Shown in pieces: positions 1-64,000 of a DNA stretch of 64,000 nucleotides. The DNA is taken from assembly GCA_033819885.1 (NCBI GenBank), contig JAQYUZ010000003.1, forward strand, positions 558,001 to 622,000, given 5' to 3'. The stretch's first letter is position 1. Every line of letters begins with the position of its first letter. The notes under the pieces are model-generated. The model was not told where the DNA came from. It did not search any database and worked only from the letters and a program-made list of their open reading frames with translations. Position numbers and translations under genes: made by a program. This stretch comes from Microbotryomycetes sp. JL201. Lineage: Eukaryota; Basidiomycota; Microbotryomycetes.

Positions 1-394
1 TCGACGTCGAGCAAAGACAACATGACGTCGTCGACTACTGGTCGATAACATTGGCTCGCGCTTGGCGAACTTTTCAGCGTCTTTGAACGCTGGAAGAGCG
101 GGCCTGCGTTCGCCGAGCGTACAGGGGAATACATACATCTTATCATATGATTTTTGAATGACGGTCGGCACGTCGGCACAAGCCATAGGTGCATCGTCTT
201 TCTTTTTGTATCACTTTTTCCGTCGTGTCTCGCTTGCAATTCATGCTGGAAGGCCACGCGGCCTCAGTTTTTCTTTGCAGCCAGTTTGGGATGAAAGGAT
301 GAGCGTCGAATGGTTACAACAAGCAAGCAAAGGGTGACACAGAAACGACAGAAAAATTGGCGGTCCACAACCGAAAGAAAATAATCAATCGTCG
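1..394. other. gene-free left edge
   Basis: No reading frame here resembles a protein, and no tRNA or repeat is visible. It is downstream sequence of the GATA gene that ends at 395, probably its 3' UTR plus the flank of a gene outside the window. Confidence 0.5.
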
Positions 395-2807
395 TCATCT
401 CTCGAGCGAGATTTTACTCAGAGTCTCGGATGATGGTTCTGCGTCGGCCGACGTGGAGACTTTTTTACGCGTCGGAAGAGGTACAGCTGGCATGTTTGGC
501 ATGCCGGCTAGCAGTTCTTCGAGATCTTGTTCTGTTTGTCGTTTCGTCGGTAGCGCTGTGGTGTTTGTGGAAGAGACAGCGGTCGCAGTCACTGCCGATT
601 GTTGTGGAATTTGGGCATGGTGCCTAGCCGACGTTGTGGAATGGGAAGCGGAAGTGATGGCTTGCTGTACGACGTTGGCGAGCTTGTCGCCGTGGGCTAG
701 GTACTGCTCCGTCCTCGTCATGAGCTCACGCATCGAAGATAATTCAGCTTGCAAGCCATCGTGGAACGTGACCAGGTCCCGTAGCGTTAGCTGAGTCAAG
801 GGCGTGTCGAGGTTGACGTGGTGCAGATGAGCCAAAGCACTCGAGGCGTGTCTGACTGCATGCGGAGCCACGTGGTGGTGATGGTGGTGGTGCAGTGGGT
901 GATTGTGAGAGTGACTGTGTGAATGTGTGTGCGAGTGGGATGCAGCAATTGCGGCAGACGTCGAGACTTGAGGCGCAGGCGGCGGCTCGGTAGCCGCAGT
1001 CCGTGCAGTAGGTGCCAGCTGACTAGCCACGGCAGCAAGCTCAGGAAGAGTCATGCCTTGTGGACTGCGTCGTACAAACTGCGGAGCGTGGGCGTTCGCT
1101 GGACCAGGTGGTTCGTTTGTCGTTGACGTTGCCGGAGCTGTGGCCTTCTTGGTCGTCTTGCGGCGTTTGGGTTGTGGATTCTGACTTGCAGCGCTTTCCT
1201 CGCCAGAAAGCTGCACGTCTGAAGGTCGGCTGCCTAATGTGCCGGCTGCATCGTCGGCCGAAGGAGCCTGCGCAACGAGCCAAATTCGCGTGAGACATTG
1301 TGCGCATTCGTGAGATCACGCAGACGTACAATGACTGAATTTGGAACTGCAGCTGTTCGTTTCCTTCGCTTAATAGTGGGTTTCTTCAGGTTGACAGGAC
1401 GGTGAGCACCGTGCAGCTTGTAGTATAGCCCTGGACGTCATCTGTCAGATCACTCGTAATTTTGGCTCTCTGGTTCTTCTTTGCTCACCACATGCGTTAC
1501 ATGCAACACGACCTTCACCGTCGCGTCGCCAAAGGGGCGTTGTACCTGGCGCACACAAGTCAGGGTCTGTCTGTGCACAGTCAGCAAAAGGGTGAAAGAA
1601 AAGAGGAGCTCACGTGTGCCACAATTGACGCATTCCATGATGCCAACGTCTCCCGACGACGCGTCGTGATCTTCGTCATTCTCCGTCTTGACCGCCTCGC
1701 CTTTCGCACTCGAGTGGAGTATGCGATTGTTGAGCGCTGGACATCCCTGACAGCACGGTCTTCCGCCTTGACCGTTGCACTCGCCGTCGCCAGGGCATGT
1801 ACCTTCCTTCGCGCGGTCGATGGATGGCAACGGCGGTGGCGGTGGCGATTGCTTCTGTTGCTGCTGCGATTCCGTGACTGATGCAGCTTCGGCTAGAGCA
1901 GCGATGCTGCGCAAGTTGGTATCTGCCAGTGCGATGCCAGGTTCACCGGTGCTTCCTCGATGGTCTTTGAGAGGTTTGTGCGCTGACGGCGCAGTGATGC
2001 GTCGACCGTCGTGAATGACCGTCTCCCCCTGCCTGTGTGGCGTGTTTGGCTGTGAGCCGGCGTCTGTGTTGCGAGCAGCCTGTCGAGCTTTGGCGGCGAG
2101 ACCTTGACGGGGAGTGGCCACAGTCAGTTTCCTCTGCGTCATCAAGGCTAGCGTGGCTCGAGCGAAAGAGGGTTCAGCTTACCGCAAGCGTTACAAATGT
2201 GTTCGCCTTCGGGATTTCTGCGCCATAAAGGCGTAGAGGTCGTGCCGCAAGCAGAACAAACTGGCGAAGGCTTGTCCTTTGCGTGCGAGCGAGCCGAGGT
2301 TGGACTTTGGCTGCGCGAGTTTGAATGAGGAACGATCCAAGGCAGATGAGTGGTCGTAGACGCGGGGCTGGCTAGGTGCGCCTGTTGTGTCTTGGGAGAA
2401 TGAAACGCCGGCTGTGCGTGACTTGGTGAGCCAGCCCTTTCAGGGTAAGACGGTGCGGCCAAGTGACGGTCGCGAGGTGCCGCACTACTGGCATGCTGAT
2501 TTCTAGCGTGATCGTCTACTGCCGCGGGCCTGTGCGGTGCGGGGCCGAGCGTGGGTGCAGTGCGATCGCCCTCGGTGCCGCCGACTTCAGGCCAGCCGAG
2601 GCTTGCCAGCTTGGCCGGAGCCGAGGCACTGACGGACGCTGTAGATTGCGATGTCAAGGCCGAGATCGGTGGCAGCGTGATGCCGTGTTGGCCAACGAGC
2701 GGTGAGCGCGCGCGCGGTGAGCTCGCCCGGCCGGCAGCGGGCGCCGGCTGCTCGTCCTCAGATGGACGGCTCGCGAGGCCGAGCATGTTCCGGATAGACA
2801 TGCTCAT
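395..2807 (-). CDS. Iron-responsive GATA repressor (Urbs1/SREA/Fep1 family)
   Basis: Nuclear GATA-type factor; characterised relatives repress siderophore and iron-uptake genes when iron is plentiful. Five exons (2807-2183, 2102-1614, 1545-1489, 1430-1330, 1267-395) give 714 aa. Finger 1 is at about residues 184-209 (CSACG, PLWRRNPEG, CNACG). Finger 2 is at about 366-391 (CVNCGT, PLWRRDGEG, CNACG) and runs into GLYYKLHGAHRPVNLKK and a basic patch. Between them, at about 311-329, lies the cysteine cluster CPGDGEC...CCQGCP. That cluster separates iron regulators from nitrogen GATA factors. It has five cysteines here (a CC doublet) where the family usually has four. Introns interrupt both fingers at the same CNACG glycine, in phase 1. 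The C-terminal third is low complexity, with a histidine tract (about 535-556) and a possible coiled coil (DLVTFHDGLQAELSSMRELM). The start is the first in-frame ATG. Family assignment is firm; iron control in this organism is inferred. Confidence 0.93.
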
Positions 2808-3146
2808 CCGCGATCGCCTGTCTCGCTTGTCGTCTACCGGCGCGGGGCAGAGCAAAGTCGTGCTGAGTGAGTGACGCGCGCGGTTTTTGAATAACTGATG
2901 CGCCAATCAGCTCACAGCCAATGCACCGACCAGCGTGATCGCGCTGATCTTACATCTCATGTCACTCGAATACAGTACAACATGCCATTCTCTGTCTCTG
3001 ATCACGTCGCACCAGCTCGCCGCGGGAGTTCTGGCGCTGGCCTAATTTTATCCGCCGCGCAAGGGTAATCAGTGTGTTGCCCGAGAGCTCTCCATGGACA
3101 CGACCATCGTCGGCTATGTGCAAAAACGGGACAGGGAAAAGTGCAT
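2808..3146. other. spacer between GATA gene start and next gene's stop
   Basis: About 340 bp holding the promoter side of the GATA gene and the 3' end of the thioesterase gene, which is on the same strand. No additional gene, repeat or RNA is evident. It is a tandem arrangement, so promoter elements of the GATA gene should lie here. Confidence 0.5.
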
Positions 3147-3905
3147 TCACATTTTGGCCTGTTCGAGCACTCTGGCGATCATCTCGCTCAAAGTGTCAAG
3201 CTCGGGTTGACAGATCCAATGGCCCATCGGCAGCAGGTCGACTTTGACGTCAGCCCCGCGGTCCTGTAAGCCGTTGACGTCTTGCTCTACTTTCACCGGC
3301 TTGTAGTATCGGTCCTGCGAGCCCCAGCAGATGCTGATGCGAGTAGAGATCACACGTCCCGAGTCGCCAAAATCCCGAGGTGCACCGATGATGCTCCCGC
3401 TCAGCGCAAAGATGTGTCCAAGTTCCACTTCTGGGTGCTCCAAAGCGTAACAAAGTGATACTGTCGCGCCTTGGCTGAACCCGGCCAGGACGACACAGGA
3501 CGGTGGCACCGGCAGTCCATGGATCGTCTTGTGCACTTCAGCGATCGCCGAAGAGATGAAAGGCTCTTGAGCTTTCCTCGGAATGTTCCAATGCTCGCTG
3601 AACCTGTATGTAAGCATCGGTCAACGGCCGTCCGCTTGGGGTGACCCTTCGGAAGACTAGCGCGCTTTGGGCGCGGCTCTCTTGTCCACGTACCACGCCT
3701 CATCTTGTGCTCTCATGAACACTGCAGCAACTTGTCCTGTCCCATTGTCTGCCTTTTCAAAGGTCGCCTCGAACGCGGGCAAGTCCTGCTCCGGCGTGCT
3801 GCCTCTGCCATGTAGGAATACGACTACGACCTTTGCCGAGGTAGTGTCACCCCAAATGAGATGCTTTTGGCCTTCGTGCGGGCCGGGCGAGGCAGAGCGC
3901 GACAT
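3147..3905 (-). CDS. Acyl-protein thioesterase / phospholipase-carboxylesterase family hydrolase
   Basis: Alpha/beta hydrolase of the acyl-protein thioesterase group; relatives remove palmitate from proteins or act on lysophospholipids. Two exons (3905-3694, 3603-3147) joined across a 90-nt intron give 222 aa, a usual length. Motifs: oxyanion-hole strand VVVVFLHGRGS near the N-terminus, nucleophile elbow GFSQG, acidic residue in CWGSQDRYYK, and catalytic His in LPMGHWICQPEL. The splice restores AWFSEHWNIPRKAQ, where family members have a conserved tryptophan-rich turn. There is no signal peptide, so it is probably cytosolic. The substrate cannot be read from sequence; the His context differs from classical APT1 (HSS), so a carboxylesterase-like role is possible. 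Confidence 0.85.
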
Positions 3906-4268
3906 TGCGTGGCAGAGGCCCAAGCGAAAAGACGTACCAGTGGGGCACCGCTACGATTTCAACTCTTAGCATTCCAGTACGCCGGAACACAGGCTACACA
4001 TCCTTGAATGATAATCGCTACTGTTTCGAGCGTCACGGCGTCTTTGTCGCTTTGCACTTACAGAATCACGAAACGAGCTGAGGCCTCCTTTTCCACATCG
4101 CACGGACCTCTTTCGCTGTCCTCGTTACGCAGGCACTTGTCTGTGCACAAACGCTCTTGAAACTATTAGCTTGGTTCAGACCCGAGCTTGCTTCTCGTGA
4201 CGATTGTAGCCTCTTCTTTCCTCGCTTGTATAAAAGCCTTGCTGGCGCCCCTTGCCGCTGCATCTGCA
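3906..4268. promoter_or_regulatory. divergent intergenic region between the thioesterase and BRCT genes
   Basis: About 360 bp between two divergent start codons (3905 on the minus strand, 4269 on the plus strand). It must contain both promoters. I see no TATA box or binding site I could defend and no further gene. Confidence 0.45.
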
Positions 4269-5630
4269 ATGGAAGGCAACAAAGGCGAACTCGAAGCGAT
4301 GACGGTCCCGAAGGCGGATACCGGCGCGGACAGGCGTGACAACAACAAACAGCACAACAAGCAGCTGTTTCAGGGCATCGTGTTCTACGTCGAAGGCTCT
4401 TTCCAGGGCCACACCAACTCTCGCGTAAGTGGCACTGAACGAGTCGTGGGTCGCGCCGTCATTGCTTCGGCGCTGATCCAATTAGTCTGCTGGGGCCCCG
4501 TGCGCGTGCAAGCTGACCTCGAGATGTCGCGGATCGGACAGGTCAAGAAGCTGATTACAGACCACGGCGGCAAGGTCACGCCCAGAATCGACAAAGACAT
4601 GCCAGACCATATCATCGTTTCCGGACATCTGTGGTGAGTGCTTTGCCAGTCATTCAGCGCGCGCTGCGCCTGGGACGCCACCTTGATTTACTCGCGGGTG
4701 CTTTTGTCTGTTGGACTAGGCATCGCGAGTCGACGCGTGCCGGTTCCATGTTGATCGCCAATATCAAAGAGGCGAACAAACAAACGCGCATGAGCAATCG
4801 CGAACCGGGCGCCGAGGACCATTCGTCGGACAATGAGGAGCGTACTTGGATCCTTTCGCTCGACTGGGTCTTGGAGAGTATCGCGAAAGGCGCCCTCGAG
4901 CCCGAAGTCGACTATGATTTTGAGAGGGTCGAGAAGGCTCGCAAGGTGGCTGTCAAGAAGCGTTCGAAGATTGTTCCAGAGGCAGAAAAGGGAACGGCTC
5001 CTACTATCAAGAGCATGTCTACGCGCGAGGTAAAAGGGCAGCCTCCTCGCTACCAGAAGCAGGGGAAACTATCGTTCGCTGGTACATCAAAGACGGCGGA
5101 GCACACCACAAACCCAACGCCCGAGCAAAAGAATCCAGGAGGTGGTTTGACGTCGTTCTGGCTCGACGACGATGCGATAGAAGCTGACTGGTGGCATGTT
5201 GTGCAGACACGGAACATTCGATCAAGACTGAACAAGGAGAGCAGAACGACGAAGGAGTCACGGCTGCCAGTGTTGATAAGGGCGCCTCGACAATTGCAGC
5301 CAAAGTGGAGCCCGCGCCAGAGATCGAACAGGTGGCAGTGTCGTTGGATCCCAGGCAGGGTGAGTTTCGATTTGGACTGGTTTGGCTAGGCTTGAACTGT
5401 CTAGGAGAACGCTGAGGCCGTCAGCCGTCTTGGTTCTAGCACTCGACGAAGAATTCTTTGACCAACTCGACAAGCAGATCAAGGACAGCATTCGGCAGCG
5501 CCAGCAGCTCAAGCAAGAATTGCAGGCAGTGACTAGAGACACGAGCCGCGCAGATGCAGAGTTGTCGGAGATTGTGCTTGATTCCGAGGTTGATGAGCTT
5601 GATTTGACAGAGGATGTCTTGATGAAGTGA
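4269..5630 (+). CDS. BRCT-domain protein
   Basis: Five exons (4269-4424, 4524-4633, 4720-5141, 5207-5359, 5440-5630) give 343 aa. One BRCT domain occupies roughly residues 20-140: LFQGIVFYVEG, then IGQVKKLITDHGGKV, DHIIVSGHLW, and the tryptophan helix RTWILSLDWVLESI. BRCT folds bind phosphopeptides or DNA ends in repair and checkpoint proteins. Behind it come a basic then acidic low-complexity region and a C-terminal helix (FFDQLDKQIKDSIRQRQQL) likely to be a coiled coil. The intron 5142-5206 has a weak donor (GTGGTT or GTTTGA) but is required to keep phase with the last intron. The protein is too short for REV1 or DNA ligase IV, and I cannot name an orthologue. DNA-repair involvement is only a family-level inference. 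Confidence 0.75.
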
Positions 5631-5948
5631 CTTGAGCCAGCGGAAGCATCCTCAACGGGGTCTTGAGTAGAATATTGTACAGCCGTCTGTGCCCTAGGTG
5701 TTCTCTTTGCTTTGCTTTGCTGAAACGGTCGAGTCAACTGGACGCGGCAGCCGACGAAAACAACGATCGTATCGGAAAAAAGCTGGACGCATGTTGAGTG
5801 TTATCTTGGACTATGAGATACAAGACTGAGGTGCATGCGAGTGCTCAAGACGAGGGTGTGGAGACCCCGCGCGGGCGGTCGCTGTCGGCGCTGGGCGGGC
5901 GAGCCTGGCTGTTTTGACTCCCCCATCACCCCGGCCCCCGTTTCGAAT
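5631..5948. other. spacer before MCT1
   Basis: About 318 bp between two genes on the plus strand. It holds the BRCT gene's 3' end and the MCT1 promoter. An open frame runs into MCT1 from upstream, but its first in-frame ATG at 5835 precedes a less mitochondrial-like leader than the ATG at 5949. No other feature seen. Confidence 0.4.
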
Positions 5949-8053
5949 ATGCTACGGCAGGCGTCTTCGTCGACGGCAAAGTGGATGCCATGCATGTGCT
6001 CGAGCGGCAGCAGTGGTGCAGGCCGGGCTCGGTACGCGACCGCGGCCGCCGCCCCGGCGGTGACGGCAGCCTCGGCGGCGCCATCGCCTGCAGCGGCGTC
6101 ACTTGCGCATTCAACGACTGCTGTGGACCATCATGTGACATGGAGCGACCCTGCATACTTGGCGCGGTACCGTGACCCGCAGGCACACGACCGGACGACG
6201 ATCCGACCGAGACCGGCAACGACGGCGACGGCGACGGCGACGGCACCACCGTACGCCTCGGCGACCACACCGTCACCGACTGCACATCAAACGAGGTCGA
6301 CAGCGACGGCGGCACAGCCGAGGCGTGCAGCAGCGTCCGCGCAGTTTGAGCAGCCGTCGGGCGTCACCGGCACCGACTCGCCGCGCCGGAGACGACTCGA
6401 GATGGAGCGGCTCTGGTCAGGTGAGCACTACGGGCGAGTGTCGTGCTCGTGCCGGCCCATCATCAGGCCAGCACTACCCCGGACACACCGCCTCACTCTT
6501 GCGTGTGACTGCCGCTGACGTCTGATTCCGGATGGCTCCCACTTGACCCGTCGCACACGGCACAGGCGGCGAGGCTTCACCTCCGATCCCACTCGAAAAC
6601 TACAAGGCAAAACCCTCACGGCAGAAACCGAAACATGCACTCTTGTTCCCCGGCAGCGGCTCGCAGTACGTGGGCATGGGCCTCTTTCTCCAAAACTACC
6701 CCGCCGCTCGCCAAGTGTGGCGCGAGGCAAACGACGCACTCGAAGGCTTCGAGGACTGGGCCAGGCAACTCAAACTCGAACAGCGAGACGGAGAACTTGG
6801 ACAGCTCGGCAAAATATTTAAAGACGAGACGAAACAGCGTCTGATGCAGGCCCCGCTGCAAGAAGTCGTCTTCAAAGGACCGCAGGCAAGTCGAACGTGC
6901 TGACAAGTACCGTCGCACTATCCATAATGACTCCACACCTTGTTTAGGAACGCCTCACAAGGTCGACAAACGCTCAACCGGCCATCCTCATCACATCAAT
7001 CGGCTTCCTCCGTACGCTCGAGGTCAGTCGAACTTGCCCACTGCGCCGAACGCCTCCTGATCATACGCATGCGCTCTTGCCACTCACAGCAAGATTTCCA
7101 CATTCCGGTCGCATCGACGGCCTCAGCCATCCTGGGTCACTCGTCGGGCGAATACAGCGCTGCAGTGGCGGCAGGCGCGCTCGACTTTGCAGATGCTGTC
7201 AGACTGATCGTGAGTTTGTGCTATGGCTTGCACGCTGGCGATGGTCGCCTGTTGACGCGCCGCGCGCTTTGCAGCGTCTGCACGGCCTTTTGACATCTTA
7301 CACGCTGTCGCTACCGACGATCGGCCTGTCGTACAAGCAAGACGCTCCTGACGCCATACGCGGCCAGATGTCGGCGCTCGTCATCAACCCAGGTCACACG
7401 CATGAAGAAGTGACAAAAATCATAAAGACGATTCGTGAAAGCCGAGCGTCGTTGGATCAGAGCGCAGGCACCGTCGAAGTCGCCAGCTTTAATTCATCGG
7501 CCCAACTGGTGCTCGCCGGCAGTCGAGAGGGCATCATGCGTGCGAGCGAGTACTTGAGGGACAATGGTATTGCGTCGCGTGCCGCAGACCTGCCCGTGTC
7601 GTGAGCTTCTCGTTGCGGCATTGAATCAAGACGACCGAGAGACTGACCAATTATTGCTTGAAAAGGGCCCCGTTCCATTGCTCGTTCATGAAGCCAGCCG
7701 CAGACGGCATGCGCGCGGCACTGCGCACAGTCAACGTCAAGGAGCCAGCCGTGCCCGTCGTCTCTTGCCTGGACGGCACCTTGATCAAATCGGCCGACGA
7801 CCTCATCACACAACTAGTCGCGCAAATCAGGTTGCCTGTCAGGTGGTCTCAATCACTGCACAACATTGAGCAGCAAGCCAATGTATCGAGGTTGATCTTT
7901 TTGGGACCGGGCAAGGCATTGGCAAACTTGGCCCGCAAGGACGAGTCGGTCAAGAGTGATGTGCTGAGTGTTGCGACAGAGGCAGATATGAAAATTTTCA
8001 AAGATGCTCAAATGAAGGAACAGCGAGAGTCGAGCGAGCTGTACAGGAGATGA
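5949..8053 (+). CDS. MCT1: Mitochondrial malonyl-CoA:ACP transacylase
   Basis: Transfers malonyl groups from CoA to acyl carrier protein in mitochondrial type II fatty-acid synthesis, which feeds lipoate production. Six exons (5949-6420, 6566-6885, 6948-7022, 7090-7209, 7275-7600, 7666-8053) give 566 aa. Motifs: FPGSGSQYVGMG at the start of the catalytic domain, LTRSTNAQPAIL, nucleophile elbow GHSSGEYSA, catalytic-His segment APFHCSFMKPA, and GPGKALANLARKD near the end. The leader MLRQASSSTAKWMP is a good mitochondrial presequence. Some 170 residues of Ala/Thr/Pro/Arg-rich sequence follow before the catalytic domain, which makes the protein much longer than yeast Mct1. The intron 6886-6947 starts with GC (CAG|GCAAGT); only this donor gives the conserved GPQ-ERLTRSTNAQ junction. 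An alternative upstream ATG exists at 5835. Confidence 0.93.
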
Positions 8054-8261
8054 TTTTTCGCTTTCGCTCGTTTCGAAAGAGTTGCGCTGGAGCTTTTGCG
8101 TCTGTGCTGTTTTGATTTCAATTGTTGTTCCTGACGTACCGATTCCGTATTATCACGCTGTACAATGCGGGTTGCTGTGTTTGTAGTGAACAAATTTCTT
8201 TGCATTCCATGGACACTGTTATGAAAGGACTCTGGTTCGCCTGCACTGCTAACCGAACCGT

Positions 8262-11200
8262 CTACAATGACGAAATCAGGTAACTCATGATGACATCTTG
8301 TTCCTCACAAGCGATCGTCAACAAGCACTGCTCAAACTTGCGAGCAAACGCCCAACCTTCCTTTTGACCCATTTCGTCGTGAGCGTCCGACGACATTTTC
8401 CACAAAGTCGAATCACGTTCTGCCACGACGGTCGCGTTTCGTTTGTTTCGAGACAAGAAACTCATCTCACCGGCGACCGTGCCTGCGACCATTGATTCAC
8501 TGACGGCGTGAGATCGATCTTTGAACAAGTACGTTGCTCGCAACATGCCAGACTCGATGACGTAAACACTGTCGGCTTCGTCTCCTGTGCTCCACAACGT
8601 CGCGCCTCGTTCGACGAGCACGCGCTTGAAATACGGTACCAATCTGAAGCAATAGTCTTCGTTCAAGTCGCCCATGAATGGCTTGAGCGACTGCAACAAA
8701 ATCGGTAGGGGCTGTTGAAAGTTTGTTTTGTGAGGAGTGTCGGAGCGTGACATTGTTTCGCGCGCGGCCGTGCGCAGGTGAGACGAGCGCGGCGAGTGCG
8801 CGAACGATACGATCTCTGAATCAAGCTCGTCCTTGGGCACATCTGAACGGTGGACGGGAAGGTAATTCGCACAACAGCTAAACTTGACCTGATACTTGCG
8901 ACTGACCGATATGAGACGTGAGCGCGGGCACGCTCGTCTGTGCAATCTTGGGCGCTTGAAAGTCTCGCGAATACAGCGATCGCAGGAAAGCGTTCTCGCA
9001 ATGCTAGAAATACGCGACTCGTGAGCAATCTGTGAGGCGGGCGCAGGGTTCAGGTCTGTCCCACCTCGAGCGCATCGTTCAGGTTCTCAAACACTTCGAC
9101 TTTGGACTCGCCATTGTCGGCCCACAAGTCCACGCTTCGCAGCGCAATACCGACGTTTGAATTTGCAGGACAGCCACACAAGACCAGAACGGCTTGCTTG
9201 TCCTCGAGAAGTCTCTGGATTCGAACGAATGCTTCTGCGGCGCTGAAGTCGACCCCTGTTGTTTCGCTCACAGTCAATTCCGCAAATGTCAACCAAGCCC
9301 GAGTCGCAACTCACCGCTTGCCATTGAAAAGTCGAGAACGAGGAAACGGATTGGGTTTTGGGACCAACTGGCAGCTTCGAGGATCTTGCGAATGGTGCCT
9401 TCAACGGCCGAGATTGTGCCAAAGAACAAGAAGCCTTGCAATTTCATGATACGAGTCTGTCGTCCAACTTCTTGCAGGAACGCGCTCTGTTTCGGATGCC
9501 GTCGGACGGTCGAACGAGCGACCGAGCCGCTGAGAACAGACCGGATGGCTCGTCTCTGGGACGAAATGACGACGAAAGAGACACAGGCAAGTATGATGCC
9601 GACTCCAATCCCGACGACAAAGTCCCATGCCGTCATGACGAGAACGATAGCCCAGATCGTAATGTATTCGAACCGTGCAACGCGACCGTACGTGTCCCAC
9701 ACGGCCTGCTTGACTGCGTCAGCAAGACCGAAAGCGTGGTTGCAGGGCCATACACTGACCTCTTTCACCAGATCGATGGCCAAGATATAGATGAGAGCAC
9801 CAACAACACAGACGGGCAGGTAACTAATGATGCCGGGACCTGCAACGAGTACGCCAAAGTTGGCGGCCGCAAGCAGAAAGCCAGACACGCGTGTCGTGCC
9901 ACCGACGCGGTAAAACAAGACAGAGTTGACGTAGCATAGGTAGTTGGGCACAGATCCAATCATGCCGGCGGCTACATTACTGACGCCGTGGGCAACGAGC
10001 TCCCGATTAGTGTTGACGTTGTCCTCACCGACAGAGATGGCAAGAGCGGGCACATTGATTGGCACGTGCAGGAGACCGAAAAAGACGAGAGCAAGCTGCG
10101 TAGGGATCGTGTCGAGAAGAGCCGACCAGCTCGTTTTGCCAAAGTCTGCCCGACAGGGATGAGCGCGTCAGAGACTAGAACTGATCATGGACAGACAGGC
10201 ATACCGAATAAAGTCCAAAATTCGTACCACCTGTTGTCGACGCCGTTCACTTCGAAAACCCAACCATTCTCTCGCAGGGTCTCGATGTTGATGCGAGCAG
10301 CGGCAGCAACTGCGTAAAAAACGACCGGAATAGCAATGAAGAACCCCGGAAAAACGAGGGGGTGGTGGTATCGTGTTGTGATGACGCGCAACGAAATGGC
10401 TAATGCAAGCGGAATTGTCTGCGGAGGATGAATGTGAGCGAGGGCTCAGGCCGGGCAACGCTCCTCATACCCAAAGGGGCAACACGCTCGGCGTAAAGTA
10501 ATGCTTAATCAGCTCGAGTGAGACACCAACGTCTTCTTCGAGTCTTGCGGAGACTTGCAAGCTGAAGAAGAAAGTCAAAGAGCGGATCTCGTTCGAGGCC
10601 TCAGCACTTACCCCGTGACGAAGAGGAACGCGCCGACGCCACCAATACAGCCGACGAGGATGTGTCGCGGGAAGAACTCGCACAGACTACCGAGCTTCAA
10701 CACGCCGAGCAATCCGAACGCAATTCCGGTGAGGATCGAAGACATCGCAAACGCGACCATTGTCGTAGCGACCACAGCCTGATCGTCCGACAGCCTTCCG
10801 ACAATGATGCCGGCAATCGAATGGAAGAATGGCTAGCAAAGGGTTCGGGTCAGCCCGACAGGGTTGCAAAGCTCTTGCAGGAAACATACCACAACTTCAA
10901 TCATCATAGAGCCGTTCCCGCCTTTAAAGATCGAGCCTCCGCCTGTATAGACGATCTGACTGACGACACAGGTGACGAAAAACATTGACACGCCGATGCC
11001 GCCGAAGTCGGCAAAAACTGGCAAGTTTGTCGGAAAAGAAATCAGGCCGTAGCTGACGCCGTCGAGCACGTTCATGAGAACGCCGAGAATGACGGCCGGA
11101 ATAGAGTCGAAGCTCGTCTTCGCAACACCCAAAACATCGACGCCCTTGGCTTGCTGGCGGGTTCGTTCCCAAAGATTGCCGGCGTGCTTGCCGAGATCTG

Positions 11201-12506
11201 AGATTCCACTCCAGTTTGATACGAGAGAACTTGTCCGAGATGGCTTGTGTCCCAGAAGAGGCGTCCTCTCGCCGTTCAGACGTCGTGGCGAGGGCGAACG
11301 CGCCTGTCTGCTCAGTCGTCTGCGCCGAACTTGCGACTCGTCTGACGCGCCAACATCGCCGAATTGCGACTGAAGCATCTGCTCTTCCTCTTGTTCGCTG
11401 TCGTAACCTCCTGATTCGTCGCCGAGCACAGCGACTTCAGGTTCCGAAAGCGGCTCCGCTTCGTCTCGCGACCGTTCTCTCTCCCGCCGTTGCTTGTCCA
11501 TCATCCTCGAGGGCGTCGGCGTCTGTGACTGAGATCCTCCGCTGTGAGCTCCTGGGCTACGGGCATTGAGACTGCCGACATGGCTCTGCGTTGGCGTGAT
11601 GCCATCACCGGGGCTATTCCGATTTTCTCCAGAAAGATGCGAGCCGAACGTCGCAAGCTTTTTGTTGGTGCTGGACCTGGGCTGGTTGCTTGGGGATGTT
11701 GCGGGCTGAGGAAACGTCAATGGGGCAGACTCGTCTATTGGCTCGGGAGATTTGGCGAATGCGGTCGTGCCTGGTACAAGCGTGGACGGACGAGCCAGAG
11801 ACAGTCCAGAAGGTGAAGACGGCGATGTGAACTGATCCAGATTTTGTCGGTCTGCTCTTTTACCGAGCTTTGCGCCGTGGGACCTCCGCTCTGGGGCGGA
11901 TGATGATCCTGGACCTGGTGGCGGAGCCATTTCGCTCGTCGGGGAGTGCAGCGGGGATGGCATCACCAATGAGAGCGATGCCAGTCGAGCGGAACCTGCG
12001 AGAAGAGTGCGCACGCGTGCACAGGCTATGAGCGAGCTGTTTTGGGCACGAGTCGGAGGATGATAGCGACATTGCTCCTCAAGAGAGACTTCTCTTGTCC
12101 GCTTCACATGCAGCGCAGTTTGATGGAAGGTGCAACTATGTGCTGGCCACCTTGCGTGCCGCGCCCGCCCCGTTGCAGTACTATATGCTATCGCCAAGTC
12201 GCTCTCACCATCTCTGAGCTCTTCGCGCGTTGCGGAAAAGCTTCCGAATTTGAGTCCGGGCAGGTCACTGAGAGCTTCACTTGCGATGGACACTCTGCTG
12301 CCGTTGTCGTAATGCGAGACGCTTTCCTTGCGAGGGACAGAGACCCCACTCGACAGCCGAGTATTGCTCTTGCCGGCGAGCGCCGGCCTGTACGAGGCCG
12401 GTCCACCGGCCGACGACGACGTCGATCTCGATTGAGATCTGCGCCGGCCAAAGTCCAAGTTTGGCGGAGACGACGGCACGAGCGCGGGCGACTTTGGGTT
12501 GACCAT
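8262..12506 (-). CDS. SulP-type transporter with STAS and cyclic-nucleotide-binding domains (yeast YGR125W type)
   Basis: Large membrane protein, nine exons (12506-12209, 11995-10890, 10832-10612, 10561-10471, 10418-10205, 10145-9315, 9255-9065, 9003-8907, 8842-8262), 1209 aa. It begins with a serine-rich, probably disordered region of several hundred residues. A SulP membrane domain follows ([30 protein letters not shown], later [18 protein letters not shown]), then a STAS domain ([27 protein letters not shown]) and a C-terminal cNMP-binding fold ([36 protein letters not shown]). This order matches the fungal YGR125W (Vsb1) group, linked in yeast to the vacuole and basic amino acid storage, rather than plasma-membrane sulfate permeases. 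The 213-nt intron 11996-12208 is stop-free and a multiple of three, so it could instead be translated. An additional upstream coding exon is possible. Confidence 0.88.
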
Positions 12507-12779
12507 GTCTTGGCCGCTGTCTCTATCGGCGTCAGCGAGCCTGTCGAGGGCAGCAGGCGCTCTGTTCCGACTGCTGATCGTATCTCAGCCCGGTCGAGAG
12601 CTTCGGCGTCTGTTCCGGCGGGCGCGGCACTTGTCAAACTCGCCATTCGGCGATCTCTTTGAGCTTTGCGTCTCTCAAACCGCACGTGACCCTTTCCGGC
12701 CCAAAATGGTGTCGTATTGTGCGCGCGAGCTCTTGACAATGTATAGTTGGCTGCATAGTAATGCTGATCTCGTCCATTC

Positions 12780-13213
12780 ATGCACGTCGCAGACGACGAG
12801 CTCGAGATTGAAGATTTCGCGTGGGACGACGACAAAAAGGTGCGCGCGGTCAAAGCACCGTCGACGCGAGCGACAAACTGACGCCTAACATCGTCCGTTG
12901 TGGCAGGTTTTTCACTATCCGTGTCCGTGCGGTGATAGATTCGAGATCACCCGTGTGAGTGGCCACCGAGTCTGTGGCGACCGTTCCTCGGCCCGTACTC
13001 AGACAACGCTTGCACGTTACAGGCCCAATTAGCACGTGGCGAAGACGTAGCAACATGTCCGAGTTGTAGCTTGCTCGTCCGGGTCGTATACGACATGGTC
13101 AGTCGCCCACCGCCAAGCCGCCGCCGAAGTCACGTGCCTATGCATCGATGTTAGTTGAGCTGACTGGACGCTGAATATCTTAGATGGATTACGAAGGCGA
13201 GGAGGACGACTAG
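12780..13213 (+). CDS. DPH3: Diphthamide biosynthesis protein 3 (CSL zinc finger)
   Basis: Small iron/zinc protein that donates electrons to Dph1-Dph2 in the first step of diphthamide formation on elongation factor 2; the yeast homologue (Kti11) also serves the Elongator pathway. Four exons (12780-12839, 12907-12954, 13023-13097, 13184-13213) give 70 aa. The CSL zinc ribbon is complete: DFAWDDDKK, then YPCPCGDRFEI and GEDVATCPSCSLLVRVVYD supply the four cysteines. The last coding exon is only nine codons plus stop, acidic (MDYEGEEDD). The start lies 274 bp from the divergent transporter start at 12506. Confidence 0.95.
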
Positions 13214-13705
13214 TCTATGCATAAGCGGCCTCTTCACCGGCTGCAGGAGCCGTGAGCCAGGCCACAAAAGCCTCTCGCACACAATATGTTCGCCCTCCTG
13301 CCCGCTACCGCCTAGAATGACAAACATACACGGTTCTTTCTTGTCCAAGTCGCTCGATGCGACCTTTCAATCGCTCTCGGGTAGCCAGCTTTCCGTACGG
13401 CCGCCACCGGTGCGCTCCGGTACGCTGCATCTCGTCCAATACCTCTGTACACGACTCGGCAGCCCGTAGCAACGTTCAACAAATTGCGGGACATTGGTCT
13501 CGCTGCTCTGCTGACAAGTAATGAGGCTGGCGAATCATAGCGCCGACCGTAGGGTTCAAATATTTTGTTGTAGAATTTATGCACAAGCCATTCGTTTCAC
13601 TGCCTGGTTGTCTCGATAGCTTTCATTTACGACATTAAGGTTGATCATCGCAACGCGTTGCGACGCGGTCTGAATCTCGCCTAAACTCGAGCGTACCTAA
13701 CCGAC
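13214..13705. other. intergenic stretch, nothing identified
   Basis: About 490 bp between DPH3 and MHF1. A 90-codon open frame on the minus strand (13312-13584) has no recognisable motif or splice partners and biased basic composition, so I treat it as chance. No tRNA cloverleaf or repeat found by eye. Confidence 0.45.
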
Positions 13706-14879
13706 ATGCCGAAAGTCGCAGCCAACGACCCTTTGTCGCATCAAGTGAGTGAGATGAAGTTGGCTGCCTGCTAGGTTCCCACGGCTCGGCGTTCACCAAC
13801 TGAGCGCCGCGAACGCCAGAATCTCGCAGCGGCGGTATGGTACACGGTTGCAAAGGTCAGATAACAGCCTCAATAATCGACGAATTTGTTTCTGACTTGG
13901 TCGACGCACAGATCGCCGAAGAAGAAGGTGTGTCTGGTGCTTGAACGTGCCCACTCCGAGGGGCTCGAGCGTTCCTCACAATCGGTTGCAGAGCAAAACA
14001 TGGACATGACAGTCTCAGAACACTTTGTTGCGACTTTGACTGAGCTCGTGTTTCAGCAAGCATGCAAGTCGTGTGCCACACACTCATGATCCAAGTTGGC
14101 TCTTGGGAATTGACGTTTGTTTTGGATCAGTATCGTTGGGCAAGGATCTCGAACGATTCGCGTTGTCAGTGCAGTATTTTGATGAGGGTTTCCAGGCAGG
14201 ATGGTGCTGAATCCTTGTTGGTTTATAGCCACGCTGGAAGGAATACGGTCGGAGTGGACGATGTCAAGGTGAGAGAGGGCCGCAAATCACTTTTCGCCAC
14301 AATCGCAACCAACTCAATCATTCTGTGTGCCCGCCAGCTCGCTTGTGGACGAAATGAAGCGCTTGTAGGACAGCTCACACCTCCGCTCACAAACTCAAAC
14401 TGATAAAATACGGACAGTATGAGCACATCACCACTGAAGCGGTCAGGAACGGTCTGGCCCTGTCAGAGGTCAAGACGACAACCACAATGCCGAAAGCAAG
14501 GGCGCGACCACGAGTGTCTGAAGGTGCCATCAAAGCCAGCGCTGCGAAAAAGGCAGCGACTGCAGCCGTGGCCACGACTTCAAAAAGACCTGCTTCCAAA
14601 AAGCAGCAGAAGGTTACAAAGGTTCAGAAAGTGAACAACAAGGACGTCAAAGGCAAAGGCAAGGCGATAGCAGACAGCAGCAGCAGCAGTGACAGTGGCG
14701 ACAATGGCAGCGACAAGGTCATCGACTTCGCCATCATGAGTCAGGACGATATTGATGATGCAAGCTCGGAAAATCGCGCCGATGAAGATGAAGACGCCGG
14801 CTCGAGCATGGATGACGGAAGCGATGAAGACTTGCCAAAGCGAAAGAAGGGCAAGCTTCGCAGAGGGACTGCGAAGTGA
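13706..14879 (+). CDS. MHF1: MHF1 / CENP-S histone-fold protein
   Basis: Histone-fold subunit that pairs with MHF2 (CENP-X); the complex binds DNA with the FANCM/Mph1 helicase and at kinetochores. Eight exons (13706-13744, 13820-13855, 13912-13927, 13992-14063, 14131-14164, 14229-14268, 14338-14364, 14418-14879), 241 aa. The fold reads NLAAAVWYTVAK, EHFVATLTELVFQQA, LGKDLERFAFHAGRNTVG, VDDVKLACGRNEALYEHITT and matches animal MHF1 almost position by position. After it comes a 110-residue tail, first Lys/Ala-rich, then acidic Ser-rich, ending in KRKKGKLRRG, longer than usual. The intron 14064-14130 has a GC donor (CAT|GCAAGT); the spacing of the conserved QQ-x5-KDLERF segment needs it. Exon 3 is 16 nt. 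The acceptor of intron 1 is the least certain site. Confidence 0.88.
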
Positions 14880-15080
14880 CGGCTCTTTGCTTGAAGCAGA
14901 AGTGTGATTCGTTTTGAAATTGGAAAGAGAAATAAAGAAACGCTTCTTGCCTGTGCAAGTTTAACGAGCTACGAGAACAGCAACACGGAACACTTTGACC
15001 GATTGACTACGGCATGCCTTTATCAAAGGGAAAAATGAAAAGGGAGGCGGGTCCACCCGTGACTCCACGCGATTCGCGGC

Positions 15081-16557
15081 TTAGTTGCTTGCCTCGGGAG
15101 CGGGTGCCTCTCCCGTCTTTTCTGGCTCGGCATTGGCCTCATCGTTCAAGTCGGACGTCCACAAGCTATGTGTGACACGATGGCTCATCAGTCACTTTGT
15201 CGCTCGGCTCCTCTAGCCTTTTCGAGACTCACGTCAAATTGTCTCGGAGGAGTTGCATGATCTATCAAAACAAGAAGAGATGAGCATAGAGCAACGCTCG
15301 GAAAATTGCGACTCACCAAAGTCGAGTCCTTGTAGCTCTCCTCTGACAAAGTGTCGAGCTCGGCGATGGCATCGTCGAAAGCAAGCTTGGCAAGCGAGCA
15401 AGCCTTCTCTGGCGAGTTCAGAATCTCGTAGTAGAAGACAGAAAAGTTGAGTGCCAGACCGAGGCGGATGGGGTGCGTAGGTGCGAGCTCAGACTGGGCA
15501 ATCTCGGAAGCGCTCTTGTACGATTCGTGAGCAGCCTCCGACGCCTTCTTGCGATCTTCGTCTGCGGCAAACTCGGCCAGATATCGGTGGTAGTCACCCT
15601 TCATCTTGTGGTAAAAGACCTTGTATTGTCTCATATCAGCGGACGAGCTGGCCAAACTTGGTTCCGTCAGCAGCCCACCTTTGACTCGCCCGACTGCGCC
15701 GACGGGATCAAGTGCTTGTCGAGGACCTCGAGAATGTCGTTGCAGACCTCACTGAGCTCGCCCTCAACCTTCTGGCGGTACTCCTTGATCTTGGCGACCT
15801 GGCTCGTGTTGCCCTTGGACTCCTCCTTTTGCTCAATCGAGCTGATGATGCGCCACGAGGCGCGACGGGCACCAATCACCTGCGTTATAAGCGCGTCAGA
15901 TCCGATCATGGAACTTGGGGTCACCTGCCAATGCCTCACATTCTTGTAGGAGACCGAGAGCAAGTTGCGCTCTTCGACAGTCAACTCGACACCGAGCTAG
16001 ACGCCGGAACCTTGTTAGCGCGCTCCCACACCACCGCATCGAGTTGCAAGTTACCTGAGCAACCTCCTTCATGCTAGAAAAGGTTTGGTGCATCGTCAGC
16101 GCCCTCTCAGAACTGGCCCACTCTGCAAACTCGACGACATACTACTGAACCATCTCATCGTATCGCTCGGACTAATTAATCAAGAAGAGTGTATGTGTCA
16201 GCTAGTGGATCCAGCGGCCTGAACACAGGTATCCGAAATTGAACGGAATCGGAAGGCGCGTCGTCGCATCGAGGGAGCGTCAGGAGCCAAGTGACAAGAC
16301 GAGCGATAGACGGCGATCCAGAGGGCGCGCTCTCTGAGAGCTGACAGTCGCATTGCTATGCAGGGTAGCCCGGCCCCTACAGCGATGCCGACATGCTCAA
16401 ATCGGTCGACGTCCGGATTGGCGCCATGTCTCAGATGCAATCACGCAGATGCAGCGATATTTGAGGGTAGTTGAGTGAGCGGAGATATGCGTGCACTCAC
16501 TTGTTCAGCGATACGGCCCATGTACACGAGCTCTGAGCGCTTGTCTGACGATGCCAT
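15081..16557 (-). CDS. BMH1: 14-3-3 protein
   Basis: Dimeric phosphoserine-binding adaptor of cytosol and nucleus. Eight exons (16557-16501, 16171-16143, 16073-16055, 15996-15940, 15879-15679, 15619-15317, 15261-15233, 15165-15081) give 259 aa. Family landmarks all read cleanly: [118 protein letters not shown]. The acidic Pro/Ala tail is typical of fungi. The first intron (16172-16500, 329 nt) is several times longer than its neighbours, which is common for 5' introns with regulatory content. Exon 3 is only 19 nt. Confidence 0.97.
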
Positions 16558-16990
16558 GGTGACTGACGGAGATGGATCGCTACTGCTCGAGCAAAACAGG
16601 CGAGGGCGAGGCAGTGACACGACGGCGACAGCCGGTGACAATTTGAGGCAGTTGTGAGCCAATACAGAGGGTCACCGTCGCGGGCGACGAGAGTATTGAC
16701 AGGCGCAAAGGGGACGCACGGACGCGCGAACGCGTGACGACCGCGCGACGACAGAGAAGTAAGTGGCAATAGTCAGCTCTCCGCTTCCTAGCTGCGACCC
16801 AGTCTGACGTGTGCGCGCGCGGCTCACTCACAGCAAACGAGAGCGGGCGTTGGAAGAAGGTGGAGGGAGAGGCGTGGCCGCAGCAGGCACGCGCCACGAC
16901 GTTTCGTCCTCAACTGAATCGATCACACCGAGCACCGCGCGAGTGTGTACCTTTCTCAACAATAGCACGCCGGCGCTCGCAGCTGATGCC
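16558..16990. promoter_or_regulatory. divergent intergenic region, 14-3-3 / glucose-6-phosphate epimerase
   Basis: About 430 bp between divergent start codons (16557 minus, 16991 plus). It must carry both promoters. CG-rich, with no element I can name; frames crossing it lack homology. Confidence 0.45.
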
Positions 16991-18149
16991 ATGCCTTCTG
17001 TAGTGCCCTTCGAAACGACTGCCGATACCGTCATCATTCGCAGAGGCCATCAGCGGGCGGAGATAGCTCTCAAGGTAGTTCAAGTGGAGGAGAGAATTTG
17101 CCAAGCCGCACATTGACCTCGTGATTAGGGTGCTACCGTGTTCTCTTACGTCTCGGCTGGCAAGGAACGCCTGTTCACGAGCTCAAAGTCGAGCGTCAAG
17201 ACGGCCGACGCCGCGGCAGTTCGAGGTGGAATCCCCATCTGCTGGTAAGCTTTAGCGGGATGAAGATTGACGCTTTGTATCCAGCCAGAGCCGGCAATCC
17301 TCGCTGACGAACATCTGTCGTCGACAGGCCAGTCTTTGGCCCACCAGACACCGAAGCACGTGGCGGCCTGTACAGCAAACTGAAGCAGCATGGCTTTGCG
17401 CGCACAAGCATCTGGCACTTCAGCGAACAAGACTCAAAGTCGACTGACGAGGCAGAGATTGCTTTCTTCCGTTAGTGGCGAAACGGCTTGGCAGACCTTT
17501 CTCCAGACTGACATTTGAGCCGCAGATCTTGAGTCGGGTCAAGACACGCTCGCACTGTTTGCACGGCAATTCAAGCTTGTGTACGAAGTGCAGTTGCGCG
17601 ACAGCGCCTTGGTGGCAAAGCTACATGTGCGAAACCCGTCAGGCGCCTCATCGGAATTGCCGTTCCAGGCACTTTTGCATTCGTATCTGAGGCTGCCAGC
17701 TGGTATAAAGCCGACCCGTGTCAGAGTGTCTCCGCTTAGGGGTCTGACTTTGCGTGACAAGGTCCAAGGCAACGCCGAGAGCACAGAAGGCAGAGACGCC
17801 GTGGATGTGCAAGGGCCGAATGGCGAAGTTGACCGCGTATACTTTGATGCACCCGATATACTCAAAGTCACGTACGAAGGTGCCGAGGGCGAGATGATTG
17901 TCAAGAAGCAGAACTTGGCCGATGTCGTAGTAGGTCAACCGAATTCTCATTTTGCTCAGGGCAGATTGCTGACACAAGAAACAACAGCTTTGGAATCCTG
18001 GTCCAGAGAAGGGTGCTGCGATAGGCGACATGGAAAAGAACGGCGCAGACAAGTATGTCTGCCTCGAGCCCGGGCAAGTTGGCTCATTCATCGAATTGAA
18101 GCCGGGGGAGTCGTGGACCGGCAGCATTGAGCTGTCTTTCTCTGATTGA
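16991..18149 (+). CDS. Glucose-6-phosphate 1-epimerase
   Basis: Aldose-1-epimerase-like enzyme that interconverts alpha and beta anomers of hexose 6-phosphates (yeast YMR099C type), cytosolic. Five exons (16991-17074, 17129-17244, 17328-17470, 17526-17929, 17988-18149), 302 aa. Landmarks: GATVFSYVSAGKERLFTSS, AVRGGIPICWPVFGPP, KLKQHGFARTSIWHF, ALLHSYLRLP and the closing LWNPGPEKGAAIGDMEKNG and YVCLEPG. The donor of the second intron splits the tryptophan of ICWPVFG (TG|G). An Asn/Lys-containing DNLADVV-type segment directly precedes LWNPG, as in the family. Promoter is shared or back-to-back with 14-3-3. Confidence 0.93.
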
Positions 18150-18281
18150 CTAGCCGGGAGTAAAAGCAGGATCTAGCTGTAGCACAGATAGGGTCATTTT
18201 GCAAAAAGGCTCAGTCCTGCCAGATGCCTCTTGCCTTTTCGCCAATCAATCTCTCCCGAATCCGGAATGCACGCAGTGACA

Positions 18282-19552
18282 ATGTCGGTCTGCCCTAGGT
18301 ATTTGTCACTTTCTGACGGCTCTCTTGATTGACAATCTCACTTGGCGCAGTTATCCGCTGAGCAGTGCGACAGCATTTTGGCCAAGTGTCTCGGCGCGAG
18401 CGCTTATGGGATCCTTCCATTGCAGACTACGTTTTCGCAACGAAAGACGAACAGCCCGAGGAGGCTCCTTCGGTCGGGCAGCGCCTGCACAAGCTGTGAG
18501 TGGCGAACGGTGGCACAAGGGGTCCGGATTCTGGCGTGTACTGATCCGCTTAATGAGACAGCCGCGCAGAGTTTGCAAGAGAAGGCACTCAAAAGACTGC
18601 GAGTTCCGTGGTTTTGTAGTATCGTGGTGCCTGCTAATCAATCTGCGACAGGTTGAGGCTGTTCTCCTCGTCCATGACCACGGTGAGTGCCCATGCTGCC
18701 AACAAGCATCGGAGGAAGGAAAGTGCTTGAAGCATACGTGAAATCAGGCCATCCGCATGTCTTGCTCCTTCAAGTCGCCAATACATTCTTTAAGCTGCGA
18801 GTCTCCCGCCATATAGAGCGAGGCAAGGTAAAACTGACTATGGCTGCGACAGGCCAGGCGATTTCATCAACAAGCATGAAAGCGAGGAGGAAGGTATCGA
18901 GACGCGTCTGCAATACCGTCTTGGCCCGGAAGTGGAGATCATCGTTGGCAAAGAGGCTTCAGGCCCGTGCATGATCGATCCACTCGCACGCGACCACTTG
19001 TCTACAGAATGGCACGTCAACAGTGTCTTGTCAAAATGGTGGCGTCCAAACTTCGAGGGTTTCATGGTGCGTCACGAGCCTTACCTGCGCCGGCGTTCCC
19101 GAGCAGACCAAATTGACGTTCCCAGACGCACAGTATCCGTATATGCCAGTGTAAGCGGGCGATGGCGCCTTGTACAGCAGCCTCGACTGATTGTACGGCC
19201 AGTCATATCTCGACGCCAAAGGAAATCAAAACGGTATTTCTTGTTGACCTGCCCGAGCACGGCGAGTGAGCTTGCCACCACCTCTTGAAAACGTAATTGA
19301 CACCACGAATCATTACAGCCGTTTTCAATGTGCCAAAGAACATGAAACTTGTGGCACTGCCTCTGTTTGAACTGTATGACAATGCAATTCGGTGAGCGCG
19401 CACTGGCCTGACTCGGTGGCGATTCGCCAACTTGAGGCTGTGCAACGGCTGTAGTAGCCCGCGAGCTGATGAAAACACGTTTGTGCAGCTATGGACCTGC
19501 TTTAGCGGCGATTCCTCATCTGCTGTCGAAATACGACGTGAAAATTGCTTGA
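18282..19552 (+). CDS. NUDT21: Cleavage factor Im 25 kDa subunit (CFIm25 / NUDT21)
   Basis: RNA-binding Nudix-fold subunit of cleavage factor Im, which recognises UGUA and sets poly(A) site choice. Eleven exons (18282-18298, 18351-18364, 18426-18495, 18562-18607, 18652-18682, 18748-18796, 18853-19066, 19134-19150, 19203-19261, 19319-19391, 19489-19552) give 217 aa that align with human NUDT21 throughout: YPLSNYVFATK, VEAVLLVHDHGHPHVLLLQV, NTFFKLPGDFI, KWWRPNFEGFM, STPKEIKTVFLVDLPEH, VPKNMKLVALPLFELYDNA, AAIPHLLSKYD. As in animals, the Nudix box lacks catalytic glutamates. Exons 2 and 8 are 14 and 17 nt. Introns 18797-18852 and 19262-19318 both begin GCGAGT. The donor after exon 4 (GTGGTT, or GTTTTG 3 nt later) and the start in the 17-nt exon 1 are the weakest points. 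Budding yeast lacks this subunit. Confidence 0.9.
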
Positions 19553-19994
19553 GCTTTGTACACATCTGATAGCTCGCGTTCCGAGGCTTCTTGCATGCAC
19601 GTTCAGCACTTGACGATTCGGGGAAATCTCTTCTGCATGGCATTCGTGAGTGTTCGCAAGCCCGCCAAATTTGTCACACGCGGGCGCGCGCGCCCTCGCG
19701 CGCACAACGCCACCGCTAACACCAGTGCCGTCGGCCGGGTGCTCGCGCTCCCGCTACAAGCTGGCGACGAGCATGAGACCTTCTCTGACAGGATTATGAC
19801 CACATAGCAAATTGATTCGTGCATCCTTGACACGTTCAACACTGACGTAGAGCAAGAGCGACGCCTTGTCCGACGGGCGCCTCGTTTTTTTTTTGCGCAG
19901 CAATCGGATCATGGCGGTGGTCTGAGCGGCGAGTGGTTCCTTGTCCTCCGCACATCTGTGTTGCGCCACTCGCCCGCGCTTGTCGCTTTGCAAC
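19553..19994. other. intergenic stretch before ERG25
   Basis: About 440 bp, downstream of NUDT21 and upstream of ERG25, same strand. It includes a GC-rich segment near 19680-19710 and a T9 run near 19890. No gene or RNA recognised; it presumably contains the ERG25 promoter. Confidence 0.45.
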
Positions 19995-21499
19995 ATGGCA
20001 GCGACGGTATTCATCAACAACTTGATGCAGAATGCGACCACGCTCGTCGATCAGGTGATTGCCGCCTCGAAGCCGTTGGGCTACGACTTGTACCAGAACG
20101 TCGACACGACACAGCTTAACGTGGTCGAACGAGCATGGATGCACTGGTACCAGTACTGGGGCAACCCCATTATTGCCACAGGTGAGCAGTGGCTGTGCGC
20201 GATGCGTCCACGGCAGTGCGAAGGACGCGACTTGTGGTGTTGTGAAAGCGCGTCCTAGCACCGCCGCACGCCACGCAGGAGTTCGGTGCTAACTCAGGTG
20301 AAATCTTTAGGAATCATGAGCTTTGCCATGCACGAGGTACGCTCAGTCGACGCGTTTCACCGTCTATGTTCACCCCTGATGTCCATGCCGGCCGCCACAG
20401 CTCGTCTACTTTGGCCGATGCATCCCTTGGATGATTATCGACCACATTCCGTATTTTAGGAAGTGGAAGTTGCAGGAGGTGGGTGTTAATAGCGATTTGG
20501 CCAAACAGTCAGGTCAGATATTGACTCCGCCTGTCTATGTCCGTCAGACCAAGATGCCCACGGCTAAGCAGCAGTGGGAATGCACAAAATACGTGCTCGC
20601 GACCCATTTCACCGTTGAATTGCCTCAAGTGCGTTGTTTGGGCGCCCAAGTTACTGTATCCTGACTTGTTAATTCACAGATCTACTTGTTCCATCCAATG
20701 GCAACGGCTGTCGGCATGAAGACATGGGAGGTTCCGTTCCCTAAGTTGCACCAAATTTTGTATCAGGTATGCCATATTGACCTGCCGTACCTTTCCCAAG
20801 CTTACGGTTCACGCGCGTCTCGTAGGTTGCTATCTTCTTTGTGATCGAGGACGCATGGCATTACTTCTCGCACCGTCTGCTGCACCACCGAAAGCTTTAC
20901 AAGCACATCCACAAGCTCCACCACGAGTTCTCGGCACCATTCGGTCTCGCCGCAGAGTATGCTCACCCGATCGAGATCCTTGTGCTCGGCGCTGGCACTG
21001 TCGGCGGGCCTGTCTTGTGGTGCTGGCTGTCCGGCGGCAATCTGCACTTGATTACAATGGTTCGTGGTCTGTCACTGCTCGCTTGAATCCACTCGCTCAC
21101 CTTCTCGCCCCTGTTACAGTATATCTGGATCTGCTTGCGCCTGTTCCAAGCCGTTGACGCACATTCAGGATACGACTTCCCCTGGTCGCTCAACAAGGTC
21201 TTGCCATTTTGGGCTGGTGCCGAGTACGTGACAATTTGGGGCAAGTGCTACTCTCGTCAGCGCGAGCTGACGCCCTCTCCGCATCTTCAGGCACCACGAT
21301 TACCACCACCAGTCGTTCCAAGACTGCTATTCAACCTCGTTCCGCTACCTTGACAGAGTGAGTTCCAGGCATTGTTTGAGGTAAGGTACCCTGCCCAGAT
21401 GTTGATGTCGCGTCGCAACAGATTTTTGGCACCGACCAGAAATATCACGCATTCAGGAGCAAGCAGCGCGCTGCCAAGGAGGGCAAGAAGACGGAATAG
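19995..21499 (+). CDS. ERG25: C-4 methylsterol oxidase
   Basis: Di-iron ER membrane oxygenase that removes the C-4 methyl groups of sterol precursors in ergosterol synthesis. Nine exons (19995-20181, 20311-20336, 20401-20478, 20548-20628, 20680-20766, 20826-21059, 21120-21223, 21291-21357, 21422-21499), 313 aa. The histidine boxes are intact: HRLLHH, HKLHHEF, and [10 protein letters not shown]. Other landmarks: [71 protein letters not shown]. The C-terminus ends KEGKKTE, with no classical KKXX retrieval motif. Intron 20479-20547 is 69 nt, stop-free and in frame, so read-through would add 23 residues; family alignment favours splicing ([14 protein letters not shown]). Confidence 0.96.
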
Positions 21500-21990
21500 A
21501 CAGCTCGTTGTTTGCGATAGACCCTCTCGATAGATGCGCATAGTCGCTGACCGGCGAGTCATGTCGCAGCTTTTTGATACTAGCACTTTAATACTTTGCC
21601 AATCGCATGTTACATGAAGAATACTGTTCTATTTTTTCGGTCAAAGCGTCTGTGATCCTCAGTGGTACGGATATGCACGGGCCAAGCCGCCGTTCCAGCT
21701 CGAGGCGGCGTAGTGGGCTGCTTGGACCTCGCCCGCAAAGAAGGCTTTTAGATACTCATAGCGCAGCGAAACTGTCACAGTGGCGCGCTCTTGTCGTAGC
21801 GTGACGCTGTGGGGATCTTGGCCAAGCCCGGCCAGCAACCCTCACTGAGCCATAGTGGAATCGGGTGCTGCTGCAGGCGACTGCCGCTCTTGGAACTACG
21901 GAGGACAGTGCCCGCAGTCGCCATGCACATCCGGAACTTGTGTGAGACCTGCCTACAGCCGGGCCACCCCGCGACTTGATCCCGCAAGCT

Positions 21991-22053
21991 GGCCAGGCTC
22001 CCATGCGGAGACCAAAACGCATCAAGCATCAAGATCCACGATCAGTCGATCCT
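21991..22053 (+). repeat. left arm of imperfect inverted repeat
   Basis: Starts GGCCAGGCTCCCATGCGGAG and matches the reverse complement of 22167-22229 over about 63 bp at roughly 85% identity, with one or two short indels. Most mismatches are A/G or C/T transitions. Confidence 0.75.
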
Positions 22054-22166
22054 AGTTCCACACGATATCAACACCGTCATTCTGGAGCGCGACCGATGTG
22101 AGCCACGACAGCGGTGGCAACACAAAAGCGCTGCAGAACGGCGGTGTGATCGTCGTGAGGGACGAG

Positions 22167-22229
22167 GATCGACTGGTCGTGGACTTCTATACGCTCGACG
22201 CGTTTTTGTCTTCGCATGGGAGCCTGGCC
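22167..22229 (-). repeat. right arm of imperfect inverted repeat
   Basis: Reverse complement reads GGCCAGGCTCCCATGCGAAG, pairing with the left arm at 21991. The arms are about 113 bp apart. Read outward, both arms encode a similar peptide (DRLVVDF on this copy), which hints at two copies of one older sequence in opposite orientation. Confidence 0.75.
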
Positions 22230-22689
22230 AACTCGCGTGTTTCGACGCGGAAGATGTAGGCCTTCTGGCGAAGTCTGCCGGGGTGCGGCTGTTTCCTTCG
22301 GCGCCCGTCTTCGGAGGTCGAGTCGTCGGACTCAGTTTCGGAGTCGGAGTCGCGCTGGTCATATGACTCTCCCATCGAGTCCTCGCTGCGCGCTCGTCGC
22401 GATATTTTTCTTTTCGGACGGGCTGGCTGCTTCGTCGCGTGCCACCTGCTCGAGCCCTGCCATGAGGTTTTCGGCCGGGCGTTGCCCGATTCTTCCTCCG
22501 GCGCGTTGTCTCGGATTCGCTGGCCCCATACTTCATGGCGGCTTGCTCGGTTTTCCCAGCCGTGTCTGAAGGTGTCCCTCCTGCGATGGGCACCGGCGTT
22601 GGGTTCCCCACAGTGGCTGTTGCTGGTGCTATCTCTGCTGGCTCACTGCTGCGTGGTGTGGCTAGGTGTCGACGATTGCCCTCGTGGCG

Positions 22690-22820
22690 CTGCATCTCCG
22701 CTCTGCTCTGCTGCTCTGCTCTGCTGCGCTGCCGTGACGCGGTCTCTGCTGTTTCCGCGCTGCTGTTCTGCTCCGTGGCCGTGCTCTGATGCTCTGCGCA
22801 GGCTCTGAGACTCTGTCCTA
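22690..22820. repeat. GCTCTG/CAGAGC low-complexity tract
   Basis: Degenerate run of GCTCTG, CTGCTCTG and related hexamers. It resembles microsatellite-derived sequence rather than coding DNA. Confidence 0.6.
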
Positions 22821-23167
22821 GGCTCTGTTCTCTCTGTGCGTTGTGCAGTCTCCGGCTCGCTGGCTGCCGGCCCTTGGCCCTTTCCCGGTCGATTTCTCTT
22901 CCTCGCCTGGTACGAGATCTGTAGCTCACCGTTTTGACCGCGATCCCATTTTGACGAGTGAGAGCTCGGGGTCACTCAGCCAAAAACTGTCTTGATGTGC
23001 TGCTTGATGTATGATGACAGCCGTCGTTAGGCCACTGTGGTTCAAGTCAGAAACACATTTGGCCTAATATCTGCTTCTAGCGCCACTATTGGAGTGTTTA
23101 TCTCGCGTTATCCAAGCCGAATAGACTGGCTTGATCTGTCTTCGACTTGCTCGCAACTTGACGAACC

Positions 23168-24879
23168 ATGTCATCCGCACCTCTGCCGCCTCAAGCGGTC
23201 CAAACAAGTCAGCTGTAAGCTCACGCACCCTTCTGCATGACGGGCACGCGCTGTGCTTTGTCGTGGACTGTCGAGTCAATCCGCACGTGACTGATCCTGC
23301 CACACTCCTCGCGACGTTCTTGCCCTGCGTAACGGAGCAGGTCGAAGCAAGAAAAATTCGGGATCATTACGCAGAACCTGGCCGAAGTGTTAGGCTCAGA
23401 CATTCTCAAAAAAGTCTTGGATGAGCGCGAGCTCGTGTGCTACTGGGGCACGGCCCCAACGGGCAGGCGTGAGTGATCTACTATCTCAAGGAGATCTGAA
23501 CAACGCTACACGGTGTCGGAGACGCTGCGAAAAGTCTTGGACCCAATGCGGCCGCTGCCGCTGCCTGCTGGCGTTGGCCGAGAGCATTGCAGACTGACGC
23601 TTCACGTGCACTTCAACAGCACACTTGGGATACTTTGTCCCCTTGACCAAGATCGCGGATTTCCTCTCGGCTGGTGTTGAAGTCAAGGTGTTGCTCGCAG
23701 GCAAGTCGGCGTAGCTTTCGACAGGTCTTTAACCTGCACAGCAAACTCACGGGAATTCTTGATGACACGACATGAACAGACGTTCATGCGTTCCTTGATA
23801 ACCTCAAGGCTCCGATCGAGCTTGTTGAGAGACGAGCAGACTACTACAGGCTGCTGATCAGCGCAGTATTCAAATCGCTGCACTTGCCACTCGACCAGCT
23901 TACGTTCGTGCTCGGCTCGACGTACCAGTACACACCTCAGTACAACTTGGACAAGTACAAACTTTGCTCAATCACGACAGAGCATGACGCGCGCAAGGCC
24001 GGAGCCGAAGTCGTCAAGCAGGTCACGAGTCCAGTTTTGAGTGGTTTGCTGTACCCGCTGCTGCAAGCACTCGATGAAGAGTACCTCAAGGTCGACTTTC
24101 AGTTTGGCGGCGTTGATCAGGTAGGCACGCGAGGCTTGCAAGCGTCTGGCGCTCAAGCTCAAATGATTCAACCTGTCCACTTTGTACAGCGAAAGATCTT
24201 CACGTTCGCAGAAGCCAACTTGCCAAAGCTTGGCTACACGAAACGAGCTCACTTGATGAACAAGATGGTTCCCGGTCTCTCTGGCGGCAAAATGTCTTCG
24301 TCAGACCCAAACTCCAAAATCGACTTTCTCGACTCGCCCGCGACCGTCAAGTCCAAGATCCAAAAGGCGCATTGCGCACCTGGAGAGGTCGAGGGCAACG
24401 GCGTTTTGGCATTCATCTCGAACGTCATTGTACCGATCGGAGAACTGATGCGCAAACAAGGTCGGGCCAATGAGCGAGCGTGGGCCGCAACGGAACAAGC
24501 CGTGTTTACAGTCAAGGGTGACCCGAAACATGGTGGCCAAAGTGTCCATTTTGGCTCTGCAGAAGAGCTAGAGCAAGCTTACGCCGCCGGATCGGTCCAC
24601 CCTGGCGATCTCAAAGCGAGCGTCGTCGAGGCAATCAACAGTTTGTTGGCGCCGATCCAGGCAGAGTTTGCCGCGTCCAAAGAGTTTCAAGATATCGAGG
24701 CTGCAGCGTACCCGCCAGAAAAGAAGGAGCCGACAAAGAAGAAGGAGAAAAAGTTTGTGTCAAAGGAAGAATACTTGGCAAAGAAGGCGGCCGCAGAAGA
24801 AGCAAACAACGTGAACGGTTCACAGCTCGACACGGACAGTCTCAAGAGCGCAATTGAGGACGTTGCAAAGGCAGTGTAG
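23168..24879 (+). CDS. TYS1: Cytosolic tyrosyl-tRNA synthetase
   Basis: Class I synthetase charging tRNA-Tyr. Five exons (23168-23214, 23341-23468, 23620-23700, 23780-24120, 24190-24879), 428 aa. Landmarks: [32 protein letters not shown] (the HIGH-equivalent), [46 protein letters not shown], and [15 protein letters not shown] (KMSKS loop). The C-terminus is Lys/Glu-rich as in eukaryotic cytosolic enzymes; there is no organelle presequence. Intron 23701-23779 has a GC donor (CAG|GCAAGT); it alone gives VLLA-DVHAF in frame. Intron 24121-24189 is stop-free and divisible by three, but splicing restores [14 protein letters not shown]. The stop codon faces that of VAS1 84 bp away. Confidence 0.96.
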
Positions 24880-24963
24880 ACGAGTTCAAGTTTTGTTTTT
24901 CATCATGGCAATGATACACTCATTTCTTCATGTCAAGCTTGAATAACTCGCTTGAACAGTCGC

Positions 24964-25196
24964 TCAATCCTTGAGCTTCAAGAACCCTTCAATGGCCGAT
25001 GTCAACGCCGCAATGTCGACCTCAATGTCCTTGAGCTTTTGTGCTTCCTTTTCTCGAACAGCTTGAGGCTTCTTGGTCTCGTACTCTGGAGCAGACATGC
25101 CTGCGCGCAGTTTGTCGGCTGCCGCTTGCTGGAACGCTCGTTTCTTTTCAGCTTTTTGAATTTCGGCATCGGCATTGATGACACCCTGAGGAGCGA

Positions 25197-25227
<31 letters not shown>

Positions 25228-28200
25228 ATCAGTGAGGAAAGCGCTACCAATGGTTTGATTGTGACAATCACTGACCTTGAGCAAGAGATGGGCCGAAAGC
25301 TCATTTGAAACATTGTCACCGACGCAGCCGACAGGAATGTCAGACTCTTTGTCAACAATTGACAACGAGTCGCAACCCTTGATCAAAACGCGAAGAGCTT
25401 TTGACGCGTCGCTCAGGACGCCAGCGAGTCGCGCATCGCGAGCATGGAAGAACACTGAAGCACGAACAAACTCAGAATCGGACGACGCATCGACCAAGTC
25501 ACGACAGACATACCTTGCAGCTTCGAATTAATGTTGTAAGACGTTGCGGCACTTCGGATGCTTCGGATAGCGTTGAAAGCCAAGTCAAAGTCTTTTTCTT
25601 CTTGCGTAAACTCGCGAGCCGAGTCCTGGCGAGACACGTTAGTCAGGTTCCGAGAAAGAGTCTTGTGTCTGTCCACTCACTGCCTCAGGATACCTTGACA
25701 GCATGATCGAAGGTGTATTATCTGTAGGCCTTCTTGGCAGACGCTGCCACAATTCTTCCGTGACAAACGGCATGACAGGATGAAGCAGCTTGAGGCCTTG
25801 GTCGAGCACCGTGTACAAGGTGTTCTGCGCCGACCGGCGAGGCTCGAGAGGAGCGTCTGGCGCTGTGATATCTTTGATCGCCTCAATGTAAACATCACAG
25901 ACTTCGTACAACCAGAAGCTGTACATCTCATCGGTCGCCTTCATAAAGTTGCGATCAGACAAGTGCTGATTGACCTTTGTGGAAGCCTCGTTGAGCTTGT
26001 GCAAGATCCATCGCTCCACGAGCGACTCTTGGCCTGTCGGTTTGGCGGACTCTAGAGGAATAAAGTCGGCGTCGAATTTGCCGATAGCGAACCTTGTTGC
26101 GTTCCACAATTTGTTGCAGAACTGCAAAGCGAAGAAAGACCACGACTCGGTCAGCGGGTGGTACCCTAGCGCGACGAAGCGATGACGCGACGCACTTTGC
26201 GATAACCCTCTACTCGCAGAATCTCCAAGTTGATGTCGCGACCAGCGGCGCTGTAGGCAGCCAAGCAGAACCGCAGAGCGTCTGTGCCACACTGTGGAAT
26301 GCCATTAGGGAAGTCCTTCTTTTGTCCCTTCTCGGCAATGCCGATCTCCTTCTCTGCCAGATTGCCAACGCGCAGCTGGGCGTGCAAGCTTTCAAGCGAC
26401 GCTCCCTCAATGACGTCAATAGGATCAATGACGTTGCCTAGCGACTTTGACATCTTACGTCCATGAGCGTCACGGATCATGGCGTGACAGAAAACTTCGT
26501 CGAAGGGCATCTTGCCGGTGAGTTTGATGCCGAGCATGACCATGCGAGCGACCCAGAAGAAGAGGATATCCCATCCAGTCTCCAAGACTGCGGCAGGATA
26601 AAAGTGCTTCATGTCGGGCGTCTGTCGAAGCGCGAGAATCAGCCGTCTGGTTGCTCAGCTAACGCCTGCTGCTCTAGCTCACGTTCTCAGGCCAGCCCAT
26701 GATGGAAAACGGCCACAGACCAGAGCTGAACCATGTGTCGAGGACATCGTCGTCTTGCTCGAGTGAGAATTCGACGCCGGGGAATTTAGCCGCTGCTCGC
26801 GAACGAGCGTCCTCCTCGTTACGGCCTGTGATCCAGTACTCATCGCTCGATTTCTGTTGTAGGAGACAAACAAACATTGTCACCTCTCCGAAAGCTGAAA
26901 CCTGACGATCAGAGAGACTCACATCCTGATCTTTGCCTTCAATGTTGACAAAATACGCTGGCGCGCGGTGACCCCACCACAGCTGACGGGAGATGCACCA
27001 GTCGTTGATGTTCTCAAGCCACCTATACCATTCGTTTTCTGACGACTGGGGCTTGATCTTGAGTTCGCCAGCTCGTGTCCTCTGGACGCGCCGATCAGTT
27101 CGAAACACCGTCGCTGATCCGATCAATTTCGCTCACCTCTAGTGCAGCGTCAGCAAGACCTTTGCAGCTGACCCACCATTGCGGCTTCATGATACTCTCG
27201 ATGATGTCACCCGATTTTCTACAGCGTCCTCGTCGTCAGCTGTTGCGGCAGTTCAAGTCCTGGACAGCACTCACGAGCAGATTGGAATGTTCATCGGGTT
27301 ATTCTCGGCACCAACATACAATCCCTTCTCTTGAAGTCGTTTGACGACTTCGTTCCTGGCGTGGAACCGCTTCATGCCCTCAAAGTCGGGTCCGGCATTG
27401 CTGTTAAGCGTACCATCGTCGTTGAGAATGTTGATAAACTCGAGCTTGTGCCTCATTCCGACTTCGTAATCATTGGGATCGTGCGCAGGAGTCATCTTGA
27501 CGGCACCGGTACCGAACGACATGTCGACGGCGATCGAGTCTGTAATGATGGGGATTTTGCGGTCGATGAACGGATGGATGGCATATTTTCCATGCAGATG
27601 CTAAGGAAAAAAAAAAGACATACTTAGCTCCATCTTTGCCAACCAGCGTCGTGAGCAAAGACGAACCTTGTAGCGCTCGTCGTCGGGGTGGACCGCGATG
27701 GCGGTATCACCTAGCATGGTCTCGGGACGCGTCGTAGCGATAACGATCTTCTCGTCCGAGCCTTCAATCGGATATGCAAAGCTGGTGATGACTCCAAACT
27801 CAAACTTTTCGTTCAAAGGGTAGCCAGGAACGTTGAGCAACGTCCGACCCGTCAAGACTTTTTGATCGACCTCAAGGTTACTCAGAGTGGTGTTGAGGGC
27901 GACACACCAATTGACGAGGCGATTGGCGCGGTAGATGATGCCTTCATCGTGCAGCTTGACAAACGTCTCGATGACGGCCTTTGACAGCGACTCGTTCATG
28001 GTGAATGCGACACGGTCCCAATCGCAGGAAACGCCCATGCGACAGATCTGATTTGTGATGCGTGCTTGATATCTAGAGAGAATGGGTCAGTTTATGTTAA
28101 ACGTGAGGGGCCCGAAACGGAAGCGACGACTTGCTCTTCCTTCCAAGACATGCAACGTTCCAGGAATTTCTCACGGCCGAGATCATGTCGCGTGAGGTTC

Positions 28201-29038
28201 TCGAGCTTGGCCAATCGCTTCTCGACGACGGACTGCGTCGAAATGCCTGCGTGGTCATAGCCAGGGACGTACAAGGTCGTGAAGCCTTTCATGCGGTACC
28301 TGCAAAGAGAGCGAATCAGCAGGGGCATACCGGCTGCAAGGAAAGGAAGAGACTGACCATCGAATCATGGTGTCTTGCAAGCCAAACGACAGGGCGTGGC
28401 CAATGTGGAGTGAGCCGGTGACATTCGGTGGTGGCGCGGGGATGACGAAAGTGCGCTGCGGGTCTGCCTTTGACCAGTCCAGCTCTCCTTGTGCATTACG
28501 AGGCAAGACGTTGGGCTTTTCGTCGTAATGCGAATGCTCCGAGGGAGAGTCTGAAGGAACCGCTGGCACAAAGTACGAGCATTCCCTCCACCACGAGTAC
28601 CATGACTTTTCGACGTTTGTAGGGTTGTAGCCCGAAGCCATGGGCTGAGACATGTCTTTACAGAGCCCGTTCATGCAACTCGTTAGCACGACTACACGCG
28701 CAGGCAAGTGCAGACCCAGACGCACCTTTTTTGTGGCCCTCTGGCACGTCGATGAACGGCGGTTCCTCGACTTCAGGCGCTGCCGGCTTTTCTTTCTCCT
28801 TCTTCTTGCCCTGACCAGGCTGAGCGGCTGCCGGGTTGGCTGCCTGCTGAGCTTTTTTGAGTGCTTTTTTGGCTGCAAGGGCGGCCTCCTTCTCCATGCG
28901 CTTTAGTGCGCTCTTGGTTGGCTGCTCTGGCGCGCCATTGTTGGCGCCACTGGCGGCAGCAGTGTCGCCTTGTGTGGCAGCTGGCGCCGTCGCCGCCTGG
29001 TCTTGCTGCGGCCGAGTCAAGTCGTTGGTCGAGCTCAT
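24964..29038 (-). CDS. VAS1: Valyl-tRNA synthetase
   Basis: Class I synthetase charging tRNA-Val with an editing domain. Thirteen exons (29038-28726, 28655-28358, 28299-28135, 28072-27667, 27600-27275, 27218-27137, 27081-26923, 26853-26683, 26621-26196, 26121-25681, 25625-25514, 25454-25276, 25185-24964), 1099 aa from the ATG at 29038. Landmarks: [24 protein letters not shown] (HIGH), [20 protein letters not shown] (editing), [41 protein letters not shown] (KMSKS), [12 protein letters not shown], and a C-terminal coiled coil. The Ala/Lys-rich N-terminal appendix is typical of fungal cytosolic forms. The frame stays open upstream of 29038 and encodes a mitochondrial-type leader without ATG. 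Intron 28073-28134 has a GC donor (AGA|GCAAGT). Confidence 0.96.
25197..25226. repeat. T10A20 homopolymer tract inside a VAS1 intron
   Basis: Ten T followed directly by twenty A on the plus strand, inside intron 25186-25275 of VAS1. The transcript therefore carries U20A10 just before the acceptor, which can serve as a long pyrimidine tract. Exact run lengths may be affected by sequencing. Confidence 0.85.
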
Positions 29039-29223
29039 CCTGAACCCAACGAAGGGGCGCACGGGCGTTCTGAGGGCAGCGAAAGGACGTGCGAAACTAC
29101 GTGCGAAAGAGAACGCCGTCGTCACCGTGGCGAAGGGGGATGAACTGCACGGCGAGCGAGGGAGAACGACGAGGGGCCAAAGCTCGCGATAGACAGACGA
29201 CTCTTGACGTTCGCCTCTGCGAC
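29039..29223. promoter_or_regulatory. bidirectional promoter region VAS1 / unknown gene
   Basis: 185 bp between the VAS1 ATG (29038, minus) and the ATG of the divergent unknown gene (29224, plus). The VAS1 side also encodes the putative mitochondrial leader (to about 29125). No recognisable TATA element. Confidence 0.5.
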
Positions 29224-30417
29224 ATGCTCATATACAAGAGGTCGGCATCGCCGCAGCTCAGAGACTATGATGCACTGGTCACTGGTGGGGACGATGACGA
29301 CGACCTTGACATGCTTGTGCGTCGTACGCACAACGGGCAATGGTCAAAGTGACTGAACACATCTATCATGCAGGGTTGCGGCAGCAGCGGCCCGTTCGTA
29401 TCCAGCCCAGCCACTACAACAAAACCGGTGCGATCCACGACCAACACCGCAGCATCTCGAAGCAGGACGAGCGCTGGAGCTGGCGCCGCGCGCTTCGACG
29501 CGTCCACGGCGACACGCAAGAGGGCGAGAGAATCAGCCGAAACGACACGCGTAAACAAGCAGCAATCGAACGCCTCGCACGCAGTCCCGACGCCGTCATT
29601 GTCACCAAAAATACGCGAACGAACGAGTGGCACAAATCAGGCGAAGCCACCGCACAAGCCGCGGACAGCAGCAAGGGCAAAAACTGCGAAACAGGAACAA
29701 GAAGCTCATGTGCGTGTTCCAGCCCGGAGCATGACAGAGGAAGCGCGAAGACAAGCAGCGGACACTCTTCAGCAACCCGCTGTCAAGAGCCTCGAAAGGC
29801 AACGAAACCGGAAATCAGGAGCAGATCCAGATAGCGAGGATCGAGAATCAGCATTGAAGCCGACCAAACACGTCACGGCAGGTCAGGATAGCAGAACCGA
29901 ACAACGGACGGCATCGCCACCGAGGGCGCAGCGACAACCTCCTCCGCTTGACCAGGGTCGAAGGCGGCGCGATTCTCCTGTGCAGAGCTTGACGGTGCCA
30001 ACAAACCTGGAAGGCTCGGATCTGGAACCTCACGTGCCGACGCTCGCAGAGTTTATCGCGTCGCTGCCAATCCCTCTCGGGCACCTCGTGCCTGCGTTCA
30101 CGACGCTGGGCCTGTCAACACCAACAGATCTTGTTGCGCTCGCATCAGACACTGAAGCCGGGCGCAACGCGCGACAAATCATCCTCGACCAAGTTGACCA
30201 ATTGAGCGAGCCAGGTCTGACCGTCTGGCAAAGGGTTGTCCTTGAAGAACAGTTGAAGAGTCGCGGAAGAACTTGGACGCCGACCGAGAATGAACAAGTG
30301 CGCTCAACACCGTCCTCGGTGCGTGCAAGGGCCAGGCCACTCGCTCGTCCCGAGGGCAAAGACTGGCTCGATGCGCTCGCTGCGCCTCCACTCCAAGATT
30401 ACAGATTCTCGTTGTAG
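29224..30417 (+). CDS. Uncharacterised protein with a C-terminal SAM-like helical segment
   Basis: Two exons (29224-29316, 29374-30417) joined through a 57-nt intron with a good branch site give 378 aa. The N-terminus has an acidic patch (VTGGDDDDDLDML). The middle is Ser/Thr/Arg/Gln-rich and probably disordered and basic. Residues of about 280-335 look folded: TLAEFIASLPIPLGHLVP, FTTLGLSTPTDLVALAS, ARQIILDQVDQL, a leucine pattern like a SAM or helix-hairpin domain. A short conserved-looking tail follows (GKDWLDALAAPP). I do not recognise the family. Basic disorder suggests nucleic-acid or chromatin contacts, but that is a guess. Head-to-head with VAS1. Confidence 0.6.
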
Positions 30418-30540
30418 TCGGTCAGAACACCCTAGTTTTGGCTTTCTGATAGCATATTATTTCTCGTCGATGGTGCTCTGTTTTGAACTGTGTTGTCTTG
30501 TATCCTTGCAATCTTTGCGCAACGACTCGGCGTTCCGAGA

Positions 30541-31755
30541 CTACAAATGCAGTAATTCCAACTTTGAGCCTTCTGCATCCCATACAGGCAGATCCGTCAG
30601 TGTCAGCGATTCCACCGAAGCGCTCGAGTCGGAACTCGCTGCACTGGCGTTCAAAGGAATCCGGCCGACAGGTGCGCCGGCTAGTCGTGACAGCGAAGTT
30701 GTCTGGCCTGAACACTTTGCCGACGTGGGCGTCTGCGTCGCCGCTAGCGCGTCGAGCTGGGACGCGACCCAGTTGGCGTCCGTCAGCATGGTCAAGTCGT
30801 TGCGTTTGTCGAGCGGTATTCTCTGCGGACCAAGCACTTGATATCAGTGCGAAACCGACAGTCTACTGATGGTCATATGCTCCACTGACTCGTTTGATCG
30901 TGTTGTACGACGCCTGCCGTCCTCTCGATTCTCGTATGACTTGTCTTGCTTGAAAGTCGAAATATGTCCGCACATCAAAGACCCGAAATAGGACGAGGTC
31001 GATTCTGAGAAAGAAGCGCGACAGAATGAACGCAGAGTGCGAATTGACGCGCTTCGACGTGCCAAAGATGGAAATCTGTTCAGGACGTGTGCTGGCTCAG
31101 GGCAGCAAGTTGACTGACTACGCGGCAGGTCAAGTCTGCAGATCCATTGTCGCCCAACTCGTCTTCGAAAAGCGGCACCTCGTCGTAGAACAAGATTGGT
31201 ATGTCTGTGCGGGCAAGAGTGTGTAACGGAATACCTGGATGTGAAGCTGGGGCGGGCTCGAACTGAGGTGGCGGACGTGGTTTCGGCAGATCCACCTTGC
31301 TCAGGGTGACATCGCCAGTGTACGCTGTCGTGTACGTCCAATCGTAAGGTTTCTGAACTTTGACATCCGAGTTGCCGCCTGCTGCCTGTCCCCGACCCCA
31401 CGTTGAAGCGTGCGCCACTTTGACTGCCGTGTCGCGAGCGACTTGCTGCAGAGCTGGCAGCATGCTCCATCGCATTTCGAGTCCCGACTCGCTATCTTTG
31501 ACGGACAACAAGTTGTTGCCGAAACAGATCTCGGGCAACGGACAATGCAGCTGGGCGCTTGCGCTGCAGCGGTTCGTCCGTCGAGCGCAGGTCAGCTGGA
31601 CACATAAGCAGAAGAGAGCGACGTCGTCAGTGGACGCACTCGTCGCACTCTTGCGCGTTCATGATTGGTTTCTTGGTGGACGATACTGTCCATGAGCCGA
31701 TCGAGATGCCCTTGACAGATCCGTAATTGAACGAGCGAGTTGCGTGCAAGGCCAT
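30541..31755 (-). CDS. TIP41: TIP41-like regulator of PP2A-type phosphatases
   Basis: Binds Tap42/alpha4 and PP2A-family phosphatases in the TOR pathway; human relative TIPRL. Four exons (31755-31640, 31563-31119, 31051-30890, 30822-30541), 334 aa. Landmarks align along the whole protein: GISIGSWTVSSTKKPIM, LPEICFGNNLLSV, KPYDWTYTTAYTGDV, DIPILFYDEVPLFEDELGDN, RVNSHSAFILSRFFLRIDL, DVRTYFDFQARQVIRE, TMLTDANWVASQLDAL. The tail is Ser-rich. I place the start at 31755 (MALHATRSFNYG), which mimics the short N-terminus of animal homologues. A longer frame reaching 31960 would overlap SEC13. A 30-nt in-frame GT...AG segment in exon 3 is kept as coding. Confidence 0.9.
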
Positions 31756-31913
31756 GCTTGCGTACTCCCGTAATAATTGGAGGCACGAGACTGTTGCGAG
31801 CTCTCAAGCTGGATCCTTCCCTCCGGAAATGCCGATGAGCGTCAGTGCAGTCACTTGCAGAAAGTCGAAAGGCGCCGAGCGGCGAGTGTGTCTCTGCTTC
31901 GAGTCGACGCGCC
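31756..31913. promoter_or_regulatory. bidirectional promoter TIP41 / SEC13
   Basis: 158 bp between the divergent start codons of TIP41 (31755) and SEC13 (31914). Both transcripts must initiate in or next to this interval. It also encodes an open minus-strand frame, which I consider incidental. Confidence 0.5.
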
Positions 31914-33464
31914 ATGACGGTCCCTTCGAGCCAAACGGTCGAGACGGGCCATGCCGACATGATCGTTAGTAGTCTAAGAGCCTATGAGAGGCGCCTACCG
32001 TGTCAGCTGACTCGCGTGTCCATCCTCGCACGCGCCGTTGCGTCGATTCCGATACAGCACGACGCCCAGCTCGACTACTACGGCAGGAGGTTGGCGACAG
32101 CATCGTCAGACAGGTCCATCCGCATCTTTGATGTTGAGCAGGACAACAGTTACCGGTTGATCGAGACGCTCAGAGGGTGCGTGTCGGCCGAGCAACAGGC
32201 CCGTGGCAAACAACACGTGCAATACAGTATCATATGCACTCGAAGCAAATGTCAAGCTGGTTTGACATCGCGTACGTGGCCGCTGACTTTGGCCGCTTTT
32301 GTTCCGCGCAGGCACGAAGGCCCTGTCCACGGCTTGTCTTGGGCTCATCCCTCATTTGGCTCAATCCTCGCATCGTGTTCGTTCGACGGCAAGGTGTTCA
32401 TCTGGAAAGAGAACGAGGGGCCCCAAAAGGGCTGGTCAAAAATCAAAGAACATCTCTTGCACACGGCCAGCGGTCAGTCATTGGCCCATCCGAATGCAGA
32501 TCAGCCATGTGCTGATGTGGTGTTCGCCGCAAAATTAGTCAACGCGATCGCATGGGCACCTCACGAGCTGGGACCCGTGTTGGCTTGTGCCTCGTCAGAC
32601 GGCAAGGTGTCTGTTTTGACTTTCAACAGTGAGAGCAATTGACCACGCGGCCCCTCCCTTGCACGCTAAAGCATTCAAGACGCTAATCATGCTCACGCCT
32701 AGACGATGGAACATGGGACGCATCCTTGTTCCCAGCTCATCCCCTCGGTGTCACATCTGTCACGTGGGCACCTGCCGTCGGCATTGGTGCTTTGACCTCG
32801 ACCGACGGTCATCAAGACGCGGCTGCACAAGGCGTCACGCAGGTGAAAAGATTCGCAACGGGTGGCTGTGACGGATATGTGAGACTTTGGGGATGGAAGT
32901 GAGTCTCGTGACAAAAGCTCGGTTTGCTGGCAAGCCACTACTGACAAACTCTTCCTCAACTGCCAGAGAGGACACAAAGACGTGGTCACCAGACCCAGTC
33001 CAACCTGTTCTCGAGGGTCATCAAGACTGGGTTCGTGATGTCGCATGGGCACCCAGCGTCGGCGTCGGACGAGCGTACCTCGCCAGCGCTGGACAGGTCA
33101 GCTGGCTGCTCGCAACAAGAACCTTTGCCCTTCGAACTAACGCGTATGACGCACGCGCCAGGACAAGACTGTTTACATTTGGACTCAGGATTCGCCAAAG
33201 TCAACATGGACAAACGTCGCACTGGAACCGACGGCGTCCTCGACCCAAGCACCAGGCTCGGAGGGAAAGTTTGGCGACGCTGTGTGGCGGGTCAGCTGGA
33301 GTGTCAGTGGCAACGTGCTTGCCGTGTCTAGCGGTATGTGTTCCAGTCGCTCGTCACTTGATCATCGTTCGCTGATTGATCGTCGGTCAGGCGACGGCAA
33401 GGTCTCTCTCTGGAAAGAGAACCTCAAGGGTAAATTCGAGGAAGTGTCCGAGCTCACGTCATAA
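31914..33464 (+). CDS. SEC13: COPII coat / nuclear pore WD40 protein Sec13
   Basis: Six-bladed WD40 protein that forms the outer COPII cage with Sec31, and also belongs to the Nup84 and SEA complexes. Seven exons (31914-31964, 32058-32176, 32312-32628, 32703-32898, 32967-33096, 33162-33333, 33391-33464), 352 aa. Landmarks: [157 protein letters not shown]. Length and repeat order are as in yeast and animals. Convergent with KEX1, stops 113 bp apart. Confidence 0.97.
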
Positions 33465-33577
33465 GTTTGCTGCTCGTGTGCACTGTGTTGTGTAAATGTA
33501 ATTGCGACCCTTTCTGGAATATCAATACCATGGCGAGTGCGTTGTGGAACAACAGTGAACGATCGTTACAAATGCGG

Positions 33578-36218
33578 CTATACCCAAGGATTGTTCTTGC
33601 CTCTACCAAGATCACCGAAAGATTCTGGATCGTCCGAATCGTTCGACTTGTCCGATTCTTCACCGACATCAGAAATTGGCTGCCCTTGCTCGTTTCGATC
33701 GAGTTTGAACCGAGTTGAAGGAGACCGATCGCCGCGCTGGCCTCCATCAGATTCGTCTTGGCGTCCGTGGTGGTCTCGCAAGCTTTGACGGGACGACTTT
33801 GTCGTACGAACGAGGTTTACGGCCGACTCGTCCGAATGTTCGAGCCTGATCGCCTTGCCCTTGCCTTTCATTTTTCTATACTTTTCCCTCCTCTTGACGG
33901 ACCTCCACTTCAACACGCCCCACAATATCAAAACAATCATGACGATCAACAAGAACAAGACGGCAGTTCGTCTAGGTCCGTAGGTCAATTCGTGATCCTT
34001 GTCGTAACCATCTTCGGTCAACAAATCAGCTTCCGTCAGCCCTTGTTTTGTTTCTTGCTCAAGTCGAGCGGCTTCTTCAACTTCTTTGATTGTAGTGCCG
34101 TTTGGATGGGTTGCGCCGAGGACGGCTTCCGTTTCTTTGCCGATCCGACTGGGGATACGTGCGGCTGATCCAGCAGCATGCAAGGTGTCGACTTGCATGA
34201 AGCGAACTGGAACGGACTGTCTCAGCTCAATAACACTGCGAATCTAGTCCTTACGTACTGAGCATGTCATGAGCAGCCAACGGTTGGTCGCGAGGAACCA
34301 CTGCGGACAGAGTTGAGCAACCAGCCTCGCATGACAAAGACGGGACTTCTCTTACTATGTGACGCATTCAGCACTTTGACGTAAGTCAGGTTCCGCTCTG
34401 TCGTCCAGTATCCAGCGAGATTTCCATCGACTGACCATTCGAGCGACTGCGTTTCATTCTGCTGTAGGTTGCGTGTCAGTCGTCGACCCGCCGCCGCATG
34501 AGCAGAAATCGACTCACAAAGCCAGTAGCTCCGTTCCACTCAAGATTGTCTATCATAGCTTCAATGCCCGTCGAGGCGCACTGTGATGTAAAGCGGCTCA
34601 GCGTCTTCACTGCGAGAAGTTGCCTGTTTGACGCACCATAAGGTCGCGTTCGCCAGCATACAGTAAAACTCTGATGATATTTGTCAGCCCGATGGTGCAT
34701 ACTTGCGCGGTGAAGACTCACGGCATCGCTTCGAGCAGTTCTGGCAACAAAGATACGGCAGGAACAGATTTTGGTGTCCAAAAATGCGAGCCGACCGTGC
34801 TAGAGCATTGTGTCCAGGGATGTAATCGCGCGCCTTGCTCAGCATGAAGCGCTTTGACTGTGTCATTTCTCTGTGAATGGCACCTGCTAAGTAAGCCAAA
34901 GCTTTGTCCGGGTCCGGGTGTGGACTGACTCTGAGGTACGCCGTCACATCCTTGAGCTCCGGCGGCCACTCTGTCCCGCACTTTTCGTACAAGTCAGTGT
35001 CATATTGGTTCATACACAGATCGCTACGAGAGACAAAGCTCGAATCAGTTTTCCAGATAGCCTGAACTCAACGACAACCTCACTCTTTCTTTGTCGCTGC
35101 ACTGATCGCACCCAAAATTTCTTCGCACGAACCAACAAGGACCATGCCCTGTTGCGACGGGTTTGATGTCTCTGCTTTCTCGTACTGCTCGACGCATTTT
35201 TCGACGGCCGCTTGCACAGACTTGTAGCCGCTTGAGCCGCTCTTGACGAGCTTGCGATCTACAAGATACTGCAGATAGGCTGGATACTGATCTTTTGGCG
35301 ATATCCAGCCGTTTCCGATTATAAGACCCTTCAATCGAGTCTGCAGATCTGACGACCGTAGGATTGTGTCTGCGAAGTACGGTATGTATTGGCCAGCGTA
35401 GCTTTCACCGGCAATGTAGGTCTGGCCAAACAAATCTCCGAGTCAGTTTCGTAAGCTTGCCCTGGGTGGCTGCGAGCGCACATCGACTGCTTGATATTCT
35501 GGAAAGACTTTGTAAAAGTTGCCCAAAAACGTCGCGACGTGTTCTGCAGCCTGAGCCAGCTCTCGAACGTTGTCATTCTTTGTCACATACGAGAATCCCG
35601 TTCCAGCCGGCTGATCAACTGTGGCGTGCGATCATGTCAGGCTGAGATGAGGAATAAGCGCAGGCCATGGCGTTCGTTGCTCACCGAACAATACAGATGC
35701 ATACTCGTTCCATCCGCTAACTGCCCGCAATGTTCCGTCTTGATTGATTCGGAATGGACCAATCTCAATCATCCTGCGATATCCATGAGTTTATAGTCAC
35801 GTGGAGAGTGAGAGTGGCGCAGCTTACGCTCCGTCAAAGCTCGAGCAACCGGGGCCACCGTTGAACCAAAGCAAGAGACGCTGCCGTTTTGGTATGTGGC
35901 GTTGGCGTGCCAGCAGAAAGTACAAGTGTGCGTCCGAATCCGCAACGAGCGCATTCTGACGGGTTGAGGGAAGATGCCCAGCGAACAGAGCCAAGCTTGA
36001 TGATTCTGAGCTTGGCGGGGATAGTCAGGGCAGGATCATACTCATTGCTGACCGTGTGACTGCTTACGATTGAGCCCTGGCAAGTCTGACACGTAGAAAG
36101 ACGCCTGCGTTGGCAGTTGCTCGGCTTGACGCTGCTCGAGAGCAACCGCTCGCCGACGCCGGCGAGCTGGCCGCTGTCCATCGAGGTCCTGAGTAGTTTC
36201 AGGCGGGACCCTGACCAT
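33578..36218 (-). CDS. KEX1: Kex1-type serine carboxypeptidase (5' end unresolved)
   Basis: Late-Golgi S10 carboxypeptidase that trims C-terminal Lys/Arg from Kex2-processed peptides. Twelve exons from the first in-frame ATG (36218-36068, 36005-35828, 35773-35685, 35618-35482, 35421-35084, 35023-34926, 34857-34722, 34670-34637, 34580-34518, 34458-34356, 34300-34259, 34206-33578), 665 aa. Catalytic triad: Ser in YIAGESYAGQYIPY, Asp in LLYAGERDLM, His in PLAAHDML. Also ASFYVSDLPGLN, FAGHLPSTRQNALV, LLLWFNGGPGCSSFDGAM, VDQPAGTGFSY. The C-terminus has one membrane segment (TAVLFLLIVMIVLILWGVL) and an acidic Ser/Asp-rich cytosolic tail, the Kex1 layout. No signal peptide follows the ATG at 36218, so an upstream exon carrying it (before about 36405) is likely missing from this model. 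Confidence 0.9.
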
Positions 36219-36420
36219 CGGGTTGGCTGACGGGCAGTGCCGTTCGTCTGGACCGCAGCACGTGACACCGGGACGGACTGAGCGAGACAAGTTGGCACGT
36301 CTTTTGCTCCTTCATTCCCGCCTAGACGGCTCGTAGTCGAGCACAACAAATCTATGGCTTCGCAAGTCGAGGCTTAGCGACGCGAAACAAACACCTGTAG
36401 CAAGCATTCTGCATCCAGGC

Positions 36421-38382
36421 ATGACCCAACGTACTGTGCTCGCGTTTGCGACGCTCGCAGCCTTGTCGGCAGGCACAAATTATGCTGTCAGTAGAACAAG
36501 CCTGACTCTTTGGTCCAAACTGCGACTGATGTGCGCCTTGCCAGTTCTCATCATGGGCTCCGCAGCTTGCGGATCGATTGCACCTGAGCTCAAAGGCATG
36601 TCGCGTCCAACACAGCCGTCACTGTCCGCTGATCCATCAGGGAACTCTTATTTGCACAGGCGACAAACCTTGTCGGCGCAGCGGGCAATGCTGGGGTGTA
36701 CTTGAGCGGACCGAGTCTGGGAATGGTCGTCGACCGCAGAGGGTGCAGGCTCGTGCTCTCCATTGCAGCTGCGACACTATTCATGGGTTATTTGATGCTC
36801 CATGCCATCTACGTCGGAGGAGAGACGGGGCCATACAGGAACTGGGGTCTCACTGGTCTCGTCATTGGCGAACTGCTCACGGGAGTAGGCAGTTCCGCCG
36901 GCTTGGGTGCTGCGGTCAACGGCGTCTCCAAGTCGTTCTCAGCGCAACACAGGGGAGCGGCTGTCGCCACAGTCGTCGCCGGCTTTGGCTTGTCCGCTTT
37001 CTTGTACTCTTCCCTGTCACGCGCGGTGGCGTCAAGCGAGTCTGATTCGACCTCGACATTCCTCTTGCTGCTCGCGTTTGGGTGCGGGATCAGCATGGTA
37101 CTTGGATCAATCTTCGTTCGACCAGTCCTGCCGCTCTCGGGCGAGCGCAAGATCGGCTACAGTGCCGTCAGCACTGACGAACCAGTCGTTGGCAGGTCTT
37201 CGTCTTCTCGACCGAGTTCGCCAGCACTTGACCCCGTATCGAGCAAGCCCGTACCACTGTCAAGGACCTCACCCGAACTTGACGGCTCGCACATCGTCGA
37301 ACGTCACCGCCGGTCTTCGTCCAAGGAGCGCGAAACCTTTGCTGGAGATCTGGACGTGAACGGCAGAGCGCTGCTCGTCGATGCCGACTTTCACGTCATG
37401 TTTGCTTTCCTCGGCTTGTGTGCAGGTATTGGGCTTATGTGTGAGAAGGGCTGATGACCTTTTTGACGTGGCCCGAGAGGGAAGCTGACGCGCGTTGTCA
37501 ACTATAGATCTGAACAACTTGGGGTAATTGAACCGACGGAAACATTCTCAAAGCAACTAACAGCAGATCTGCAGCACGATCATAGTCACATTGTCGCACG
37601 GAACAAACCTGACGCCCGCGCAAGTTTCAAAAGCTCAGGTGCGCAAGACTACCGGCACGATCTGTCAGTCTGAGGGCTGATACGTTTTGCCATCTCGCTA
37701 GGCACATCTCGTGTCGTTGCTGTCGATCTGCAATTGCCTTGGCCGCCTCGCCGTCGGGTTCGCGGGCGACTGGTGCTCGCATCATTGCCCAGCAGAGTGG
37801 CGATTTCCAAGAATCCGCTGGTACATGGTTGTTGCTGCGGGTTTCATGGCATCGCAAGTGGTCGCCGTGCTGGCTGACTCACTTGACGGTTGGCGCGGCT
37901 TGTTTCTGCCCACGGCCGTGGTCGGGTGCGTCAGATCGTCCAAGTTGGCCCAACTCGCTCGCAATCTCTGACGATAATTCGACCAGGCTATCGTATGGCG
38001 CTCTCTTCAGTGTCTCTCCAGTCGTCTGCCTCGAGCGCTTTGGGTTGCCATCGTTCGGTGAGCGTCGGGCGAATTTGCGTCGAAGGATATTCGCAAATTG
38101 CTGATCGTCGATGATTGCCGGTTATTGCCGCGCACTTCTGTGCACTTCACAGCGACCAACAACGGCATTTTGACGTTGTCGCCAGCCGTGTTCGGTAACT
38201 TGGCGAATGCCGTCTTTGGGTACGTTTACGATTCTCGAGTTGACGAAGCAACACCCGACGGCGCGCATCTGTGCACTCTAGGCAGGGCGTGCTTTGCGCC
38301 TGCGTTCTATACGACTATTCTCATGTCGCTGTGTGCGTTTGCCGCGGCTGTCGTCTTGTCAAGCAGGCGATCGATGCGTTGA
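36421..38382 (+). CDS. MCH1/nodulin-like major facilitator transporter
   Basis: Multi-pass MFS protein of the group containing yeast Mch1 and plant nodulin-like carriers; substrate unknown, vacuolar membrane in yeast. Eight exons (36421-36486, 36545-36595, 36660-37440, 37509-37524, 37575-37638, 37702-37925, 37987-38057, 38153-38382), 500 aa. Landmarks: LAALSAGTNYAFSSWAPQL, ATNLVGAAGNAGVYLSGP, VGSSAGLGAAVNGVSKSF, RGAAVATVVAGFGLSAF, a Ser-rich central loop of about 90 residues, GIGLMYLNNLG, SLLSICNCLGRLAVGFAGDW, LSYGALFSVSPVV, NNGILTLSPAVFGNLANAVFG. Intron 36596-36659 starts GC (AAG|GCATGT). Exon 4 is 16 nt. The gene starts very close to the 5' end of the divergent KEX1 gene. Confidence 0.88.
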
Positions 38383-38594
38383 GCCGTGCCACCGATACCC
38401 GTCTCGAATCATTTTGGGATTTTGCGTAGACTCGGGGATAGAGGTAGAGAATGTTTCCTATGATGTCAAACACGAGTTCTGTTGTTGTTCCATGCTTATC
38501 GTGTCAAGAGTGACTCGTCTTGCCATTCTTAGGCCTGGGTCGCCTAACTTCCCGTCCAACCAAGTGCCTTCGCGGAGGGCCGAAACGCCGTGCG

Positions 38595-41500
38595 ATGCAG
38601 CCGCATGAAGGCCAGGAAGAGAGTTTTGCGTGGCAGCAAGGCTTGCAAGGCCAGAACCGGTACGATGCAGAGGCGAATGCAGATGCTTGGCGAAGCCTCA
38701 GCCTGCTCGTCGGCCAACAGCACGAGCTGATGGCGCAGGTGCGTCCGATCCGCGGCACAGTCAGGAATCGAAACGTCTGACGGCTCCTTTCGATGCCTCT
38801 GCAGCACCACGAGCGGCAGCAGGTGAGATCTCGGCGTCACCATCTGGCGCAATCAACGCTCGAGACTCCTCCGCATTCGCACTTTGTTAACACATTCGTC
38901 TGCCGTGGGCTCACAGGAGGTAGATCGGCGCAGAACCGAATATCAAGTTGACGCAACGGGCCAGCTGTTTGAGCATTGGACGCTTGACCGGCAGCCGCAG
39001 GCGGCAGTCGGCCCTTCGCAGCGCGGATCGCTCGTCGCTGCGGCTGGAGTATCGACCACAACGACGACGACATCATCGGCGCTTAGGGATCAGCAGCTTG
39101 CAACGGGCACGTACTTGCCACCGAGACAGCCGCCCACACACACGTTTCCTACCTACAATCACCTTGTGTACGAGCACGCCGAGCCATGGCTTGCCGATGC
39201 CCCAACGTGGCACCATCCTGCCGCGCCTGCGGACGCTCACGTGCACCAGCCCGTGGCGTCAGGCGTGCCCGGCGCCTTGCCGGTATCGCCAACCGACACG
39301 TCATCGCCATCGTATCCGATCCCACTCCAACTGCATCAGCAGCAGCAATATGGATATCCTGTGCATTCTTATGAGCAGGCCGCCTTCATGCGCAACTCGT
39401 ATCAGCCGCAACATCCTCAAACGTTCCCGACGCCACCGCTCGCCAAACTCGAAGCAGGCAGCCTGACTGACACGGCAGCATCGAATTCCTTGAATCGCCA
39501 GCCTCGTATTTCAGTCACGTCGAGCATCTGGCCTGCAGATTTTGCAACAGACTCGCCGCAACGACCGGGTTTCGCGCGCCAGATATCGTCAAATTCTGTA
39601 GAGACTGCATCGACAGCCGGTCGTGCTGACCAGTCGTCCAGAACATCAGGCGGCAGTCTGTCTCGTGGCACGCCTGAGCAAAGTGTACAACAGCTGGGAG
39701 GCGAGACTCTGATGCGAGATCAAAGCAGGCGTCTAGCACCGCACACTGCTGATGCCGGAGTCCAATATGAAGATACGTTTCGTGCGGACTTGTCCCACGC
39801 ATCCCGAAAACAGAGCTCTACGGTGGGTGTTGGGCGTCGCGCGTCCTGTGAGCGAATCGTTGTTCAAGTGTTTGGTTTGCAGACCGGCTACGGCACGCAA
39901 CGCTGTGCAAGCGAGACAGACGCCTCATATAATTCAAGGTTCACCTCCACTGAGCCTGTTGAGCCGAACACTTTCGGTCCGTCCGCTTCCACATTGGCGG
40001 AAGCGGCCCGAACCGTCGACTTTGCAGCTGCGAACGAGGCTTTGACAGGTCGTAGAGCCGCTTCGACTGCTGCCAAGAGGTCAAAGACGCGAAGCAATGG
40101 GAAGGGAAAACAGGGTCAACGCCGCCCGGAAGAAGGCGGTGACTTCGTTGCAGAGCAAGCGCAGGTCCACCACCGTCCTCCGAGGAAGGGCAGTCGAAGA
40201 AGCGTTGCAGACGAGACCGTCCATTGCACCTCGTGCAACAAGCTGATCGCTACATTCACTCTGCGTGGTCGAAGAGAAGACATGGAAGTTCCTCACGCAG
40301 CTGCGTTCCGTTGCGTCGAGTGCTATAGAGCTGAGGCAGCTGCCGAAGGCGCATCCGAAGAAGCAAACGCCGGCCAAGCAGATGCAACCGTCACGTCGAG
40401 CGAACCTACGATGTCGAAAACGATCTCATTTCGCAAGCGTCACAACAAGCGAGTCGATCAATCTTCCTCTCGCAACCCTATCACGGCATGCGACGTCTGC
40501 TTGCGCGATATAGCCGCTGGATCGATTGTGGCCAAAGACGGCCAAGCGTCCATAGACTTTCATGTTGAAGTGGTTTGTGCGAGCTGCTCCCAGAAGTACC
40601 AACGGTGCAGCGACTGTGGCGGCGGCGGCGGCATACGACTTGGTGTTGGCAAGTGGCGCTCTAAGCAACTGTTTCCACCTGGTCGCAAGACGTGTTCACT
40701 CTCGCATGCGCGCCTTGGTGCGCTCTCGGACATGACCTAGTAAGCTGCGTACAGAACGTGAGGCTTGGCGACATGGCTGACCTGACAAATGCAGCGACAT
40801 CCACTTTGTCGGGGACATTCCAGCCGCTGAACTTGAAAGTGTGACGGCCATTTGCGGAAAGATTTTCTCCAATACGAGTGAGCTGCGTCCGTCTCCGAGC
40901 GCCAGTCAGCGGGTGACATGGCCTCTGCTGGCAGTGTTTGCGAGTTTGTGCATTCCCGAAGTTTTCGAACAGCAGCACTCGATTGCAAAATCTTATGAAG
41001 AAGTCGCCATGATGGCGTCACGAGGTTGGCAAGGTTTATCACCGATGTTGCGCCCGGTAGATCGTTCGAGAGCTGGTTGGCCAGCGTGTGATGACTGACT
41101 GCTGGCTCAATCAGGACACTCGACCCGCAGGCAACATCAGAAGGTAACGGGAGACGGACCCCTAGCAACATTCCTCACGAGCCTGACAGTCTTGCCTCAC
41201 AGGTATCTCGCAGTTCGTTCATGCATGCCAAACCCGAGGAAAGCGAAGGACAACACTCCGCAACAACCTGTCCCTCCTGATTCTGTCGTACTTCGACCGA
41301 ACAAGGAAGTCGCCGGCTTTGTCATCTCTGAATGGGATGTGAGTGGCGCTTGCAATAGCTTGTTGCCCGTTCAATCCGAAAACATGCGCTGACCAGCTCG
41401 CGTAGATGGATCACGGTAGTGTATTCCTTTCGGTCGTTGTGCCCTGGGTGAGCTGCATGAGTACGATTGGCTCATCTGCATGCTGAGGCTTGTGCGTCCT

Positions 41501-42101
41501 GTAGGCGATGGGCGAGGTGTATGATGCGACGTAAGTCTTGTCGATGCTCGAACGATCTCGAAGCCTACGACGCTCAATTCTCTTGCATCAACAGCACGAT
41601 CCTGATTCAGGAAATGTTCCAGCACATCATCGGAGACAGAAACCGGATGAGTCGCGAGCGCCAACAGATTGGTCTCGCGCCGTTGCCCGAAGTCGATGAG
41701 ACTTGGACGATGATGTTTTTCAAGCGAGACTCTCGAATGATTCAGCATTTGACCAAGAAGCGCGGATTCATGTTCCTGGAAGACTATGTCAAAATTTATC
41801 CCGAGACGGATGTGAGTCGGTTTCCACCGATCAGACCGATCTATCTTCCTGTGGCACGTGAGTCGGACAGTGCGACGCGTTCTTTGAGCGTCCATTGACG
41901 TGATGATATGATGGCTGAGCAGGCCAGCAAGGATGGTCAGTCATGGTCAAACGCAAGGCCCCACACGAGACAGAGTTCTTTCCGATCAGACGGACAGCGA
42001 CGTCTGCTGGAGTTGAGCGCAAGATCAAGGAGCAAAAAGCGCGTTCAAGACGGGCCGAGGCTGCAGCAGCTGAATCGGAATCAAAGGGGGACGAGGCGTG
42101 A
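38595..42101 (+). CDS. Cysteine-rich orphan with a GNAT-like segment
   Basis: Eleven exons (38595-38738, 38805-38822, 38917-40739, 40795-40877, 40935-41002, 41061-41143, 41203-41338, 41406-41447, 41505-41530, 41595-41811, 41928-42101) give 937 aa. Residues up to about 450 are Gln/Ser/Pro-rich and disordered. Then come two cysteine clusters: HCTSCNKLIATF with FRCVECY, and ACDVCLRDIAAGSI with VVCASCSQKYQRCSDCGGG, probably binding zinc. A folded part follows: WRSKQLFPPGRKTCSLSHAR, YEEIVRELVGQRVMTDCW, RRYLAVRSCMPNPRK, VAGFVISEWDMDHGSVFLS, VVVPWAMGEVYDATTILI, TWTMMFFKRDSRMIQHL. The VAGF...LSVVVPW order resembles an acetyltransferase (GNAT) fold, but no acetyl-CoA loop is certain. The tail is basic. 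I cannot name the family. The intron 41003-41060 has a non-consensus donor (GTCGCC), and a stop-free segment near 39824-39887 could be another intron. Confidence 0.65.
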
Positions 42102-42322
42102 CATTTCCAACCGAGGCGTGACAGTTTCGGCCGAGCTGGATCCACTTTTGTTTATAATTTGATCATGCATGCTCAAAGTTGGCAGAACAATCAATGATAC
42201 TGGAAAGGGATGCATGAAGGTTGTACCTATCCACCAAGGGTAGTGTTTCGGGTCATGTGGTGCCCTCCCAGGTTTGGCTCGACCGCCGATCGGGCAGTGA
42301 GACAGTGCACGCGCACCCACAC

Positions 42323-45300
42323 ATGGCGGTGGCGCTGCCGCCCCCTTTACCACGGCGTGTTACGTATGTGTTGCCTCCCCCGGCTGCACCTCCGCCTGTG
42401 TTGTCGTTGCCGCCGAGCGAGCTGAGGTCGATCGGCCGCACCGCGCCGTCTTTCATCGTTCGCCAAGGCACGCTGCCCAAGTGGCACCTGGACAGATTCC
42501 AACGCGAACAAGACACAGCGCACCCGCGACATCGACTGAACGTGCAGGCGCTCGCGCTCGACCTGTCGACGGCCGTGCACGACACCGAGCAGCGCGGCCA
42601 TGATGCCGAAATTGACCATGCACACGAGGATGCACCCGCAGGACTGCTGTACACGGCAGGCAGAGACGGCCTGCTGTGCTCGTACGAGCTTGGCTTGCCG
42701 ACGAAGCGGCGCAAACGACGATATGGCTCGGCCGCAGCAGACTCGGACGACCTGATGACGACGGACGACCTCGCCAACGGGCCCGGGGATATGTCAGACG
42801 CAGAGTCCGACATCTCGACTTCGCTCAATCACCTCAACCTCGACGGCTTGCCAAAACACCCACGCAAATCATTTGGCGTCTCGAGCGGCGTACGGCCGAG
42901 AAAGGTGTCAGACACCCTGTGTGACCCCGATATCCCTCTTGAGCAACGCTGGGAAGTCGACAGTGTCGCGCTTGAATCAGGCACCAAGCCCCAGTCACGG
43001 TTCCGGCAATGCATTCAGTCACACACAGATGTCAGTACTTGAGGAGGTCTCGCCCTAGGCGAAAGCGCCCCGCTTAGTACGTCAACTTCAATTCCACAGT
43101 GGATAAACGACATTGTATTGTGTAACTACAATCGGACACGTGAGTCTGAGGTCTCATTGTCTACGCTAGCCTGTTGACCCATCGCATACCTGATCGGATT
43201 TGATCAGTCGTCTCTGCTTCGTCCGACTCGCTCGTGCTAGCATGGAATCCACACTCGACCAATCATGAAGACCAAATGATGCCGCACCAGATCGGACGTC
43301 ATGGCGATTACGTGAGGTGCCTCGCTGCAGCAAGAGACATGCACTGGGTCGCAAGCGGAGGTTTTGATCGCAAGATCAGGCTGTGGGACGTTGGAGAGGG
43401 CAGATCGAGCTCCGTCCGTGAGTCGTGGCTCAGAAAGCTCGAGTGTCGTCATGCAAGCCAACCCATGTGTGCCTCTTTAGTCGAACTGCCAAGTCCGCCG
43501 GCGTCAATTTATTCGCTTTGCGCGACTCCATCCGGGTCTCTGGTAGCAGCGGGCACGCCTGAACGTGTGGTGCGTGTGTGGGATCCAAGGTCACGTCGTC
43601 AAGTGTCGCGACTTGGCGGCCATACAGACAATATTCGAGATGTACTCGTCGGAGAGGAGGGCAAATGGGTTAGATCACTCTTGACCTAGCATGTCGAGAG
43701 AGGAGACTGACACTGACTTGCCTTGCAGCTATTGACGGCGTCATCAGACTCGACCGTGAAGCTTTGGTCGTTGAGCGCTCAAAAGTGCCTGTACACGTTC
43801 CAGCACCACAATGCGCCCGTCTGGTCCCTCTTTTCACAACATCCAAACCTCGAGATTTTCTACTCTGGCGACCGTGCCGGAAACATCTGCAAGGTTGACC
43901 TAGAAGGAACTGGCGATCCTCGCGAAGGCGAATGCATTTTGTTGGCACGTGACGGGCCGGAAGACGGGGCCGAGAGCGCCAAAGGTACGGATGGTATTAC
44001 TCAACTGGTCGCACAGGACGACTCTTTCGTTTGGGCTGCCGGCAACAGCAGTAGCGTCAAGCGCTGGCGAGACGTGGCGCCGCGCACACGCCGTGCCGGC
44101 GCCGTAGTAACACGGCGGGACGATCCATTCCGAGACTCTGTCACCGAGCTTGTCGAGAGCCCCGACGATGAACGTAAGCAAGAGCCTGCTCCGCGCGCTC
44201 GTACGGAAGACAAGGAAGCACCCCGTGGTCCGACCGTATCGTTTCTGGAGGGCCTAACGTCTGACCTCACCCGTACTACATCGTCCCCGACACCAACGTC
44301 TATCTTCTCAGCGCCCCAGGCGACCGCTTCGCATAGGCCTTCGTCTCTACGGACTCGGCCGACGGCGGCTTCAAACGCAAGTCAAACGACGAGACCGCTC
44401 TTCTTGCATGCCAGCAGCAGCACCGTATCCGAGTCGCTTTTTGACATTCCGTACGACTCGCTCGTCCCGCTCACGTTACCGGAGGATAGTTACTTTTCTC
44501 CCGCATTCACTAGTCGAGCACGCGACCCAGACGCTGCCACCATATATTCGTCCATGTCTGTTGGATCTCTACCACATGCTACCTCAGGTCATCGAGTGTC
44601 GATGTCGACATCGCCACCAGCTCTCAGGCCGCGAAGTATTCTCGATGCCCAAGATCAAGCGATGCAGATCGCTCGACGACAATTTGAAGAACGAGAAGAC
44701 TGTACTGAGGCTGCCCCGATGCGGACTTCGCCGGACGATGTGATTCTTGGACGACATGGCTTGGTCAAATGCGAGGTCCTCAACGACAGGCGACACGTTT
44801 TGACGATCGACACGGAGGGCGAAGTCGCCTTGTGGGACATTATCACGTGTCGGTGCATAGGTGTCTTTGCACCAGAAGAGATTGCACCTGCAACGAGACG
44901 TCCATCAGACGCGAATTCGGCCGTCAGCGCGTCCGGCAGCTTTGCTTCGGATTCTGTTCATGGCGCAGATGTGCTCGAATTTGTTCGAGACAAGATTGAA
45001 GGTGAAGCGGCCATCTCGACTTGGTGCAAGTGCGATACGCGAGTTGGCGCACTCAGCATTCACCTCGAAGAGAGCAGAGTGTTCGATGGGGAAGTGTACG
45101 CCGACGAATCGGGCGCTGGACGCCATGTCGAGCTTCCACCAGATCACAGGCTTAACTTGGGCAAATGGGTGCTTCGAAATCTTTTCGACGTGAGTCTGAA
45201 AGTGTAATCGTGCCGCGCAGTCTCATTGAAGCCCGTTCTCGACAGGCTTGGATCGAGGCAGAGATGGAGCTGCGCACGGGTGGAGGAACGCCAATGGCGG

Positions 45301-46759
45301 GTCATTCAGTCAAGTCGCAGCATCCAAACTTCATTTCTTTGTCAGAACTGGGCACGAGCACGCCCTTGTCGCCGAGCAGTCTCAAGTCGCCCGGAATGAC
45401 GATTGCACTGGCCACGCCGGCCTTGAAACGAGCCAAATTGCCCGATCTGCCGATGCCGGTGCCGACATCACCGCGGGGAGGAGGTTGGGATTTGTCCCCG
45501 ATCCCTCAATCGCCAGGCGGCACTCCGAGACCGTTCGAGCCGATCGTCGGACGAGTCGGTGGCGCGCCGACTCCAGAGGCTCGCACGCCGATTATCGGTC
45601 GAGGAGACGATTACTTTTCGCTACCCACGTCTGGTGCACCTGCTCAGTCGCCGATGCCGACACAGACACCGTCTCTCGCGGGTGCGTCAGCGGCCGCGCC
45701 CGTCACTCCGGCTGGTGAGAACCCAGGTCCGTCCGGAGCGAACAATGCTGGAGTCAGCGGCGGCGGCAACAAATTCATGGGCCGGCTCAAGATGCTTGGC
45801 AAAGGCTCGAAACGACCGACTGTTGACACGGACGTGTCTTCGTCTTCGCCTGTCGTGATGACTCCGGTCGAGCCGAAAGATGTGAGTGATTAGCTGTCTG
45901 AGAGGCGACTGAAGGATGACTCAACTACTCGCTGCGATACTTCCAGCCCCGTCCAATCGAGGAACAACAGCAGCACCATACTTTAGAGACCATCTTTTCG
46001 CGACCGCTCGTGCCACCTGGATACCTTGAAGCGCCGCCGCTTCATCTACCGCAAGACATTGCAATCAATATTTCAGAAGAAAAAGATCAAGGATCGGCAT
46101 GGCAAGTAACGTATCGCGGCCTCGTCGGCACGGGTCGAGCAGACTTGACGGCGTTGGAGCAGAGCGCTCCGATGTGGCTAATGGACTATTTGCTGGGCAA
46201 TCGCGTTCTATCGCGCGAGCCTGTCAAGGTGGTGAGTGCTCAGTCTCAAAAAGATAGGTTGTCGAGAGACGCGCACTGACCGATCACAACAGTCGTTCTT
46301 GATTCATCCCTGGCGAGGCGACAACACGGCCTCGCACATGCCCGAGCTGCCCAATGCGTAAGTCTGACGTAGTTAGTCGTACGATGTCGAGGAATGCCGC
46401 TGACGTCGTAAATCTGCAGTAACGCACGTCTCACTGCGAACCGCAACCTGCGATTGAAAAAGGTGACGTCGTACGTCGCCGACAAGCTCGACCTCGTAGG
46501 ATCCAAACGACGCAGTCGCACTTCGAGTATCGGCGGCGTGTCGGACGGCGGCAAATCTAGCTCGAGCGGTCAATCTACGTCCGAAGGCTCTGTCAATTCT
46601 GTCGAACCTGCCGGACGGTCGTTCGTGCCAGAGGACGAGATTGAAATTCTCGTCGGCGATATTATGTTGCCTTTGACCATGACTTTGGCCGCTGCACGAA
46701 CATTTTATTGGAAGCAAGGTGGGGATCTCGTTGTCAACTATAGATTGAGAAAGACGTAG
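42323..46759 (+). CDS. WDR48/UAF1-type WD40 protein (DUF3337 C-terminus)
   Basis: WD40 activator of ubiquitin-specific proteases (human UAF1/WDR48; yeast Duf1 and S. pombe Bun107 are relatives). Nine exons (42323-43030, 43100-43139, 43208-43417, 43481-43668, 43729-45189, 45246-45881, 45947-46231, 46293-46357, 46420-46759), 1310 aa. Blades: LLYTAGRDGLLCSYELG, THTDWINDIVLCNYN, LVSASSDSLVLAWNPH, HGDYVRCLAAARDMHWVASG, GGFDRKIRLWDVGEG, VAAGTPERVVRVWDPRS, LLTASSDSTVKLWSLSA, FYSGDRAGNICKVDLEG, VLTIDTEGEVALWDIITC. The C-terminal ubiquitin-like region reads WQVTYRGLVGTGRADL, EDEIEILVGDIMLPLTMTL, TFYWKQGGDLVVNYRLR, as in WDR48. Long Ser/Pro-rich inserts make it about twice the human length. It starts at the only in-frame ATG before LPPPLPRR. 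Intron 43418-43480 is stop-free and in frame. Confidence 0.9.
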
Positions 46760-46952
46760 ATAGACTGCGTGATCTGCTTTCAGAACTGGAAAGACCTTGT
46801 GCAAAGTGTAATGAGATTTCTGTTTTGTTGACCTGATTCCCGTTCGCAATCTCGAGCTGCGTCGATTGATTGTCTGTGATTTTTGGTTTACAACACAAGC
46901 TCGCACGCGGTTTTCGATGTGTCTTGGTGAATTGTCCGATCGCTCATCGAGC

Positions 46953-47845
46953 TCATCGACCTCTTCCGCGACCTCTGTCACCGCCACGTCCTCGTCCACG
47001 ATCTCCTCCACGACCTAGACGCACGCACATAACGCGTGATGAGAACGCGGGTGAGGATCAGTCCGGGGCCTTGAGCATTTTCTATCGTCTGTAGACTGAC
47101 CTCGTCCGGCGCCACCGCCTCCTCGTCCGCCTGGTCCACCGCCCATCTTGTGGCCTTGTTGGTTTCTCTGTTGGTTACGTTGTCTCTGTTCTTGCTCTTG
47201 CTGTTGAACTTGTTCGACGAGCTAGGGTGTGACAGAGCGCAAAACAGTCAATTGATCGCTCGGCGACAAAGAAATCGGTTTCCCTAGCCAGATCTCACAT
47301 TCTCTGCCACCCGGATGTACTTGATCTGTTCAAGAGTTGTACGAAGCTGGTCAGCTGGCAGTGTGCACTAGATTCTAGCGCGAGGCAGTCGATCAGGGCT
47401 GGCGCGCGCTGTCAACTGACGTTGTTGCCCCTGATGTAGCACTCTGGCAGCTTCCAGAACTTTTCACCGTCCTACATCCGAGCATGGAAACCCCGAGCAC
47501 AGTGTCAGCGAGAGGGTTTGACGCCTGCAAGTAGGTGACACGGGCGAGACTGACGGCACTGGTCTGGTACACTTCTCTGATCGTCAAGTTCATAAAGTTG
47601 TCGCACCCGACCAAGTGACCGTTGAACGTCTCGCCATTCTTGAGTTCGACCAGCTGCAATCAGACGCGCCGTGTGTTACAGTGTCAGTTTGTGCGCGTGG
47701 TTGCGTCTGTAGGCCAACGAGAGCAAGAGCGTCTCACCAGCGGCTTGTTGGCCGCCGCGTTCAACAAAGCTAGAGGGAGCTGTGTATCGCAGACCGAGTC
47801 AGCACGGTCGCATGGCAGCGCGTGCGTCTTGCGGCCTCTCACCAT
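46953..47845 (-). CDS. LSM4: U6 snRNA-associated Sm-like protein LSm4
   Basis: Subunit of the Lsm2-8 ring on U6 snRNA and the Lsm1-7 mRNA-decay ring. Seven coding exons (47845-47843, 47779-47738, 47653-47555, 47471-47421, 47325-47299, 47221-47101, 47014-46953), 134 aa. Sm1 motif [32 protein letters not shown]; Sm2 motif CYIRGNNIKYIRV. A Gln/Glu-rich linker leads to an RGG tail (GGRGGGGAG, then [12 protein letters not shown]), the usual Lsm4 disordered tail that promotes P-body assembly. The first coding exon is the ATG alone; a 63-nt intron begins directly after it. Confidence 0.95.
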
Positions 47846-47985
47846 CGTTGGCGCGCGACACAGGAAGCAACACGAGCGCCAGCACAGGCAGCTCAAGGAA
47901 AGATTTGGGTCACTCATGAGTGAGGAGGATCAATGATTCTATACTGACAAAAAAAAATTGCTATCAGAATTGCCACCTTGCAACC

Positions 47986-49101
47986 CTAGGCACTCGCTGC
48001 AAGCCGTGGTGCCCCCGCCAATCCTTCCGCCACACTCTTTCTCAACTCTGGCGAAGTTTCAAGCGAGTCGGAAAAGTATGACAAAACAAGCTCTTGCGCC
48101 AGTTTGGGATGTGTCAGCTTGCCGAGTACATCTGCTGGTGCATCCGCAGCAGCACTCTATCGATCGAATCTGGTCAACGAAAGACTCGATCAAATGGCCA
48201 AACCCGCGTACCTTGAGCTGGAATTGCACTTGCTTGTCACGAGCAGAATAGTACAATTCAAGGGGCGATCCTTTTGGCAGCGTTCGAGACGGAAACAGGC
48301 TGCGCATTTCAGTGACTGCTTGTGGCGCGGCCTTGAGAAAGATCGCTCAATGAGCATTGACTAGCCTTGTGTCGAGACTGGCACCGAAGGACTGACCTCG
48401 TTCTCCGCATCGGTCATGTTCTGCGTCACGTGAGGCAGCTTGAGGCGTGCGAGTAGGCCCCGAGCGAACCCATCTCTCAGATGAGGCAGGTTGGTGTTGC
48501 GTAATGGTACTGTGCGGTAAAGTAGTCTTGTCAGCCCGCGAGAAGCGGCTATTGGGGATTGCGACGTACCAATGACGATAGCAACGTTTGTCGTCTCGAG
48601 CAAGCGCGCCACTAGCCTCTCGCCGTAAGGCTCGTCCAGTGCTTTTGGGAATGGGGGCAGCAGCTTATCTGGAGCGTACGATGGATTGTCGGCTTTAAAT
48701 TTGGCCAGTGCACGCTCATCCATGTAGAACCCTGCGGCGTAAACTTTAACTGCAAGGAAAGAGACTGTCCTAACACCTGTGCCGACGAGCACGAGTTGTC
48801 GACCGTCCGGCGACTGAATGTGTGTTGGGAACGTGAGTTTGCTTGTGGGATCGATGTAGCCTGACGGCGACGGTGGCTCGTCTGCATCGACTTGTGGCAG
48901 CAGTGCACGTGACCTCTCTCCGGCGACAAATATGGCCATTCCGGCTGCGAGCAGGGCAGGAGCAACAATGGGCGTCCATGACAGCGCAGCCCTGTGCTGC
49001 AGTCTCGAGCGAGCCGTTGACAATCCTCTCTGTCGAACAATGAGCTGCTCGACCAGCGATCGCCTCGACGTTCGCAGGGCCGTCCTACACGAAGATATCA
49101 T
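47986..49101 (-). CDS. Mitochondrial chalcone-isomerase-like protein (AIM18/AIM46 family)
   Basis: Fungal mitochondrial protein with a chalcone-isomerase fold; yeast Aim18 and Aim46 bind haem and are not flavonoid enzymes. Four exons (49101-48570, 48509-48397, 48331-48212, 48156-47986) give 311 aa. The N-terminus is a basic presequence (MISSCRTALRTSRRSLVEQL) followed by a hydrophobic segment (PALLAAGMAIFVAG), consistent with the inner membrane. The fold reads LVLVGTGVRTVSFLAVKVY, AAGFYMDE, VPLRNTNLPHLRDGFARGLL, EMRSLFPSRTLPKGSPLELY, LSYFSDSLETSPELRKSVAE. The last stretch matches the family C-terminus. Biochemical role unknown. Confidence 0.88.
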
Positions 49102-49241
49102 GATGGGTCCTGAATATAGTGTCGACTGAGTCGAGAACCGACTCGGAAGCGGATTGCAGTCCGGTTGCAGGACAAGGCAGAGCTCCGATCGCCTCGCGCG
49201 GCTCTGTTCCTCGACAGACTGTTCGGTTCACTCGCAACAAC

Positions 49242-51095
49242 ATGTCCGACACGGTCGAAATCCTGGTGTAAGTGCTACACGCATGTACTGTCTATGCCCC
49301 GCCCAGCTGACACTGTACACCGAATGACGCCAGGATCGGCTTCGGCGCCCGTGAGTTTGCCGGTCATCCTTGTCATCTGGTGGTGCGCTGGCCTGACTCG
49401 ACGCTCACATCTCGACTGCCTGCTTTGCGGCCAACTAATCGCAAGTCGGTACCGTCTATGGGTGTGTGTTGCTTCCCCTCCGAGCACTCTGCCTTCGGCT
49501 AATCGAACCCTCAGGTGGATTCTGTCACAGAACAAGAATGTTCGGGTCACGGCTATCGCACGCAGCAATTACGACTCGTTCAACGCTCAAGGCGTCACAA
49601 TCGACAGCGAAAAGTTTGGCCTCCAGAAGAACTGGAAACCTTATAGGATGTGTCGAACGGCAGACGAAGCCAACGACAGGAAGTACGACTTTGTCATTGC
49701 GACCTTCAAATGCTTGCCGGACTTGTTGCCGACGGCGTCGATCCTCGCTCCGTTCCTCGAGGGCAACTGGGACGACAAAAAGACGACGGTGAGCTCGAGT
49801 GCAAGCGTCATGATCGCCGGAGGGACTTTCTAACTCGTCAGCCAACTCGAATGGGATAGGCGTGTGTATTGATACAAAATGGCATCGGTATCGAGCATCC
49901 AGTGCAGATGGCCTACCCAGACGTGCCCATCATTTCTGCCGTGGCTTGGATCGGCGCCAACCTGAAAAAGAATGCGCTCGTCACCCACGGTGCACTCGAA
50001 AAGCTCATCATCGGACTGTACCAAGGAGAGGGGCGTGGAGCGGAACTGAATCCCGTCTCAGGAGAGACGACGGATCCGTTTGCAGACCCGGCCGGCTACG
50101 AGAAACCGGGAGGTGACATCAAGCGTCAGGAAGGTTTAGCCAGAACTCAACAATTCGCCGAGCTACTGCAAGGTGGGGGCGGCGAAGTTGAGATTGCCGA
50201 GGACATGTGCGCGTTTCGAGTCTGATACCGCTCGCTCATGCTGACTCGATTTGTTCACCAACAGCCAGCCCAAGCGCTACGAGAAAAACATTTGGAATGC
50301 TGCTTGGAGCTCGATATGCGTAAGTCGGAGACACTTGTCGCCAGAAAGAATCACTTGGACTGTCGCGTTGAACCCTTCCAATGCCAGACCTTGTCGCGGT
50401 CACCCTTGTCTGCATGCGTTGCTCCAGAAGTTTTGCCTTTCACGTTGCCTGTTGTCCGTCGCACAATGTTGGAGGTCCTGTACGTTGCTCGTGCAGCTTC
50501 GTACGACGAAAGCGTTCTGCCGATGAAGGTTATCGACGATGCCATCAAGATCACGATCAAGAATTATCAGCGTGCATCCGGCTTGTTGACGCCAATGACG
50601 CCCGGACCTGCAGGGTCGACGGACGACGCGTTTGGTTCGAGTGGATATGGTTTTCCAACAGAGGACCAGACGTCGCTCGAGTCTACAGTCAATTTCAAAC
50701 CTTCAATGCTGCTAGATATCGAAGCAAACAGACCATGTGAGCTCGAAGCCATTATTGGTTCCGTTCTCGATCGGGCTCGAGCAAAAGGCGTTGCCACACC
50801 TCGACTCGACTTGGTCTACACCGCGTTGAAAGTACACCAAGACATGGTCGTCAGGGTGTACTCTGAATCAGACGAATACAAAGTTCACATGAACAAGTGG
50901 GCTCAAAGGAGACCAGCTGTCGCAGGTGCCGGTTTCGAAGGTAGAAAAGCTTGGGAGAAAGCCATGCGTGCCCAACGTCAAGTCAATGTAGAGATGGCTC
51001 GTAACGCACCGAGGGTGGCAGGCAAGGCTGTACACTTGGCATCAAGCTCGACTCCGACGGAAGAATTGACGCGAGACATGCACCGGTTTGATTAG
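49242..51095 (+). CDS. Ketopantoate reductase-like (ApbA/PanE) oxidoreductase
   Basis: NAD(P)-dependent reductase of the ketopantoate reductase fold, like yeast YDL144C; physiological substrate not proven for fungal members. Seven exons (49242-49267, 49334-49350, 49446-49461, 49515-49788, 49860-50206, 50265-50319, 50388-51095), 480 aa. Rossmann start VEILVIGFGALGTVYGWIL, then VRVTAIARSNYD, FVIATFKCLPDLLP, ACVLIQNGIGIEHPV, catalytic-domain segments IQPKRYEKNIWNAAWSSIC and TLSRSPLSA, and a C-terminal helix bundle (HQDMVVRVYSES). The glycine loop is spread over three tiny exons of 26, 17 and 16 nt. About 130 residues beyond the usual C-terminus are poorly conserved. Confidence 0.88.
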
Positions 51096-51313
51096 AGAGC
51101 AACAAAGACAAAGACGGCAACGCGCGGTAGTGTAGCACAGTAGAGGACATGAGGTAATCGATACAAGACCAAATCAAACGTTCTTAAAAAAGAATATCCC
51201 AGAATAGGAACAAGCATACAGAGAGAAATGCAGACTTGATAAGACGCAATGTGCACAATCGGCTGCCTAGGTACACTGAGTGAAAAAGGTAAAAAAAAAA
51301 AGGAGACGACAGA

Positions 51314-53009
51314 CTACAAGATGCCCGAATCTCGCAGAGCGTTCTGCAAAATCGTCTCTTTGACGGCGGCGAAAACGAGTCGAATCTACAGCCGTGAACG
51401 CGCAACCGTCAGCGAACGCAAGAGCTCGGTTCAGAAACCAACTGATCGCTTACGTTGGACGTGTCGGTCGCCTGTGTCAGGTGCGGATAAATAGAAAGTC
51501 GTGCTCGATTGAGTTGAGTGAACCTCCACAAAATGTACTTTGCACCCTTGTTGACGTCTGGGCCGCCCGTGTACTCTGGAAAGTACTTTTCCAGCGGCAC
51601 CTTTGGCAACTTTGCTTTGAACAAGTCAATCTTGTTTAGGAACAAGATGATTGACGTCCTCAAGAACCATCGAGAGTTGATGACGCTCTCAAACAGGACG
51701 AGCGATTCGTTCATTCGGTTTTGACCATTCTCTTCGAGCAAGACTTGGTCATACTCTGACAAGGCGACACAGAAAATAATTGATGTGACGGCTTCGAAGC
51801 AATGAATCCATTTTTTACGCTCTGATCGCTGTCCACCGACGTCAAACATGCTTTGTGACAGCGATGGCGTCAGACACTTGTCTCGCTCCACACGGACCTC
51901 ACTAAAACATACTGGATGCTGAGCTGCCCTGATTTGAACTTTGTTTCTGAAATGCCTGTAGTCTTTGTCCTCGCTCGCAGAACGTCTGCCTCGTTAGGCA
52001 CGTACCCTGGCGCGCCGATCCGTTTGATCTCGTCGAAAAAGCTGCCAAGGGCCAGGCCGTATTTAGCTTCTTGTTCTCTCTAAGCAAAACATAGCTGACT
52101 GACTAGGGCGCCGAGTCCATGAGGTAAAATTCGCTTGATCGGTCTAGCACGCTCGGAATGATGGGGTCGTGCCACAAGCTGTCGATAGCATCGACGATTT
52201 CTGGACTGAGACCGCTTCCGCTCGTTGCGGGAGAGCCTGTTAGAGACGGCGATGACGAGTATGTGTCGGTCTCGAGCCGGTACTCGGCTATCTGTTCCGC
52301 AAAAGCCTGCAGCGGTTCAGACGGGTTGATTAGAAGCGCACACGCACGCGCACGCGCCAACCGTCGAACTTTGTGCGTGCTCACCCTGTTGACAGACTCT
52401 ATCGGCTCCATTTTGAACCGTCTCAGGGCCAGCACGAGTGTCTGTGCAGAGTCGATGACGTCTGGCAAACACAAGCAAGAGTCAGTCGGCTTGTGGCGGG
52501 CGGTGGGGCATGTTCCCCGCCGGGTGCGTACTCTTGTAGATAGTCAACCTGAACAAGAGCATCTCGTCCCTTGAATAGCCGTTTTGATGGATAATCTTCA
52601 TCTGCTTGACGATGGTGCTCTTGCCTGACTCGCCCGAACCTGGATGAGGAGATTGGATACGAGCGAGTGATCAGTCAGCCGTCGAGAAATTGCACGGGTA
52701 CAGGTCGAACGAGCGTGCGGGCGCATATAGAAAGCCATGGAGGCTGCACGTGCAGATGATGCTCGCAGTTCTGTGCTTGGTGTCGCTGTGGCGCGCTCGG
52801 GCGAGTGTCCGAATCCATCGGGCGATCTGTCCTCGTCGAGCACGGATGCCGGCTGACTCACCGAGCAAGAGGATCTTGCATTCTCTCCTAAACTTTTTGG
52901 CATCGTCGTCGATCTGCTTGTCGATCTGGTATGACCGGTCTTTGACGTCCTTTGGCACGTCGTGCGCGCTCGAGGACGCGTGCGCCGTACTAGACGACAC
53001 GCAGCCCAT
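51314..53009 (-). CDS. Heterotrimeric G-protein alpha subunit
   Basis: Receptor-coupled GTPase at the plasma membrane. Seven exons (53009-52862, 52639-52532, 52461-52385, 52306-52104, 52041-51913, 51850-51454, 51385-51314), 377 aa. It begins MGCVSSS, fitting N-myristoylation with adjacent palmitoylation. G1 is [18 protein letters not shown], switch [15 protein letters not shown], switch [22 protein letters not shown]4 [10 protein letters not shown]5 [17 protein letters not shown]. The C-terminus LRDSGIL lacks the cysteine four from the end used by pertussis toxin, which points to the fungal Gpa3/GNA-3 (cAMP-linked) class; this is an inference. A Ser/Pro-rich insert ([17 protein letters not shown]) sits in the helical domain. 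The 222-nt second intron is unusually long for this region. Confidence 0.95.
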
Positions 53010-53667
53010 CCTTGGCCAGTCACAATGCACTCGCTCGTCCTAGCAAGTCGTATGTCCGCTCCCGTTGTGCGTGCGCGCGTCGAAGAGGGGTGGCAAGGGC
53101 CGGGAACGCCGAGCGACGAGCCACTTGAACAAGCTCGTTCGCGTTGGCGCCGGGACGACGCAACGGACAAGCCGGACACGCGCAACAGCCGACACTGAAC
53201 AATCAAACGACCAGCCGAGAAACGTGTCGTGTCGCACGCACTGCGATGGAAACGACAGAGCAAAGCCTCGTCCCGTCCGTGCGCGCGAGATGATCAACAG
53301 GCAATCCGCAGCATTTCATGCACTGCTTCCGAGTTTCCATTCGACTCGTGTTTTCACCGCTGGACGAGCTCACTTTGACATTACAAACAGATCTGCTCTT
53401 GATGAAATACACGTGCACGACCGCACGAGCCTTTCCGTTTTCGGTAGTTTCGAACCTCTCAGCTTGAGCAAGCGGCGCGAGACCGGGCCAGACTGAACGT
53501 GCATTGTGCCATGCAGAACACTCCAAAAAAAAAAACATGCTTGCGAATAAGAGTACACACATATGAACGACACGGAAATAGTGATGACGAGCCCGCGATT
53601 CGGGCTTCTTTAGTCTATGACAAGAGAGCGTTCACCTAACTTGAGTGATCCATGGCGATTCATGTAA
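53010..53667. other. intergenic stretch upstream of G-alpha
   Basis: About 660 bp between the G-alpha start and the 3' end of the next minus-strand gene. It presumably holds the G-alpha promoter and 5' UTR. A 143-codon plus-strand frame (53065-53496) lacks any motif. An A11 run lies near 53524-53534. No RNA gene recognised. Confidence 0.45.
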
Positions 53668-55655
53668 TCACATTCCGGGCGTGACAGGACTGCCATTGAT
53701 ATGAGCAATATATCGCGCAGCCGTCGAGCTGTGTTCCAACATCTGTCAGCTTGCACTCGCACGCAAACTCTTAGCACACAACTGACCTGAATCCCTTGAT
53801 CTTCTTGCACTCTTGTGCCAAATTCTGAACGACGAGAGCCCCCATGATCAGTCATCGTGAGACAACATTCCTCGTCTTTGACCTCACCTTTGTTCTTGGG
53901 GTGCCAAAGTCGTCCAAAAAGTGATTCAAATACCGGAAGCACAGCTCCTCGCGAAAATCAGTGTACAGCTTGCGATTATATGTGCGCTCATGTTTGCGCG
54001 CCTTTTCTGCGTATGCATGGCTCTGGTGAATCAAAAAGTCGTCCGGCAAGACGTAAAACGACACTCCGGACAGGTAGAGTTCGTAGAGGCAAGCTGCCTT
54101 GTTGCCACCGTATCCGATGAATCGCTCGTCGCACCTGTCAACAGACCATTGTAAGTATCGGTACTCTCGCCTCCGAACCTGACGAAACGTACCATGGCGT
54201 GCCCTCCTTCTTGAAAACGACGTAGGGCTCGTAGCTGTGCGTATATCCCTGAACGCGATAAACTTCGCCAGGCTGGGCCGCATAGTACCTCGTATAGTTC
54301 GTACTGCCGTGACCCGGCGCCCAACTCTTGTGAAACATGCCAATCTTGTCAGCTTCAACGAGCTCGATCAAGTCCTGCAACCAAATTCATCAGAGTGATT
54401 CGGTCGAACGGCAGTTGAACAGCGTGCGCACTTCTTTAGTAGCAGGGAACGTTTGCGGGTCAACACCATCAGACTGCTTGTGAAACTCGAATGCAGGCAC
54501 AACAAATGCAGCCAGGCCGCCTTGAAGTCGCTTCATGATTTCCTTCGAGGCAAGCATCCGGCTTCGGAAGTCTGTGCATAGCCAAAAATCCACATCGAGC
54601 ATCATCACGTACTGATCAAACACATGTCAGTCTCGATCCACCGCTGCAGACCAAGATGCGCGACTGACCTCTGTCCGTGCGAAAAACTTGGCGACGTTGC
54701 GCCACATGTTGAACTGGCGGTCGAACGGATCGTACACGAGGTGGATGTCGACGTATTTCTTCATCGCGGGCGAGCTATTGTATAGCTTGTCGAGTGATTG
54801 AAGCAGAGCCGAGTTGGATGACGATTCCGACACATGCACAGTTGCCGACACCGGTCCTTGATATCGTTCGACCAATCGAAGAAACACTTCGAACCTGTTG
54901 CTGGTGACAAGCGTCGTGATTGTGATATCTTCCTTGTTGAAGTCGGGCTGATCGGGCTCGGAAGCGCGATAGTAGTACGGAATGACTTTGCTCGGTGAGA
55001 GCGAATTGGAGAACGACATGGACATGAAATGGTCCTCTGACAAGACCTTCGGAAAGCGAGGGCCGGCTTCGTAAATGTCTGCGTCGGTTCGAGGTCCTGA
55101 GTGAGCGAGCTCTGACGAGGGATGGTGCCAGTGCATGCTGTCAACGTCCCACTCGACGCCTTCTGGTCCTCGCAGCCGCTTTTGCGCTAGAATGCGGCCG
55201 TCGCTGACGTGCTCGGGCCGAACGTAAGGTTGATCCTTCTTTCGTCTTCGCTTCGGAATCTTCTCCTGTGCCTCGGCCGCCTGCCACACTGGATCTTGCG
55301 CGTCTTCTTCTCTAATCTCTGATGCTTTGACCGCAGCTGTCTCGAGCGCTGGATGCTTTTGCTTGGCAATGCTCGCGCGTAATAGCATTTCGGCAGAGGC
55401 CTGTGCGCTCAGGGCGCTCGGTCGTGCCTGACCCTGCATGTCGGCGGAGGACAGCTCTGCAGAGCTCAGGGCGTCTGCCGAATGCGGTGTTCTACTAGTG
55501 CCGATAGCATACTGGACTGCCGGTTTGAGTGTGAGCTCGAATGCTGTGTATCCAAGCGCGGCGAGCAGGTAGAGCGTCACGCAGAACTTTGCAAACCGGC
55601 CCACGCGCGACGCCGGCGTCGCAGAGCGTGTATTCTTTCGTATTTGTGCGCCCAT
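53668..55655 (-). CDS. Type II membrane glycosyltransferase, GT49 (LARGE/B4GAT-like) family
   Basis: Six exons (55655-54669, 54611-54432, 54374-54193, 54134-53888, 53824-53787, 53728-53668), 564 aa. A short cytosolic N-terminus precedes one membrane anchor (FAKFCVTLYLLAALGYTAF), then a disordered stem of about 150 residues, then the catalytic domain: ITITTLVTSNRFEVFLRLVE, YVMMLDVDFWLCTDFRSRM (DxD metal-binding site), GLAAFVVPAFEF, DKIGMFHKSWAPGHGSTNY, YEPYVVFKKEGTPW, DERFIGYGGNKAACLYEL, FYVLPDDFLIHQSHAY, RKLYTDFREELCFRYL. This pattern is the Glyco_transf_49 family, which in animals makes beta-1,4-glucuronyl links on O-mannosyl glycans. The fungal acceptor is unknown; Golgi location inferred from topology. 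Confidence 0.88.
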
Positions 55656-56067
55656 GCTTGTCTATGTGTTCGCCGTAGCGCTCGAACGGCAGCAGAGGTA
55701 GCGTGACTGGCGCGCGTTTCGTGAGCTGCGGCCGGTCGAACCGCGTCACGGAGAGCGTACACGACCAAAGAGGTCAGGACGGGCGTCGAAGTAGCCTCTG
55801 ATACTCGTCTCTGGCGTAACAATGGCTGACGTGGCGGCGCTATCCGTGAAAAGTGGTGCTCAAGACGCGTCCTCTGGTTAATTCGCGTTGAAAGACAGGG
55901 GACGCGCAACTTTGCTCGGCGCCGGCCATTGATCTCTGGATAACCGCAACGTGACCCACGCACCAGTCTCCGATACCTGTTACAGCGCACTAGGTGGGCT
56001 CAGGTCAGTTCGAGCCTTGCGCTCGGGCCTCAGCGATCTTCCACTCTAGCATCGACCACGACAGACA
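55656..56067. promoter_or_regulatory. divergent intergenic region GT49 / ABC ATPase
   Basis: About 410 bp between divergent start codons (55655 minus, 56068 plus). It must contain both promoters. No further gene or repeat seen. Confidence 0.45.
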
Positions 56068-57974
56068 ATGCAGCGACCATGGGTTGTGCTAGTCAGGCCA
56101 ATACGCAGCACATTGCGTCCAGGTGGTATTTCACATAGTCCGAACGCCTGCACGTTACATCATAGGTGTACTACGAGCTCGGCGCGACCGGCAGTGTTTC
56201 GGCTGCAGAATGGCAATGTGTTCCCGTTCGGCATTCCTTCAGATGACCCGAAACATGCCACATTCGTCAATTTCAGCTGGACCATTCACGACCAAGAGTG
56301 CTGGGCGGTGCTGTCCGAGGCGGGCACGGCAGCCAGTCAGAACAAAACGCACTTGCTGCAATTGCTGCAAGCTCAAGCACGGGTGCAACCGACACAAGCC
56401 ATGTCTTATCCGATCCTGGCAACATTACCAAAAATCGACCGACCACAGAGTGAGGGCGGAGCACGAGAAGCAGGCGTCGACGACGTCGTGCAGACCGTCT
56501 CCTTCAAGACAAGACTCAAGCGGACAGGCGATTTTGACGACTATACGGCAAGGTACTTTGCCATCCGGGAAGAGGACAAGCTCACCGTCAGGCAGCACCT
56601 CGAAGCGAATTTGCCACTCCACGTACGCCGAGCAAAAGGCGATGATATCATCGACAGCTTGGCACAAAAGTTGAGGATACAAGACTTGCTGGATCTGCCT
56701 CTTGTCACCTTGAGCAATGGCCAGACTAGGAGGGCGCGGATTCTGCGAGCCCTGTTGCGGAGTCCAGAGCTCTTGGTGTTGGAAGAGCCATTCAGTGAGT
56801 CAAGCCAGCGTAAGGTTTGCCAGCAGCAAAAGCTAAACACTGGCGCAATGATTGCAGCTGGACTCGATGTCGAGTCGCGACCGTTGCTGGCTTCGCTGCT
56901 CGCGGAGCTGCACTCGCGCCGCTCTCCAAGAATGTTGTGGGTGCTGAGACCTCAAGACGAGTTGCCAGATTGCGTCACTCACGTCGCACTTCTCGGAAAC
57001 AAGATTGGCGAAGTCTTGATCGGCCCGCGCTCCGAAATGATCGCCCACGAACGAACAAAGGCATTGTTTGAAGCTGGCGCCCGTGAGAGGAGGCGAGCAG
57101 CTGAGAAGAAACAACAGCTTGGCAAGGATAGGAAAGCAATGAGCAAGCGGCCGGATGGAAAGGAGCTTGTCTCGCTAAGAAACGTCAACGTTGCATACGG
57201 TCCGCGGGCGGTCTTGCAGGACATCAACTGGGTCGTTCGCGAAGGGGAACGTTGGCTGCTGTCTGGTCGCAATGGTGAGCATAATTGAATGGTTGCCCCG
57301 ATTACAAGCAACGCAAATTGATCTCGCGGTTTGAAGGTTCGGGCAAAAGCACATTGCTATCAGTCGTCCTCGGCGACCATCCCCGTTCATTTATGGAAGA
57401 CGTCACGGTGTTTGGCAAGCTGCGGATCAAGCAAGCGACGTCTACGAGTGAGTTGGGTGTCCGAAACGCATCCTGGATTTCTTTTGACCTGATATGTGCA
57501 GTCCAAGCACTTATTGGCCACGTGTCACCAGAAATCGCCAACGTTTTTCCGAGAAAGTATGGTCCGGGCGGATTGACCGCGCGAGACTCGATCGTGACTG
57601 GGTTCGACTCTGTATTTTGCTTTCGGAGAGCATCGCCGGAGCAATCTGCGCTCGTGGATGAGCTCGTAGCGGCACTTGACATGCCTCTGCTCTCATCTGA
57701 GCTGTTGAACACGCTGTTTGTCGAGCTTTCTCCTGGCGAGCAATCGCTCGTACTGCTCATGCGAGCACTGGTCAAGCGTCCACCGTTGCTCGTGTTGGAC
57801 GAGCCGTTCGCGGGCATGGACAAGGATATGGTCGATCACGTCAAAAAATTCTTGAACGAGAAACTCGATCCGAAGCAAGCTATCGTGATGGTCAATCATT
57901 TCGAAGAAGAAATACCCGAAACGATAGACAGGCAGTTGAGGTTGAAGGATGGCAAAGTCGTAGAGCAGATCTAA
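56068..57974 (+). CDS. Tandem ABC ATPase without membrane domain (yeast YDR061W type)
   Basis: Four exons (56068-56794, 56858-57274, 57337-57447, 57502-57974), 575 aa. There are two ATP-binding cassettes in one chain. The first is degenerate: no clear Walker A, signature-like LVTLSNGQTRRARILRALL, Walker B LLVLEEPF. The second has GRNGSGKSTLLSVVLGD (Walker A, split by an intron at its second glycine), LIGHVSPEIANVFPRK, signature FVELSPGEQSLVLLMRALV, Walker B LLVLDEPFAGMD and switch His in VMVNHFEEEIPE. The arginine-rich start MQRPWVVLVRPIRSTLRPGG looks like a mitochondrial presequence. This matches the fungal YDR061W/ModF-like group, of unknown function. Intron 56795-56857 is stop-free and in frame. 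Confidence 0.88.
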
Positions 57975-59915
57975 AGATGACGATAATGCAATGATTGGCT
58001 CTGTTGCGGCGCCTTTGGAGGTGAAAGATCGACGCGCTTCGGTGGGGCCTAAAGCTCGGCTTGTGGGGGCGACCCAACCACGCGCCTACGGTCTGTGGCT
58101 TGTCCAGCGCCCACAACACAACGCACATTCCCATGCTGTCTCTATCACTGACGCCCCGCCGGACAATACTCCTGTGAGTCGATCGCACTACCATCAAATC
58201 CCATGCCCAGTCACGCGACCCGGCTGACTGGTCGATCCGGCACCGGTTCCTCAGGATCGCGTCAGTGCCTGCAGCGCTACTCGCGTACAACAAGGCGGTA
58301 CATGCCAACCTGGTGCATCGCAGTCGCTCAAGCCCTGGTCTGAGCTGTATCGACACGCAACGAAGCGGTGGTGGCGTCTGATGAGCCGAACGGCCGCCGA
58401 CAACATATTTTGAAACAATGTCCCAATAATGTCCTCGCTCTCGATTCTACAAGCTTGGGCAGAACTTGGTTGCACGACGGTGGCAGAAGCGACTGTTCAT
58501 CGCACGTGACCCCATCATCGAGCTACTGCAAAGCATGGTCTGGTAGTGTTGTAGAGGAATTGATTAAATGTGTGCTTTCATTCGCTTCAGCCAGTATTGA
58601 CCGTGCAAGCGACTTCAAAGAGAAGCGACGTCCCTGTCGTTTTCAGTGGCAATCTCGACCATTCGCGTCGTGTGCTTTTGGCCGAAGACGCCAAGCTTTG
58701 CCACTGTGCTTTTTGCTTGATTGGCCGGTGATTTGGTCCCTCACGTGATAAAGCCTGGGTGTGTTGGAATTGGCGATTCGAATCCCGAATCGTAGATGCA
58801 GTATCGGCACCTTGGGGACATGTCCAGATTCGATCAAATGCTCATCTCCTCTTCAGTTGGTGACGTATGCAGGTGGGAGTGCTTGCATCATGCAATTCGC
58901 GCCTCCTTTTCCGGTGAAAACAGCTATTCGTCCCGATGCTATAAAATGTATATCGACTTGCATTCGCGCTTGAGAGAAGCTGAGAGGTGCCATCACTGGG
59001 GTATCTTTGCTCTCCTGTCGTATGCTGGAAAAACGTCCTCGTCCACCTCGTTCTCCTTCCTCCCACCTCGCTCGATCGCAATGCAAGATCAATGACCTCT
59101 GTTCGGTGCGCCTATTGTGAACATGAACGACCTTGTGGCACTGCATGCTCTTGAATTGCATCCTTGACTGGATGCTCGATGGTTCGCTCCCGTTTTCCAA
59201 GCAGCGACCATCTGCCCCTCCCTCAATGTGATTCTCTTGTCACAATCCACTTCTACATTCACGCCCTCCTTATTCATGTCGGCCGTCCTGCTCCTCCATG
59301 GGCGCTGTCGACGGGAACAGTTGGGCAGAGCGATTCTTGTCGCCGTAGTTGGTCCTCGACTTGCTTTCCGGCGGTCGGAGACACTTGACTTCGGTATCAA
59401 GGACCAGATGCTGTTCGTCCTGGGCCTTACTAACCTTTGCCAACCGCTCCTCGGCCGGCACGTTTTTTTTCGTGTCGGTGTCTGGCAGGGGCGGTAGAGA
59501 CAGTCACTGGGTACACTTTGCAATTTGACCATGTGGTGACATCAATATGGATGTTCTATGATCTATACCTGGATAGCGCACCTCCGTTTTTCTAGATCTT
59601 CCGCCAATCTTTAAGCTCTGCAATTGTATTCCGGAGCGACTCTGCACACTTTCAGGGAGGCGTTTGCCCTGCGTACGCACGTCAACATTGTAGTTTCGGG
59701 GCCACGAACTACGTGAACTTTCGTGTCCGGAGACGAAATCGGATCCGGCCGACGGTCTTCCGACCTCGCCGACCCAAGACCAAAAGCTTCCATGACGCTA
59801 GCGGCTTGAGCCCGCACGCCCAGGCTTGAAGAGCAGTAAGATCTCATACTCGGCGACCTAGCCTTGATCACTTGTCACGCACTGCTCCGCGCCTGCGTCG
59901 TTCTTGTCCTGGACA
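57975..59915. other. 1.9 kb without a recognised gene
   Basis: The largest empty interval in the window. Open frames on both strands (for example 57892-58356 minus, 58368-58748 plus, 59089-59532 minus) show no domain, no convincing splice pattern and no codon continuity. No tRNA cloverleaf, simple repeat or transposon hallmark found by eye. It could hold a non-coding transcript, a highly intron-split unknown gene, or decayed sequence. Confidence 0.5.
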
Positions 59916-60848
59916 ATGGTCTTGCAATCGCTCGTGTCACCCTTCATTACGGGCTCGTATGACTTTTGGTACTTGTCGTTCGCGTTGCCGACCGCGGTCG
60001 TGGCTGCCCTTTTGCCCCAGTCATGGACGAGCACTTCGTCACCGTTCCTTAATTCGGCCGAGCTGGCGCAACGAGGCATCGCAGCGCCAGTCCCAGCGCC
60101 ACCGGCAGGATGCCAATGGGTCAACGTCCAGGCTGGGTACCAGATCAACACAGGGGTAGACGTCTCGTTTGGCAAATCTTCATTTTATGTACGTTACTTG
60201 ATCAGTCTCCTCGCACTCGTTTCTCGTCGGAACTCACACCGCTGGATGGAATGGCTCTGTAGGAAGCCAAAGTTGAAGTCCCGTTCTTGCAACATCCGTA
60301 CATCAAACACACGGCGCCGTTGGCGTTCAAGTCGACCGTTCTGTTTTCGAGCTTGTCAATGACGGCGTCAAGCGAATTGATCACTGGCTTGCGCTCCCGC
60401 AAGACCACGTTCGAAAACCAAACGGACACCTTTTATCGCGCTGACGGTTGGCTCACGCTTGAGGACGGGTCAGATGTTGCATCTCGGACGGAAGCGTGGT
60501 CGAGAGACCTAGTTCGAGAGACTACTCAAGGCTGGTTCGTTGGGCAAGGATCCGGCTTCTCTGCAAACAAGGTCCGCTCATCAGGCGCTTGTTTTTCACA
60601 CAGACACTGACGCGCGTTTCCTCTGACAGTTTACACTCGAGCCGAAAGAGTCAGAGCAAGAACACGCTCAAGTATCATTGCAGCTCAACTTGCCTCGGTT
60701 CCTCGCAAAGTCGATACAAGAAACTCGGACTCTACTCGCCGACTCTGGTGTCGAGATGAACGACAGCGGGTGGATAAGGGTCGCTTCGACCGGATGGAAA
60801 CTGTTTGATGCGAGCAAACTAGAATCAAAACCGATCTCGAAAATCTAA
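59916..60848 (+). CDS. Uncharacterised membrane-anchored protein
   Basis: Three exons (59916-60188, 60263-60571, 60630-60848) with consistent phases give 266 aa. The N-terminus holds one hydrophobic segment (FWYLSFALPTAVVAALLPQ), which should be a membrane anchor or uncleaved signal. The rest is a soluble region with alternating beta-like hydrophobics: CQWVNVQAGYQINTGVDVSF, EAKVEVPFLQHPYIKH, TFYRADGWLTLEDGSDVASR, HAQVSLQLNLPRFLAKSI, and ends DSGWIRVASTGWKLFDASK. I do not recognise a family. Real coding status is supported by clean splice sites and length divisibility. Confidence 0.6.
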
Positions 60849-61017
60849 GGCTTAGGTTGCAGACCTGACAAATCGGATAAGAAATGCTTGTATTGTGCAT
60901 GAAAAAAATCTACAGTTTGCTCTTTGCAAAGCTCGGCGGGTCTTGCCACTCTGGTTGGCGTTTCTGACAAAACGAAAGGAAAGGACATGAAACTTGAGCC
61001 GGCCGCGCAAAGCCTGG

Positions 61018-61945
61018 TTACAGCATCCGACTCACTTCGACGAATGCTTTCAAGCCTTCTTTCAGGTTGTAACCCGAATACAAAGCCTGTGCCTGCTCCG
61101 TGTCGAGGCTCTTGTAAACAACGTCATGGATGCCGTTGCCGTCTTTGAACAAATTGATCTGGTTCTTGGTCACTTGAACCGCATCAGGAGACGCGGCAAT
61201 GATACGTTTCGCCCAGTCGAGCGCCGTTGGCAAGACCTTGTCGGCCGATACAACGTCTGTAAGGACCGAACCGGCGAGGAGGTGTTGAGGGAACGGCTCT
61301 CCCGTCAACAGATATGGCACGAGCGCGGGACACTTCATAACTGTGGGACAAATAAAATTAGACGTCGACCTCTGATCACGACAATGTCACGTAGACTCGC
61401 GCAAGTTGGGGATGCCACCAACTGATGCGACAACGCCCCTGAGTGGCGTTCGCGGGTGTCAGCAGTCGTCGTCGTCTTCTACTGTTTACTGTGAATGCTC
61501 ACCTCTTGACTTCCGGCAAACCGAGTTTTGCACCTGTGCAGCCAATGACGATATCACAATTGAGCAGCAACTCGACGCCGCCGCCAAACGCCATGCCGTT
61601 GACGGCTGCAATCAGAACCTTGGTCGACCTCCTTCTCGCAATCGATCCAAAACCATGCGGGTTACGTAAAATCTTGCTTGGCGGCGAGTCATCCGAGCCG
61701 GCCGTCTTGTTCCAATTCTTGAGGTCTTGGCCTGCACAGAATGCTCGACCGGTACCAGTGACGACCATGACCCAAAGTGACGGCTCTTGTTCGAACCAGT
61801 CAAGCACCCGACGCAGATCGTTCTCAAGATCGTCCGTCATGGCGTTGAGCGCTTCTGGTCGGTTCAGGCGCAGCTGCAGCACTTTTGGTTGAGGAAAAGT
61901 CACAACGAGGTGGCTACCAACACTTGGATAATCTTGTCGTGCCAT
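61018..61945 (-). CDS. Enoyl-CoA hydratase/isomerase family protein
   Basis: Crotonase-fold acyl-CoA enzyme. Three exons (61945-61503, 61438-61401, 61340-61018), 267 aa. Landmarks: LQLRLNRPEALNAMTDDLEN, VMVVTGTGRAFCAGQDLKNW (oxyanion hole), KVLIAAVNGMAFGGGVELLL, CDIVIGCTGAKLGLPEVKRG, VASVGGIPNLL. The usual hydratase glutamates are only partly evident, so hydratase versus isomerase is open. The C-terminus ends VEVSRML, a PTS1-like tripeptide position (RML is a weak variant of SKL), so peroxisomal location is possible. Intron 61341-61400 has a GC donor (TGC|GCGAGT); no GT donor nearby gives the required phase. Confidence 0.88.
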
Positions 61946-62132
61946 TGTGACGATGCGCTGGCGTCGCAAGCCGGTCAAGCGGTCGAGCACACAAAGCCTA
62001 AACGGAGAAGCCACAAGTTGGGCCCCGCTTCGGAACCTCGGGCCGAGCTCGCTTCACCCGGTTATACAACTCTTGAGTTCATTACGCAAGCCATGCTGTC
62101 TATAACTACTTGCAGTACACAAATGCGTCCAT

Positions 62133-64000
62133 TCACTCCAGTAACCTGTTCAGTTCACGCAACCCTTTCGCCAAACCGAAACTTGCTCCCGCCATGGCCT
62201 GCTTCGTCTGCTTCGAGAAAGCTTGCCCGGGCGCCTTGCTCGTCTCGCTCTGCATCTCGCTCAACTTGTCACAATTGTCGATCAGATCCCTCAGAATGCC
62301 GTCGCCTTCCTCACGAGCAGATCCTTGAAGCGCGTCGCGTGAGATAGCCACGATCGACGAAACGATCGTGATGATCTCTGTCAGGTTTTCGTTCAACTGC
62401 TCGCCTGACGCCCCATTCCGCATCGACGACAGCAGAGACTGAATCGAGTGGACAATGGCCTCTGTTTGGTTTTCGATGTAGGCCTGCGATACGGGCATTC
62501 AGCATTCGTGCATTACACGGGACGAGGAAGTCAGGCAGGCCCACCTTGAGTTCCTCGGCAGAATTCTCTATCCGCGGGCTTTGACCTACGTCGGGACCAG
62601 GCTGGGAGAGCGAAATAGCCCTGGACGCGCCAGAGTATCGTTGCTGCTCATCCCGAACGCCCGAGTGAGAAGCTTCGCCATCGTAAGCTTGTCTCTGCTC
62701 GCGCTGGGTGTCGTAATCAGCTTGACTCCGCCCCTGCCAATCATTGTAATGCTGAGTGGGTGTAGGTTCTGGATGACTCGGCGGTTGCGGCAACGCCGCG
62801 TTTGAGCGCCCTTGATAAGATGAAGCGGTCGAGTCGTATCGGTGGTGCTGGGGCGAAGCGACCCGGCGATGCGGATCTACTGTTGACTGTTGATTATATC
62901 GGTCTTGCTCCCACGAGGATGACGGGGGCCGGTTGGGGCTGGCACTCGATCCAGCCTGCCATGACCGCTCATTTGGCGCTACATTCCGCGTTTGAGATTG
63001 CATCGACCCGACTGGCGACGTGGCACGCTCTGCCTGAGAACTGCGATCTCGCGACCCACTGCCGCCGCCCATGCTAAAGCTGCTGAAAGCGTTCTTGACG
63101 CTGCTCAAGCCACCGCTTAGGTACCCGTTCGGCTTTGAGGGCGGCGCAGGGGCGCTCGAGTCGGGCAAAGAAGGCATTGGCTCGTTTCTAGCCTCTGCCG
63201 CCATTCGACTGGCTGCGGTAGATCTCCTGATCTTGAGCAAGCGTACGAGGTCGACCACCGTTGCTGATAAATGTGAAGCGGCGGCGTCGAGCAAAGACAC
63301 GGGCGAGATGCCGAACGAAGTTGCGTGCGTTTTGCTGGCAGTCATCAAGTTGGACAAGGTCGCCTGAAGCTTCGGTCGCAACATTTGCATTTGTTCTTGC
63401 TCTTGCGGAGACAGCCGAGACAGGTCGACCGACAGCAAATCTTCCTCGATCTTGTCGATGGCTGATACGACTGCTCGGGCGGCACCCAGAACGGATGACA
63501 CGTCCTCTGACCTGCCGGCCTGCAGCAGATCGTCGATGGACGTCTGAAAATTCGAGACGTTGATGTCGGCGATCTGACCATCCGGGCTGGCAGGCATGTA
63601 ATCGCCTTCGACCCGGATGGTAGATGAGAATATTTGAGAGGTGGCTGCGGACAAAATTTCAAGATCAGAGACCTCGAAAAACGCCGGAGGTTTGACAGCA
63701 TAGAAAAACGCCGGAGGTTTGTGACAGCATACCTTTGAGATTGCGCAGCTCCGTTTTCGTTTGCTCGTACCGCTTCTTCCAAGTTTTAACTTCGTCCTCT
63801 CTGCTCTCGAACGCTTTCTGATCGCGTTCTCGTTCTTCCAGCAACGCTTCGTACTTTGCGTTGACATCTCGCAACTCGTACGCCAGCGATGTGACTTCGT
63901 CTCTCAACTCGTTCGCCAAAATCTCCGCCTCTGATTTTTCTCTCGCAAGCCTCTCCAAATCAGATCTCATCCTCGCAACATCTCCGGGCGCGGCAGTTTC
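62133..64000 (-). CDS. SPA2: SPA2-like polarity scaffold, C-terminal part (runs off the window)
   Basis: Three exons visible (64000-63733, 63644-62545, 62483-62133); the 5' part lies beyond 64000 with the frame open. The visible protein begins with a long coiled coil (DLERLAREKSEAEILANELR, then VNAKYEALLEERERDQKAFE), followed by a folded helical region (NFQTSIDDLLQAGRSEDVSS, QMLRPKLQATLSNLMTASK, VVDLVRLLKI), about 180 residues of Ser/Gln/Pro-rich sequence, and a C-terminal helical bundle (AYIENQTEAIVHSIQSLLSS, LTEIITIVSSIVAISRDAL, FSKQTKQAMAGASFGLAKGL). This order fits Spa2/Sph1 polarisome proteins (GIT-like C-terminus). The diagnostic N-terminal SHD repeats would be outside the window, so the name is probable rather than certain. 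Intron 63645-63732 contains a tandem duplication. Confidence 0.75.
63676..63731. repeat. tandem duplication (27 and 29 bp copies)
   Basis: Two adjacent copies, 63676-63702 and 63703-63731, begin GAAAAACGCCGGAGGTTTG and differ only by a 2-nt insertion in the second. They lie inside the first visible intron of the SPA2-like gene, next to its splice donor. Confidence 0.9.

Follow-up and report, generated by a model that had tools for sequence, protein, structure and literature searches.

GC-AG introns are reported to make up on average 1.009% of fungal introns (PMC7072748), and 1.85% of those of Ganoderma lingzhi (PMC11590231). A sequence-only reading of 64,000 nucleotides of Microbotryomycetes sp. 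JL201 (the window, meaning the whole stretch analysed) had placed eight GC-AG introns among its genes and put their share at about 5%, which raises the question of whether these donors are genuine and, if so, why this fungus carries so many of them.

We addressed this with a semi-Markov gene finder that combines an order-4 coding model, matrices for donor, branch site and acceptor, and intron length, and that was trained on GT donors only; it is home-made and wrong in places. The sample, drawn from a genome of 17.15 Mb in 92 contigs, consisted of the window plus 20 stretches of 10 kb from 20 contigs, of which one masked 10-kb stretch was dropped, giving 254 kb including the window, with a GC content of 54.9%. 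Training on GT alone yielded 594 introns with a median length of 62, a clear CTGAC branch site and a CAG acceptor. When GC was then allowed at each of four priors (1%, 3%, 6% and 10.6%), the model placed all eight introns at exactly the coordinates proposed for them under every prior, and direct inspection of the sequence found GC...AG at the ends of all eight on the strands given. The eight are confirmed as predicted introns, and we infer that they are spliced as drawn:

6886..6947, plus strand: GC-AG intron (GCAAGT) in an MCT1-like malonyl-CoA:ACP transacylase gene (model 5949-8050), gapless against 3qat.
14064..14130, plus strand: GC-AG intron (GCAAGT) in MHF1/CENP-S (model 13706-14876), gapless against CENP-S.
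18797..18852, plus strand: GC-AG intron (GCGAGT) in NUDT21, gapless against CPSF5 at FFKL/PGD.
19262..19318, plus strand: GC-AG intron (GCGAGT) in NUDT21, gapless against CPSF5.
23701..23779, plus strand: GC-AG intron (GCAAGT) in TYS1, tyrosyl-tRNA synthetase (model 23237-24876), gapless against 2dlc.
28073..28134, minus strand: GC-AG intron (GCAAGT) in VAS1, valyl-tRNA synthetase (model 24967-29038), gapless against 1gax (280-residue part searched).
36596..36659, plus strand: GC-AG intron (GCATGT) in an MCH1-like MFS gene (model 36421-38379), with a gain in Pfam score.
61341..61400, minus strand: GC-AG intron (GCGAGT) in an enoyl-CoA hydratase family gene (model 60913-61945), aligned to 7oeq.

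The sequence-only reading had held that a GC donor is needed at these sites to keep conserved protein in frame, and comparison with solved structures bore this out. Seven of the eight sites lie within such alignments, and at six (MCT1, MHF1, both NUDT21 sites, TYS1 and VAS1) the junction is gapless, as befits U2-type GC-AG introns whose boundaries restore conserved protein. The hydratase is less exact, its alignment to 7oeq being continuous with a two-residue gap a few residues downstream of the junction. The MCH1-like site is the weakest of the eight: its donor is GCATGT, a poor in-frame GT lies nine bases on, and its support comes from the model and from Pfam.

Could the true donors instead be nearby GT sites, with GC forced by the earlier reader? 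Every GCRAGT donor contains a GT at +5/+6, and MCH1 and MHF1 both have in-frame GT alternatives nine bases downstream. Use of the GT at +5, however, would be expected to shift the frame by four bases, and the MHF1 alternative adds three residues that the CENP-S alignment disfavours. The best GT-only models disturb conserved sequence by insertion or loss of residues, and in all six window genes that were scanned, allowing GC introns raised the score for the main Pfam family: 74.2 versus 59.0 bits for MCT1 (Acyl_transf_1), 90.5 versus 84.6 for MHF1 (CENP-S), 162.6 versus 129.0 for TYS1 (tRNA-synt_1b) and 205.2 versus 130.1 for NUDT21 (NUDIX_2), the last with three GC introns together, so that several introns change at once. 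The MCH1-like gene gained in MFS_1 (61.1 versus 54.2) and Nodulin-like (42.4 versus 36.2) and was equal in NFD4_C, and the hydratase gained in ECH_1 (122.3 versus 114.4) with ECH_2 at 69.8 versus 70.2, although a further predicted GC intron confounds this comparison. A short MCT1 fragment gave no match in the Pfam scan, and under the GT-only model VAS1 was broken into two genes. Since GC also exceeded all 14 control dinucleotides (see below), we consider that an annotation artefact has next to no chance of accounting for these sites.

The model also called GC introns that the earlier reading did not include. At the 1% prior the window set comprised nine GC introns (the eight plus one more in NUDT21) against 149 GT introns, and at 10.6% there were five calls beyond the eight (12571, 18599, 20248, 47944 and 61606):

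18599..18651, plus strand: predicted GC-AG intron (GCGAGT) in NUDT21, called under each of the four priors and aligned to CPSF5 with no gap at GTQKT/VEAVL.
61606-61677: predicted GC-AG intron in the hydratase gene, at a place where the alignment lacks about 20 of the relative's residues.
47944..47997, minus strand: predicted GC-AG intron (GCGAGT), called by the model only, at three of the four priors.
12571..12643, minus strand: predicted GC-AG intron (GCGAGT), called by the model only and at the highest of the four priors only, near the 5' end of what by eye is a sulfate permease-like gene.
20248: predicted GC-AG intron called at the 10.6% prior, doubtful by eye.

NUDT21 (18282-19392) has three GC introns out of nine predicted. 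The best solved relative of the gene at 60913-61945 is the mevalonyl-CoA hydratase SidH, and its model is incomplete around 61606-61677.

Outside the window we compared GC and GT-only models for genes picked by hand, 10 out of 36 with GC introns, a choice that favoured visible differences; eight were scanned in both versions, L020 was left out, and L026 was scanned in one version, in which it had no family. Two of the proteins were cut to their N-terminal parts, the second fragments of GT-only models were left out of the scan, and some of the changes involve more than one intron. With these limits, seven of the eight pairs gained with GC introns, in the main domain or in one domain. The scores with and without GC were 120.7 and 79.8 for Abhydrolase_1, 135.9 and 105.2 for adh_short, 168.3 and 161.2 for ribosomal L13, 36.2 and 19.8 for Zn_clus, and 236.2 and 226.1 for Na_H_Exchanger. 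The Arb2-like domain rose from 114.7 to 141.2, with Hist_deacetyl at 294.0 against 294.8, and DHR-2 lobe C scored 33.0 with GC and gave no match under GT only, the other domains of that gene staying within 0.2 bits. In the v-SNARE gene the N-terminal domain scored 65.6 with GC and 67.4 without, and both SNARE domains fell in one protein with GC and were split under the GT-only model. Overlapping secondary families went down by up to 1.1 bits with GC introns in two of the outside genes.

To estimate how common such introns are, each extra donor dinucleotide was allowed singly at an equal prior, with 14 control dinucleotides beside GC. At the 1% prior GC took 41 introns, 35 of them with RAGY at +3 to +6, and the controls took a mean of 7.3 (RAGY 1.9) and at most 16 (RAGY 6; TC). 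At 6% the figures were 58 (43) for GC, and a mean of 21.6 (4.1) and a maximum of 30 (11) for the controls. These control counts are generous and overstate the false rate, because several control calls share their acceptor with a real GC intron. After control subtraction the net GC share was 5.5-5.6% at the 1% prior (with 572 GT introns) and 6.1-6.4% at 6%; a bootstrap over 26 blocks gave 6.5% (4.7-8.3), and the raw share fitted by repetition, false calls included, was 10.6% (66/624). Roughly one predicted intron in seventeen in this sample thus has a GC donor, several times the normal fungal rate and clearly above 1-2%, and the earlier figure of about 5% was about right for the 5.5-6.5% net found in 254 kb. 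GA and GG donors stayed at the control level in the 254 kb at both priors.

Patterns of donor, branch site and acceptor were then counted on both strands of the whole genome. GCAAGT-CTGAC-CAG had 800 matches, against 307 with the tail reversed and 273 fully reversed; GTAAGT-CTGAC-CAG had 409, against 65 and 187. The GTGAGT pattern had 1365 matches and 178 fully reversed, and the GAAAGT pattern showed no excess (181 against 232 fully reversed). The excess over the reversed tail was about 493 for GCAAGT and 344 for GTAAGT (C share 0.59), over the fully reversed control 527 and 222 (0.70), and by the GAAAGT hit rate about 426 and 336 (0.56). On contig C21 three identical match pairs lie on opposite strands with coordinates summing to 218,853, which suggests either inverted duplication of a large segment or an artefact of assembly; the apparent duplication may slightly inflate the pattern counts. 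Neither the 254-kb sample nor the whole-genome patterns pointed to the genome-wide rate near 1% that would have spoken against the reading. A relaxed choice of any base at +2 was rejected, with GA and GG at the control level and the GAAAGT pattern without excess.

In their anatomy the GC introns match the GT introns. Lengths do not differ (medians of 60 and 61, p=0.41), and branch site and acceptor are the same, with CTGAC or CTGAT at a median distance of 20; the GC introns carry a U2-type branch site rather than a U12 motif. The difference lies in the donor. A at +3 is found in 53% of GC introns and 24% of GT introns (p=6e-6), and A at +4 in 86% and 61% (p=1e-4), so that, outside +2, GC donors match the U1 complement more closely than GT donors do. 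The exonic positions do little: G at -1 is found in 59% of GC and 46% of GT introns (p=0.07), and A at -2 in 38% and 39% (p=1). The exonic AG is indeed weak at the GC donors, as the sequence-only reading had remarked, but this is not special to them, being a property of all donors here, and compensation is intronic, through +3A and +4A. The net GC share depends strongly on positions +3 to +6, at 52% for AAGT, 21% for AAGC, 11% for GAGT, and 1% each for CAGT and GAGC. In a crude estimate of the predicted U1 duplex energy GCAAGT (-4.0) comes near the common donors GTACGT (-4.3), GTGCGT (-4.4) and GTCAGT (-4.6), although on average the estimate is weaker for GC donors than for GT donors (-4.2 versus -5.4, p=0.001). 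Among GT donor hexamers GTCAGT ranks second (63/558), and C reaches 18% at +3 in the 254-kb sample.

We think it likely that these are ordinary U2-type GC-AG introns, made unusually common by permissive donor recognition and drift, with standard U1 and U6. Donor recognition would tolerate one intronic mismatch to U1 if the other positions pair, and C at +2 would be one such mismatch, accepted mainly where +3 is a purine, +4 is A and +5 is G. Such donors would then be under little selective pressure to keep T rather than C, so that T-to-C changes could build up to about 5.5-6.5% of introns. The relaxed recognition at +2 put forward in the earlier reading is, by inference, supported.

A selective account, in which GC donors are kept as weak, regulated splice sites, was also raised by the sequence-only reading, and we saw no sign of such regulation here. 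It would draw on the reported ties of GC introns to alternative splicing in human, nematode and Arabidopsis (PMC2490688). Against it, most of the window cases are in what we judge to be housekeeping genes, the lengths are alike, and there is no marked excess of first introns (raw shares of 22% of GC and 17% of GT introns). The dependence on +3 and +4 is, moreover, what tolerance of a mismatch predicts, and we regard regulation as a very improbable explanation.

Has T lost most of its advantage at donors with AAGT at +3 to +6? Genome-wide, GCAAGT equals or outnumbers GTAAGT, and perfect GTAAGT donors number only 18, where independence of positions would predict 48.8. In mammals, +3 is reported to be negatively correlated with other intronic donor positions (PMC4671708). 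The noncoding background, however, has 249 CAAGT and 38 TAAGT (87% C), and the frequent C at AAGT donors may in part reflect composition; composition likewise explains part of the GTAAGT shortage, because TAAGT is also rare in that background. By this yardstick T at donors is still preferred several-fold. Strict neutrality between C and T at AAGT donors is not claimed, the noncoding background itself being 87% C, and the loss of most of the T preference there is a tentative idea that we hold to be doubtful. If it were correct, donors would work best with about one mismatch to U1, the step that normally rejects C at +2 would have changed, and a fungus with a moderate GC content could be developed into a test system.

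The splicing machinery bears on whether such a step has changed. The genome has one U1 match, with the standard 5' end AUACUUACCU, and one U6 match, with a standard ACAGAGA box. The earlier reading had suggested altered U1 or U6; the pairing regions are standard in the single match for each, in which no base pairing with C at +2 was found and which do not mark a variant U1 or U6, though a diverged second gene could be missed. An Rfam scan of the window gave no match. The U1 gene (L007 1501-1678) combines its standard 5' end with a diverged body, scoring 31.1 bits where the gathering score is 69.5. The U6 gene (L008 1501-1683) is split by a GT-AG intron that follows immediately on ACAGAGAA; fungal U6 genes with introns are already known (PMC5832005). 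Loss of METTL16 as a cause was rejected: the genome contains two pieces belonging to its Pfam family, which also has matches in bacteria. U1-C is present, and its zinc finger, read from the gene model, looks normal beside the human and yeast sequences.

These observations weigh on a more specific alternative, a changed trans factor (U1-C, Prp8, LUC7, an snRNA modification or a second snRNA gene) that in this lineage specifically makes donor selection less strict against C at +2. In its favour are a rate several times the fungal mean at only 55% GC, which makes composition alone a weak cause, and the abundance of GCAAGT, which at least equals that of GTAAGT; for algae with the same puzzle, Iwata and Gotoh are reported to have proposed base modifications or U1 proteins (PMC3033335). 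The ordinary pairing regions of U1 and U6 and the ordinary U1-C zinc finger stand against it, with one match each for U1 and U6 and diverged variants that could be missed. We consider a dedicated change of this kind unlikely, if far from fanciful, and prefer general permissiveness of the donor step, with drift filling the class.

Similar or higher rates are already known in some algae. In a comparison of 61 species the highest reported GC-AG shares were those of Aureococcus anophagefferens (39.6%), Micromonas pusilla (22.2%) and Chlorella sp. (7.7%), and both Aureococcus and M. pusilla were reported to have a standard U1 5' end, the authors calling the abundance of GC-AG an enigma (PMC3033335). 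In Emiliania huxleyi GC-AG is given for 56% of 241 curated junctions (PMC4028052). JL201 shares with the GC-AG-rich algae an elevated rate and, as reported for Aureococcus and M. pusilla, a standard U1 5' end, but the genomes of those algae are described as having about 65-70% GC, whereas JL201 has 55%; its rate lies a little below that of Chlorella, the third-highest alga, at far lower GC content. A relaxed donor dinucleotide in a lineage has also been described in Eurytemora affinis, with GA/GG donors in about 12% of introns (PMC5714493); the dinucleotide differs in JL201, where GA and GG show no excess. As in the U2-type GC-AG introns described for fungi, the GC donor here has a stronger consensus elsewhere and goes with an ordinary acceptor and branch site, but unlike them these introns reach about 5.5-6.5%, and their compensation is intronic, with little or none exonic. 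Among the literature matches listed no fungus had a genome-wide GC-AG rate of at least 5%, which is weak evidence of absence, apart from Meyerozyma guilliermondii, an annotation-based outlier reported to have about 6.67% major non-canonical introns (PMC7072748).

For the genome of JL201 this means that GT-only gene finders would break many gene models: scaled up from 33-39 net cases per 254 kb to the 17.15-Mb genome, the introns concerned may number some 2,200-2,600. JL201 is a further case of a high GC-AG rate, and with its moderate GC content it widens the puzzle of common GC-AG introns with an unchanged U1, reported so far mostly from very GC-rich algae.
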